Assembly: GCA_030272155.1 (NCBI GenBank)
Contig: CP126191.1
Location: 9,384,501 to 9,448,500, forward strand
Reading direction: 5' to 3'
Length of the DNA stretch: 64,000 nt
DNA from: Tetradesmus obliquus
Taxonomy: Eukaryota > Chlorophyta > Chlorophyceae > Sphaeropleales > Scenedesmaceae
Shown here: piece by piece, positions 1-64,000 of the stretch
How positions within the stretch are numbered: the first letter of the stretch is position 1
Layout: every line of letters starts with the position of its first letter
Notes under the pieces: model-generated
Seen by the model: the letters and a program-made list of their open reading frames with translations, nothing else
Told to the model about the DNA's origin: nothing
Databases searched by the model: none
Position numbers and translations under genes: made by a program

Positions 1-881
1 CTGATCAATGCTTACACGAGGTGGCATTAAATCTGTTCAACAGCTTCCGTGAAGCACAGCATCTGAGACTGAACAGCTGCTGAAAATACTGCACATGCGG
101 GTTTTACCAGTGACGCGTTCTGCAATCGACACCTTGCTCTGGGAGCAGGCACACAACCGCAGCTGCGAGTGCCACACAGCACAACAGTGCTACTGCATCA
201 AGACTGTTGCCCACTTCAAGAACTACCACACCTTGCAAACACGACTGCAGCACCACCACAATGCAACCTCACACGCCAAACTAGTACCCTACAGTGGCTG
301 TGCTTCGTTCCAAAGCACACTGTTTGCACCAAGTTTGCCCAAAGACAGCCTGGCGAATCATATTGCTAAGCTGAAGACATGCATGTCCTGACGTCCCCCA
401 CCACCCCAACTGCTGCCCCTGCCGCTGCTGCTGTGCCTGCTACCAGCACACCGGCCAGCTGCGCACAGCTGAGCAGCAACACAGCATCCCCAACCCTCAC
501 CGCTACCTGCTGTCCTCTTGCAAGCAAATGCAGAGCTGTGTCCGCACGTGCAGCAGCATTCCACGCTGCATCTGCACAGCGCAAAAGCCTCTCTGCTACA
601 CAATCAGCACAACCCCGGACAACAGTGGCAACCGCCGTCACCACTGCTTCACTGAGGTGGGCTGCCTGCTGCTGAATGTGCGCTGCAGCAGCAGCCAGCT
701 GCTGTAAACCACAGTACACACAGCACACCATGCCGCTCCTGCTGTCGCATGCTGCTGATGCATCCGCTGCTCCGGCTGCACTCGTGCAACTAGCAGAGCA
801 CCGGCTGCTGCGCCGCTGCTGCTGCTGTAATTGCACTGCTACATGCCCAGCACCACCGCCGCCGCTGCTGCTGCTACTGCT
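1..881. other. Left-edge noncoding stretch, 3' side of ATP synthase delta gene
   Basis: No recognisable gene is seen here. The stretch is rich in CTG/CAG and lies downstream of the minus-strand ATP synthase stop codon. A minus-strand TGTAA (TTACA on plus, 12-16) could be its poly(A) signal, which would imply an unusually long 3' UTR of about 870 bases. An Ala/Leu-rich open frame on the minus strand (366-836) is explained by the trinucleotide composition and matches no family I know. Confidence 0.4.
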
Positions 882-2102
882 TTACGACTTGGCCTCCAGT
901 GCCGCGTCCAGCGCCGAGAACAGCTCCTGTGCTGTCCTGTTGATAGCAGCCTCAAAATCATCAGTTGCTGCTGCTGCCTGCGAGCTTGTGAGCGCCGTCT
1001 TCACTGCTGTGCTGTCGAACTGGTCCAGGCTTGCTGCCTCCAGCACGCAGATGTCTGTCACGCTGTTGGGGTGCACGAATGCAAAGCCGCCGCTGACGAA
1101 GAACTTTGTGACATCAGCGCCATCATGGAGCTCCACAAGGCCGGGCTTGAGCTGAGCAATGATGGGCACGTGGTTGGCCTTCACTCCAAAATAACCCTCC
1201 ACACCAGGCAGCAGCACCTGCTCCAGCTGCGGTGTTGTTAATGTGTGGTTGTTATGAGGTGTTACGAGAGCAGCAGCCAGCAGCGCCAGGAGCAGGAAGA
1301 GGAGTGCAGGGATCAGAAGGTTGAGCAGTGATCAGAGCACAGTCATGGCTGCCTACACGTGTGAGGTGCAACGATGCTGCTGTTGCTGCTGTTTGGTGCT
1401 GCTGCCAAGGGCGTAGATTTAGCTTGCAGGAGGAGATACCGCGTAACACTGCCACAGACCAACGGCGCAACTGCAGCACGTCAACCTCTGCGTCAATTTC
1501 TGAGCCAGCAGTTGCTGGCACAAACATTGCGCCACTGCAAGCACAGCAGTGCTGCGCTCTCCCTGGAAAAGCTGCAGTGATAAACGAGTGACAGTAACTG
1601 GCTGTTGCAGCTGTCTTGCAGCATGCATTGCTGTACATTGCAATTGCTCTTAAATCAGCAGCAGCGGCTGCACAGTTGGTTGCTGCTGCAGCATTGATCA
1701 AGCCCCAGCCAGCTGCAGCCTGACATAAAAGCACCATCACAGCTATGTTGAGTCATGTAGAGCCGCTGCTTGAGCCAGAGCAATCATGCACGACTCACAG
1801 ATCAACTTTCGAGCTGCAGAAGGCTGGATCTCACCCACCTTTGTCTGGGCCACAACGCCGTGCGGTGTGTAGAAATTTACATTGAAGCGCTCTCCATCGA
1901 CTGCAGACTCCGCTGATACCTCTGGCTTAAGGAAAGAAGAGGGGAACTCCGGCAAGTTGAGGGTGCTGGGTGCGACTTTGTTCCACTGCTCGGTGAACTC
2001 CTTCACGCCAGCTGGCGCTGCCTCGCCCTCCAAGCGTGCTGCAGATGTAGTAAAGCTACGCGCCCCCTGCCTCAAGAGCCTGGCTGCAGCCTGGCGCAGC
2101 AT
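882..2102 (-). CDS. ATP16: Mitochondrial ATP synthase F1 delta subunit (bacterial epsilon homologue)
   Basis: This is the rotor central-stalk subunit of mitochondrial F1Fo ATP synthase. Two minus-strand exons join in phase: 2102-1839 (88 codons) and 1226-882 (114 codons and stop), giving 202 residues, a normal length for the family. Residues 1-25 are rich in Arg, Ala and Ser (MLRQAAARLLRQGARSF), a typical mitochondrial presequence. The beta-sandwich core begins at FNVNFYTPHGVVAQTK and continues after the intron with LPGVEGYFGVKANHVPIIAQ and LKPGLVEL, the conserved delta/epsilon signature. A C-terminal helical hairpin rich in Ala follows. The donor is AAG|GTGGGT and the acceptor CCGCAG|CTG; the single 612-bp intron splits the core. 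The start ATG lies 283 bp from the divergent bS21 ATG. Identity is secure; the exact presequence cleavage site is not visible. Confidence 0.92.
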
Positions 2103-2385
2103 GTTGCTGTCAAGTGTGTGGCAAACAGCACGTGCGTCAGACAGCTGCTTTAGCCCTGATCTTCCCTTTTCGAAGTAAGATGCCAGCCAGTGATGCCTTA
2201 CATGCCCTAAGGTACACTCGTCCTGCTAAACCTGTTACATGTGCCTGGGACTTGCCTCCTGATTGCCGTAGAGCTCTCGTGTTGCCAATTGGTGATCAGC
2301 AGCTCTCTTTTTGCAGTGACTGTGCTTGCCGTTTCGCTTCTCCTGTCACTAGAGTCGCTCGAGCACTTGTGGGCAGGAAGCAGAC
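2103..2385. promoter_or_regulatory. Shared 283-bp divergent promoter region (ATP synthase delta / bS21)
   Basis: The start codons of two organelle-targeted housekeeping proteins face away from each other across 283 bases, so both 5' UTRs and core promoters must lie here. No clear TATA box is seen. Promoter function is inferred from gene layout only. Confidence 0.4.
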
Positions 2386-3249
2386 ATGGCTGCTGTCACT
2401 CAGAGCAGGGCCCTGGCGGGCTGCAGGATGACCATGCAGGCCAAGCAGACCGTCAGGGTCACGAACGGTGCCAAGTACTTCATGAGGCGCAGGGACAGCT
2501 ACATGGTGGAGGTGCGACACAGGCCACAGCCGGAGCGGGGCCTCGAGCGCTCAGGCCGCTCATTGGCGCATTGCAGCCGTCTATAGAATGCATGCTTGCT
2601 AATCACGTGTCGAGGTCACTGCCAGGACCCATTGGGGTTGACTGGCTGACAGCAGTCAGTCAATCCTTGCAGTGGTGGCCTCTTGTCTGCTGGGCCATAT
2701 CTGTCCTGCAGCATCGCCATACTGCATAGGAGCAGACTCATATGTAGTATGAAATCCGTTGGTCAAAATCAGGGCAGCTGCTTCAGGCTTGGCTCATCAG
2801 CATGCCTGTTGCATCGTCAGCAATGCTGCCTCAGGTGCACCATTGTGGTGTGTTGTGGTGTTGAGTTGTGAAGCTCATCTCAGCTACTGCTGCTCCTCAT
2901 GCTTTCACACGTTGTTGCAGGTCAACGTGGGTGACACAGAGACCGAGGACCAGGCAGTGAGGCGCTACATGCGCGCAGTGGTGCAGTCCGGCGTCATCAA
3001 CAAGGTACAGCACTGAAGCATCACAGCAGCAGTTTGCAACACAGCAGCTAAACAGCACTGTTTTGGAGCAGCAACGCCAGGACTACCAGTTGACACAACA
3101 GCAGCAGCGGCTGCAGCAGCGGCAGCAGCAGGGGCAGTGGCATGTGTGTAGCTGGGTGGCTGCGGGCCCACCCGATTTGTGACCTGCGCGCGAAATAGCA
3201 GCTGCCAGGCAATGCTGTATGCGCTGTGACAGCTGTGGCTGGCATGTCC

Positions 3250-3299
<50 letters not shown>

Positions 3300-4058
3300 A
3301 CACGCAGCTCACATGCAGCAGTGTATTGTGTACACGCAGCTCACATGCAGCAGCGTCACCATCTGCGGGTGTTGAAGCCGGCACTTCAACAACCAATTGC
3401 ATGCGTCACGCCCTTCGTGCAGCCCAATGTTGCAGCCGAAAATTTTGCAGCCTGCACTCCTGCAAGTGCTCAGCAGCACTGCACACAGCAGCAGCATGCT
3501 CGTGTGACTGTGGCATCACCGCACCATGCCATGCATCGCTGCAGACAAAAATTGCAGCTCTCAGGGCTTTGGCATGTTTCTCAGCAGCATGCATCGGCAG
3601 CACGGCTCCACAGCACTGCTCAGCAGCAGCAGCAGCTTGCCAGCTGATGTAGCGGCAGTGCACAGGCGCTGTGGGCTCCTTGCATTCGGCACACCTCACA
3701 TCTTCTGTGCCCTGAAACCCGCGCCTCACTCGCGAACCTGCTGTGTTGTGCTGCTGCTGCTGCAGCTGCGTGCGCGCCGCACCAAGGAGACCAAGATTGA
3801 GACATACAAGCGCAAGCTGGCAGAGCGCGCGCAGGTTCGCAAGTGAGTGCACGTCACCAGCCCCGGCTGTTGTGAGGACTCACGATCGAACCAAGTGGAC
3901 CAGTGCGATGCTGCAGGAGCGTGCAGCATTGCCTCTTATGATGTTTGTAGGCAGCCTGTGTGCGTAAAGAGCTTTTGCTCGCCTCATTTCCAAGCGCTTG
4001 TTCTGTTTAGAATCTGACGCCCCAATTGAAACTCATCTCAGCTCTGATGTGTTTGTGC

Positions 4059-4104
<46 letters not shown>

Positions 4105-4622
4105 CTGGGCATCGAGGAGCCCACCTGGGACGACTTCTACGGCCCCGCCACTGTGGAGGAGGCCAAGCCCTTTGACGAGTTCTTCAGCCACACCACAGAC
4201 ATGGAGGCAGACATGTACCAGGTGAGGCCCTGCGGCAGCAGCAGCAGCAGGCAGCAGCCAGCAGCAGCAGGCGGCAGAGTAGCATGTTGCTGGGAGGCAG
4301 TGCGTCCGTCGCTACTTTCCAGGGTGTTCATCAAGCAGATCGTCGCAACATGTGTCATATGCCAGGATGCGAGCTTCATTGTCACCGTGCGCACAAGTCT
4401 TTGATTGTAAAGTGCTCGTTGTATTTCAATTGTGATGTGCAGAGGCGGTGAGATCAGCGTGTGCGGCTTGCTGATGCTTGCTGTGTGTTCCGCCGCCGCT
4501 GCTGCTGCTGCTGCTGCAGGACCTGCCCCTGATTGACTCCAGCTATTACGGCCAGGCCCTGGAGGGCCAGCTGTACGACCTCAGCAACTTCTCCGGCCAG
4601 AGCTTTACGGTGCGCCTTGCTC

Positions 4623-4654
<32 letters not shown>

Positions 4655-5042
4655 GGTAGTAATCAAATACATGCCTATCGTTCAGTCGCATGTGTTGTCC
4701 CGGTTTGTATATGTGGCTTCCACCTGCCACCTCAAATGACCGTCTGTCAGTCATGCTGGACGCTGGTTGTGGCCTGCAGCATATCAACACATCTCAGCAC
4801 GATTGGCAGCTGTGTAGCACGCTGCCTCCTGGCCAATTGCCTGTCTTTACGCTGTCTCTGCTGCCCTGTCCTGTTCCGTCTGTGCCGCTTGTTCACGCCA
4901 CCAGCCTGGCTACATCAACAACGCTGGCCAGGACCAGGGCGGTTACATCAACCAGCAGCAGCAGGGCGGCTACATGAGCCCGCCGGCGCAGCAGGGCACC
5001 TTCACATACACCGCAGACCAGCTGCAGCAGCAGCAGCAGTAA
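2386..5042 (+). CDS. PRPS21: Plastid small-subunit ribosomal protein bS21c with Gln/Gly/Tyr-rich tail
   Basis: Six exons join in phase: 2386-2511, 2921-3004, 3766-3842, 4104-4221, 4520-4609 and 4905-5042, giving 210 residues. Residues 1-30 look like a transit peptide. The bS21 domain runs from the end of exon 1 through exon 3: YMVEVNVGDTETEDQAVRRY, then VVQSGVINKLRARRTKETKI and the basic ETYKRKLAERAQVRK, the arrangement of bacterial S21 bound near the 3' end of 16S rRNA. The protein is about three times the length of bacterial S21. After residue 95 comes an acidic/aromatic extension (GIEEPTWDDFYG, DMEADMYQ) and then a low-complexity tail with GGYIN and GGYM repeats ending in polyGln. Plastid location is inferred from the N-terminus and from S21 being a bacterial-type protein; a mitochondrial copy is the alternative. 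Several introns end in (CTG)nCAG. Confidence 0.88.
3253..3298. repeat. (CAG)15 microsatellite in bS21 intron 2
   Basis: About fifteen uninterrupted CAG units lie inside the intron between exons 2 and 3 of the bS21 gene. On this strand most intronic repeats here are CTG, so this CAG run is the exception. Confidence 0.85.
4060..4103. repeat. (CTG)n tract forming the 3' end of bS21 intron 3
   Basis: A run of about fourteen CTG units ends in CCAG and runs straight into exon 4. A shorter (CTG) tract at about 4497-4519 plays the same part for exon 5, and another at 4624-4651 sits just after the exon 5 donor. Confidence 0.8.
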
Positions 5043-5635
5043 CTGCAGCTGGATGTGTAGCGGCTGGGCGGGGCAGCACTGCTCAGCAGCAGCAACGGCG
5101 GCAGCAGGCTGGAGGCAAGCACAGCAAGCTGCTGTGGCGGTTTGACTCCCAGACCAAATTGTTGTGAAGCGTAGCAAGGGCCAGGGCTGCAAAAGCAAGG
5201 CGTGTAGCTGCTAGCTGCAGTGCTGTCGGCCACTACCTTGGCATGTTCTGTGACTTGCACACACCTCGTGTGTGACGCTGACAGCTGTGCTGCTTGGTAG
5301 CAGTGCTATGGGAGTTGACGGGGTTTGAATGCAGGGGCGGGGTGTGTAAGCGCGAGAGAGGATGGGAGGGAATGATGACCCGGGTGTGATGCATTAGCTG
5401 GTGTAACTTGTCTTCCTCTGAGGGACTGTGTGCAGTGGTGCAGCTGCCAGTGAGCGTAAGGTATGAGCGCTGCATGCAGCCGTGCACACGGCACGAGACA
5501 GCCTTGCAGTCTGCTGTTGCTGCGTTCAATGCAACTTGCTGCGCGCACTGTGGAAGTTCACAGCGCTAGCGGTCAAACTTGGAGCTCTGTCATAAGGACA
5601 ACCTAAATTGTCATATTACCGGCAAGTGACCAGGT

Positions 5636-5640
5636 TGTAA
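5636..5640 (+). promoter_or_regulatory. Putative poly(A) signal TGTAA of bS21
   Basis: TGTAA is the standard poly(A) signal of chlorophyte nuclear genes. It lies about 600 bases after the bS21 stop codon and is the first plausible copy on this strand. Confidence 0.45.
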
Positions 5641-5652
5641 TGCCTGTACAAC

Positions 5653-5657
5653 TTACA
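5653..5657 (-). promoter_or_regulatory. Putative poly(A) signal TGTAA of HMT
   Basis: TTACA on the plus strand reads TGTAA on the minus strand, about 530 bases after the HMT stop codon and facing the bS21 signal. Confidence 0.4.
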
Positions 5658-6184
5658 CATGCAAGTCCACACCAGCAAGTTCACCCACACCACAACAACA
5701 TAGCGACAGGACAACTTGCTTGAAACTACAGCCATGACCAGTGTTCTCACCCCGCAAAGAAGGCGCTGCTGATAACCAGCAAATGCGGCTGCAGACCCGT
5801 ACAGTCCAGTCTGTGCCAGCTGGCGCTTGGCCAGCTACCACCAGCAATGGCAGCTGCTACTGCAGCAGCAAACAATATAGACGATACCAGCAAACGTCTG
5901 CAGCAGCACCCAGCCCCAAGTGCTACTTAGCAAACATGCAATGCCTGATCAGGTGCAAGCTCATGCCAATGTTCTGCGCCAATGCTCATCCTGATTTGCC
6001 GCGGCTGGTCACTGATCACGCCCCACTCGATGTTTAACAAGAACAGCATGGTCAGCACAAGTGCCGCATCTTATACTCAAACAATTGGGGCGTCCAACTT
6101 GCAACTTGGCACTTGAAGGCGCTCCTTGCACTGTATACATTAGCCCCTTCAAAGGACCTGATGTTCAGACGGTGAGGTAGCACA

Positions 6185-8398
6185 TCAAAATCCTGCAGCC
6201 AGAGCTGCCGCCACCATCCCCATGTGCTGCGGCCCCACGCCACAGCAGCCGCCGATGAGCTCAGCGCCCGCGGCCTGCCAGGCCCTGGCATGCGCAGCGT
6301 AAGCCGCTGGTGTAATGATGCCGTTGGCGTCATAGTCATCTGCAGTTGTGGATTACGCCAGGTCATGCAGATCCAGCAGCTCAGCAGCGGCAGCACCAGC
6401 AGGGTTTGTAGTCAAAGCTGGCGCGCTGAAATCCAGCACGAAAGTGCGGTATAGAGCGTTGCTAGCGCCCCGTGTTACAAATTCACCCGCTGCAGAGTTC
6501 TGCAGCTTTCAATACGGCGCCGCCGCGCTTGCTGTAGCTGCGCACTCACCCGGATCGCTTTGCAGCAGGGGCTGCTCAGCGCCGCTCATCCACTGCGTGG
6601 TGGTGGTCTGGAAACCGTTCGCATAGCAGCCCATACGCACGCCTGAGCAGGGCAGCAGCACAGCCGAGCAGCAGCAATGTAATGGCATGGCGGTCTAGAT
6701 GAACTACTGCAGCTGGCAAAATGTACTGCTGGGCGCCAAACTTGTGCTGTCATTGCATGATCAGGTTAATGCGTTGGCGAGCTTGGAGACAGGGTACAGA
6801 CAGGACAGAAACAGCAGCAGCAGCAGTGCAAGCATTTGCAGGCCAGATTGCAGCAGGCGCTGTGTATGACAGCCAGCCACTGCGGGTATACCCTGCACAT
6901 GTGATGGTGGGATGCTGCCTACCAGGCGGTGCATGCTGCTTCAGCACAGGCAGGGCAGCAGTCACGGCTCCTGGCGCGCAGCAGTTGACCAGGACAGCTG
7001 CCAGGTGCTTGTGCTGGCTGATGCTGTGGATGGCTGTTGCCAGGGGCTCCTTGCTTCTGAGGCAGCAGCTGGTGCTGTCTTCAAGGGTGAAGGACACCCA
7101 CACAGGCTTTCCTGCAAAGGGGTGTTGGCAGAGGCATGACTTGCTGCGCTTGATTGGCAAGCGAGCAGCACTGTAGCTGCCAGTCTTCAATCTAGATTTG
7201 CTGTAGTTGTATCTGCAAGGATGTGACGTGTCGCTGATGAAGGCTTGATCATACACAAAGAGCTGCCTGCAAATGACTTTTTCAATGAAAAGCATGCGTA
7301 AAACAGTCCTGACTCACCAAGCTGCGCAGTTGCTTGTAGTGCTGCGTGTGCCTCAGCCACCGTTGACAGCGTCTCAGCAACAAACACGTCGACAAATGGC
7401 GCTAGCGCTTGGGCAATTTGGCTGTACTCGAGCTGCATGGCTGCTGCGCTGGGCAGGCCAGTTGACTGGTAACTGCGCTGGGGCCAGGCAGGGCAGGGCT
7501 GACATGGCCCTCTCAGCTCCACGTCCATATTGATGCATGTACAGTACAGTATACTGAGGGCGCAAGCGACATGCAAGTTACCTTGCACCCACTGCATGCG
7601 AGCATCCTTAAGCAGTAGCTGCTATTTTGGCCCAACCGCATACGCACGGATGCTGCCAGCTGCCACCACGCTGGGTTGTAGGTAAAGTCAGGCTGTGCTC
7701 ACCTCTCCTGCAGCGGTGGCAGTGAGCCAGCAACCAGCACCCCATTCTGCCCACTCTCTTGTACCGCTTCACGCGCCAGCTGGCCTGCCAGCTGCAGCAA
7801 CCGCCGGCCCAACAAGCAAGCAGCAGACAGCAGTCAACTGTGTGCGTAGGGTTGCTCGCTAGCTGTATGCAGCTGCTAACACGATGGACCATGTACCTGT
7901 TTTCCTATATTGCAGTTGTGTGTTTACGAACGCTGTAGAAGTCAGGGCAGGGACTCGCTTGCCCAGCCCCTTGCCGGGCCCCTGCCGACACTTGCACATC
8001 TGCCGCACCTGAGTCAGCTTGGCTGCATCTGCCTCCCGCTGCACTTTTGACAGGGTGAAGTGAGTGGCCACAAAGTTGTTGGTGGTGATACACCTGCAGC
8101 CTGCCGCAATGTACTCAGCGTGTGCCGCCTTGACTGCATCTGGTGCTGCTTCGTTGGCCTGCAGGACAGAGCATTATGCAGCCTGAGATGAACTCAACGT
8201 CTCAGCGTATGGAGAAGAGCCTCTGCGGCCTACGGGTAATCGAGTTGCCAGACTAGCTGTGAAAGGATGTGGCTCCCTAGCAGCTGCCCAGGGACTGACC
8301 AAAACACCCGCCAGGAACTGCTGATCATAGGGCAACCCTGGGATGCGCAGGCCCTTCTCCTTAAGCAGGTGACCCAATCCTCCATCAAGCAATAGCAT
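6185..8398 (-). CDS. HMT: Homocysteine S-methyltransferase (Zn-dependent, MmuM/HMT type)
   Basis: It transfers a methyl group from S-methylmethionine (or S-adenosylmethionine) to homocysteine, making methionine. Seven minus-strand exons join in phase: 8398-8300, 8158-8009, 7791-7703, 7472-7318, 7111-6923, 6642-6550 and 6339-6185, giving 309 residues, the usual family length. Family motifs appear in order: LLLDGGLGHLL at the N-terminus, GCRCITTNNFVATHFTL, VLVAGSLPPLQESYQ, FVDVFVAETLSTVAEA, GKPVWVSFTLED, LVNCCAP (residues 205-211) and IGGCCGVGPQHM (residues 287-298). The Cys in NCCAP and the Cys pair at 290-291 are the three zinc/thiolate ligands of the family, and all are present. No transit peptide is evident, so the enzyme is probably cytosolic. 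The start lies 455 bp from the divergent NCAPD3 start. An open frame between exons 5 and 6 was left as intron because exon 5 joins directly to exon 6 in phase. Confidence 0.94.
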
Positions 8399-8853
8399 AG
8401 CCAGCTACAGCTACGGACAAAGACGTGCGTTGCGAAAGCAGAACAGCAGCACAGTGCACCAGTGAGCAGGGATGGAACACCGGAACAACTGCATGACACC
8501 AACGAGTGTCAGTCGCCCTCAAAGGTGCGTTCAACGCAAATTAAAACACACTGGCATGAACACGACAGCAAATGCACCACCCTTCGATCAGTGACATGGT
8601 GGTACAATTTGAATCGCATCCCACTGGACGGCTGTTCAGTAATCGACTCGCGAAGATAATCGAGCCGTGTAGGAAGATACGAAGTTTAAGGAGCGGCGTA
8701 GATGAAAGTGTGCCTCGCCACACAACAACGAGCAAACAATCATGTGCGTACGCAGGAAGGACAGACAGCAAAATATTTGAGGTCTAAAACTTTGATTGAT
8801 TGACTTTATATACATCATTCAAGCTCAGGGCCGTACCCTAGAAGTGCAGCAAC
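8399..8853. promoter_or_regulatory. Divergent promoter region (HMT / NCAPD3)
   Basis: The region of 455 bases separates two divergent start codons. A TATA-like run (TTTATATACA, about 8804-8813) sits roughly 40 bases before the NCAPD3 ATG. That is close for a promoter with a short 5' UTR, so its role is only suggested. Confidence 0.4.
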
Positions 8854-11800
8854 ATGGCAGCACTGCAGGAGCTTGCGGTGTTGCTGCGTAATCTCACGCA
8901 GCAGGCCAGTGCCCTCTCTCACACGGAGTCTCTGGAGGACTACCAGAAACATGCTAAGGAGATGTGCCAGGGCTACAGCCTTACAGTGCAGCAGTTGGCA
9001 GGCGTGAGGGCCCAGCTGCAGTCGCTGGACAGTGCATCCTGGCAGCAGCTCAGCGACGATGGCGTGGCGATGGCTGATGCTACAAAGTAAGACAAACAGC
9101 CATGATACATATCACTGAAGTAGCATGGACCTCAGCATCAGTAATACCAGCACATCAGCATGGCAGCGGCGTGCGGGCAGTTCTGAGTGCATGAGCATGC
9201 AGTGCGCTCCAGCAGGCATGTCAGCAGCGTTGGCAGCTCTGCAGCATACTCGGTCATGCTTTGCGACGTTGCGCATATCGAAGGCCGTTGAACAGCACCT
9301 GCTCTATATCTGCAGTCGCGAGCATGAAGCAGAGCTGTATACTGATGTTGCCATGTGCGTGGCTTTCTGCAGGACCCTCAATGCCCTGATGCGGTATGGC
9401 ACAGTAGTGCAAGCCTGTGTGGCTGCTGCGCTGTACTCTTGGCTGCTGAGGGCACCTGGCGCCCCTGTGAGTCTACTTGGGGCTCAGCCTAACAGCATAC
9501 AGATATGTGCACGCTGCCAGAAGCTGCTGCTCCATCCGTCGTGGACTGTGGCTGCTGCAGTAGAAGCGGTTTGCTGCGGAAGTGCTGCAGCCACCCACAA
9601 GCAGCATGCCGCTATGGGCTGACGCACAGGCCTCTTCACGCAGCACAGCTATAGCAGCTGTGCTGCAGCCGCTGTGTTCGATGGAAGGCGCATGTAGGTC
9701 ATGGTCAGCTGCAGCAAACCACCAGCAGTGCACACTGAGACAGTGCCCAGCACTGATGCACCACTGTGAGAATTTGGTGCACCACTATGCGACGTCCGTG
9801 TCTGACGTCTGCCCTGTAACCCCTGCCTGCTGTGCAGGTGCACAACATGCTGGACACATTGACGTTCTCAGGCTGCCTGCAGCGCCTCAAGGAAACCGCC
9901 TTTGCCAGCAGCAGCGCCAAGCCCGGCAAAGGCAAAGCCGGCGCTAGCCAGCAGCAGAGCCAGGCGCAGCAGCAGGACGACGATGACGACGGCGATGACG
10001 AAGCAGCGCCAGCGCCTGCGCGTGCGGCTGCTGTGTCAGCATCTGCTGCTGACTTGGAGCTGTCGCTGTGCCTGTGTGTTGAGGCGCTGACAAATCTGGC
10101 AGCCATGGCGCAGCAGGTGCAGCTGCGCGGCAGCCAGGAGGTCCTGCAAGCAGCGCTGGAGGGCTGCTCCGACCTGCTGTGCTGCAGCAAGACCGCAAAG
10201 GTGCCAGCAGGCAGCAAGGGGCTGGGGTTGTCGGCAGGTGGGTGGGCCTGCAGCTGGAACGGCCCTGCAGTCATGCTGCTGCAACGTCGTAAATGACCTT
10301 GCATGGGCCGTGTTAATCCTGCAAGCGTGCAATGGTGTATGCGGTATGCGCGCCTCTGGCGAGCTGTCCAGCAGCTTGTCCCCTTGTGTTGTGCAGCAGA
10401 TTTGCATCACTGCGTCTTTGATGTGCCTCTTTTCCATCCTCGCTTCCTGTCCAACATGCTGCTACACTACCTTCACTGCTGCAGGCAGCATCAGCGCTGC
10501 AGCGTACTGCTTGCTGGAGGGCCTGTTTAGCCCGCGGCATGGCAGTATGGAGGACATGGCAGCAGTGGTGCTGCCGCGGCTGACGCCTCTCATGGTAGGG
10601 ACGGTTGCGGGAGGCGGCAAGCGCACAGCGTCGGAGTCGGCGGCAGCCAGGACTGCGGCTGTTACATTTGTGCGCAGTGCCTACAGGTGGGGAGGCTGCT
10701 GAAGTCATGCACACTAGCACTGCGGTGTATGGTTGGCGCAGGTTGGTTTTACGTGAAATCAAGCCAGCAAGGCTCCACTGCATGCTTGAGCAACCCTGAA
10801 GCATGCCCTTTGCTGCACAGCCCTGCAAGTGCAATATCCTTTTCTATGCAGCAGCGCCAAGCGCCTTCTCTGTGCTGCTGCCCCTGCACTTCCATCTCTT
10901 GCTGCAGCCGCCACCCAGAGATCCTGGATGCTGTTGCTGCGCTGGCGCGCCACGTGTGCCTCAAGGCACCAGACAAGGCCGACTGCCGCGCAGCAGCGGT
11001 CAAGGCAGCGTCAGAGCTGCTGGCGGACCTGCCGCAGTGGGAGCAGGAGCAGTTCACAGGCTTTGTGTACAACCTGAGCAGGACACCCAAGGTATGCGGG
11101 CGGTCATGGCCGAGCAGCAAGAGCAAGGAGGGTTTTCAAGAGCAGCACATACATGTGGGTGTGGTTGCAACTTTGCAGCGTACCTTTGTAGTCTTGCGCA
11201 GCTCTGATGCACACAGAGACACTGGTCAAGCCTGCCTTCACCCCGATGCTGCTGCTGCTGCTGTGCGATGCTGCAGCTTGGGCTGCGAACGCTGTCAGTT
11301 GGCCTGGCCAACAACTTGCTGATGAACTTGCCGGAGCCCTTCAAGCGCAGCACTTTTGCAGCAGCAGCGGCACAAGCAGCAGCAGCAGAGGACGAGGCAG
11401 CAGAGGCGGAGCAGGCGACAGCAGCGGCCACAACAGAGGCAGGTGGACTTGTGGCGACGCCTGCACCCACACGCCGGCCAGGGTCTGCTGCTGCGGCCAG
11501 CGCGCCTACGGGCATGGTGGTGGCTCCCTGGAGTGTTGTGGCACTTGCAGCGCTGCTGCAAAGGTATGAACACCGTTTTATGCTGCCCATAAGGCTGATC
11601 AGTGTCGGCGCAGTCAACTTTGGCTAGGTTTAGTAAAACTTGCAAACGCCTCAGCCACCTGGTGCTGTCACCAGCTGCTGCAATCCCAGCCGCCTGAGCT
11701 CTGCCCCAAACTGCACACCAGAGTCATATGGATAGCTCTCAAACCACCCCAGCAGCCAGCCTGCTGACGTAATCACCGCCGTTGCCGTGCTTCCATAATT

Positions 11801-14800
11801 GCCACCGCAGGTGCAGCGACAAGTCAGCGGTGGTGCGTGCGCGCGCGCTGTCAGACCTGGCTGAGGTGGTGGACTGCTTTGCCAGCCTGCTGGCGGAGCA
11901 CCCGGGCAGCGAGCAGCACCAGGTGGCTGAGGCATTTGTGGAGGGGCTGGGCGCAGCAGCGGCGCTGCAGGTGGGTTGAGGCATGGTGGAGGTGTGCGGC
12001 GCTGCTACAGCAGAGCAGCTGGTACAGTCACGTGCTTGCGGCGTTGAGTGGGCTGTGTAAGGTCCTTGGTGCTGCGTGAAGGTGGCTACACATGCTTAGC
12101 TGCGGCAACATTGCACATGCTCCTCCGCTGAATCTGTGCAAGTTCCATCCTTGCCTACCGTTGTTGGCAGTAACAACTGCTTTTTCGGCATGGCTGGCTG
12201 AGCTGCTGCAACATGCCTGTGCACCACTGCTGTCAGGTGCCTGAGAAACGCCAAGCAGCTGCTGCCAGCCAAGGCAAGAAGAAGAAGAAGGCCGGCGCAG
12301 GCAGGGCAGGCGAGGACTCGGAAGAAGATGATGAGCCAGAGGATGAGCAGGACGAGCAGCAAAGCCCCGGCGCTACTGAAGGTGCTGCAGCAGCTGCTGC
12401 AGGGGCAGATGCAGATGATGATGCTGGCATGGCAGAGGAGGCCGAGGAGGAGCAAGGCCGCAGCAGCCAGCGGCGTCAACAGCGGCGCCAGGCGGCTGGG
12501 TTTGTGGCATACATGCCGAGCCAGCTCAGCGTGGTGAGCTGCACATGGCTTGAGCATGCTCACTGTTCTAGCGGTGTATGTGTGTGCTGTTCTTGCGCCT
12601 GATTCCACAGCAGCAAAGCTGATGGGGCAGGATGTACTCAGGCCACCTTAGCCTAGGTGCATCAGCTCAGCGCATCACATCTGGCCGCCTTCTCCAGCAT
12701 GGGCAATGGCATCCATTCCTGCTGCCTTTGCCTTTGACTATACCCAACAAGGACACTTTGTGCACTTTGACACCCTGCTTGCAGGACTTGGCGCCTGTGA
12801 CGTCGCTGGTGCACCGTCGCTGCGGCGACGCCAAGGCCGCGGTGCGGCGCGGCGCGCTGCAGCTGCTGGAGGCGCTGCTGGTGATGCGTGCCAGCTGGCA
12901 GGGCTACGTGCGGCAGCTGCCCGGCAGCGCTGACCTGGCGCTGCTGGAGGCGGCCACGGCAGACCCGCTGGTGCGCGTGAACCAAGTAGTTCTTGTGCTT
13001 GTTGAAATCGGGTTTCATCATTGTCATGCCACTGCCAAGCGCTGACCTGGCGCTGCTGGAGGCGGCCACGGCAGACCCGCTGGTGCGTGGCCTGTACTGA
13101 TGCTTGTGCTTGTTGGAAGTAATGTTTCCCCGTTTCCTTTTGTTCACTGTTCGGATGTTATTGGGTTGTTACGTTGTTGTAGTAATGGGTGTTGCTAGCT
13201 ATGCACTGCAGCCGGCTGGCTTCCGGCACAGCTGGCCAGCGGTGCCTCTCATGCCTCCGCAGCCTGCCACTCACCTTCCACCTCACATGCAACACCACCT
13301 GTTTGTGCAGCTCACTGTGTGTGCCACTCCCTGTGCCGGTGGTTGTTCTGTGCTATGCAGGTGAGCGTGCGCAAGGCTGCGCTGGTGGCGCTGAGCACGC
13401 TGCTGGAGCTGTTCCCGTGTGAGCCCAGCCTGAGCCAGGCCTGGGTGGCGTCAGGGCTGCCGCTGGTGCGGGACGTGGAGGCAAGCATCCAGGTGCGCTG
13501 CTGCTGCTGCTGCTGCTGCGGAGGCTGAGGGAGCGCGACTGCTGCTCCTGCTGCGGCTGAGGGAATGTGGGTGGACTGAGAGTGCTGCTGTATGGGGTGG
13601 CGGTATATGTGGACATGCTCTGCAGCTGTATGGGGTGGCGGTATATGTGGACATGCTCTGCAGCTTTCAGCTGACAAGTGGCAACTCAGGTAGCTGTAGT
13701 GGAGGCAGCGTGTGCTCTGTGCTGCGACGTTGCGGTAGCATGCATTGATGGTGCAGTTAAAGCTTCGAAAGTCAAGCTACGTGTGTGTTGCGCGGAGCTG
13801 AGTTTTGTATGCGGCCTGGGCTGTCCCTGCTGCAGGACTGCCTGGCAGACTGGGTGGCAGCGCTGCTGTTGGACAAGGCAGCTGCAGCAGGCACTGCTAC
13901 AACCGCAGCAAACAAGAAAGCCGGCAAGAAGGCAGCAGCAGCAGCAGTTGCCGCTGATGATGCAGAGGGTATGGACTGGCAGGGGCCCGAGGCAGCAGAA
14001 GGAGAGGAGGCAGCAGCGGCAGCAGAGGGAGGGGCAGTTGCTGCGGCAGCATTTGCAGAGCTGCGGCAGCTGCTGGCTGCTGTTGCTGCTGTGGGGCGTG
14101 CGGCTGGCGCCTGCCTGGGCAAGCTGGCTGCTGCGATGGCAGCTAAGAAGAAGCTGAAGGCTGCTGCTGTGGCACGCGGCCTTGAGGCTGTGATTGCAGG
14201 TGGGTAGTTGGCCGGCCAGCTGCAAACACGCACACATGAACAGCAGCAGACGGTGCCTGGACCTATTGCTGCTGCCGATTATCTACTATTCTTTGACGGC
14301 AACTAGTGAACGCAGCACAGATGCAAAGAAACAAGTGCAGAGCTCCCTGCTGCAATGGAGCCTGACAATGCGTGCTGCACCACCTGCAGGCACGCCCACC
14401 GGCAGCTCCGCAGCGTTGGGCGCGTACATCCTGCTCAAGGAGATCGCCGCGCAGGAGCCCGCAGCGCCCAGCTGGCAGTTCCTGCAGCAGCGCTGGGCAG
14501 CGGTGCGCGCCAGCGCAGCAGCAGCAGCAAGCGCTAGTAGCGCAGGGGCTGCTGGCAGCCAGGCCAGCCAGGGTGCTGCTGCAGGCAGCGCTGCGAGGCT
14601 TGCTGAGGAGGCTGCTGCGCTGCTGCTGGTGATCAGTGAGACGGCCGCGGGCTTCCCTGCTGACCAGGCGCAAGCGCTGGCTGCGGAGCTGCTGCAGGTG
14701 AGAGGGGTGCAGGCTGCAGCTGCTGTAGGTTCACTGCCCAGCTGCATGTGCTGGGCCTGTGGGCAAGCTGCGCAGGCTAGCCGTAAATGTGCTGCGCTAT

Positions 14801-17800
14801 GTTGTGCTGGCTATAGCTTGCGAGGGGTGATCATCATCGGCAGTCCCAGAACACCTGCAGATGTTGCTGCGTAGGTGTTGAGTAATGAATTCTTGCTCTG
14901 TTTGTGTATGGTTGCAGCACACGCTGTCGTTCCAGCTGCCGCCCGCAGCAGCTGGGGCGCACGTTGCTGCGCTGTTCCGGCTGACAGAGGCAGCAGCTGG
15001 CAGCGCAGGAGACGGCCGCAGCAGCAGCAGCAGCAGCACTGCGGCTGGTGCAGCAGGGCCTCCTGCCCAGTGGGCGAAGCAGGTGTTTGCTGCGGCACAC
15101 GAGCAGCTGCGCAGGTGAGAGATGGTTGCTTTCTCTCTTTTGTATCACCTTGATGCACACAGGCGATGCACACAGTGCCCAGCTGCTCCATGCAGGCACA
15201 GCTGTGCTGTCATGCAACAGTACAGAGGCTGGAGGCTGCATGGCACTGGTCTGCATGCTTTATCCATGCAAGCTTGACACACATCATTAGCAGGGGTTAT
15301 GGGGCAGGACATGCTGACAACGCTTCCAAAACGCCCTGCATGCATGCCACCTCTATGCCGCCAGCAGTCCAACGATGCGGCAGACACAAAGCATGCCAGC
15401 AGCGAAATCCTCAAGGGTCTCCGTTGCCTTACAACTGGTAACACTAGCTTCATCTATATGATATATCAGTAATACTATTCCCTGCCACCTGCAGGTACAT
15501 CGACGCCTGCTCCGCGGCCGGCGCTGCGCCCGCCAGCCCCCAAGCCGACCACTCGGCCTGTGTCGCGCTGTTCACCCTGGGTGACGTGGCCCTGCTCAAG
15601 GCAGCCAAGCCGCCCAGCGGCCTGCTGGTGCTGCTGCAGGCCTTCACCGCGCACAAGTTCATCCAATCAGGCGCGCAGAACACCTACTACTCGCAGGCCG
15701 GCTCGCAGGCCTGCCTCTCACAACAACAGCCTGAGGGGGCGGCTGCTGCTGTGGATGCTGATGATGCTGGTGCTGCTGATGCAGCAGGGCTCCCTGCAAC
15801 GCAGGGGACAGGTGGCGGGCGGCTGGTGCCTGCGTGTGTGCAGGCGCACGCGTGGATTGCGCTGGGCAAGGTGTGCCTGGTGGATGAGGCACTGGCCAAG
15901 AAGTGTGTGCCGCTGTTTGTGCAGGTGAGGCTGCTGTGCTGTGCTGAGGCAGCAGCAGTAGACTGTGTATGTGTATGTCTGCTTGCCTGTCGTTGGTCTG
16001 GCGCTGCATGTTTTGTGCTGCTTCAATGGCCGCTTTCTGGGCTTTGGAGCTGGCGGTGATTGGGCAGTGCGTCAATCATGCTGGCTGCTGCGTTGCAAGA
16101 GCAGAGCATCATGTGCTTGATGCTTTACCAGCCTGTGCACACAGCGTGTTGCCTGCTAACTGTGCATCCGCCTGCAGGAGCTGGGCCGCTCAAGCTCCCC
16201 TGTGGTGCGCAACAACATCCTGGTGGCGCTGTCTGACATGCTCATCCAATACACGGCGCTGGTGGACGCACACATGCCGCGCCTGGCTGCATGCATTCGG
16301 TGAGCCGCAGCAGCAGCAAGGCGTGATGTCTGCTGGTCAGCTGCTGCCACGCAGCGCAGCTGCTGTGGTGTCTGTCACACGCTTTCTGTCACCTGCTGCC
16401 TTGCCGCACCCGTAGCAAACTTCCCCTGTGCTGCTGCTCACATGTGTAGTAACTGTCACGAGCTGGTTTGGCGGCACCGGCAGTGCCCACCTTTCACATG
16501 CATTTCACATGTAGTGTTCAAGCACCATACATGATAACTGCCTGCTGCCCCTGCTGTTCTGCTTGCCTGAGTCACCTGTACTGCCTGCTGCCCCTGTGCA
16601 GCGACCGCCACGAGCTGGTGCGGCAGCTGGCGTGCGTACCTTGCATATAAGCTGCCTTACCACACCTGCACTGCCTGCCTGCTGCCCATTTCATACTGCC
16701 TGCCTGCCTCACCTGCACTGCCAGTGACCGCCACGAGCTGGTGCGGCGCCAGGCGCTGGCGCTGCTGGCCAACCTGCTCATGAAGGACTACGTGAAGTGG
16801 CGCGGGCCGCTCTTCCACAGGTGGGCTGGTGGCTGTTTGCTCGCCCCTTGTTAGTGAGTGCAGTGGCGCGGGCCGCTCTTCCACAGGTGGGCTGGTGGGC
16901 TGGTGGCTGTTTGCTCGCCCCTTGTTAGTGAGTGCAGTGGCGCGGGCCGCTCTTCCACAGGTGGGCTGGTGGGCTGGTGGCTGTTTGCTCGCCCCTTGTT
17001 AGTGAGTGCAGTGGCGCGGGCCGCTCTTCCACAGGTGGGCTGGTGGGTGGTGGGCTGGTGCTTGCCACAGGTGTAGCTGCTGCCTGCAGCACTGATGCCT
17101 TTGGCTGATTGCATGTTACTGTGGTTTGCTCGGTCCTTGTTGCTGAGTGCAGCAGGCCCTGCTGCTTACAGTCTGCTGCTGCCGCCACCCACCACCCCCA
17201 TCGTGTGCAACGCCTGTGGCCACCCCAGGTTCACACTGGCGCTGGTGGACCCCGCTGCCCCTATTGCTCAGCCTTGGTCTCTGCCTTACAGTCTGCTGCT
17301 GCCGCCGCCAATCACTGCCCCTGTCATGTGCACCGCCGCAGGTTCACGCTGGCACTGGTGGACCCCTCCCCTGCTGTGCGCCAGCTGGCAGAGTACCTGC
17401 TGCGCGACACACTCGCCACAAAAGCCCCGCTGCTGGCCTACAACCACTTTGTGGAGGCGCTGTTTGTGCTCAACGGCTGCACTGCGGGGCTGCACGGCGC
17501 GCGGCTGGGCGCAAATCTTGCGGGAGCCGGTGGGAGTGGGAGTGCAGCAGCAGCGAGTGACGCAGGCGGTGCAGCAGCAGCGGGCAAGCAGGGGCAGCAT
17601 GAGGAGGGTGCTGCTGGTGGTGGTGAGGAGGGTGAGGAGCTGTCGGAGGCGTGGATGGCTGCGCCTGTGCAGTTTACACTGAAGGGCAAGCACAACAGGT
17701 GGGCCTGCGCGCATGCACGTGCATCACGCGTAGGGCTGTTGCAGAACCGGCAGGGTGTTATTTATGGACGTTGTTGTTGTTGCCGTGGTGTTGCTGACAC

Positions 17801-20800
17801 AAGCCGGGGCCGTTGAGTCCCGCATCCTCTTTGCCTAACTGCTGCTGGCAAGTGGTGCCGTGTGTAGTCTCACACCATAAGACACCACCAACCCTGAGTG
17901 TGCCTGGCATACGCCCCTGTTATGACTCTCTGCCTTGCAAAGGTACCACCCAGCATGGACTTCTGCTCTGCAAAGAAACCTGCCACCTGCTCTGCCCTTC
18001 CCCAAACCTGCCACCACCACCACCGCCACCACTCCCACCACTCCTGTCCAAAACCCTGCAGGGCGCCCCGGGACCTCATCTACGCCTCGCTGCTGCGCTC
18101 CATGTCTCCCGAGCACAAGTTCAGCAGCGCGGCCAAGCTGTGTGGGGAGGTGCTTGCGGGCGTGGCTGATGGGCTGCTGCCGCTGGCCGAGTGCGAGGAG
18201 GTGCTGCGCGACGCGCTGAGCCTGCTGGCCAGCAAGGACATCAAGGTGTGTTATGTTGTTACAGCGTCTGTTATATTGTTGTTACTGATTTGTAACAAAA
18301 TAAGTTATCGGATAATGCGTGCTGAACGGCCGGGTGTTATGTTGTGATGTGATGTATGCCAGTGCAGGCAGCAGCTGCAACCCCTTCTCTTTTGTAACCC
18401 AACAGCCACGTGACAAGCATGGTTCAATCCATCCTGCTACTGAACAACGACAACACTCATTACGCGGCGCAGGTGTCTGCCAGCCGCCTGGCTGCCTCAG
18501 ACGAGGAGGAGATGACGCAGCCCAGCCAGGCGGCCGGCGGCGGCTCCGCAACCGCCGCGGAGGCTGCTGCGCGTGCGCGCGGCAAGCTGGTGTCTGCGCT
18601 GATGAAGCGGCACCTGGTGGAGCAGGTGGTGCCGGTGCTGGTGGAGCTGCGGCGGCTACTGGCAGAGGTGCGTCACAGTCAAACCTGGTCAAACCTGGTC
18701 AAACCTAGTCAAAGTTGACTGGGTTGACTTTGTGTTAGGCATCTTCTGGCCGGTGCTTCATCACTGTCGTGACTGCCGCGCTTTGAGTGGAAGGTAGGGA
18801 TGATTGGCATGTGACATTGGCCGCCTGCGCGCCGCTTTGCGCAGTGCTGGCGCACATCCCAGCAGCTTTGGTCGTTGGCCAGTGTTTCCCCTGCTGCTGA
18901 CAGTGCTGCTGCTGCTGCTGCTGTTGGGTGTTGCCTGCAGCTGAAGCACCCGCTGCTGGTGGAGCTGATGGGCTGCTTTGCTGCGCTGCTCAAGGAGTAC
19001 AAGAGCGAGGTGGAGGACATCCTGGTGGCTGACAAGCAGGTGAGGGCGTCATCATCATCATCACCATCATCGTCATCATCATCACCATCGTCGTCATCAT
19101 CGTTGTCATCTTCATATTTTGCAGTGCCTCAAAACATGTGGACATCCTTGTGGTTACAATGGCACTCCACATGCTGAGCTTCACTGTGAATCCACCAGCC
19201 CTCGGCGTGAAAACATGCGCAAAGTGCCGCGTGAGTCGTGGTTAGGGCAGCAGAGTGACCAACCACCCGCTGCCATACATGTGGGTGTACTGTTTGATCT
19301 GCAGCTTGCCAAGGAGATCCTGTATGACATCAAGCAGGCAGAGCAGGCCAAACAGCAGCAGCAGCAGCAAGCAGCAGCAGCAGCAGCAGCAGCGCGCGGC
19401 ACTGCTGCCAGGGCTGCTGATGCAGCAGCAGCAGCAGCAGCAGCGCTGGAGGCCGGCTCGCCTCCCCCTGCTGGCGTCATGCCAGGCACACCTGTTGCAG
19501 CAGAGGTGCTGGCAACGGCTGAGCGGCAGCGCAGGCAGCAGTTGCAGCAGCTGCGGCAGCAGCAGCAGGCGGCTGCTGCTGCTGGGGACATGCCGGCACC
19601 CTCACCCCGCCCGCCACCAGGTGTGTGCTGTGTGCGGATCTGTGGCGCGTCTTTACGCTTGGTCTTTGTTCAGTCTTGCCGTGGCTTCCCAAGCAGGGTG
19701 CATTGAACACAGAATGGACATGCCAGCATCAGAACGGCTGCCGCCAGGCATTGTACAGTTTGTAGAATATGGTGTTGCAATGCTGTCGGATGACATTCTG
19801 GCCATAACATACTGCTGCTGCGCAGGCCACCGCACGCCTGGGTCAGCAGGCGCCGCCGCAGCGCTGCAAACGCCCGCTACCGCAGCAGGCACAGCCAGCC
19901 GCTCCCGCCTGGCCAGCAGCAGCAGCGCCGCACGCCAGCTGCAACCCGCAGCAGGCTCCTTTGAGACGCCTGCTGCAAAGACGCCAGCATCAGCAGCTGC
20001 TGCTGCTGCCAGCGCTGGCGCGCGTGTGTCGGGCGCAGGCATTGGCGCAGGCTTCAAGACAGTTGTGGCGTCGCCCGCGCCGCTGACAGTCGCAAAGCGC
20101 GGCACGAGGGCCGGCCGCCGCACGAAAGGCGCTGCTGCTGCTGCTGCTGCAGATGAGAATGCAGAGTCTGGAGGAGGGGCAGGTGAGGCTTTCAGATGTA
20201 TACGCTGCTGGGTTACTGCAGCGCCAGTGCGTTGATATGTGTTCATTGGCTGCTATTTCGTTCCAGTGCTGGCATGTTCCTCACAGCAGCCCAGCCACAT
20301 CAGGTCTGTACCTGCAAAAGGGTGCGCCGCAATCAGCTGGCGACACCTGCTGCAGCTACCTCTCTGCATCAACTGACGCTGCTGCGCCGCTTCTGCTGCG
20401 CCGCCCCTGCTTCTGCTGCGCCACCCCTGCTGTGCCGCCTTGCTCTATTGACTCCAAGGCCACTGCCCTCCCAGCGTCAGCAAGGCAGCCTCACAGCTGC
20501 TGCAGCGCACATCACCATCAGACGCAGCCACCAACGTGCTGCTGCCCAGCCCCTACAGCAAAGATGCCGCTCGGCAGTGGAACATCCCACAGCATGTGGC
20601 CACAGGCGAGAAGCAGCAGCAGCGCCGCGCAAGGGCTGGTCAGCAGGCGGCAGCTGCTGCTGCTGAGGGTGATGCTGTGCCATCTGCAGGTGCCAAGGCC
20701 GGCAGGGGAGGCAGGTGGGTCAAGCCGCGTGGTTCAGCCGCGCTGAAGTTGAAACCAGTGAAAGCTGTAAGAGCAGCCCTGGGTTGCTATGATTGCAGCT

Positions 20801-21210
20801 TGAAGCAATGCAGTGTGTGTCAGGCAAGCTCTGTTGCTGTGCTAGGACAGAGTAGTATTTGTGTTTGTAGGCGGTCTTGCTGCTGACGCTTGAAACCGAC
20901 CAACCACACGTAGACTTGGAAAGTGAGGGCATTTCCATCGCTTGATCTTGAGCCCAGTACAACCTGTTCCCATCAGTGCTTACGTCGGTGCTGCTGCTGC
21001 TGTACCCGCAGAGCTGCCAAGGGCAGCGCCTCCCAGGCTGCGGCTGATGATGCAGTGGCAGCAAAGGCAGCAGGCGCTGGCAAGAGGGCCACAAGGGGCA
21101 GGGGCGCTACTGCTGCTGCTGCTGCTGTGAAGGAGGAGCCTGCGGCGGAGGCTGAAGCAGCAGGTGGTGGCAGGAGAGGCGCAGCTACGCGCAAGCGCAG
21201 GAACGCATGA
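8854..21210 (+). CDS. NCAPD3: Condensin-2 complex subunit D3 (HEAT-repeat CAP-D3)
   Basis: This is the non-SMC HEAT subunit of condensin II, which compacts chromosomes in the nucleus. I assembled 24 exons, all in phase: 8854-9086, 9373-9466, 9838-10237, 10485-10686, 10908-11091, 11277-11563, 11811-11970, 12237-12533, 12785-12970, 13361-13492, 13836-14199, 14390-14697, 14918-15114, 15495-15924, 16178-16299, 16725-16820, 17342-17698, 18062-18245, 18473-18667, 18941-19039, 19305-19620, 19826-20182, 20489-20714 and 21012-21210 (1,874 residues). D3 rather than D2 identity rests on VRNNILVALSDMLIQYTALV followed by KDYVKWRGPLFHR and FTLALVDPSPAVRQLAEYLL, and on LKEYKSEVEDILVADKQLAK, all D3-specific. 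Exon 8 encodes a Lys-rich then acidic linker. The C-terminal 350 residues are basic, disordered and contain LPSPYSKDAARQWN. The acceptor of exon 23 is the least certain. Several introns hold copies of neighbouring exon edges. Confidence 0.9.
12926..13087 (+). repeat. Direct repeat of NCAPD3 exon 9 end inside intron 9
   Basis: Fifty identical bases covering the 3' end of exon 9 and its donor (12926-12975) recur at 13038-13087, 112 bases downstream, wholly inside the following intron. The copy keeps its GTGCG donor-like start. Confidence 0.9.
13589..13664 (+). repeat. Two-copy 38-bp tandem repeat in NCAPD3 intron 10
   Basis: Two adjacent copies of a 38-base unit (TGTATGGGGTGGCGGTATAT and following bases) each end in CTCTGCAGC, so each copy carries an acceptor-like TGCAG. 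Confidence 0.85.
16603..16764 (+). repeat. Duplicated start of NCAPD3 exon 16
   Basis: GACCGCCACGAGCTGGTGCG with a preceding acceptor AG occurs at about 16604 and again at 16726, where it begins the real exon 16. The first copy diverges soon after into intron sequence and has a GTGCGT donor-like site. Confidence 0.85.
16796..17045 (+). repeat. Four-copy tandem array of the NCAPD3 exon 16 donor junction
   Basis: The block CGCGGGCCGCTCTTCCACAG plus GTGGGCTGGTG and intron sequence starts at 16801, 16867, 16941 and 17015 (spacing 66, 74, 74). The first copy is the true exon end; the other three lie in the intron, each with an intact GTGGGC donor-like site. Confidence 0.92.
17167..17375 (+). repeat. 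Duplicated acceptor and start of NCAPD3 exon 17
   Basis: An acceptor followed by GTTCAC(A/G)CTGGC(G/A)CT and GGTGGACCCC occurs at 17229 and at 17342. The second starts the true exon. Upstream sequence with CAGTCTGCTGCTGCCGCC is duplicated too (17167 and 17287), so the unit is about 113-120 bp. Confidence 0.88.
19050..19110. repeat. (TCA)n-like microsatellite in NCAPD3 intron 20
   Basis: Imperfect ATC/TCA/TCG triplets fill about 60 bases immediately after the exon 20 donor. Length variation would alter the intron only. Confidence 0.85.
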
Positions 21211-22294
21211 TGCGGTGCATATGCCGGGCGCATGGAGGTGCTTAAGTTCTGCAGATGGGATCGCATGCAGAAAGCATGTTCTGGTGTGCTGCCATCGTGA
21301 AGTGCATGTAACATTAGTGCCGGCTGGCAGGCTGTTTGTCTGCAGGACTTCGGGTCCAACGCATGCAAGTCGCACATGCTGTCTTGCACTCCATCTGCAC
21401 CAGAAGATAGCTGGCCTGACCTGCTGCGAAGCGTACACTAGTTGCGTGAATGGGCATCATCTTGTTTGTGGCACATGGGTTGACCAGTGCAGGCACCAGC
21501 TCGCCTGTTGGCCCCTCTACTTACCACCAGCTGGTCCAATGTAGCAGCTTCGCCAGACAGATTGGGCAGGGGCACAGGCTGCTCGGGCGCAGCAGGTAAA
21601 GCTACGTAGTTATAACATTAGCAGTGTGCTGTTTTGAAGGGTTGCGAGACGCTGGCATTGACTTGGAGCTGCTTCCACCACACCACGATGCCAGAATCAG
21701 CGGCGCAGGGGCCTACAGCAGCAATATGTCGTGTGCTGGGTACGATGGTTCATGTATCTTGTCATGCTGCTGCTCGTGCTTACAGCTAGGACACGCAGTG
21801 CTCGCTGGGACACAAGTCCACTGCGGAAACAGAACACGAGTGACATGTGATTTTCGGGACATCTGTACTCAGGAGCTGTCGTGAACACCGCCAGAAATTA
21901 CCAAAACGTTTCCTGCCAATTTGCACTGCTGATCGGCGCAGTTGGCGCATGCACAGTAGTAGCAGCTCGTCTTGTTGTCGCCACGGCAAACACACCGTAG
22001 CTACAGCAGGGACATGCACCAACCGACTCACCACACGGAACTGACTTCTATCGCCCGCTGTGCCACCTCTGTCCGTGTCGCTGAAACGTCGTTGCCCTGA
22101 GCTTGTTCCTCTGTGCCTGAGGCCAGCTAACGGAGACAAGCCACGCATTTACTACTTCGCAGAGCTTAACTACATACATTAGCAGCACTTGCAGCCGTCT
22201 ACGCAGCCTGCAGCGATGCACTGCCTATGGCACCGAGCCTTCGGAAACGCTGCGTTGAATCAGCCAATGCCGAACTCGGAAAGCCATTGAACTT
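21211..22294. other. Intergenic region between NCAPD3 and the giant SET gene
   Basis: No gene is recognised. A TGTAA at 21307-21311 probably ends the NCAPD3 transcript. The remainder should hold the promoter and 5' UTR of the SET gene. No conserved motif stands out. Confidence 0.45.
21307..21311 (+). promoter_or_regulatory. Putative poly(A) signal TGTAA of NCAPD3
   Basis: The first TGTAA downstream of the NCAPD3 stop lies about 100 bases after it, a normal 3' UTR length for chlorophyte genes. Confidence 0.5.
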
Positions 22295-24342
22295 ATGCAG
22301 GCTCACCCGGCAGGCTCGACGTATCAAGCAGTGCTCGAGCTGCTGGCTAGACAGGCCCCGGCAGCAGCAGCTGCCCCTGGTGCCACTGCAGGCTCCACCC
22401 CACCCTCAGCTAGCCAGCCAGCATATGCAGGACAGGACAGGGCCGCAGCTGTAGCCAGACCGACTGCAGACATGCAGCCGTCGCAGCACTACCACATGAA
22501 CAACCACCACCAGCAACAGCAGCAGCAGCAATACGTACCGCAGCAGCAGCACCACCCGCCGCAGCAACAGCAGCAGCGGCAGCTGCCGCCTCCCCTGCTG
22601 CTGCCGCATCAGCTGCCGCCGCCGCAGCAGCACCATGCTCTGCAACAGCAGCAGCAGCACGCACCCCAGCAGCAGCAGCAGCAGCAGTACCAAAATACCA
22701 CCCCCTCCTCCCAGCCCCAGCCCCTGCCAGGAGCAGTTCCTACACCTGCTTGGCTAGCTGGGGTGGACCCCCGGCTTCAAAACGTGTTCAAATCAGCGCG
22801 TGACCACACGCAGGATCCAGCCACACAAGGCCCGCCAGCCTACCCCCAGCAGCAGCAGCAGCAGCAGCACGGGGATCACCACCACGGGGCAGTAGTGTCT
22901 CCCTCCACAGTGCTGTCTCAGGCTCAGCTAGGGCCTAGCTCCTCTGAGGGAGGCAGCCAGAGCCAAGTTCCCCAGGAGCTGCAGCAGCAGCTGCCAGCAC
23001 AGCTGCAGATGCTGCTGCAGAAGCAGGGCCTGCTGGCGTTCAGCATCCCTGATGACTCAGCAGCAGCGCTGCAGCAGCTGGGGCGCTACGCTGCTGCCGG
23101 CCACGCCGGCCGCTACCAGCAGCCGGGCTCCTCATCAGGCAGGCAGCACAGCGCAGGGTCTGCAGGAATGCAGTACCCGCCTCAGCCTGCTGCACACCAG
23201 CAGCAGCAGCAGCAGCTGCTGCAGGCGTTGGCAGCAGGAGGCGCCCTGCCGCCGCCGCCACAGCAGCAGCAGCAGCAGCAGGCGTGTGCAGGCACAGGTC
23301 CAATGCAAGGCTTGCCTCCAAGCTCACACCCTCAGCAGCAGCAGCAGCAGCAGCAGTGCACAGTGAGCCATGGTGAGCAGGGCTACTCCCTGCATGGTGG
23401 TGTGCTGTCAGGCCAGGCAGCAGCCACCACCGGAGTGCACAGCGAGCAGACTGCTGCATGGCAGCAGCAGCAGCAGCAGCAGTACGGGTCCCAGTACCAG
23501 CAGCACACCCAGCAGCAGCAAGGCGGTGCTCCGAGGTTCCAGCAAGCTCCTGATCAGCAGCAGCAGCAGCAGCAGCAGGCGCCTGGAGCACAGGGGCTGG
23601 GATCTATGCCCAACACCGGCAGCAACCAGCAGCAGCAGCAGCAGTTGCAAGGTATGCCTGGTATGCAGCTGCCCGGCGGAGTCTTCCCTGAAGGTCCCTG
23701 CCAATACAACCAGGACTACCAGCAGCAGCAGCAGCAGCACATGCTGCAGCAGCCCAACATGCAGCAGTCGTCCGTGGATCAGTTTGAGGTTGAGCAGCCG
23801 CCGCCGAAGCGCGCCCGCGGCCGCGGCAGAGGAGGCCGCGGCGGCGGCAGGGGCGGCAGCGGCCGCGGCAGAGGCAGGAAAAAGAGTGAGGACGGCGACG
23901 AGGAGTATGTGGTCACACCTAAGGCTTTGAAGGCTGCCGCCAAAGCAGCAGCAGCAGCAGCAGGTGTGTCGGCCGGGGCGTCTGGATCTGCTGCTGCCGG
24001 CCCCAGTGCTGCTGGAACAGGCGGTGCTGCTGCCGATTACGCGGCCTACATGGCTGCCGATCCGGCTGCGGCTGCTGCTGCTGCCGTGCCTGCCGGCTGG
24101 GATGCGGCTGCTGCTGCTGCTGCAGCAGCAGGGTATGGCGAGGTGGAGCAGCAGACAACTGGCAGAGGCAGGGGCAGGGGGCGTGGCAGGGGCAGGGGAA
24201 GGGCCAGGGGTGGTGTTGAGAAGCCGAGTGGTGGCAGGGGGCGTGGCAGGGGTGGCAGCCGCAGGCGCAAGCATGTGGAGCTAGAAGTAGCAGACACAGA
24301 TGATGATGAAGATCCTGTGGCACCTGATGACGATGAGGAGCC

Positions 24343-24374
<32 letters not shown>

Positions 24375-24717
24375 GCGCTGCTGCGAAGCGGCGGCAGCAG
24401 CAGCAGCAGGAAGCCACGTGGCAGCAGCAACTGCAGCAGCTCCAGCAGCAGCAGCAGCAGCAGCAGGGGCAGTGGCAGCCGCCGCAGGCAGAAGTGCCTT
24501 GGCGCCAGTCCATGGCGCAAGTGCCTGCAGCAGCAGCAGCAGCAGCAGCTGAAGACCACCAGCAGCAGCAGCGGCAGCAGCAGCAGGATCATGCCTGGCA
24601 AGCGGGCATAGCTTCTCAAGAGCCTCAATTGGCACAGCTGCTGGCACAGCTGCCACAGCAACTCAATGCGCAGCCCCAGCAGCAGCAGCAGCAGGTATCT
24701 GCTCCACCACCGCCACC

Positions 24718-24761
<44 letters not shown>

Positions 24762-25653
24762 GTCTACCTCAACGCCAAGAGCCGGCCCCGCCAGGCCCCC
24801 AGCCGTACCACACCCAGCAGCAGCAGCAGCAGGATGTGGCCCGCGCAGAGCCACCCTCAAATCTGTACCAGCACGTGGTGCAGCAGGCTGAAGCAGCGCT
24901 GCTAGCTGCACAGCCGCAGCAGCAGCAGCAGCAGTGGCAATCAGGGCCCCCAGCACCTTCTCAGCAGCAGCAGCAGCAGCAACAGGCACCTGGATCGAAC
25001 TCTGCCAGTGTCACTGCGCTGCTGCAGAACTTGCTGAAGCAGCTGGGCACACCAGGAGCAGAGCAGGCCCTGCAGCTGATCCAGCAAGAGCAGGCCAACA
25101 TGCAGCAGCAGCAGCAGCAGCCGCCACCACAGCAGCAGCAGCAGGAGGCACCGCCTCCGCCGCTGCCGCCACCCCAGCAGCAACAAGACCCAGCTGTTGC
25201 AACGCTGCGGAGCCCCCGGCAGCAGCAGCAGCAGCAGCAGCAGCCACCGCTGCCGCCGCCACATCAAGTACCACCACCACAGCAGCAGCAGCAGCAGCAG
25301 CACGCTGTGGCACCGGCGCCGCTGCCAGAGCAGCAGCAGCAGCTGATGGCAGCAGAGCAGCAGCAGCAGCAGCAGCAGCTGATGGCACCACTGCCCGACC
25401 AGCAGCAGCAGCTAGCGCCACCACTGCCGGAGCAGCAGCAACTAGCAGCGCCGCTACCGGAGCAGCAGCAGCTGCTGCTGGCGCCGCTGCAGGGCCTTGG
25501 TGACTTGCTTGGTGCTCACATGGCCAAGCAGATCACTGAGAAGATCAGGCAGCACTTGGAGCAGGAGCTGGGGCCCCTGCTGCAGATGAAGCAGGTGCTG
25601 CTGCTGCAGAATGCACTGATGGACCAGCAGGGCGGCAGCAGCAGCGGCGGCGG

Positions 25654-25686
<33 letters not shown>

Positions 25687-25911
25687 CGGAGCTGCTGGGC
25701 TGCCTGCTGCGATGGAGCCTCCGCAGCAGCTGCATGGCAGCACAGAGGGTGGCGGCGCAGGGCAGCAGCAGCAGCAGCAGCAGCAGCATCTGCTTGCTGG
25801 GCTGCAGGCTGCATTGCAGGGTAGTACAGGGGGTGATGGTGCTGGGCAGCAGCAGCAGCTGGCTGATCTGCAGGCGGTGCTACAGGCGTTCACAGGGGGT
25901 GATGGTGCTGC

Positions 25912-25944
<33 letters not shown>

Positions 25945-26019
25945 ACCAACCCAGCAGCAGCAGCAGCAGCAGCAGGGAGGTTGGGCTCAAGCGCCTCTTG
26001 CAGGGGCCAGCCTATTCCT

Positions 26020-26061
<42 letters not shown>

Positions 26062-26589
26062 AGCTGAGGGCTCAGGGGGTGCCTTACTGCCAACCCCTAG
26101 GCAGGAGCCACCACTGCAACATCAGCAACGGCAGCAGCAGCAGCCACCGCCGCCAGGGCCACAGCAGCAGCAGCAGCAGCCGCATGCAGAGCATTGTGTG
26201 CAGCCGCAGCAGCAGCAGCAGCAGCAGCAACCATGGCAGCAGCAGCAGGCACCGTATGCACAGCCGCAGCAGCAGCAGCAGCAGTCAGGCAATGTATCTG
26301 CAGGAGGTGCTGCTGCTGCTCAACACGTGCCAGCTGGCCACACCAACATGCAGCAGCAGCAGCAGCAGCAGGAGTCACTGCCCACACCTTTTGGTGTCCC
26401 AGGGGTGCAGCAGCAGCAGTACCGGCCACCTGAGTACCCACCTAAGCAGCTCCAACAGCCACAGCAGCAGCAGCAGGCCGCATTTCCACCCATTCAGCAG
26501 CAACAAGCTGCTGACGCCGCAGCAGCAGCAGCACCCGCCTACGGCGCGTATGCCTCCAGTAGACCTGGGACTGATGCCGGTGCAAACCC

Positions 26590-26630
<41 letters not shown>

Positions 26631-28023
26631 AAGATGCAGCAGCCGCCGCTGCTGCGGATGCTGCAGCACTGGCACGTGCACAGTCGCAAGCCAGCAGTCA
26701 GGGACATGTGCTGCCAGTGCAGCAGCAGCTGCAGCAGGCCCTGCAGCTCTTGATGCAGCAGCAGCAGCAAGAGCAGCAGCCGCCACAGCAGCAGCAGCAG
26801 CAGCAGCCCTCAGGTCAATCTGGCGGCGCAGCACCTGCTGATGGCGCGCTGGCTGATGTGTACAAGTCGCTCCTGGCACTGCTGAAAGGCGGCAAGGCCG
26901 GCTCACAGCAGCAGCAGCAGCAGCAGCAGCAGTCTGCACCACCGCCGCCGCCGCAGCAGCAGCAGCACGTGCAGTACCCACAGCAGCAGCCTCCGGCGGG
27001 GTTTGATCAGCTCTCGCCATCAGGTGGCATGCAACCATCACCGCACCAGCTGCCATACAGCAATGCGCAGCAGCAGCAGCAGCAGCAGCAGCCTCCGGCG
27101 GGGTTTGATCAGGCATCCCCAAACGCTGGCAAGCAGGCAGCAGCCCAAAATGCTGCGTATGGCCTCGGCCAGCAGCAGCAGCAGCAGCGGCAGCAGCCGC
27201 AGCGTCCGGGGTTTGACCAGGTGTCTCCACCTGGTGGCGTGCATGGTAGGCCACCCCCCCTACCTGCAACACTTGGTGGGCAGCAGCAGCAGCAGTCACT
27301 GGCGGGGTTTGACCAAGCTCCCCGCCAGACACCATACGGCCAAGCCCCACCGCTGCAGCAGCAGCAGCAGCAGCTGCCTCCGGGGTTTGACCAGGTGTCT
27401 CCCTCTGGTGGTGGCAGCCAGGCAGCTGCCCCAAACACGGCTTATGGGCTCAGCCAGCAGCAGCAGCAGCAGCCAGCGGCAGCGGGGTTTGATCAGCCGA
27501 GCCAACCTGCTGGCAAGCAGGCAGCAGCTCAACAGGTGCAGTATGGCCAAACACAGCAGCAGCAGCAGCAGCGGCCGCCGCCGCTGGTGGGGTTTGACCA
27601 GCTGTCTCCAACAGGAGCAGTACAGGTGCCTCACCATGCTGCATACGGGCGGACTCCGCAGCAGCAGCAGCAGCAGCAGCTGCCGGCGGCGGGGTTTGAT
27701 CAGCTGTCTCCGTCAGGAGCAGCACAGCCGCCGCCTCACCATACCGCAAACGGCCAAACCCAACATCATCATCAGCAGCAATTACCGGCGGCGGGGTTTG
27801 ATCAGCTGTCTCCAAACGCCGGTATGCAGGCAGCAGTGACACCAGGCCACCGCCAACACACCCAGCAGCAGCAGCAGCAGCAGCAGTGCTCTGCACCTGC
27901 TGGCTTGCAGGCTTCCGCTGCTCAAACTGAGCAAATGCTGCGCCAGACAAGCGGCACTGACAGCCGCCCTCCGCAGCAGCAGCAGCAGCAGCAGCAGGGC
28001 TTGCCACAGCCTGCCTATGCTGG

Positions 28024-28057
<34 letters not shown>

Positions 28058-28900
28058 GGGTACTACAACGGTCAGCAGCTGCAGCAGCAAGGAGGCTACC
28101 CAAGCCCCCAGCAGCAGCAGCAGCAGCAGCCACCCGGCGGCTTTCATGGCCAGGCCAACATTGTGATCACTCAGCACGTGCAGCAGCAGCTGCCGCCGCT
28201 GCCGCCGCAGGCCTTCCTTCAGCACGAGGCCTGGCAGCAGCAGCAACACTGGCACCAGAAGCAGTCCTGGAACCAGAAGCAGCAGCAGCAGCATGTGCAC
28301 AATGCGTTGCGCACGCCGCTGCTGGCGCCGCTGCCTACCTTCCCCAGCGCTCTGCAGCAGCAGCCGATGCTGTCTGGCCTGCATGGAGCTGATTCAGCAG
28401 AGCTTCGCGAGTTCCTGGAGCAGCATTTCCTGTCCATCTCTGGCACAAGTCAAAAGACAGGCGCTGCTGGACACCACCCGCCAGGCAAGCGCGGCGGCGG
28501 CTACACCGCGGATAGTGCGGCGGCAGCAGCAGCAGCAGTACTGAGTGATGCGGCAGGCGGCCGGGGCGCAGTGATCGGGCCGGCAGCGGAAGAGGAGGCA
28601 GAAGTGTCGGTGTCTGCTGCATCAGCTGTGCCGGCAACAGCAGCAGCAGCAGCGCGGCGGCGCGGCGGCCGCGCCCGAGGCAGCAGCTCAGACGGCAGCA
28701 CCAGCGGCGGTGATAACAGCACAGAAGACCACACAGGCTTCCATAATACCAGTCCTGCTGCTGTCGGTGCGCCAAAAGGCAGTGCTGGTAACCTCGCTGC
28801 TGCTGCTGTGGCGGCACGCGCCAGCGGCGGCGGCGGCAGGCGCAAGGCTGTGGACCTGTCTGTGCGCTGCGAAGATGCAGCAGCAGCAGCAGCGGAACCT

Positions 28901-28933
<33 letters not shown>

Positions 28934-29219
28934 GGGCCTGCAGCTCCAGCGCCAGTGACGCCTGTTCCTGCTGAACTTCTGCAGGCTAGGGTTGGCAGCG
29001 GTGCCCTGAACGGCAGCGGCCAGGCAGCAGCAGCAGCAGCAGGGGCAGGGGCAGCAGCGCTGATGCCACGCCCGGCCACAGCTGCTGCTGCTGCTGACTC
29101 AGCAGCGGCAGCAGCAGCAGCAGCGTCTGGCCGGCGGCGCGTGCAGCAGAGCCTGAAGCAGCTCAGTCTGCCAGCTGTCGACTGGCTGCCACATGCCTGC
29201 TGCTACAAGCCCGAGGAAC

Positions 29220-29256
<37 letters not shown>

Positions 29257-30937
29257 GGACAGCCCGCCGCAGTCTCCTGTCATGTACATCCCTCCAGGCA
29301 TGCCTGCTGACAGCAGCGACGCAGCTGACACCAATAACAACATCAACAGCAGCGGCAGCAGCAGCAACAAGGTCATTGTGCGGTTCTGGCCCCCTGCTTC
29401 TGGCAGGCAGATCAAGGCTGCCAGCAGCAGCAGGGGCTGCTATGCAGCGCAGCTCAAGCTGCGGGAGCTGTCTGCGCTGCTTGGGGTGAAGCTTGGGGGG
29501 CTGCGGGTGAGGCTGGAGGCAGGCAGGGGCACGGCAGTGCTGCCGCAGTTCCAGCAGCAGCAGGAGGAGGAACAGCAGCAGCAGCCGGAGCCTGTAGTGC
29601 CGGCTTCGCCAGTGCTACCACCAGAGGAGCAGCTGGAGGAGCAGCAGCTGGAAGAGCAGCAGCAGGTAGAGCAGCTGGCGCCTGAGCAGCAGCAGCAGCA
29701 GGAAGAGTTGCGGCCCAAGAAGCAGCAACCGCAGCAGGACCAGCAAGCTACACTGCCGCTGCTGCCGCTTCCGCCACCAGAGCAGCAGCAGCAGGAAGAG
29801 CAGCAAGAGCAGCTGGCGCCTGAGCAGCAGCAGCAGCCTGCGAAGAAGCGTTCTGAGCAGCAGCAGCAGGAGCAGCCGGAGCCTGTGCAGCAGCAACGGC
29901 CGGTTGTTGTGCTGCAGCAGCAGCAGCCAGTGAAAAAGCGCGGCGGCAGGCCCAAGAAGCAGCAACCGCAGCAGGACCAGCAGGCTGCATTGCCGCTGCC
30001 ACCACCAGAGCAACAGCAGCAGGAGGAGCCGCAAGAACAGCTGGCGCCTGAGCAGCAGCAGCAGCAGCAGCAGGAAGATACGGTTCCTGTGCAACAGGAA
30101 GAGCCGGTTGCTGTGCAGCAGCAGCAGCAGCAGCCGGTGAAGAAGCGCGGCGGGCGACCCAAGAAGCAGCAGCAGCAGGATCAGCAGGCTGCATTGCCGC
30201 CGCCGCTGCCACCACCGGAGCAGCGGCAGGAAGCGCAACAAGAGCAGCTGGCGGCTGAGCAGCAGCCTGCGAAGAAGCGCTGTGGGCGGCAGAAGCAGCA
30301 GCTGGAGCAGGAGCAGCAGCAGCCTGTGCCGCCGCCACCAGAGCAGCAGCAGCAGCCTGTGCAGCCAGCAGAGCCGGAGCCTGAGGTGCAGCAGGAGCAG
30401 CCTGCAAAGAAGCGATGCGGGCGGCCCAAGAAGCAGCAGCAGCTGGAGCCTGTGCAGCCAGCAGAGCCTGTGCCCCCGCCACCAGAGCAGCAGCAGCAGC
30501 AGGAGCCTGTGCAGCCAGCAGAGCCGGAGCCTGAGGTGCAGCAGCAACCGGTGAAGAAGCGCTGCGGGCGGCCCAAGAAGCAGCCGCCGCCGCCGCTGCA
30601 GATACCACCACCACCTGCAGAGCCGCTGATGCCGCAGCAACAGCAGCAGCAGCAGCAAGAGGATGCAGAGGAGCAAGAGGTTGCGAGTCCGCGCGCGATG
30701 CGTGGTGCCAGGCGCAGCAGCGGTGGTGGTGTGAGCGGCAGCAGCAAAGGTGGCGTAGAGAAAGTGCAGAAGCTCAAAGCCAAGCAGCTGAAGCAGCAAG
30801 AGCTGCAGGAGCTGCTGCTGCTGCAGCAGCAGCAGGAGCTGACGGTAGTTGCGCCACCAAAGCGGCGCCCAGGGCGGCCGCCTGGCCAGAAGACGATTCT
30901 GCTGAGGCAGCAGCAGGAACTGCAACGGCAGCTGCTG

Positions 30938-30973
<36 letters not shown>

Positions 30974-33371
30974 GAGACACTGCCCCAGCCACCGTCACCG
31001 CGGCTGCCTCCACCTGCTGACAAAACAACAACAGCAACAGCAGCAGCAGCAGCACGGCCGCCGCCACGGGCATCACCGCAGCTGCCTGAACCTGCTGATG
31101 CACCAGCAGAACCAGCAGCAGCAGCTGCTGCTGCTACTGCTGATGCTGCTGACTCAGATTCTGAGTATGAGGACCCAGTGGCAATTGCTGCCAGCTATTT
31201 GAAGGCTGCTGGAGCTATAGGATGCACCACACCTCGCAGTGTAGCGCCCAGCCCCACGCCCAGTCCGGCAATAAGCAAGCCGCCTGCGCTGCCTGCTCCT
31301 GCTGCTGCTGCTGCGGGTGTGGTGCCAGCAGCCACAGATGCAGCTGCCCAGGCCAGGCCAGCAGTAGCTGCTGCAGTCACCACAGCAGCAGCAGCAGCAG
31401 CTGAGGGGACGCGGGTGAGCGGAGAGCAGCAGCAGCCTGCGGCAAAGGATCAGAAGCAGGCTGCTGTGCCGCCTGCATCTGTGCCTACTGCTGATGCTGC
31501 GCCTGTGCCTGCGCTTGTTGCTCCTCAGGGTGTAGTGGCAGCAGCAGCAGCAGCAGCTTGTGCAGATGTGGCAGGTGCTGCTGCCGATGCAGCAGCAGCT
31601 GAAAAGCAGCCACGTGTCAGCAGGAAGCAGCAGCAGCAGGCTGCAGACAAGGCTGCTGTGCTTCCTGCATGTGCTGCTGCTGCTGCTGCTGCCACTGCTC
31701 AGGGTGAGGTGGCAGCAGCTGCTTCCTCAGATGCTGTTGGCGCTGCAGCAGCTGAAAAGCAGCCACGTGTCAGCAGGAAGCAGCAGCAGGAGCAGCAGGC
31801 TGCAGACAAGGAGCAGCAGCAGCAGGTTCCAGTCATGCAGCAAGCAAAGAAGCCCAAAGCCCCACGAGCAGCAGCAGCAGCAGCAGCAGCACCAGCTGGC
31901 AGCTGTGCCAGGTCGCTGCCGTATCAGAGGTGGGCTGCTGCCTCAGGCTTGCAGATTGCGACAGCTGCACAGCACCCTGCTGCTGCTGCTGCTGCTGCTG
32001 AGTCAGCAGCTGCCAGGGCGCGCAAGCTGCAGCCAGTGCTCGAGGTGGTCCGGCCCGGCAACAGGCAGCAGTGGCAGCCGCCAGCTGACTCGCCAGGCCC
32101 TGCTGCTGCTGCTGTTGTGACTGTCGGGCAGAAGCGCAAGCAGGCAGAGCCGCCCTCAAGGCAGCAGAGCCCAGCAGCAGCAGCACCACCACCAGCTGGC
32201 TTAGTAAGCCCGCTGCCAAGCCCCAAGTCAGCAGCAGCAGCAGCAGCCGGCAGCCCCGGCAGCGGCAGCCGCCGCGCTGCTGCTGCGTCCCGCTCAGCCG
32301 CCGGCCAGCTTGGCAGCAGCAACAGCAGCCTGGGCCGGCCTGCCAGTCAGTTCCTGGTGCGGCGGTCCGGCATTGCACAGCTTGGTGTGTACTGCCGCGT
32401 TGCGCTGGCAAAGGGTGAGGTGGTGCTGGAATATACCGGAGAGGTGCTGCGGCCTGCTGTGGCAGATGTGCGGGAGGCGCGGTACATTGCGGCTGGGGTG
32501 GGGACGTACTTTTTTGCGCTGGGAAATGGGCAGACGCTGGACGCGACGCGGCGCGGCAGCATCGCGCGCTTCATCAACCACTCCTGCACGTGAGCAGCTG
32601 GGGCTGATTGGATGTGTATATGTGTGGATGTGTGGGTGCATTGCTGGTTGTGTGGTTGTATGCGTAGCCTGCTGGATGGTTTGGTAGGCTGTGTATGTGT
32701 CACGCCGAGTGCCTTCATGTGCTGGGCTGAGCTAGTGCTGTGTGACATTCAATACGGCAGATGGCAGGTGTTGCAGCATGTGCACATGCTGCCGGCTAGC
32801 ATACATAGTACAAACATACATAATCTGTACTGCTTCCTCCTCCTGTGTGGTTGCCAGCTTCTGCAGCCTGCCAGAGTTCACAGCCCTCTATAACTTTTGC
32901 ATGTTTCTGCTGCCGATCCCTACCCTCCCTGGTTGTCTCATCCCGCCCTTAGGCCCAACTGCGAGGCGCGCAGTTGGATGGTGGGCAGCAGCGGCAGCAG
33001 CAGCAGCAGCAGGCACGTGGTCATCTGCGCGGCGCGGGACATCGCACCGGGAGAGGAGCTCACGTGAGTGCCTGGACACAACACACGGGCGGCTGGCTAA
33101 CGTAATCTGTTATTTCACATGTTACATCCTCAAAATCTAGTGTGTGTGGCTTGTTAGGTGTAATGGGGCTGGGTGCTGAATAATATGCACATGTCAGGGC
33201 CAGGCTGCTCGCTAGCAGCAAATAGTGTGTCAGCCTGGATGAACCACCTTGTGCATGCATCTGTTGTGACTGGTGAGAAGGCACCACTGCCTTCAACCGC
33301 TTGAAGCGCGCTGCAATGCAATGTTTGTGCTGGCAGAAACAGCTGACACTCTTGATTGCTGCTGCTGCTGG

Positions 33372-33425
<54 letters not shown>

Positions 33426-33560
33426 AGGTACGACTACAACCTGTCCAGCCCAGTGAGCCAGGCTGGCAGCGCGGCGCTGCTGCCGGCTGCTGCTGCTGCA
33501 GCGGGGCTGGAGCTGCTGCCCTGCCGCTGCGGCAGCAGCAACTGCAGGCGCTACCTGTGA
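22295..33560 (+). CDS. Giant polyGln MLL/Trithorax-type SET-domain histone methyltransferase
   Basis: Probable nuclear histone H3 lysine 4 methyltransferase. Three exons join in phase: 22295-32589 (a 10.3-kb exon), 32953-33063 and 33428-33560, giving 3,512 residues. Nearly all of the N-terminal 3,340 residues are disordered, with dozens of polyGln, polyAla and polyPro runs. Features in order are two RG/GRGR blocks (about 505-530 and 623-640), GFDQ repeats (about 1568-1840), five or six AT-hook-like motifs such as KKRGGRPKKQ and RRPGRPPGQK (about 2545-2860), then the SET domain from about 3350. The SET domain shows GVYCRVALAKGEVVLEYTGE, GTYFFALGNGQTLDATRRGS and RFINHSC (3425-3431), then PNCEARSW, RDIAPGEELTYDYNL, and a post-SET CRCGSSNCRRYL at the very end. 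The YDY and CxCx4C arrangement is that of MLL/SET1 proteins. No PHD, FYR or bromodomain is visible. The start is the first in-frame ATG; an upstream noncoding exon cannot be excluded. Confidence 0.88.
26990..27850 (+). repeat. Coding tandem repeat of GFDQ(L/V/A)SP units in the giant SET protein
   Basis: Nine units, each about 80-120 bases, encode GFDQ followed usually by (L/V/A/P)SP(S/N/T)G, then a variable stretch ending in YG, and a polyGln run with a Pro/Ala spacer. The peptide core is conserved while Gln-run length varies. Confidence 0.9.
33357..33427. repeat. (CTG)n tract forming the 3' end of SET gene intron 2
   Basis: About twenty CTG units, with one GTG interruption, run directly into the acceptor CTGCAG|G of exon 3, which encodes the end of the SET and the post-SET motif. 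Confidence 0.85.
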
Positions 33561-36454
33561 GCAGGGAGGAGGCAACAGCGGGTGGCTGTGTCAGGCTGTG
33601 TCGGGTTTTGCGGCTACTTGAGATGGGGTTTTTGTGTGAGTTGTGATCTGATGAGTGGTGGGATGGGGTGGGGTTTGGATGAACAGCAGGATGATGAGAT
33701 TCGCTGTTATGTGTGGGGCCTGGGCTGCTGCCGGCATGTTGCGGCAGCAGCAGCAGCAGCTGGCAGTCAAGGCATGGCATGGCAGGGCAGGGCAGGGCAA
33801 TACTGCTGGTGTTGAGGCAGGATGGTGTGTTGGCAGCGCTGGTAGCAGCAATGCGCTGCGCAGGCGGGTGGTGAGGCTGCATTGCAAGGTTACGTGGGTG
33901 TCTGCGCATGCATGGTGCTTTGTTTGGCAGGTGTGGTGGGCGGTGAGATCAAGGATTTGGGTTGGGGGCTGCTTTGACGCATGGGTGAGCACTTGTGCAT
34001 GCATGCTGGTGTGTCTTTTTTGCATGTGGCACGCGCAAAGCAGCGAGTGCGGCGCAGGCTAAGGTCATGGGCCAACCCTGCTTGCTGCTTGCTGTTGTGG
34101 ACAGAAGCTGGAGGTTTGATTGAGATTACAGTCAAGGATCGCCAGCGCATCATGATGTGCTCCGGCTTTGCGTTATTATATCACAACGTGCATGCCCGTA
34201 AGTATGCGTCATACTGTTGTTACATGTTAAATTTCAAAAGTATATGTGGATGCTGACAGCTGGAAGCGGTGTGTCAGGAGCACCTGCGCACTGCATGCCC
34301 AGCGACAGGATAGGTTTGCTGATGCTATGCAAAGGCAGCACACACAGTTGCGCCTTACCATGTCATTGTCATCAGCGCTGCGTGTGACGCTGTCTGAAAC
34401 GTCCTGCGAATGTGCTCTCTGGTGGCAGCATCTCCAGCCGCCATGCAGCATGGGAAAGTGTGTGGCATGGTGTTGCTCCATCAGATCAGCAGACGCATAA
34501 TGGTGTTCAAGTGAAGTCGACACATGTGGTTGAGAAATGGCAGGGCCTTGGTGCTTTGTTGTCTCAGGCCAAATTGACGCGCTCAGTTGTCGAGCCATGC
34601 ACTACACATGATTTGCAGCCCCCACTGACTGACATCAGCAACAGGCGCAATCAAGCCAGCAGACAGGGGGAGCTCTGTTGCTTTGCGCAGCTTTCCATCT
34701 TTCCTGCAAACTACTTCGGCAGGTATGACTTGGTGGTGTCTGGTTGGGGCTCCCGATGTGGCGATGGTATGTGTTGCCCGTTTAACGTTTGTATGAGGAA
34801 GCAGGCAAAGCAAATGGTGCTGCAGCACGAACGCATGCTTGCGCAAATGTGCATGCTCAGCACATGCCGCTGCTGCGCTCTGTGTGAGCTTTGATACATG
34901 TACAACGCACCTGCAGCAGGCACCGCAGCAGGCTTGTCAGCACGCAGCTGACCCTGCTGATGCATGTGCACTGTTGCATCTACATCAGTCACATCTGCAC
35001 TCTTGCGCGGGGTCGATGGCGTTGCTGCTATGGCTTGATGGGTAACAAGATTGCAGGTCATCTGCATTCTTGCATGCGATGCTCTTTTCAAGCAGCAGCA
35101 CAGCAGTGCAGCATGACATGCAGCACGACGTGACTGTGGTTCAATACTCAGTGCCAGGCTGGTTGCGCGCAGGAACGTATAATGAGCTGCTGTGGCTGTG
35201 TATGTTGCAGCTGTGCTTTGCCTGCAGACTGTGCTGTGGCAGCACTGGCAGCCCAGCACCATCTGTTGCCCTGCTGCATCGCGCTCTCTGCATGCAGTAG
35301 CAATGATTGACGCTTTGTGTGGTGCAGATGAATACTTCTGTCGTGCAGCACCAGGCAGGCCCACGACAGTGGTGTAACTGCACAAGTGTCTGCATCGCAT
35401 TTCCTGGCTGGCTGAACTGGTCCAGACGTGCTTGGGGAGACACGCACCACTGCTGTGTCAGTGAGCATGCAAAAGTGGTGCTTTGTTCGCAGTTTGTGAG
35501 CGTGGCGGCTGTTGCTGCTGCTGTTGCTGCTGCCAGCCCAGCAACTGATCAACTATTTCGTGTTTGCATGTGTGCATCCATCATGCTCCTGGTCAAGCCA
35601 AACCTCAATGTTTTGCATCGTGAGGGCTTCACAACGCATTGCCACGCCATGGCAGCCTGCATCTTTTGTGAGCTTTTTGATCAAGCACAGGCTGGTCCTT
35701 TGAATGGACAAGCACTTTTGCGCTGCAGTCAGTGTGCTGGCAATGCTCACCGTTGCGCAGTTGTTATATGTGCCAGCAGCTGCAGCAGCCGCTGCGGCGT
35801 TCGAAGTGGCAGGGGTATGGCAGCCTGCAAGGAGCAGCCACTACGGCTTCAGTGACAATGTAATACAGCATATCTGATCTGTGATCAGTTCATGACACAT
35901 GAGCGTGGGGTAGGAGTAGTCTGTAGCGCTGCTCACTCTAGGATGAGGCAGTTCTAGGGTTCATCGTCATCATCATGTTACCCATCAATTGTGCGCCATG
36001 CCATTGCACCATGCACGATGACGATAATGTATCATACATCGCCATGATGGCCGCTGCCCCACAGATGCAACTGGCCTCACGCCGAGCCAGCTCTCTGAAT
36101 CCGTGCTCTTGATTGCATATCAGCCTTTGAAACATTACATTGCCACGTTGCCGCAGTGCATGATTGGGTCACCCTGCTGTAGCATGACTAGGGACCGGCC
36201 CGCAGGCTGCATGCATACCACATGGCAGCAGCCGCTGCACACATTGCAAAGGCGTTACATGCAGCTGCAGCCAAGCACGCCAGCTGGAGCAGCCCACCAC
36301 ACAGCCGTAGGTAACAGCAGCCAAAGTGCGCAGCTTCGCGGTAGCCTGTTTATCAGGCACACAATGTAACGCTAGCTGCGGGCGCGCACCATCTGGCTTC
36401 GGCGCCAGCATCCTGTTGTCACTTGCTCTCCTCACATCTGAAGGTTGAAAAGGC
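33561..36454. other. 2.9-kb convergent region between the two SET-domain genes
   Basis: No gene is supported. Long open frames on both strands (for example minus 34711-35400) have compositions expected from CTG/CAG-rich DNA and show no family motif. The 3' UTRs of both SET genes must lie here. TGTAA occurs at about 35859 on plus, and TTACA at 36255-36259 would serve the minus-strand gene. A GGCATGGCAGGGCAGGGCA repeat lies near 33771-33800. Confidence 0.4.
36255..36259 (-). promoter_or_regulatory. Putative poly(A) signal TGTAA of the SETD6-like gene
   Basis: TTACA on plus reads TGTAA on minus, about 200 bases after the stop codon. A second copy at about 36133-36137 is an equally possible choice. 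Confidence 0.4.
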
Positions 36455-37350
36455 TCACATCTGGAAGTTGAAAGCAAAGCCACTCGGGCCGGGAGCTGAC
36501 CCCGCTGCTGCTGCTGCCTTGCTGTCTGCTGCCTTGCGCGCCTTGCCTGCAGCCTTGGATGCACCCGGCTTGCCTGGCTGCTGCTGCTGCTGCTGCTGCT
36601 CAGGCTGCTTGCGCTTCTTGCCAGCAGCGTTTTTGCCTCCAGCAGCTCCTTCCGCACTAGCCTCCTGCTGCTGCTGCTGCTGCTGCTGTTTGTCGTGCTC
36701 ATGGCTGTGATCATGTTCATGCCTGTGGTGGTGCTTGTGCTTGCGGGAGCAACCAGCCACATTGCAGCAATCGGTTGCTTTTGGTGCAGCAGCAGCAGCA
36801 GCAGCAGCATCCTGGGCCAGCTGCTGCAGCGCGCTGCGCAGATCTTGCCGCGCCCGCTGCATCAGCTGCTGCGCCGCTGCCGGCTGCGACAGCGCCTGTG
36901 GGGAGGTAGAAACACGGCAAGATCGCAGCATCAGCCAATTAAAGAAGGCATGACATGTGTGGACGGCAACCGCAGCATCAGTCAACCAGAGAAGCCAGGG
37001 CATGTGTCCCAGGGGGTCCCTCCCTACGTATGCATTGTAAGGCTATGCACATGGACAAGATTTGCAATGGCTCGATTGTGTCTGATGCAGCCGCCCTGCT
37101 GGTGTAGCACTTGTCCTTCAGAGCATTAAATACAGACACAGCTGTGCGCGCACACCAAGCACCATCTTCCTGTGCGGCTGCATACATTACATTACACAAG
37201 GGCAGCAGCATGCTTGCAGGCTTGCGATACGCACAGGATGCACAAAGGTAGCATGCAAAAAGGCAGTAGCTTGCCTGCCAGCAACACACCTGGCTCAGCT
37301 CCTGGAGCACACGCTTCTCCCCAACACGAGCCAGCACCGCTGCAGCCAGC

Positions 37351-37385
<35 letters not shown>

Positions 37386-40300
37386 GCGCTTCTTGCCAGC
37401 GCCGCGCTTGCCTCCAGCAGCATCCTCACCACCCGCCTGCTGCTGCTGCTGCTGCTGCTGCAGCCATGCTTCGTCCTCCGCAAGGCTGCAGCTGTAGCGG
37501 CTCTGCATGAGTTGCAGCAGCAGCTGCAGCGCAGCGTGCAGCCGGCCCTCACAGCAGAACTGCAGCAGTGGCGGGGCCAGCAAACAGGCAGGCAGGCGTT
37601 ACAACGTCAGCTGCTTGGGTTGGTTTCATGCAGACTGGGGTTCCAGGGTGTAAGCAGAGCTGTTGCTCGAGGCTGGCTGCACCACTATCATGCAGTGGCT
37701 GGACACTGCTGATGCAGCAAGTCATCTTTGAGGTGAACTTGTAGGCACTTTGACGCTTCGACGAGCAAGTCACACCGCTGCTACACCGAAAGATCCAGCA
37801 GGTAGAGACCAGGGCGCTTGCACCTTCACAGGCATACATATGTCAGACATTGACGGTGGAGCCATACCGTACCCACCTGCAGGCGGTCTATGCGTGCCAG
37901 CTCCTTAGAAACCGCTGCCAGCCCTGCTGCTGCTGCTGCTGGTGTGTTGCTGTCATTCTGTTCATCCGCTCCCGCCTCTGCAGCAGCTGCATCACTCTCC
38001 TGCGTCTTCTGCTTCTTCTTCTGCTGCTGCTTGGTCTGCTTCTTCCCCGACTTGCTGCCTTTCTGGGCCTGCCTAGCTGCTGCTGCTGCTGCTGCTGCTG
38101 CAGCCGCATCAGCTGCCTTGCTGGTTACCGCTGCAGCTGCCACCGAAAGTTTCTCACAGTCCCCTGCATCTGCCAGCATCAGCAGCAGCGACGGCAGCAG
38201 CTGCTGCGGCAGCGCATCCACACCACCCCCAGGCACTTGCAGCACACCATTCTTAGGCAGCAGCTTCAAACTGAAACACAGCTGCCACCGGTCCTCCCAG
38301 TCGTGTATCTGCTGCTGTGCAGCCCACAGAGATGGTGCCGGCTGCTGCTGCTGCTTCTGCAGATCAGGATCGTCATCTTCCAGGTCCCAGTCCGGCTCAT
38401 CTTCTTCGTCATCCGATGATGACTCAGCGTCGGATGACGCGCCGCCGTCATCGCCATCATCTGATGACGCACCGTCATCGCCATTGCCATCACTGCCTGA
38501 CTCACTGTCGTCATTATCAGCAGGTTGACTGTCACTGCTGTCATCTGCCTCTGCAGCAGCTTCCTCGCCTGAAGCACCACCCTGCTTTCGCTGCTGTGCT
38601 GATCCTTCCTCACGGTCAGCAGCAGCAGCAGCAGCAGTGCCTGCAGCAGCGCGGATGAGGAAGTGCGAAGGAATCTGCACGTGCTGTGTGCTATTGTGGG
38701 ACTCTACGTAGCCATAGCCGCGCAGCAGCTCAGCGTTTGAGAGGTTGCCGTAGCAGTTGACCACCTCGGCGCCCTGAGGGATGGCCTGCGTGGCGATCAT
38801 CTGCAGCAGCAGCAGCAGCAGCAGCAGCGTTTGAACCAGGTCCATGATATGGTTGATAGATGACAGTCAACATCAGCTGGAATGTGTTGCGCTAACCACC
38901 AGAGAACCCAATACTGGATATATGCTGTCTGGTAACAAGAACACAGGTTGTAACAAAGCAGAAGTTATAAGCAAAGTGTTACACAAATCTGTAGACGTTT
39001 GCTCACCTGCAGCACGCCGTGCGCTGCGTCGTGGTGCAGCCGCACGTTCACCGCCGCGGTCACGTGGCTGTGGCAGGTCCCACACCGGCGGCCAGCAAAG
39101 TAACAAGTAACAAGGAACAAACAACACACTAGTTCACCCCACCTGCAGCACGCCGCGCGCTGCGTCGTGGTGCAGCCGCACGTTGACCGCGCCTGTGATG
39201 TGGTTGAGCAGGTCCCACACCGGCACCATGCCCTGGTACTGCTCGTCACCCAGCACAAAGGAGTAGCTGGCAACAGCAGCAGTGGCCCAGCAGTACCCCT
39301 GCAGCGTGTGCCACACAAGACAGCAAGATTGGAACAGGGGTGCTTTTGGTGAACGGAGCAAGGAGAGCCGAGTTGAGGAGGCCACAGCATCAGTGGCCCA
39401 GCAGTACGCCTGCAGCACAAACGATGAGCAAGGCGGAACAGCACACGCAGGTGTTGCTGGCAGTGACTAGGACAGCGGAGGTGCGACATGGAGCCCAAGC
39501 AAGGCAACTGCCACAGCAGCAATGTATGAGCAGCAAGCTTTGGTTTTGGTACAAGCCAGCAAAGAAGCAATCAGAGAAGGACAGCAGGTATGTAGAGGGC
39601 AGGTTCAAGATGATGCAGAAGACTGTAGAGGGCCTCTCACCTGGCCACAGCAGCTGCATTGGGCAGCAAGCTTGCAGCAGGCATCACGCACCAACAGCAG
39701 TGCTTATTGGCAGGCAGGCCCCTGAAAATGCAAAACACTGTGCCTTCTTGCTCACCGGCCACAGCTGCGCCCTTGCCGCCTCTTCACTCACCTCCTCACA
39801 GCCTGATGAAGGGGGAAGACCCCGAAACGCGTAGCTGAGTTAACTTTTCAGACCCAATCAACAAGAGAGCTATGTGAACTGTACGTCTGTAGCTTTAGCC
39901 AGTCGCAGAACACTCTGCCTTTTCAATTCGCCTCTCCCCGCCCAGCAGCACAGCACAGGCCAGCAGCAAGCTTGCAGCAAGGCATCACGGCAACACAGCA
40001 GAGACCTGAAGGTACGTTGTTTTTGTGTTTGAGCGCGAAGTGCCACGCCTGCTTACCGGCCACAGCTGCTCCCTTGCTTGCTCTTCACTGAGCTCCTCGA
40101 GCTTCTTCTTCTTGTCCCTGCCCAGTAGCACAGCACGGGCTGGGCTGTGGCTCTGCACAAAGGGCAGCACCAGCTCCTCAAACAGCTGGCGCATCTGCGG
40201 TTTAAACAGCCGGCAGGGTTTGCAGGCAGGGTTTTGGGGGTTGAGGTTTTCCGGCACAGGGTTTTGGGGTGTTTGGGGTGCACCTGGGGAACAAAATGGT

Positions 40301-42092
40301 TGCGTATGCAGGGATGTGATGTGTGTGCAGATGCAACACACACACACACACCTTGCACACACCTTGCACACACCAGCTGCAGCAAGCCTTTGTGTAACAG
40401 CCGCACACATCAGTGTGCGCAACTCGGTCCGGCTGCAACGACAGCAAACCTACATCAGCACATTTGCCAGCAAAGGATATCCGGCACCCACCCGTGTGGG
40501 TGCGTCTGCGGGGTGCTGCACCCGCCCCAGCCTCTTGTCGTGTGCTGCAGTGCCCCGCAGCTCCTCCAGCTCAGCCTCAGGCCAGCAGTGCGGCACATCC
40601 ATTAGATCAGCATGCTGCAACACGCAACTGTGGTTCCCTGGCAGGGAAGCCACGCAAGGCACACACACATGCATCAGTGGCACCACTCAGGCCACAACGC
40701 CACACCACACAGCCTACACACAGCAAGCAAGCAACTCACCCGTGTGGGTGCATCTGCAGGGTGCTGCACCCGCCCCAGCATCTTGTCGTGTGCTGCAGTG
40801 CCCCGCAGCTCCTCCAGCTCAGCCTCAGGCCAGCAGTGCGGCATGTGGCTCATGTCGGATGGCAGGAAGGCCAGGTAAGGGGCCCAAGTGGACTTGACCC
40901 CCAGCGCTTTCTCGTACATGACAGCCAAAATGAGGCCCTGCACCTGTTGATGAGTAAGGCAGCGGATCACAGGTTTGGAATTGTGAGGTCGTAGATCTGA
41001 GGCCCGGATGAAGCCCTGCACCTGTTGGGCGGGACAGAACAGGATGAAAAAAAGGGCCACATGTGCGAGGACGAGTAAGGGGCCCAGGCTGACTTGGCGC
41101 CGAGTGCTTTCTGGTACATGACAGCCAAGATGAGGCCTTGCACCTGTTGATAAGTAGGGCAAGGGGTTGCAGAAAGGAGTGCTGAGGTTTTTGAGGTTAA
41201 TAGAGGGTTTTAAGTTCATCAAGTGCTCAGCACACGAGGCGGCGCTGAGTGTTTTGTTTGTACATGACAGCCACGATGAGGCCCTGCACCTGTTGAGGGC
41301 GGGGGAGTCATAGGAAAGGGCCACATGTGTGAGATGCTTGGCAGGGCTGGCAAGGTTTGAAGGGGTAAGTGTCAACGCGCATTGAGGTTGCAGGGCATCG
41401 CCAGCAGCTATTGCCAGGGATGAGCAGCCTGAGAAGCTGATCCGCATTGTAAGATAGCATACGCCTGTAGAGCGCTAGATGCAGCTGCTGCTGCTGCTGC
41501 CGCTGCTGCCCTTCCCCCCAGGCCAGCTCACCTCCAGCAGTGCATCGTCAGCAGGCTTCAGCAGGCCCTCCTCTATAGCAGCAGCAGCAGCGGCAGCAGC
41601 AGCAGCAGCAGCGGCAGCAGTGAGTTGTGTGGATTGCATCGCACCCAGCTGCGCCTGAACCACGAGCCTGATCCATGAAGAGTGCACACACCACCAGCTG
41701 CACCAGCCTCTGTCAACCCTTCACACGCCAGCTCTCAGCGCCTCACACCCACGCCGCGCTGAACTCTGCTACCCCAGCGTCACAAAACCCTGTGGCTGTA
41801 AAACCCTCCGCCCCACAAAGCCCTACCTACCCGCCAGCAGCTCTTGGATCTGGCAGTTCTCTCCCATGAGCACAGCATCATCAGGAACTTCCACTACAAC
41901 CTCTCCTTCTTTAATATCTTCTGTGGCAACTACACAGCGGCCTGTTGCTGCTGAGACTGCCATGCCACACTTGGGCCACAGCACGGAGTGCTTGGCACAC
42001 CATGTGCTGAAGGGGGTGGGGCTAGGGGCCTCAGTGGTGCAGCCGATGGGGCTGCGGGTGATACCCGGCAGCACTGCTGCTGCTGCCGACAT
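36455..42092 (-). CDS. SETD6 / Rubisco-LSMT-type protein lysine methyltransferase
   Basis: A SET-domain lysine methyltransferase of the split-SET plus LSMT-substrate-binding class, acting on non-histone or chromatin proteins. Eight minus-strand exons join in phase: 42092-41827, 41667-41532, 40943-40740, 40194-40057, 39298-39143, 38800-37877, 37559-37290 and 36895-36455 (844 residues). The N-SET part is FSTWCAKHS..VATEDIKEGEVVVEVPDDAVL. Exon 3 gives LAVMYEKAL..STWAPYLAFLP and PHCWPEAELEELRGT. Exon 5 has VWDLLNH (DLLNH at 277-281) and exon 6 the catalytic QAIPQGAEVVNCYG and NLSNAELLRGYGYVE. The LSMT substrate-binding signature LLQLMQSRYSCSLAEDE is in exon 7. A long acidic Ser/Asp insert (exon 6) and a Cys/His-rich then Lys-rich C-terminus are unusual. 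The chosen ATG is the first in frame; an upstream exon is possible. Exons 3, 4 and 5 have partial copies in their introns. Confidence 0.82.
39006..39420 (-). repeat. Partial duplications flanking SETD6-like exon 5
   Basis: The 3' half of exon 5 (AACGTGCGGCTGCACCACGA, end near 39143) recurs at about 39006-39080 in the next intron. The 5' edge with CTGGGCCACTG recurs at about 39391-39412 upstream of the true acceptor at 39298. Confidence 0.8.
39755..39975 (-). repeat. Interrupted copy of SETD6-like exon 4 in intron 4
   Basis: Plus-strand CCGGCCACAGCTGC and CCTCTTCACT (39757-39800) match the 3' end of exon 4 (40057-40110), and CCCAGCAGCACAGCACAGG (about 39941-39960) matches a later part of exon 4. 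Roughly 140 unrelated bases separate them, which looks like an insertion into a duplicated exon fragment. Confidence 0.6.
39802..39940 (+). mobile_element. Possible small insertion with hammerhead-like ribozyme core
   Basis: This ~140-base segment splits a duplicated fragment of exon 4 and starts with CCTGATGA (CTGATGA at 39803-39809), a GGGG..CCCC stem, GAAAC (39824-39828) and GCGTAG. CUGAUGA-stem-GAAAC is the catalytic core of hammerhead ribozymes, which are known in Penelope-like and other retroelements. The rest has no coding capacity. Whether it is an active ribozyme or a mobile-element tail is inference. Confidence 0.4.
40199..40285. repeat. T/G-rich, telomere-like low-complexity run in SETD6-like intron 3
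   Basis: GGGTTTTGGGGG, GGGTTTGC and GGGTTTTGGGGTGTTTGGGG repeat irregularly just upstream (minus sense) of the exon 4 acceptor. It resembles degenerate plant/algal telomere sequence, but the exact TTTTAGGG unit is absent. Confidence 0.5.
40479..41296 (-). repeat. Multiple tandem copies of SETD6-like exon 3 edges
   Basis: The acceptor plus exon start (plus-strand CCCTGCACCTGTTG or a close variant) occurs at about 40938, 41015, 41137 and 41282; the one at 40938 is the true exon. The copy at 41137 extends about 60 bases with readable codons. The exon 3 end (40740-40857) has a ~117-base copy at 40483-40599 in the downstream intron, about 93 percent identical by eye. Confidence 0.88.
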
Positions 42093-42604
42093 GTTGGCTA
42101 GGTCTTCAACTTGTTCAGCTGCAATGCCTGCGCCGCGTTGTGATGCCTTAGGCTGCTGCGCAGTCCGATGCAGCGGCTTCAGACTTAGAAAGACGGTATT
42201 AGAAACCTTGAACGTTTGACAAAGTTGTATTAAACACGCAGTAGTGCTGCACGGAAGCAGCAGCAACAAGGTAACCTGGCAGCAGCAGCAAGGGACAACA
42301 GTGCTGCCGCAGGTTATTCGCGTCTGTAAGCAGCTGTTTGATTAAAGAAGGGGTTACAAAGCAGCTCTCGTGACATGATGGACTTTAAGCGGTGCACATC
42401 AAGCGACGACAGCACATGGCGCCGGAATGACAACTGTTGTCACTTGACTAACCCCTGTGAAGCACGGGGGAGATTACTGGCTGACACACACATTAACAAC
42501 ATTTATTACGAGTTTTGAATGTGTGACCGAGCTGAATGTGCGACTGCCGTTGATTCGCTGACCCCTCTCCCGTAGTCCCATCACTTGCACGCAATTCTGC
42601 TACG
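42093..42604. promoter_or_regulatory. Divergent promoter region (SETD6-like / SKL2-like)
   Basis: The stretch of 512 bases separates divergent start codons. No obvious TATA box or element is seen. An in-frame continuation of the SETD6-like reading frame upstream of its ATG (to about 42270) lacks an ATG, so an unrecognised 5' exon is possible. Confidence 0.4.
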
Positions 42605-45600
42605 ATGCCGCTCCTGCAAAGCCCTATTCACCGTTCAAAGTGCACCACAGCATTATTAAGACCCGCCTCGCATCAACAGCTGCCCCTTCGACCCATCAGG
42701 CCTAGCCAGCAGCTGCAGCATCAGCAGCGGCAGCAGCAGCAGCAGCAGTGCCGGAGCTCAGCAGAGAATGCTGCTGCAGCTGCAGCAGATGCAGAGGCAG
42801 TGCAGCAGCAGCAGCAACTAGAGGAGATGCAGCAGCCGGCCAGCATGACTGTGCCGCCGCCTGTGTCATCGGAGCCTGCGCAGGAGGAGTCAAAAAAGCT
42901 GTCGCCAGGGGCCCGGCTGTCAGGTACACCTCAGCGCAGCTGCACACAGCGCAACTGCAACACGCATACGTTGATCAATGATGAGCTATGCTACCAACAC
43001 CAATAGGCTGTATAGCAAGGTGTGGGAAGTGCTGGGTACATGCTTGCTGGCTGATGAGCGTTGGGTTGGCCGCAAGTCATTGGCCAATACCCACCAGCAC
43101 CAGCATCACCAGCAATTGAACCTCTAGTCGCTTCTTTCACCGTGCACTGTACAATCTTTCCTCTCCTGTAGCCGCAACTGGAGGCGCTGTCTCCCACGAG
43201 CACCAGCATCACCATCATCTGCCACCTCCTTTCAACCCTTGCACTGTACACTTGCACCCCTCCTGCACTTTGCAGAGGCGCTGTCCCCCACCAGCACCAT
43301 CATTGCCAACCTCTATTCGCTTTTGCAACTGTGCAATGTACATTCTGTCCTCTCCTGCCATGCCCGCAGAGGCACTGTCGCCCACCAGCACCAGCATCAC
43401 CATCATCTTTCGCACAATTACTCTCATCTGCTCTCACATCATCTCTCACACATCGCCTGTCCTGCTGCAACCTGCAGAGGCGCTGTCCCCCACCAGCACC
43501 AGCATCACTATGACCTGTAACCTCTTTTCAAACCTTGCACTGTGCACTGTACACTTTCACTTCTCCTGCATTTGCAGAGGCGCTGTCTTCCACCAACATC
43601 ACCACCTATTGCCAGTTTTGCGCAAAACATCAACCGTCCACTGAACAAATTCATGTCTTTTGTAACTTTGCAGAGGCGCTGTCCCCCACCAGCACCAGCA
43701 TCACCATCATCTGCAACCTCTTTTCAAACCTTGCACTGTGCACTGTACACTTTCACTTCTCCTGCATTTGCAGAGGCGCTGTCTTCCACCAACATCACCA
43801 CCTATTGCCACCTTTGCGCAAAACGTCAACGGTCCACTGAACATATTCGTGTCTTTTGTGACTTTGCAGAGGCGCTGTCCCCCACCAGCACCAGCATCAC
43901 CATCATCGGCGATGACACGCAGCTCAACTGGGCGGTGTGCCAGGCGCTGGCCAAGAAGATCGGCTGGTTCCCGGTCAGCACAGCTAGGATCCTGACAGGC
44001 ATGAACAAGGCGGACAGCGTGGAGGAGATTGTGCAGAAGCAGGGGCGCGAGGCACTCGGTGAGGCCCTTGATAGTTGTGTCAGCAATGTGGCAGAGCTAT
44101 GAGTGCATTTGAATGTGGCAGTGGTTTAGGTTCCTGCAGCTGAAAGGGAACAAAGCCAGAGAGGCAGTTGGTGAGGATCGACAGATCGAGCATATGCATG
44201 ACCAAGAGGCGCAGTTTGAAAGCTTCGCTGTTCAAAAGAGCCAGTGGGAGTGGTTTAGACCTTGTTGAGCTGTAGCTGTGGCAGGGTCGCGAGGGTCGAA
44301 GAGTAGCCAAGTGCTGCATGGAGGTTGTGCGGGATGCCCATGGCGAGGCTGCAGCTTTGCCAGGCGCAGCAGCTGACCGCTTCTTGTAGGTTTGCAGGAT
44401 GCAGCATCAGCATCTGATTCTGTGAGCTGCTGTACTGTGCCTTTGACCGCATTGTGGTGATGTGTCGCTTGCGTTGCTGCCTGTTGGGCTGCAGCCTGGG
44501 CAGAGGCCGGTGTGCTCCTGCACAGCTGCAGGTGCTGTTTGTCCGCTCATCCTTCATGCTGCTTTGCGCATCATACCAATATACTCAGCACTAACACATT
44601 GAGTTTGCTTGCTATTGTCGCGTGTGTAATCTACCTGCAGCCCAGGCGGAGGCTGGCGTGCTGAAAGGCATGAAGGACCAGTTCCGCGTGTGCATTGCAA
44701 CTGTGGGTGACGGCGCTGCTGCCGACCCCAACCTGTACGACTACATGTATGGCAGCATCATCATCTGGCTGGGTGAGTGGGTGTGTAATTTTGTAACTGT
44801 TACTTTTTTACTTGGTACAAAAGTTGCACTAACGTGTCACGCCTGCAGGTTGCCAATTACGTGTTTGGTCAAACCAGCGCCATGTCCTGTCACTCTTTAA
44901 TCTAAAGCTTCAACCTGCTGCATTGACATGCATTAATGCGCGTGGCTATGGGGTTTATTTGTATCACATGCGCCATGATCAGAACATGGTACATTTTCTG
45001 ATCATGCAGACGAGGTTGACAAGCGCAAGCCGAAGCCGCCCAGTGCAGCGCGTGAGGTGTACCTGGGCCGCTCCGAGGTGCGCGCCTCACTGAGCGTGGC
45101 GGGCGGCGGCTTTGGAGAGAAGCCGCTGACGCTTGAAGAAAAGGCAACAAAAGCCACAGGTGCGTGTGGTGTTTGTGCTGTTTGTTGCTCTTGAGCTGTT
45201 GAAGAAGCACGATGTATGATGTGTGCAGCGAGAAGCAGCTATGGTGGACGTATGTCTGCTGCGATGATGTGAGGTTGATGGCAGTTGGCTGGTGGGTCAT
45301 TAGCGGGCGTGCCTCACTTAGCGTGGCGGGCGGCGGCTTTGGAGAAAAGCCCTTGACGCTTGAAGAAAAGGCAACAAAAGCCACAGGTGCGTATGTGGTG
45401 TGTGGACTTGTTTGCCGGTCCTGTGGCGTTGGGAATGCGGCCGAATTTGGGGAGAAGGGCTTTGACATTGGAGCCGGGCAGCAGCAACTTACATTCAAAA
45501 GGCGGCAGGTGCACGCGCAGCGTGCTGGTCCATCTATTTCTAAGGCAGTAGTTAGTGAGCATCCCACACGCACAGGGGCCAATCACGCCAGCACAATGCA

Positions 45601-45653
45601 AGTCACACCCACGTCATCTCTCTTGCTGCTGCCGCCGCCGCCGCCGCCGCCGC

Positions 45654-45713
<60 letters not shown>

Positions 45714-45885
45714 AGGCTACATCATCAAGGCCATGCACCAGCTGCTGAAGGAGCACGACTACCTGCCGCAAAAGAAGCGGCTGTACGTGGAGTATGGTTG
45801 CAGGGGCGACTGGCCGGAGCTTAAACCCAAGGAGTGGAACCCTGTGCTTGAAAGCCTGGAGCGCAAGCCGGTGCCAGAGGCGTGA
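42605..45885 (+). CDS. SKL2: Shikimate-kinase-like protein (SKL2 type, degenerate P-loop)
   Basis: Five exons join in phase: 42605-42923, 43870-44058, 44641-44772, 45010-45159 and 45716-45885 (319 residues). Residues 1-40 resemble a chloroplast transit peptide, followed by a polyGln/polyAla linker. The kinase-like fold is seen as TSITIIGDDTQLNWAVCQAL, VLKGMKDQFRVCIATVGDGA and YGSIIIWLDEVDKR, which line up with the plant SKL2 blocks GTSIYLVG, VLKQL..VCAGDGA and ISIWID. The Walker A GxxxxGKT is replaced by GDDTQLNW, so shikimate phosphorylation is unlikely; the family is described as probably inactive in plants. A C-terminal domain (YIIKAMHQLLKEHDYLPQKK) follows. Assignment depends on three weak blocks and could be revised by a profile search. 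Intron 1 contains a tandem array of exon 2 starts. Confidence 0.68.
43088..43910 (+). repeat. Tandem array of ~97-bp units carrying the exon 2 acceptor and exon start
   Basis: GCAG|AGGCGCTGTC(C/T) plus CCCACCAGCACCAGCATCAC recurs at about 43181, 43275, 43368, 43477, 43577, 43673, 43772 and 43869, with a partial ninth at 43088. Only the last continues into the coding exon. Units at 43577/43772 and 43673/43869 are near-identical pairs, giving a higher-order repeat of about 195 bp. Confidence 0.95.
45079..45395 (+). repeat. Duplicated 3' part of SKL2-like exon 4 in intron 4
   Basis: GCGTGGCGGGCGGCGGCTTT through GCAACAAAAGCCACAGGTGC is present at 45090-45163 and again 228 bases downstream, ending near 45390, with few differences and an intact GTGCGT donor. 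A weak third copy (GGGGAGAAGGGCTTTGAC) lies near 45451. Confidence 0.9.
45640..45715. repeat. (CCG)n(CTG)n tract at the acceptor of SKL2-like exon 5
   Basis: Six CCG units followed by about nineteen CTG units end in CTGCAG at the exon 5 acceptor. Confidence 0.9.
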
Positions 45886-46738
45886 AGCATACAGTGGATG
45901 ATATGTTTATATTGCTATGCTTTTCTGATGGATGGTTGGCGGTGTGCGTGCATCCTGTTGGCAAGCATTGAGTGGGCTTGGCTGGCCTAGCCGGCAGCAA
46001 TGCGGTTGACAGGGCAAGCAGCAATGCCGTGCGGGATGCCCTGTGATTGCTAGTGGCCAGGCCACTGGCCACCTGGTTAGCCTATCTGCGGCGGCCGCTG
46101 CGCAGCCTGTAGCGTCATGTGACATGCATGGAAAGAGTGGCAGTGATGCCCGCCGGGTGTTGTGTGGTATCAGATTTGTTGGACGGGTGCCACGCGCAGT
46201 GCACGTGGCAATGCTGGCATGGTCAGAGTTGCAGCGCGGCGATTGCCCCTTGTGTTCCGCTGCTTGTAAAGAGCATGGGAGAATGCGGTGCGCAGGATGC
46301 AGTCAGAGCAAGCATACTATGCCCCTTTCTGTCAAGACCCTTGGGTCCCTGTTTGGCGCCAGCGTGTGTTACCACGCATGGTTGAACCACCATGGTTCAT
46401 GGTCGTGGGTTACGCCTCTCCTCTTGGGGTGTCAGCGTCCTTGAACATGTTAACTTAAAAGCCCAACTACGGTTAGGCTGTATGGGCACAACTTGCTGGA
46501 TCTGTCGTCGAGTGCTCAATCAACCCGTTGCTCCCTCCCAAAGCACTGCGATCTCTCTACGAATCGTCAGACCACGCGCAGCCAATTCTCAACCAATCTT
46601 GACAGCTAAGAGTCTTTATTTGCACGGGCGTAGCCTGAGACAGCCGTGGCAGTAGCGTGCTGCCAGGCAGACAGCAGCAGTGGAGCAGCAGGCAGATGGT
46701 AGACATTGTCTCAGCAAGCACATAACGCTCCTGCAAGC
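45886..46738. other. Intergenic region between SKL2-like and P450 genes
   Basis: No gene is recognised. A TGTAA at 46265-46269, about 380 bases after the stop, is a plausible end of the SKL2-like transcript. The right part should hold the P450 promoter. Confidence 0.4.
46265..46269 (+). promoter_or_regulatory. Putative poly(A) signal TGTAA of SKL2-like gene
   Basis: First TGTAA on the plus strand after the SKL2-like stop codon. Confidence 0.4.
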
Positions 46739-49700
46739 ATGCTGTCGGCTGCTGCGTTGCAACAGAGCTGCAGCTACAGCGCAGCACAGGCAATCAGCCC
46801 TCTCACAGCAGTGCTATGCGCCCTGGGATTGCTGGTGAGTGACTGCAGCTGCTGCAGTTGAGAGGCTCTTCTATGACATCAAGTCCTGCTTGCAGGACTG
46901 CTGTTGCTACTGCTTCCAGCACCTCTGACCTAATATTGTGTTGTACTAGACATACTGTTCCTCATGAGCTGCTGCTGCCTGGTTGGCAGCCAGTCGTGAG
47001 CGATGAATCTCCAGATGCATGTCGTGCCTCCACCCGCTGGCATCAGCTCTAGCGTTGTGCCGTTGCGGTGCTACATCGCTGTCCCTGCGGCTTCTGTCAC
47101 TCAGCACTTGCTTTACATGTCCCTGTATGCGCACCCCTGAATAAAGCACATGCAAACCTCCACGCCCGTCACCACATACGCAGCTATGCCTCACCTGTTT
47201 TGCTGCTGCTGCTCAAAACCTGACATCAAACCTATTTCACCGTTGCTTTGCTTTTGCTTCTCCTGCCCGGCTGCCAACTTCCACAAAAAAAAACATAAAC
47301 CTCGCTATAAACAAGATCTGGGTGCCCTGGGCGCTCAACCGCTGGCGGTTCAGGCACATCCCGGGGCCCTGGGCACCACCTGTGCTGGGCAACTTGCTGC
47401 GCCTGGCGCAGCATGACCTGCACGGCTACTTGGAGCTTTGCAGGAAACGGCACGGCACGCTGTTCAAGGTGCCTTGAAAACGCTGCTGGTTTCTGGTTAG
47501 GCAGAGGCTGGCATGGCATGTCCTGTGGTCGGTGTTACTACCTGCAGCGGCTGCATGCATGCATGCTGCGCAGGGGCACGGCATGCTGTTGAAGGTGCGG
47601 TGTGCAGGGCGCAAACAGCATGTCAACACTTGCCGCTTGCAACAGGCTGGTGCCAGCATACATCCGCAGGCGTTGACCATTTGCTGGGTCTTGTCTTTGG
47701 CTCTGTTTGCAACATCTGCCTACACTGCCTGCAGCGTCACTGCACTGCACAAATCACTGCAAGGCGTTCTGACACTCCTTCTACCGCTGCTCGTGCTGCT
47801 GACATCGCCACTATCAGTGCTCATCCTGAACGTGCCTGCATGTCCATGCTGCTGCGTTGCTGCTGCTGCTGCTGCTGCTGCTGCAGATCTACATCGGCTC
47901 CAACATGATTGTGTGCCTGGCCGAGCCTGGGCTGGCGCGCCGCACCTTCAGCAAACTGTCCTGCAGGCACAGCGGCGTGCAGCTGGTGGCGGGGCCGCAG
48001 GATTGGGACTTCTTAGTGGACGGCCTAGTAGGCGCAAAGTGAGCAGCTGTTGGTTTGTTATTTCATTGTGTTATGTTATGATATTGACGTCTTGCGTATG
48101 AGGTGTGCTGTGGCGCTGCGCAGCTGGTGGCAGGGCCGCAGGACTGGAGGACTTCCTGGTGGATGGCCGAGTTCGCGCAAATTGAGCGACCGCTGCAGTA
48201 ATGTTGTGACATTATGTTGTATTATGCTACTGACGTCATGTCATTGACATTCATGTGTGCATCCAGCACGCTTAACAATGCAGTCTTGTGTGTTACTGCT
48301 CTCGCTGCAGCGGCACAGCCTGGCGCACGCTGCGCACCGCGTGGCAGCCTGCCTTTGGCTCTGCTGCGTTGGAGGGCTATGCCGGCGGCATGAATGCAGC
48401 AGCAGAGGAGCTGCGGCAGAAGCTGGAGGTTGCTGCTGCTTCAGGAGAAGGGGTCGAACTGTTTGGGTGAGTGGGGTGCAGCAGATGGCAGCAGAGACAG
48501 ACGCTGCGTACAGTTGAGGTGTGCAGCACAGCTCCAGCTGTGTGCATGCAGAGAGAACCTTGGCATTACAGCTGGGCAGTGGCTATCCAGTTGTACTGTC
48601 CAGCTGTACTGCCCAGCTGTTCTGTCCAGCTATACTGCCCAGCTGTTCTGCCACCTGTGCTTGATTCTCCCTGACTGTATGGCCAGATTGAAGTGCTCAG
48701 CAGTTGTGCAGTGACGTATGGCAGCACAGCCGGCGGCTTATGTTGTTTGATGGCCGAACGGAAGACGCATCCCTGGGCAAACCAAGTGCCATACCACTCA
48801 GCCGCTGCGGGGTTATCTGCTGCTGTTGCAGTGCGCACCCACTGCGTGGGTTGATTGCATACACCGCAAAACTGTAATATGTTGAAGCATTATACAGCAT
48901 ATGTGGTGTCTGGGTGACAACGGTTCACGAGTTTTGGTGTCATAGCTGACCTGTCGCTGCTGCTGCTGACCTCCACGAGGTTCGTGTCACGAATTTTGGT
49001 TCACGAGTTTTGGTTCACGAGGTTTGGTTAACGAGTTTTGGTGTCACGAGGTTTGGTTCACGAGTTTTGGTGTCATAGCTGACCTGTCGCTGCTGCTCCT
49101 GACCTCTGCTGCTGCTGCTGCTGCTGCTGCAGGGAGCTTGGTGCCATGACAATGGACGTGGTTGGCCAGGCCGCATACGGGTGAGCTGCTGAAACATTGA
49201 GTGCACAGGCATCACAGCGCGACATGCGCATGGAGCAAGTTATGCTTTATAGTCACAGCCTTGACAGCGCTGTGTAGCTTACTGCATTTGCTGCGCCCAA
49301 GCTCACGTCCAGCTCAGTTTGGAAACGCACCGGGCATTTGCTTGTGTTATCCGTGCTGGTTGCATGTTGTGCAGCCACTCCTGCATCACGCAGCGTCAAT
49401 ATCACGCATCCTGGTAACACAGCTGCGGTGTGTTCATGTTCCTGCAGAGTCGACCTGCACTCCTTGCAAACACCCGAGCACGTCACGCAGCAGCAGCAGC
49501 AGCAGCAGGAGGAGAGCAGCCTGCTGGCAGCCATCAAGGCTGTGTTTGAGGGTGGGGGTGTCGCCAACAGCAGCAACTACCTGCCGCTGGTGCTGCTGTT
49601 CCCGCTGCTGGCGCCGCTCGTGCAAGCGCTGGCGTACCGCTGGCCTGACGCCAAGCTCGCACGGTTAGCCAAGGTGCGATTTCAACACTACATGTTCGTT

Positions 49701-52481
49701 ATAACCGCTTGAATCTTGTGACGTAAATGCGGCTCAGTGCTGTTACTTGGTAAGACTTGATGTAGTGCTCAGTCCTGCCCGCCAGCAGCTGCTATGACAC
49801 TCGATGCTGCTTGCTGGCAGCTGCACCTGTCGTGCCCACTTTGAGATGCACAGCCGGGCAATGCAACACTGACAACATTACGAAATCTGCCACCCTACTG
49901 CTGTACATCAGCCTGCCCTGCTTGCTCCTGTGGCGGGCCTGCGTCGTGCAGGCAAGGGCGAAGATACGGCAGGTCAGCATGCAGCTGGTACAGGGCTGGA
50001 GGGGCCATCCCCAGCAGCAGCAGCAGCAGCAGCAGCAGGACGCTCAATCAGCAGGCAACGGCTGCATTACTCCGGCAGGCGGCGTACCGGAGCCTGCAGC
50101 GGGAGCGTTGTCAGGCACTGCCGGCGCGCCAGGCACGTTTCCTGGCCTGATGCTGGCTGCGCGGGACAAGGAGACTGGGCAGCAGCTGACAGATGAGCAG
50201 GTGCGGTGCGCTGGCAGCTGATGGTTCAATCTTGCGACCTTGCTGCATAGCAAGAGAGCTGCCGCCCTACGCTTTCTGCTGCAATCAACAAGTAGCTCAA
50301 ACAGTAGCTCAAGCATGCTCTGCTTGTCAGCGCGCACTTCTTGCATGTGCACTTGTTTAATCAGTGTTGTTTCCTGCAGCCTTGGCTTTCACACTGCTCC
50401 CTCCACTATCATTGTCCACAGGGGCAGGAAACAACCACGCATCATCTGCAACTGTACTCCCACCACATATGCTGTTGCTACCAAGGGTCACGCCGGACGG
50501 TTTCTCAAGTTCCTGTCCAGGTGCTGCTGCTGCTGTTGACGGCGGAAATGCTGCTGCTGCTGCTGCGCTGCGTGCAGGTTGTGTCGCAGCTGAACACATT
50601 CCTTGTGGCTGCCTTTGAGACGACTGCCAGCGCCATCGCGTGCTGCATCTACTTCATTGCGCAGCACCCCCAGGTGCAGGGGGCGCTGCTGGCTGAGGTG
50701 GATGCCTTTGGCAGGCAGCGGCGCGTGGCCTTCAGCGATTTGGACCAGGTGCGACACGTGTTTTGAATGTAGATTGTGGTTATTCTTTGCTGCTGTCAGC
50801 CCGTACTACTTAGTAAGCTATGCTATGCTGCCGCCAGCCTGTGAGCAGCGCATGGCATGCAGGGACTTGGATCAGGTGAGAGGCAGGGCGCCAGCAGGGT
50901 GTGGGTGTTTGCTGCTTCACTGCTGTTGGCCTGGCAGCCAGTTTGTAGTGTCGCAGCTGTTGCCATTGGCAGGCAGTGGGGCGTGGCATTCGGCGCTTTT
51001 AGTTCAGGTATGGTCGCATGTTGAGAGTGTAGATCTCTGTTATCTTTTGCTGCTTGTCAGCCCAGAAGCTGCGCCATACCACAATTTTCAGCTGCTGCTG
51101 TGCTGATGGGTTTGTTTTTTGTTTGAATGGTGTGCGTGCAGTTTCCCCAAGCGGACGCCATCCTGAAAGAGACGCTGCGGCTGATACCGCCAGGGGCCAT
51201 TGCTGCTCGTTTCACTGAGCAGGGGCACCAGCTGACACCTGAGGTAAGCAGCAGCAGCAAGCAGCTGTGTGGCCTGCTCACTTTTGCAAAACCTGCTGTG
51301 AGAGACCAGATACCTCATGCATAGCAGCATAGGATGCTGCTGCGTTGTTGTGCTACTGTGTGGCAATCGCACGGACGGTACCACTGCCTGCCTGCTGCTG
51401 CTGCCTGCTGCAGGTGTGGCTGCCGCCTGGCACGCCGCTGTTTGCGTGCATCCACGCGTACCAGCGCGACCCGCAGCTGTGGCCGGCGGCTGAGCAGTTC
51501 AGGCCAGAGCGGTGGCTGCAGGTGTGTGCCCAATGTCAACTAAAGGTGCACCTTTACTAGTGATGTGATGTTCATGCACGATTGCTTTGTGATGCTGCTT
51601 GGGATGATGTACGTTGTGGAGCGCAGCATGGCGTTCAGTTGCACATGGCAGCCCCCAGTGCATGCAGCGGTCGCCTCGATTGTGCAGCTGGGCTCGTTTA
51701 AAGTTGCGCTGCTTCTGATTTTATTGCAGCAGATGACTGCCGCGCCTGTTGCCACCTGTTTTCTGGACGCGCTTTAGTGCACATGCACGCATTTGTGTGC
51801 TTCACTTCTTGCCTTGCATATTACGGGTTGAACCTGGTTTGCCTCAAGCCTGAAAATTTTCATGCGGCACTTTGCAGGGCACGCACACAGCTGCACACGC
51901 TGCGCAGGCAATATGAATTGATCGTACACAGGGTATGGACTGCAACGCGACTGTGTGTCTTGCCTGCTGGCTTGCAGGACGGGGCCAGCGCTGCTGCTGA
52001 GGTCCTGCAGCCAAGCACGCCTGATGCGTACTCGCCGTTTGGCATTGGGGGCCGGCTGTGTGTGGGCATGCGCTTTGCCAACCAGGTGGGAAAGATCAGC
52101 TGTGCTCGTTGGGAAATAGGTCAAAAGTTGTTGTTGGTGGTGACATGTGTAGGCCACACGCTTTGCCTCATGGACATGCATGTTGTTGACAGAGAGTTTG
52201 CATATGTTGTGTATGTTGTGTATGGTGTTCTATGCTGTGCTGGACACCATCTGTGGGCTGCATGGTGCTCAGCAGCAGTTCTCCTGCAAGCGCAACGGTT
52301 GCACCTACGCTGTTTGGCTGCTGCTGCATGCCGCCTGCAGGAGGTTGTGATTGCGCTGGTGCGGCTGTACCAGTGCTTCACGTTTGAGCTGAAGCCTGGG
52401 CAGGTGCCGCTGCCTGTGAAGCAGACATTCGCGCTCATACCAGCGCAGGGGCTGCGTGTGAGAGTGCAGAAGAGGAGCTAG
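46739..52481 (+). CDS. Cytochrome P450 monooxygenase
   Basis: A membrane-anchored haem-thiolate oxygenase; the substrate is unknown. Twelve exons join in phase: 46739-46834, 47316-47468, 47887-48038, 48311-48466, 49133-49180, 49448-49673, 49952-50200, 50578-50748, 51142-51243, 51414-51521, 51978-52085 and 52341-52481 (569 residues). The N-terminal anchor ISPLTAVLCALGLLIWVPWA spans the first splice junction, followed by the hinge RHIPGPWAPPVLGN. Canonical motifs are WRTLR (138-142, helix C), AAFETT (371-376, helix I), KETLR (426-430, ExxR), FRPERW (480-485) and the haem loop FGIGGRLCVG with Cys515. The IPGP hinge and helix-I form resemble CYP3/CYP711-clan enzymes, but a family number needs alignment. 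The exon 2 acceptor (AACAAG|ATC) has a poor pyrimidine tract and is the weakest junction. Introns contain copies of exons 2, 3 and 8 edges. Confidence 0.9.
47441..47600 (+). repeat. Copy of P450 exon 2 end in intron 2
   Basis: CGGCACGGCACGCTGTTCAAG|GTGCC at the end of exon 2 recurs as a close copy (GGGGCACGGCATGCTGTTGAAG|GTGCG in two blocks) at about 47571-47598, keeping a donor-like GT. Confidence 0.75.
47979..48235 (+). repeat. Duplicated P450 exon 3 end and donor region
   Basis: GCAGCTGGTGGC(G/A)GGGCCGC through CGCAAAGTGAGC (47979-48044) recurs at 48120-48186. In the second copy the donor GT has become TT and several codons differ. Following intron sequence (TTATGTTGTATTATG-like) is also shared. 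Confidence 0.88.
48590..48656 (+). repeat. Short tandem repeat CCAGCTGTACTG in P450 intron 4
   Basis: Repeats of TGTCCAGCTGTACTGCCCAG with variants (TTCTG, TATACTG) alternate at 10-20-base spacing over about 65 bases. Confidence 0.75.
48918..49090 (+). repeat. TCACGAG(T/G)TTTGGT array in P450 intron 4
   Basis: About eight copies of TCACGAGTTTTGGT or TCACGAGGTTTGGT are flanked on both sides by GGTGTCATAGCTGACCTGTC, showing that a larger block, including the pre-acceptor (CTG) region, has been duplicated. Confidence 0.88.
50708..51065 (+). repeat. Degenerate copies of P450 exon 8 end and donor
   Basis: The exon 8 end (GGCAGGCAGCGGCGCGTGGC ... TTGGACCAG|GTGCGA plus TGTAGATTGTGGTTATTCTT) is echoed at 50966-51062 (GGCAGGCAGTGGGGCGTGGC ... 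TTCAG|GTATGG plus TGTAGATCTCTGTTATCTTT) and more weakly at 50845-50880 (GACTTGGATCAG|GTGAGA). Confidence 0.8.
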
Positions 52482-52859
52482 CAGCACACTGAGTGAGCAG
52501 CAGCGCAAGACATAAGCAGCTGTTCAGGCTGCTGCATAAGCAGCCTGTACTCGGAGGCTTACAGCTCAATCATGCGGCTGCTTGCGCATGCTTTGCGGCT
52601 GATTTGCATGGTGAAGTGGCATCTCAGCTAAGCAACACGAATGCGGATGCCTTCCGATGCCATCTGAAGCATGAGACACAACCCTAAACCGACTTGTGGC
52701 ATATGACAACTAGAAAAACCGCAAACACGAGGAAGAATAAATGTTTTTCCTATCAGTAATGATTCACGCAAAGTTGTCCGGCTCTGGAGAGTGCAAGCCC
52801 AGCTTGGCAAGCGCCATCGTGTCCCGCCATAATTGCCTCGCTGCAGCCCGCGAAACCAA
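52482..52859. other. Short intergenic region between P450 and SPKPA-protein genes
   Basis: No gene and no TGTAA is seen. An AATAAA (about 52736-52741) is the only conventional poly(A)-like hexamer. The promoter of the downstream gene must also lie in these 378 bases. Confidence 0.4.
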
Positions 52860-54837
52860 ATGCCGAAGATGCGTGTCAAAGAATCAGTTTTCCCACTCAG
52901 TGCTTACTTGGTGGTGCTGGCGCTGGCAGCTCCTCATTTAGGTGAGTAGTGTGGCATCAGGCTGTATGCTGCTCACTTCAGAAAAGTGCTGCATGCCTGC
53001 AGGTTGCAGCAAACAGCAATAGATGTGCAACACAACAAGCAGCTCTACATTGTTTGCGTGCTCATTATCTGCTGCTCCAGGTGATTCTGCAACTGCTGCA
53101 GCTGCCACCCCAACATCAGTGTCATCAGGGTGGTTGACGTTTGGCCTCAAAGCTACTGCCAGCACAGCAAGCACAGCAGCATTAGCAGCCAAGCCGGCTC
53201 CAGCACCAGCTCCCACACAGCGCAGCTCTGCGCCCGCAGCAAAGGCTAATGGCAACAGCACTGCTGCAGCACCTGGCGTTGCCAACAAAACAGTAGCAGT
53301 GCCAGCATCCAGCAGCTTGCAGCAGCCATCACCCAAGCCCTCCCCTGTATCTGCACCTGCTGCTACGGCTGTGAAGACAAGCCCTAAACCTGCTGCGTTG
53401 AGTGGTGTGGCAGCTCCTTCTGGCACATCAACAGGCTCTACCAAAATCAGCAGCAGCCCAAAGCCAGCCAACACTACCAGCAGTAGCACAGGAGCAGCAG
53501 CTGCAGCAGGTGCTGCAGCAAAGCCCGTTCCTGCAAACAACGGCAGCACTGCAGCATCGAAACCCTTGCCTGCAACTGCCCCCAGCCAACTGCCCAGCCC
53601 CAAGCCGGCAGCTGCAAGTCCCAAACCCACAGTCCCACTACCAGCAGCAGCGGCTACAGCAGCTACCACAGCGCAGCTGAACTTCACAAGCATACCGATG
53701 CGCAATGTGCCAGCGGGTGTAGCCACATCGCCCAAGCCAGCTGTGGCCACACCTGCCGTCCCTGCTGCAAAGCCAGCTGCAGCAGCACCAATTGGTTTAG
53801 CCACTGCCAATGCTGCTGGCACTCCATCAGCGGCAGCCAAGCCACCTGTGGCAGCGTCACAGCCAGCTACAGCAGCACTGCCAGTGCAAGTGTCACCACG
53901 GCCAGCAGCAGCAGCGGCTGCAGCATCGCCCAAGCCAGTGGGAGCAGCAGCATCGCCTAAGCCCGCGGCAGTAGCATCACCCAAGCCAGCAACAGCGGCA
54001 GTAGCATCACCAAAGCCAGCAACAGCAGCAGTAGCATCACCAAAGCCAGCTGCAGGTGCGTCTTCACCAAAGCCAACAACAGCAGCCCCGTCGTCACCCA
54101 AGCCAGCAACAGCAGTGCCGTTGTCACCAAAGCCAGCAACAGCGGCAGCAGCATCACCCAAGCCAGCAGCAGCAGCAGCATCACCCAAGCCAGCAGCAGC
54201 AGCAGCATCACCCAAGCCTGCTGTGGTCAACGCAACACCAGCAGCGTCAGCCAAGCCCACACCTGCACCTGCCGCAGCTCCCTCTTCAAAGCCAGCCACT
54301 GTGGCCACATCACCCAAGCCTGCCAGCACTGCCGCACCAGCTGCCACAGCCGCCGCAGCAGCCAAGGCAGCTGCGGCAGCCAAAGCAGCAGCCGACGCTG
54401 CCGCCGCAGCCAACATCTGGGCGTCTGCAGGCGTCACATCGCTCGCGCCGTCGCCGTCACCGGCAGCAGCAGCAGCAGGAGCAGCGGCAAACAGCGCGGC
54501 GCGTGGCGTGCCTTACGCCTTGTCCAAGGTAGTAGATGCGTTGCTGGACAATGCAGATCTGATTGAGCTGCCGCCGGCGATTGAGAAGCAGCTGATTGCG
54601 GTGCTGTCGGCAGTCGCCAACTCGACGAGCGGCAACGCATCCGTGCCGCACGCGATGCAGCAGCTGCTGACGAACTTTTTAGGGCCTCTGGTGGATGGGG
54701 CGCGGCCGGTGGTGATACCCACAGGCAGTGTGGGTCTTGTGGTGCCTGTGGCACTGCAGAAGCTGATCAAGGCTGCACGCAATGCTAGCAGCACTGCGGC
54801 AGCAGCAGCAGCGGCCAGCAAGAGTGCTTCGGGGTGA
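52860..54837 (+). CDS. Secreted SPKPA-repeat (hydroxyproline-rich-type) protein
   Basis: Two exons join in phase: 52860-52941 and 53081-54837, giving 612 residues. Exon 1 encodes a signal-peptide-like start, a basic MPKMRVK followed by the hydrophobic AYLVVLALAAPHL. Exon 2 is dominated by Ala, Pro, Lys and Ser, with more than 20 copies of (A/S)SPKPA or a variant such as ATSPKPA. This is the composition of chlorophyte cell-wall Hyp-rich glycoproteins, whose prolines are hydroxylated and glycosylated. The last 150 residues are different, a predicted helical region (YALSKVVDALLDNADLIEL, AIEKQLIAVLSAVANST, VPVALQKLIKAARNAS) with several Asn-Xaa-Ser/Thr sites. I do not recognise this C-terminal domain. 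A wall or extracellular role is inferred from composition and signal peptide alone. Confidence 0.62.
53940..54230 (+). repeat. Coding SPKPA tandem repeat core
   Basis: The most regular part of the gene repeats TCACC(C/A)AAGCCAGC(A/C)ACAGC-like units of 24-33 bases encoding SPKPATAA and SPKPAAAA. Confidence 0.85.
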
Positions 54838-55559
54838 ACTGCAGGTCGTGGTTGATGAAGTGTGCAAGTACTGAGATTGCGGTTTTGCAGTGCGCGGGTG
54901 ATAAGAGGGTTGCAGGTTGTTCGTGGTGGTATGCATGTGTGCTGCATGTTGTGTGGGTGTTGGTTTGTGCCTGCAGAGCTGTCCCTGATGGCCAGGCTGG
55001 CTTCTGTGTGCCATGGCAGTGCATGACGCTTACGTACACTGACAGCTTGAGGTACTGCATCAGCTTGAAGGAGGCTGGTAATACACTCTTTACAGTGCGA
55101 CTGACGCCTTTACTGCAGTGCAGGCGGGGGGTGCCACACCCCACCCACTGCTCATACATGTCAAGCCATGTAAAGCAGTCGCAACCATCCCCCATGCCAG
55201 CATCAGGGGTCAGCGGCATCTGACATGAGGTATTTGAAGAATCGTAGAGTTGAGAATTGTCCTCACTGGGCTTGGGAGCAAAAGCTCCGAGGAAAAGCCT
55301 GACAGGCAGAAGTACAACTGGCAGAAGTACAACACATGCTTAGTTGTGACAACAGCCTAACATTGTACGTGGGGGTGTTGCTTCAGTCGCGAACGATGCC
55401 AGTACATGCAAACAACACTAACATTGCGACAACGCATTCCAGCAGGCACTGATACTGCTCCTCACTTCCACGACAGTCTCAGACAGTCCAGCAGTCAACT
55501 GCACCTCACCCCTTACTGTTTGCATGTAGCTGTAAACGTCATTGTCGACGAATTCAAAA
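54838..55559. other. Intergenic region between SPKPA-protein and PPR genes
   Basis: No gene is recognised. TGTAA at 55169-55173 probably ends the upstream transcript. A GGGGTG..CACCCC hairpin near 55126-55142 precedes it. Confidence 0.45.
55169..55173 (+). promoter_or_regulatory. Putative poly(A) signal TGTAA of the SPKPA-repeat gene
   Basis: TGTAA about 330 bases after the stop codon, the first on this strand. Confidence 0.45.
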
Positions 55560-57211
55560 ATGAAGCCATCTCCCCATATGCTGCAGCTCCTGCACAGCGC
55601 AAGCCCTCTCACCACTCACGGTGCTGCTGCTGCTGCCGCTGGCATGCTGAGGCGACTGGCGCCCACGGATGTGACTGTTTGTTTAGGCTCTCAGATCAGG
55701 GGTTTTGCAGCAGATGTAGCTTCGGTCAGTGAAGTCCAGGTGGGTGTTGCACGAGTGTGTGCTGCCGGGTCACTGCAGCCTGAGAAGCTGCCCAAGCAGC
55801 GATACGCTGCAACAAGCTGCTTTACGCCGCATAGTTGAACGTATTGCGTTATTGATCAGGCCGTCATGCTGTCTGGTTGCAATTCCACCTGCACTTGCTG
55901 CACTGCTGTGGCTGCCACTGCTGCTCATGCATCCACTTGTCTTCGCCTGCACTTTTCGTTCTGCAGGGAGACGCGACACGCAGCTCTGACGGAGCAGCTG
56001 CAGCAGCAGGTTCAGCAGCAGCTGCTGCTGACAGCGCCAGCCTTGAGCCTGCTGCAGGCGCAGCTGCAGCAGCAGATGCTGCTGCTGCTGCCGGTGCACG
56101 GCCCAGACAGGACAACCCCAATCGCCGCGGCCAGGCCAAAGAGGAATCCCTCAAGCAGGCTGGCTTGTGGGTGCCACCTCAGGTGTTTAGGTCTCTGCCA
56201 GCAAGTGAGAGGCAGGAGATAGCAGAGCGGCAGCAGCAGTACAGGCGGCAGCTGTCGCTGCACAAGCCGCTGCGGTCCCTGCAGATGTCAGCTGTTGTGG
56301 TGAATCCGCATCAGCTGCAGGTAGTGGTGGCACTGGCAACTGATGCGGCTGCGGGTGACGACAACAGCAGCAGCAGCAGCAGGAGCAGAAGAAACAAGCA
56401 GGAAGCACGGGAGCAAAGCGCAGCAGCAGCAGCAGCAGCAGCAGACAGCAGCGCTGGCAGCAGCAGCACCCCTCAGCAGCAGAAAAAGCAGAGGCAGCAG
56501 AAGAAGCAGCCCCAGCAGCAGCAGCAGCAGCAGCAGCAGCATGTTTCGGACGCAGCCACTGCAGTCAACCCGCTAGAGTTCCAGTTCATCACGCAGCCGC
56601 AGCTAGACAAGCGGTCCTGTTTGCGGGACCCTTCTGAGCAGCCGCTTGTCATTAATTTGAACACTCAAATGCGCATAGCACATGACAGGGAGGACTTTGG
56701 CCATGCTGTCAGCCTTTTCAACCAGTTTCTGGCAAAGGGCATTGCAGCAGCAGAGGCAGCAGCGCTGCCTGCTGATGCAGCAGCAGACAAGCAGCAGCAG
56801 GAAGACGGCGAGCAGCAGCAGCAGCAGGAGCAGCAGCGGCAGCAGCAGCAGCAGCAGTTGGTGCTGCCGCTGCAGTACCGGCCGGACCACAGCACACTGA
56901 CGCTGTACTGCAGGTCATTAGTGGGGTGAGTGCAAGATCCAGCAGCAGCAGCAGCAGCAGCACTGTTGTGTTCTGTTCTGATTGTGCCGCTTCACATACA
57001 CGCAGCCTCTGCTGGGCTCTGTACCCAGCGCGCCTCGCTGAGCAGTTGCCCAAGCCGGCCGCAGCAGCAAACGCAGCAGCATTGGCATATTCTCGGCAGC
57101 TTGTGCTAAAGCGCTGCATGTCCGGCTACACAGTCTGGCACAGCTGCCCTGGACGCAGACGCAAATGGCCGCGTGCAGAGGTGTGCAGCGATGCCCTTGC
57201 CTGATGTTATC

Positions 57212-57249
<38 letters not shown>

Positions 57250-59222
57250 CATGCGCTGCAGGCTGGCAGACTTGGAGGAGCGGCAGGCGCGCCTCGCACG
57301 CGGCGCTGACAGGTGTGTGTGTGTGGGGGGGGGGGGGGGGGGGGGGCTCGCTGCATGTGCTGATCGGATGTAGCGCAGGCGTTGGGTGGGCTGCCGCTGC
57401 TGCTGGCTGTTATATAGTGTGTTGTAGGTTTCAACTTTCTCAGGACCTGGCGCGCTCACCTGCTCTGTGTGTGTACACTGCGCGTGCATGCATGCAGGTA
57501 CCAGCCTGAGCAGCCGCAGCAGTGCACGGTGGCGCGCGCAGAGCAGGCAGTGGCGCTGTGGGGCAGGGGCAGCGTCAGCAACATTGGCTTCCCTGCGTAC
57601 TACGCTCTGATAGCAGCATACAGGCTGGCAGGCCGGCATGATAAGGTGGGGCTGGGGAGCAGGGGTTCAGGGGTTTTGGACTGGTTTGATCCTTGCAGGA
57701 AGCTGTTTGGCTTGGTTTGAACCTTGCCGGCAGCTGCTTGGCTTGGTTGGAACCTTGTTGTGCGACTGTCCTGCAGGCTGTGGAGGTCTTCCAGGCCGGC
57801 AGCCAACTCAGCAGCAGCAGAAGCAGCAGCTGCGGCAGTGTGCTGTTGTTTACCGCTCCAAATCCAACTGTCACTGACCTCTGCACTTCCTACATATCTG
57901 TTTTTGTTGTCCTGCAGGCCGTGGAGCTCTTCCAGGCGCTGCGGGCAGCCAATCAACCTGATGCGCTGAACAAGCACTACAGGCTGTGGGTGGCTGCATG
58001 CTCGGCAGCAGTGCGCTCGCAGAACTACGAGGCGGCCAACGAGTGAGTCTAATATATGCAAGGGCTGCCGGACTGCTGCAATCGCAGTAAACTTGCCTAG
58101 TGCAGCAGGTGCACTGCACCGTGCCTGCTGTTGCTTTTGTTAAAGCTCGGAAGCAGTGCGCGCGCAGAAGTAGGAGGTGGCTGACACATGACTGAGACAG
58201 AAGATGCAAGGCGGTCTGTTTGCTGTGGCTTGTCTTTCTGGGAGCTCAATCACTGTGATCGCATATGCAGCAGGCTGCATTCCCTACCTGTGTTGTGTTG
58301 CAGCTGCTGCCGCGGCTGCTGCAGCTGCACCTACCTGCTTTTGTGCACGTGCGGATCGGCAGCTGCTGCCTGTGTTTTCAACCACGGCTGTCGTCATGTC
58401 AACCCCTTACTTTGTGTCTCTTTTGTGTTACTTCCCTGTGTGTTTGCGTGTGTGCATGTGTGGCCAGGCTGGCGCGCATGTTCAGCACGCGCCAGGTGCC
58501 CTTTAGGGACATCGACTACCGCGCACGCGTGGCAAACATCTACAGGTGGGTGGTGGCTGCGCTGCTGGTGCTTCACCGTCATCATATAACCAGCTGTGTA
58601 ACCAATCAGATCGCCAGTCATGTCACCGATAACACCATCGGCCCGGCTAACTGGTGCGGAGGGAAGTTGCGCGTCTGGTGCTTGTTGTGTGATGCGGCGC
58701 CTTGCCTGTCGGATTGCTGCAGATCACAAGGACAGGAATGGGTTTCATCTAAGGATGTACAAGGCAGTGCATCTGGCAGAAATTGATTTGCTTGAAGCTC
58801 GGCATGGGCTGGGTCTGGCACATGCAGCTTTTCAAAAAAGTGCTGTCACCCACGCCCATGCTTCCCCGTGTTCACTGTGCCGCTCCTGCCGATATTCAAC
58901 AGCCCCAAAGACGGTGGACAAACCGCTGTTGAAAAGAATCGGCTGCGCAACTGCTCGCTTGTGCTTGTGGTGCGTGTGTTGCTGCAGGGCGCTGGTGCGT
59001 GGCGCGGCTGCATGCGGCAAATGGGAGGACGCCATCTACTGGCTGCAGGAGCTCATAAACAACCAGGTGATGACAGTTATAACTGTTATTTTGATTATCC
59101 TCAACATGTTCTGTGACATGTTATTTTGTTAGTTGCTGATAGCCCGATGAATCTCTCCTTGGTTGCTGCGTGGCAGTTTGCTGCGCGTGCTGTCCCACCT
59201 GCAGGCATCTAAGCCTTTTTCG

Positions 59223-59276
<54 letters not shown>

Positions 59277-61318
59277 AGTCGCTGGTGCCTGTGCCGCCCG
59301 AGGCGTTCATGGCAGTGATGCTGCCTGCTGCTGCTGCTGGGCGCATGGACGTGGTGCGCGTCATGATGGGGGCGGTGGACCAGCAGCTGGCGCTGCAGGT
59401 GCGATGCTGCGGTACTGCTCAGCCCAACAGCGCAAATTAGCGGCATGAATGCATTAGTTTGTGGTTGTCCAAGTGCATAGGGATGCTGGAGTAGACGCGG
59501 GGCAGCCGAGGGCGGTTGTTTGGTGGGGAACATGCGATGTGCTTTTGTGCACGGCACGCAGCAGCCGGCACGGCGCCGCAGCAGGTCCGCAGGATTCGCA
59601 TGGGTGCAGCAGGCGGCACTGCCTAGACCGCCCGTGGACTGCATTGCTGCGGTTGCTGCTGCTAATGCCAATGCTGTGATTCTGGTGTCATGTCTGTGTT
59701 GCTGCATGCAGGGCGCCAAGCCGCTGGTGTACCATCCAGAGGAGCTCACCTTTGTCATCAAGGCAGCAGGCGCAGCAGGCGATGCTGACCTCGTGGCTGA
59801 CGCGTGGACCCGCCTGAAGCTCGACGTACAGCAGAAGCCCACCGCAGCCTCTCCCAGCCTTCTAGGCCTTCTGGGGCCGCTGGACAAACTAAATTCGGGT
59901 GGCGTGCAGGTGCAGCGGAAGCCGCAGCAGCCGAGCGTCGCTGCGTTCAAAGCCGTGGTCAAAGCATATGTTGACTGCAAGGACTTTGGCAGGGCGCTGC
60001 AGCTGGTGGCGGAGCTAGAGGAGGTCTATGGAGGCACGCGGGCGACCTCGGTGTATGGAGGGCTGTCCTTCCTGCCGATCGATGAGCTGAAGAGCGAGGC
60101 CGACATTGCGGCACTGTTCATGCAGCTCAAGGCGCGCAAGGTGAGCAGCTGCTGGTGGTGACAGTGACAGTGAGGCTGCATGTGGCATGTGAGCATTCTG
60201 CATGTAAGCAAGCCAGATAGTGTGGTGGGGCAGGGGGCTGGGGATGTGCTGGAGGCGTGGTGCTGCGCTGCTGATAACAAGGGTTGGGCGAGTTGGCGCT
60301 GGCTTGCAGGAAACGCGCGGTGTGCTGTGGTGGCTGTTTCAGGACATTGTCTTTCGAGTGTTGGTCCCTGCTACCTGCTTGCCTGCAGGACACTGGCCCG
60401 CTTTTCAGCACAGCTGCATTTCGCTGTGCAGTGCATCCGGCGTCTGCCCTCTGCTCACAGCTGTCTGTGACATACGCGCTGCCTGCCTGCTTGCAGGACG
60501 TTGGCCACCCGGTCAGCACAGCTGCGTTGCGCTGCGCATCTGCCCTCTGCTTACAGCTGTATGTCTCTTTTGCGCTGCCTGCTTGCCTGCAGGACGCCGG
60601 GCAGCCAGTCAGCACCCCCATGATGAACGTGGTGGTCCGTGCTGTCGGGCGCCTCGGCAACACTGAGTCAGCTGGCAAAACCTTCGAGGTGTTCGGGGCG
60701 TGGGGCCTGCAGCCTGACGCAGACAGCTACAACGCAGTCATGGAGTCCTGCGAGGCATCTAAGAAGTTCACTGCGATCGAGGGGCTCATCGCCTACATGA
60801 GCAGCAGGGGCGTGCAGCCGAACCTACACAGCTGGAACCTGCTGCTGTCAGCGGCAGCAGCGGCACAGGATGTGGCTGCTGTTGAGAGCGCGGTGCAGCG
60901 CATGCTGGCGTCTGGGATGCAGCTGCTGCGCAACAACGCCGGCAAGGCGCTGAAGCTCGCGCATGAGCAGCGCAGCGAGAGCTTGCTGCAGCTGCTGCGG
61001 CAGGCGAATGAGCAGCAGGGGCTGGGCATGCAGCCGCAGGTGTTCAATGGCTATTGGCGGAGGGTGGGCAGCAGCAGCAGCAACGGAGGTAGCAGCGCTG
61101 GCGGGCGTGCGGAAGTGTGGAAGCCGGGGATGCCACGTCAGCAGCAGCAGCAACAGCGGCAGCAGCGAGTGCAGGAGAGCCGGGGGCAGGACAGGGAGCA
61201 GGGGGATGGCAGGCAGCTGCAGCAGATGCTGGAGCAGCAAGGGGGCGGCGAGACCGAGGAGCGCAAGTCTCTGCGTGCTGGGCTGGCAGCTGCGCTGGGT
61301 GCTGCCATGAACCAGTAG
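55560..61318 (+). CDS. Pentatricopeptide-repeat-type organelle RNA-binding protein
   Basis: Eleven exons join in phase: 55560-55739, 55967-56925, 57112-57180, 57262-57312, 57498-57645, 57918-58042, 58468-58545, 58988-59066, 59279-59398, 59712-60140 and 60593-61318 (987 residues). The N-terminus (HMLQLLHSASPL, MLRRLAPTDVT, IRGFAADVAS) looks like an organelle presequence. A disordered Ala/Gln/Ser region follows. Helical-pair repeats of about 35 residues then appear, such as FPAYYALIAAYRLAGRHDKA, VELFQALRAAN, AFKAVVKAYVDCKDFGRALQ, and the clearest, STPMMNVVVRAVGRLGN with ADSYNAVMESCEASKKFTAI and NLHSWNLLLSAAAAAQD. These fit the PPR consensus. The protein ends in a Gln/Arg-rich tail. Exon 3 is uncertain because its acceptor is weak; the other junctions are good. 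A related helical-repeat family cannot be excluded without profile scores. Confidence 0.7.
57323..57346 (+). repeat. G24 homopolymer just after a PPR-gene donor site
   Basis: Twenty-four consecutive G bases follow the donor AG|GTGTGTGTGTG of exon 4 by about ten bases. Confidence 0.85.
57650..57935 (+). repeat. Duplicated acceptor region of PPR exon 6
   Basis: CTGCAGG(C/C)(T/C)GTGGAG(G/C)TCTTCCAGG occurs at about 57773 and 57913. The second starts exon 6. GGTTTGAACCTTGC(C/A)GG and GCTTGG units also repeat at 57690-57755. Confidence 0.8.
59223..59278. repeat. (CTG)n tract at the acceptor of PPR exon 9
   Basis: Eighteen CTG units run directly into the acceptor CTGCAG|TCG. Confidence 0.9.
60382..60605 (+). 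repeat. Three copies of the last PPR exon acceptor
   Basis: A TGCAG|GAC(A/G)(C/T) acceptor with CAGTCAGCAC-like exon sequence begins at 60389, 60497 and 60593 (spacing 108 and 96). Intron sequence CTCTGCT(C/T)ACAGCTGT separates them. Only the last copy continues into the exon. Confidence 0.92.
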
Positions 61319-61499
61319 TCAGAGATGCTTCAAGTTCATAATTCATGTGTTGATACGACCAGCGGGCATGCTTTGCATGCCGTCACAGAAGCACGGCGTC
61401 CTTGCTGCCAGCTGCTGTCATCAGGCTGGTAGGTGCAGGCCAGAATGATGTACAGTGGTAGCAGTGGTTTGTGGATGCTGCAGCATGCACGATTTGCCA

Positions 61500-61504
61500 T
61501 GTAA
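61500..61504 (+). promoter_or_regulatory. Putative poly(A) signal TGTAA of the PPR gene
   Basis: TGTAA about 180 bases after the stop codon, a normal distance. Confidence 0.45.
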
Positions 61505-61566
61505 TTCCTCGAACATGTTTTGCTGCTCTGAATGTATTGTTGTCTCCGTCGTTCTTCGTGAAGACC

Positions 61567-61618
61567 GTCAGTGCCGTTGCCCCCAAAAGGCATCATGGCC
61601 TTTTGGGACGGCGCTGAC
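61567..61618. other. Strong stem-loop (inverted repeat)
   Basis: GTCAGTGCCGT (61567-61577) pairs with ACGGCGCTGAC (61608-61618) with one G-T pair. Inside it CCCAAAAGGC pairs perfectly with GCCTTTTGGG around an ATCATG loop, leaving a four-base bulge. It could be a small-RNA precursor hairpin or a transcript-end structure; the sequence alone cannot say which. Confidence 0.75.
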
Positions 61619-62599
61619 CAGGTGTTGTTATGAATGCAGGTAATACAAAAGACACATAGGAGCAGAAGCAGGAGCTGCACATGCTTGCAATACGAGGTTC
61701 AGCAGCCATGGTGGCCTTTTGGGGGACCACATCTAGCCATGTGAGTACTCATTATGCTGCATTATGCTTGAAATGATTGACCTGCTTGCACGTTGTAACA
61801 ATTTTATACCGTTCGTGCTGTGCCTCGTGAGATCGTCATAATAGGTGGAGCATGTGGGCTGCCACATCTACTTCGTACGAGTGTGCTGGTGAGAAACAAG
61901 TAGAATGCCACGTCTGCCACATATAGCCAACAAAATAACACGAGTAGAAGCAGCAATGGTGGCGGGGGGCCGCTTTGTTGCCATGTGAGCGAGCCGTTAA
62001 GTTATGCATTCAGCTGTTGCAACGTCTTTCCTGCAACTTTCAAAACTGGGGGTGACAATAGAAGAGGGTGTCACTGACAATGTGTCACCATCAGGACCAC
62101 CTGAACAGATGCATGAACACGATTGCTGAACAACGGCTCACTTGCCATTGCCGTCGCAATCACAGTCAAAGGTAGATCATCTGCCTTGATCAACCTAGCA
62201 ACCAACCGGTCAAGACCACCACAACAGCCAGCAACTCGTAACATCAACACGACGTGCACAATACCGGGAGACCAATGCATTAGTGCCAGACTGGTAACAA
62301 CGATCCCGCCTACATGTAGTGCACCAGACAGCTTCATGCAGGGGTGGTCTCAAACAGTACTGTTGGGATGCTGCCACTGCTGCTGTTGCTTGCAACAGCT
62401 TGGCAAAACTCACGAGGGTACACACACCACACTTACCACTGCGGAACTTGCCTGTGACCGCTTCACTCCATCCTACTCCAAACATCACAAGTTGGAGCTC
62501 CATGCACAAATCCTGCTTTCTGGCGCAGAAGCAGCGGCTGCAGAATCTGCTACGCCAAGTCACCCCCCTTTCTCTTTCCCACCTGTTTCTTCCCCCCAG

Positions 62600-62615
62600 C
62601 CCCCCCCCCCCCCCC
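62600..62615. repeat. C16 homopolymer
   Basis: Sixteen consecutive C bases follow CCCCCCAG in noncoding sequence. Confidence 0.85.
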
Positions 62616-62869
62616 ATTTTTTCTTTCCAGACACCTCAGTGCCACTGAGTGCCACGTTAGTAACGTGCCGCTGCAGGGAATTTGCCGCAACTGCCGCTGA
62701 TGATCAATTCATGATACATCTCAAAACTCCCTGCTGTACCTGCTGCACATCATACTGTTCTTCAACCCACAGCCAGCACAACGTCTATGCTGCTGCTGAC
62801 GCCATCAGAGTGATGTGAGCAGCTGCTTGACGCAACACATCAGCCCTGATCCATCAAACGCACCAGCTG

Positions 62870-63241
62870 CCTGGCAACAAGCCTGAGGGCTGCCGGCACG
62901 TTTTAATACGCCCTGGCTGCCAGTCTGAGGTTGTTGAGGATGAGCTTCATATGGTCTTTGAGTGCCCTTTCTATGCATCAGTCCGCGAGCGATTTGCTAT
63001 GTTGTTCGAACCCTTCGGGGACTCGTCACAAACATGGGCTACTATTGCTGGTTGCCACCTAGCAGGCGATGACATGATCACTTTTATGAAGCAGGCACCT
63101 GCTTTGGTGGCTGCTTTTGTGCACTGCTGCTATCTGATGCGGTGTCACCCGGACACTGATCCTGAGGTTCTTCTGTCCTCTCAGGCTATTGCTCAAGCTA
63201 TTGATGATGCTGATGAGTTTTTTTTCTGCGATTTCGTCTGA
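62870..63241 (+). mobile_element. LINE (non-LTR retrotransposon) C-terminal fragment
   Basis: One frame reads CRHVLIRPGCQSEVVEDELH and then MVFECPFYASVRERFAMLFE before continuing to a stop at 63239. The C..C..H..C spacing followed by Pro-Phe/Tyr and RERF is the zf-RVT type C-terminus found after the reverse transcriptase of many plant and algal LINEs. No reverse transcriptase or endonuclease lies upstream, so this is a 5'-truncated copy, as is common for LINEs. It is followed by TGTAA signals (about 63340 and 63355) that could be its own 3' end. Confidence 0.65.
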
Positions 63242-63360
63242 CGGTTTGGACGATGATGAGTTGTTCTTCGATGTTTCCTCCCCCTATGAGCCTCTCGTTG
63301 GCTCCTGACTGGGGTTCCCACTCCTCGTTGAGTGGAGCATGTAATGTTATGAAATGTAAT

Positions 63361-63640
63361 GTCAAACCAGATCACAACCTGCACAGCAGTAAGCCTGAGG
63401 GCTGCCGGCATGTTTTAATGCAGATCACAACCTGCACAGCAGCAAGCCTGAGGGCTGCCGGCATTTTTCAATGCAGATCACAACATGCTCAGCAGCAAGC
63501 CTGATCAGGCCTCATGAGGGCTGCCGGCATGTTTCAATGCAGATCACAACCTGCACAGCAGCAAGCCTGAGGGCTGCCGCGCATCCTATACAAATCGTAA
63601 ACCTGCACAGCAGCAAGCCTGAGGGCTGCCGGCATTGCCA
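63361..63640 (+). repeat. Five-copy ~53-65-bp tandem repeat related to the LINE fragment
   Basis: The unit AAGCCTGAGGGCTGCCGGCA plus TGTTTTAATGCAGATCACAA and CCTGCACAGCAGC starts at about 63391, 63444, 63497, 63563 and 63614. The same AAGCCTGAGGGCTGCCGGCA occurs within the LINE coding frame at 62879, so the array seems derived from it. Confidence 0.9.
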
Positions 63641-63715
63641 AGGACAATTCACAATACAAAATCCGGTTTACGAATGCTGCACTGCTTCTGCATGGGCCTA
63701 CCGTTTCAGCCCCAA

Positions 63716-63799
63716 CTGTACAAGTGCTGTCGAGTCCCTCAGACAGTTGGGACAAAAAAGGTGCAGCGCGTACAGGTGTACTCGACAGCTCCTGTACAG
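63716..63799. repeat. 20-bp imperfect inverted repeat
   Basis: CTGTACAAGTGCTGTCGAGT (63716-63735) and ACTCGACAGCTCCTGTACAG (63780-63799) are reverse complements at 18 of 20 positions, separated by 44 bases. It could be the ends of a tiny foldback element. Confidence 0.75.
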
Positions 63800-63840
63800 T
63801 CACTATGATCACCAGACAATCAAGATGCAAGTCAAGGCAC

Positions 63841-63990
63841 GTCCAGTTGCACATCATGCAACTGGACGTGACATGTGGCTCGTCGAGTTGCGACTGGACG
63901 TGAGCACGTCCAGTTGTGCACTGGACGTCGAGGAGGCAGACTGGACGTCAAACTGGACGAGCACTGGACGTGCAACTGGACACGTGTTAC
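63841..63990. repeat. Cluster of ACTGGACGT repeats and hairpins at the right edge
   Basis: GTCCAGTTGCA and TGCAACTGGAC form a perfect 11-bp stem with loop CATCA (63841-63867). ACGTCCAGT and ACTGGACGT form a 9-bp stem with loop TGTGC (63906-63928). CTGGACGT-like words recur about ten times up to 63980. The structure may continue past the window. Confidence 0.85.
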
Positions 63991-64000
63991 AGCACCAGAA

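Follow-up and report, generated by a model that had tools for sequence, protein, structure and literature searches.

Introns holding copies of their adjoining exon edges in the alga Tetradesmus obliquus: local duplication and its possible aftermath

Why should an intron carry, in the same direction, copies of the edge of the exon next to it, splice site included? The question is raised by a stretch of 64,000 nucleotides of the Tetradesmus obliquus genome (the window), for which an initial annotation had claimed at least ten such introns in five unrelated genes, and a spacing of usually 65–230 bp. Copies with a splice site are indeed seen in introns of all five, at donors and at acceptors (Table 1). 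The filtered list has 13 window junctions, one SETD6 repeat being counted as both donor and acceptor, and four more lie outside the filter (the acceptors at 16538 and 40875/41075/41241, the donor at 47449 and the donor side at 58000). The spacing given was slightly narrow, as nearest distances in the filtered list are 74–301 bp. With proteins joined from model exons, some exons being omitted, four of the gene identities hold well: a condensin Cnd1 match for NCAPD3 (E 3e-14), chain 3qxy for SETD6 (E 6.2e-18), the P450 domain (E 2e-55) and PPR_2 for the PPR gene (E 4.6e-13). The fifth, 'SKL2', is less secure, its best PDB match being to AtSK2 at a weak E of 0.085, with no Pfam match.

Table 1. 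Genes of the window and the exon-edge copies in their introns (positions within the window).
Feature	Position	Strand	Details
NCAPD3-like gene model	9847..21210	+	25 exons; Cnd1 domain
NCAPD3 donor edge (exon 12785-12970) and copy	12926..13118	+	copy 13038-13118; identical at 45/45 exon positions, diverged in the intron part
NCAPD3 acceptor edge, DRHEL exon	16538..16755	+	intronic copy 16538-16632, native side 16675-16755
NCAPD3 donor edge in clean 74-bp tandem array	16792..17053	+	~3 copies
NCAPD3 acceptor edge	17165..17366	+	copy 17165-17253, native 17285-17366
SETD6-like gene	36455..42341	-	model 36455-40919; N-terminal coding by eye to ~42341
SETD6-like donor edge and copy	39004..39224	-	edge 39140-39224, copy 39004-39089; 88%
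SETD6-like donor edge and copy	39749..40098	-	edge 40050-40098, copy 39749-39797; 301 bp apart
SETD6-like donor edge and copy	40486..40843	-	edge 40734-40843, copy 40486-40595; 96%; 104 exon nt + 6 intron nt
SETD6-like acceptor edge and upstream copies	40875..41296	-	edge 40875-40961, copies 41075-41161, 41241-41296
Shikimate-kinase-like gene model	42827..45885	+	weak homology
Shikimate-kinase-like acceptor edge (exon 43870-44058)	43090..43910	+	~8 repeats, 94-108 bp steps
Shikimate-kinase-like donor edge and copy	45080..45414	+	edge 45080-45184, copy 45307-45414
Cytochrome P450 gene	47141..52481	+	model 47559-52481; first exon by eye
P450 first-exon donor edge and copy	47449..47598	+	edge 47449-47472 (exon by eye), copy 47575-47598
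P450 exon-2 donor edge and copy	47979..48240	+	76%
P450 exon-8 donor edge and copy	50703..51063	+	75%; exon and intron parts equally decayed
PPR gene model	57251..61318	+	
PPR acceptor edge	57767..57952	+	copy 57767-57806, native 57908-57952
PPR donor-side copy	58000..58181	+	58145-58181 copies 58000-58036; ends 6 nt before donor
PPR acceptor edge, three tandem copies	60370..60615	+	exon identity 70-78%

Is this more than chance? Within 314 kb of the genome, window included, local repeats were filtered for dust and CAG and scored at ≥32 bits, CAG-rich matches and repeats <30 bp apart being dropped, and the non-simple ones number 210 direct to 3 inverted; the window has 57 direct and 2 inverted, and one shuffle of it gave 1 and 0. 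Gene models came from a home-made gene finder in a cautious seeded run, which at 70% overlap regains 15 of the 21 exons that had seeded it and which mistook several exon-edge copies for exons. The edge test used 181 introns, those with an exon score <5 or a length outside 60–1500 having been removed, and its controls were other introns, the own intron reversed and the exon interior. At a score of ≥50 an exon edge is matched by its own intron in 18 of 362 cases, by other introns in 5 of 3620, by its own intron reversed in 3 of 362, and exon interiors are matched in 1 of 312; for the window alone the own-intron and other-intron figures are 6/78 and 2/780. The shuffled-pair comparison that the initial annotation had proposed bears out its observation. 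As several matches share one array, matches are not separate events. Donor copies lie downstream and acceptor copies upstream, inside the intron, and most contain intron bases, so that the copy seems to postdate the intron. Median intron length is 391 nt with a copy (n=18) and 263 nt without (n=163). In some regions of the genome, then, one or more same-direction copies of an exon edge, including the splice site, lie in many of the introns.

A tandem origin is suggested by the regular spacing at many junctions, e.g., 143/149/145, 122/120 or seven steps of 94–108 bp; by eye the steps are regular at ~9 of 14 multi-copy junctions, which makes independent copying of the junction to random distances unlikely for the arrays. 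Clean tandem arrays of ~32, 74, 98/196 and 234–251 bp were met, and unit sizes are often near 100–160 bp. That duplication is ongoing is plausible, to judge from copies that are 98–99% identical.

The high density that had been perceived is, however, patchy. Copies are present on C1, C2, C6, C12, C15 and C16, and the edges matched at ≥50 are 6/78 in the window, 3/246 on C2 and 9/38 on C6. With ≥40, where the chance rate is ~1% per edge (36/3620), 8 of 19 introns are matched on C6 and 3 of 123, about chance level, on C2; in the window it is 7 of 39, two of them in a CAG-rich gene (29300–33560) for which the local-repeat listing has no repeat. Lower intron GC was considered as a cause and set aside, for a correlation seen across 42 genes (rho -0.44, p 0.004) vanishes within C2 (rho -0.01, 30 genes). 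Profile searches read by eye gave, for AMP-binding, one gene with two overlaps (26 and 32 positions) and, for adaptin, one overlap of 22 among about six genes.

Had the copies simply been made and left to decay, exon and intron parts should have aged together. For preservation class, codon position and spacing, copies with an exon part <20 nt or an identity <0.5 were dropped, the spacing list of match length over distance (L/d) keeping only the nearest copy per junction; the best-preserved class comprises copies whose exon part is ≥90% identical and whose adjoining intron similarity is under z 3.5, with the cut-offs (identity 0.9, z 3.5, L/d 0.75) picked after inspection of the data. At exon identity ≥0.9, intron similarity is under z 3.5 in 26 of 35 copies, whereas simulated neutral tandem duplication gives 95 of 463. 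L/d is <0.75 at 15 of 21 well-preserved junctions, or at 12 once three that are pieces of clean arrays (22471, 16301, 116910) are taken away, vs a simulated 10th percentile of 0.93. In 18 of the 22 spaced pairs of ≥85% identity the match runs 1–25 nt beyond the splice site, and in none >30; the matches being short, their reach into the intron is limited by that shortness itself, and by our arithmetic the junction sits only slightly away from their centre. The SETD6-like pair at 40486..40843 has little similarity past the match. In the best-preserved class copies are more alike than their flanks, which is what concerted evolution by gene conversion predicts.

The differences that do exist within that class are largely silent. 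Third codon positions supply 36 of its 50 variable sites (6/8/36 by position) vs 74/76/143 in the other two classes together (Fisher p 0.003), and the shikimate-kinase-like pair at 45080..45414 has five synonymous and no nonsynonymous codon differences. Though intronic, the best-preserved copies have the look of sequence that coded for protein until not long ago. Yet copies with similar introns have 30/29/52, and the less preserved class has 93 nonsynonymous sites. Where two-copy polarity could be assigned, copy-branch changes are 30/34/48, as for neutral decay, with one exon repeat on C2 supplying 47 of the 112 and leaving 15/22/28 when removed. In young copies with similar introns the figures of 37/598 for first and second positions and 394/2277 for the intron give little sign of conversion. 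Mismatches within copies, looked at for patchwork conversion tracts, were not clustered (Fisher p 0.25), though with n=18 power was low; one exon repeat on C2 (junction 55553) was omitted there, together with any copy having <4 mismatches or <25 nt of exon. Given the silent bias, and an exon part kept beside a lost intron part, simple duplication and decay are on present evidence insufficient for the best-preserved class. The junction-spanning local duplication process originally proposed stands in part, in that copies are far above shuffled controls, occur on several contigs and go with longer introns; it does not readily explain that class.

Exon-edge copies occur also in genes for the CCT chaperonin (C12, C15 and C16). 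In six comparisons the variable sites are 4/6/45 by codon position, third positions being 45 of 55, and codon differences are 76 synonymous and 11 nonsynonymous, where differences common to several copies are counted each time and one 41-nt C12 repeat is omitted. On C15 an exon edge and five intronic copies differ at nine sites within the final 75 nt of the exon; all nine are third-position and silent, and one has all four bases. Over the first 60 intron nt their similarity is 0.52–0.72, near the shuffled 0.61 ± 0.04, except for one pair at 0.98. A profile overlap in the C4 CCT gene was alignment slack, there being no DNA repeat at 32 bits.

How could intronic DNA come to look like this? Tentatively, and with less than even confidence, we favour old tandem duplications across the junction, in whose exon half gene conversion has maintained agreement with functional alleles of the exon. 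In parts of the genome, local tandem duplications some 60–300 bp long would be frequent. When the unit crosses a junction, splicing could go on at the original, outer site; the extra exon edge would then become intronic and the gene survive. In a subset, the exon half may escape the decay of the intron half through short-tract conversion with the exon or with other exon alleles: transfer from exon to copy would be neutral, and transfer of damage from copy to exon would be removed by selection. The intron half, unanchored, would drift until pairing became impossible. By our arithmetic a single-lineage conversion model gives ~40% synonymous differences; the observed excess over that means that high allelic diversity is needed, and synonymous diversity in the population would have to suffice to supply the silent variants. 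A bolder extension, possible though doubtful, is that introns are 'archives' of the adjoining exons, the edge copies being continually refreshed from functional exon alleles. If so, coding-type silent variation would be kept in non-coding DNA, in as many as six neighbouring versions, with edge copies carrying live-looking splice sites.

Might the assembly be at fault instead, exon-intron boundaries of divergent haplotypes or strains having been strung together so that the copies are misplaced real alleles? This, the main rival and the outcome that the initial annotation itself had named as a refutation, we think less likely, though far from negligible. Silent, multi-state differences in the C15 and C16 CCT genes make the copies resemble alleles, and exons that are alike beside introns mostly unlike, matches that end near the limit of exon conservation, units often near 100–160 bp and strong regional differences also favour it. 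Against it, the assembly has 17 contigs, with no N within the 250 kb sampled, and among the best candidates of genome searches with five loci neither a second haplotype nor a close paralog was found elsewhere, the CCT search giving other CCT genes at 78–81%. Also unlike alleles are the many copies with nonsynonymous changes and the gaps in the exon part of 14 of 62 copies (two being alignment shifts in the 74-bp array), and clean arrays of ~32, 74 and 98 bp are unlike joined reads.

Less probable is repair of staggered breaks, in which a junction overhang of 40–110 nt is filled in at either side and unrelated filler links the two, leaving spaced direct repeats. Sharp ends, direct orientation and spacers mostly without homology suit it, as do four loci with spacers that match once in the genome (the pairs at 40486..40843 and 45080..45414 each gave a single match), and a small-scale precedent has been proposed for Daphnia neointrons (PMC4202315). 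However, it predicts neither silent differences nor regular arrays, and random spaced templates in introns would span the junction in 14% of cases vs the 22 of 33 genic pairs observed.

Improbable, too, is plain survivorship, i.e., uniform local tandem duplication with selection purging exon-internal units, tolerating junction-crossing ones and leaving exon-containing pairs recognisable longest. Orientation and geometry are accounted for, as is some of the other evidence, and by arithmetic rather than simulation ~70% junction-crossing is expected where units are near 150 bp and introns near 260 bp. Where introns are similar, copies decay neutrally, by codon position, within-alignment rates and copy branches alike, and for decayed copies survivorship is the likely account. 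On present evidence it is insufficient for the best-preserved class: neutral intronic duplication should lack the synonymous bias, and the simulation rarely yields L/d <0.93 and gives a kept exon beside an unlike intron less often than observed (95 of 463 vs 26 of 35).

Translation of the copies as alternative exons, with selection on their protein sequence, is very improbable: synonymous bias and some copies open and in frame in the models (SETD6-like 40492–40614; mitochondrial-carrier 30-nt exons) speak for it, but far-end splice scores of most of the 62 copies are, with few exceptions, those of random intron positions, the C15 copies cover only part of the exon, two in a frame other than the native, and to explain very young copies whose introns are unlike, e.g., C6 26310, introns would have to evolve far faster than silent sites. 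The lack of far-end sites in most copies also speaks against tandem exon duplication with both splice sites; a mobile spacer or introner element is rejected as 31 spacers are not shared within the 314 kb, save for same-gene copies, CAG sequence and short weak matches, and a dispersed one as four loci match once.

If the copies are real, small-scale duplication, splicing fidelity and gene conversion are joined in one readable record, with a bearing on correct splice-site choice among copies of similar motif score, on intron growth and on conservation of exon sequence outside exons; gene prediction and homology searches would be misled by them. If an artefact, they mark a class of false local duplications possibly common to other heterozygous or mixed assemblies.

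How do they compare with known systems? Among open PMC papers, judged by titles and the starts of abstracts, no paper on exon-edge copies in algae was recognised. Set against ordinary tandem duplication, nearly all the alga's repeats are direct and length equals distance in the clean arrays, though not at most well-preserved junctions; decay is neutral in the decayed classes and copy branches, and not in the best-preserved class or the CCT genes. Tandem exon duplication involves whole exons with both splice sites, whereas the alga's copies are exon edges with one. Shared with it, and with mutually exclusive exons, is that copies adjoin the exon (PMC6071210, PMC9013439). Vertebrate repair-mediated proximal duplications and doublets, at a mean distance of ~1.2 kb, are likewise short local copies near their source, but in the passages concerned are not tied to splice junctions, as the alga's are (PMC2671141). 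Fill-in of break ends by CST and Pol alpha-primase commonly yields short tandem duplications in direct orientation; exon-limited similarity and silent bias, features of the alga, go unmentioned in the relevant passages (PMC8355091). Tandem genomic duplication of AGGT segments, a route of intron gain, also carries splice sites along, but the alga seems to extend an existing intron and add decoy sites rather than make a new intron (PMC3443670). In Daphnia neointrons, direct repeats of exon-terminal bases from staggered double-strand breaks lie inside introns, as here, and were proposed to lengthen them; those are of 4–12 bp in newly gained introns, whereas the alga's are of ~20–160 nt, several at some junctions, with silent differences, and while regular arrays and silent bias do not fit a Daphnia-type repeat, the spaced pairs do fit its filler-flanking pattern (PMC4202315).

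Copying of exon edges into the neighbouring intron, in the same direction and usually with the splice site included, is strong but regional. The initial annotation had claimed that introns here are expanded by local tandem duplication across splice junctions, and the excess is upheld by the shuffled-pair control proposed with it, in which exon-edge 60-mers are aligned to their own intron: 18 of 362 score at least 50 there versus 5 of 3620 in other introns, the same intron reversed giving 3/362 and exon interiors 1/312. By region such matches number 6/78 in the window, 3/246 (reversed 2/246) in a 200-kb stretch of contig C2 and 9/38 in a 50-kb stretch of contig C6, these 250 kb of the 104.7 Mb, 17-contig assembly having been positioned blind. 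At a score of at least 40, introns with a match are 7/39, 3/123 and 8/19, respectively; as chance then gives about 1% per edge (36/3620), C2 is near chance level. Of the seven window introns, two belong to a CAG-rich gene for which no repeats are listed.

Genes were modelled with a small gene finder built for this analysis and seeded with exons picked out by eye; it regains 15 of its own 21 seeds, so the models are imperfect. Identities were checked for condensin Cnd1, P450 and PPR genes in the window, and on C6 for Tic110 (E 5.5e-164) and a mitochondrial carrier (E 3.6e-50); that of SETD6 (E 6.2e-18) was obtained with intronic copies omitted from the protein, and support for the shikimate-kinase-like gene is weak. 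Does copying extend beyond the sampled stretches? Searching with the profile of chaperonin family PF00118, a method independent of gene models, gave overlapping profile segments of at least 20 positions, judged by eye, at 4 of 11 gene loci. Five short CCT stretches were added to the sample later. DNA checks of the four loci confirmed exon-edge copies on C12, C15 (six donor edges within one intron) and C16 (four acceptor edges), and found none at the C4 locus.

Direct and inverted repeats found by local self-comparison (dust and CAG filtering, 32-bit cut) number 57 and 2, respectively, in the window, 93 and 1 in the C2 stretch, and 60 and 0 in that of C6, while one shuffle each gives 1 and 0 for the window and 1 and 2 for C2. 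The first 10 kb of the window has no listed local repeat. Across 42 gene models (314 kb) lower intron GC accompanies more local repeats (rho -0.44, p 0.004), a correlation absent within C2 alone.

Features of the window and of contigs C2 and C6
Sequence	Position	Strand	Feature	Remark
Window	882-2102	-	Mitochondrial ATP synthase delta/epsilon-type subunit	By eye; in first 10 kb, no listed local repeat
Window	7190-8404	-	Homocysteine S-methyltransferase-like gene	By eye; in first 10 kb, no listed local repeat
Window	22259-32593	+	Stop-free frame of CAG-type repeats, 3444 aa	Runs into the exons of the next row
Window	32033-33560	+	Exons resembling SET domain	By eye
Window	63362-63636		53-bp tandem repeat, apparently intergenic	2.6 copies at 63368-63504, another downstream
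C2	1011400-1013200		Dense degenerate local repeat field (L004), ~1.7 kb	Outside predicted exons; 37 listed pairs of at least 36 bits
C2	171809-176466		Gene model	No Pfam match
C6	2016211-2016697		Clean tandem duplication (L024), mitochondrial carrier gene	Called as in-frame predicted micro-exon run (30 nt)
C6	2026797-2027591		Clean tandem duplication (L025), Tic110 gene	Called as in-frame predicted micro-exon run (45 nt)

Each copy comprises some 20-160 nt of exon and in most cases the splice site, but often no more than a few bases of intron. Among 22 spaced pairs of at least 85% identity, 18 end on the intron side 1-25 nt beyond the junction and four stop short of it; none extends past 30 nt. 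GT or AG is retained in 53 of 62 copies, with splice scores that by eye resemble native ones. Relative to the native site, donor copies lie downstream and those of acceptors upstream, the arrangement required by tandem duplication, and spacing is regular at about 9 of 14 multi-copy junctions. Nevertheless, plain tandem duplication is not enough. When neutral junction-crossing duplications are simulated (exon identity at least 0.9, small indels only), the whole unit stays alignable, with a ratio of match length to copy distance of median 1.0 and 10th percentile 0.93, and 95 of 463 fall below the z 3.5 cut for recognisable intron similarity; observed are 26 of 35 copies below that cut, and ratios under 0.75 at 15 of 21 junctions (12 after removing pieces of clean arrays). 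Frequent large intron deletions, outside this small-indel simulation, could narrow the gap. Past the repeat ends, 17 of 20 pairs lack any flank at z >3, the other three having one flank at z 3.2-4.6.

Nor are the copies, as a single class, neutral. Unique variable sites at codon positions one, two and three number 6/8/36 for well-preserved exon copies (identity at least 0.9) beside unlike intron, 44/47/91 for less preserved ones and 30/29/52 for those whose introns remain similar. Six CCT comparisons give 4/6/45, and of their codon differences 76 are synonymous and 11 nonsynonymous, the exception being one C15 acceptor copy (5 to 4); in the C15 donor array, the nine sites that vary within the final 75 nt of exon are all silent and at third codon positions. 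By contrast, copy-branch changes polarised at 14 two-copy junctions are spread over positions, 30/34/48 (15/22/28 minus one C2 exon repeat), so many copies in the wider set decay neutrally.

We see at least two populations: ordinary local tandem duplications, decaying neutrally and tolerated because located in introns, and copies whose coding-like exon half is retained next to unlike intron. For the latter we favour exon-anchored conversion drawing on a diverse allele pool, which would jointly account for the silent differences, exon/intron decoupling, ends near splice sites and array geometry; a conversion tract test on the copies was negative. The strongest rival, mixed-haplotype assembly, accounts for silent differences and unlike introns, but leaves unexplained the many decayed copies and the gap-free arrangement at a single locus each. 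Break repair with filler would give the spacing, though not the silent bias. That copies are translated alternative exons is at odds with their mostly missing far-end splice sites.

How do these copies compare with published systems? Neointrons in Daphnia have 4-12 bp repeats of exon-terminal bases, interpreted as scars of staggered breaks, and internal breaks were there proposed as a way to lengthen introns (PMC4202315); intron gain via tandem duplication has been reviewed (PMC3443670), and break repair yields small tandem duplications (PMC8355091). Compared with these cases, the Tetradesmus obliquus copies have a larger unit, are dense where present, and are coding-like.
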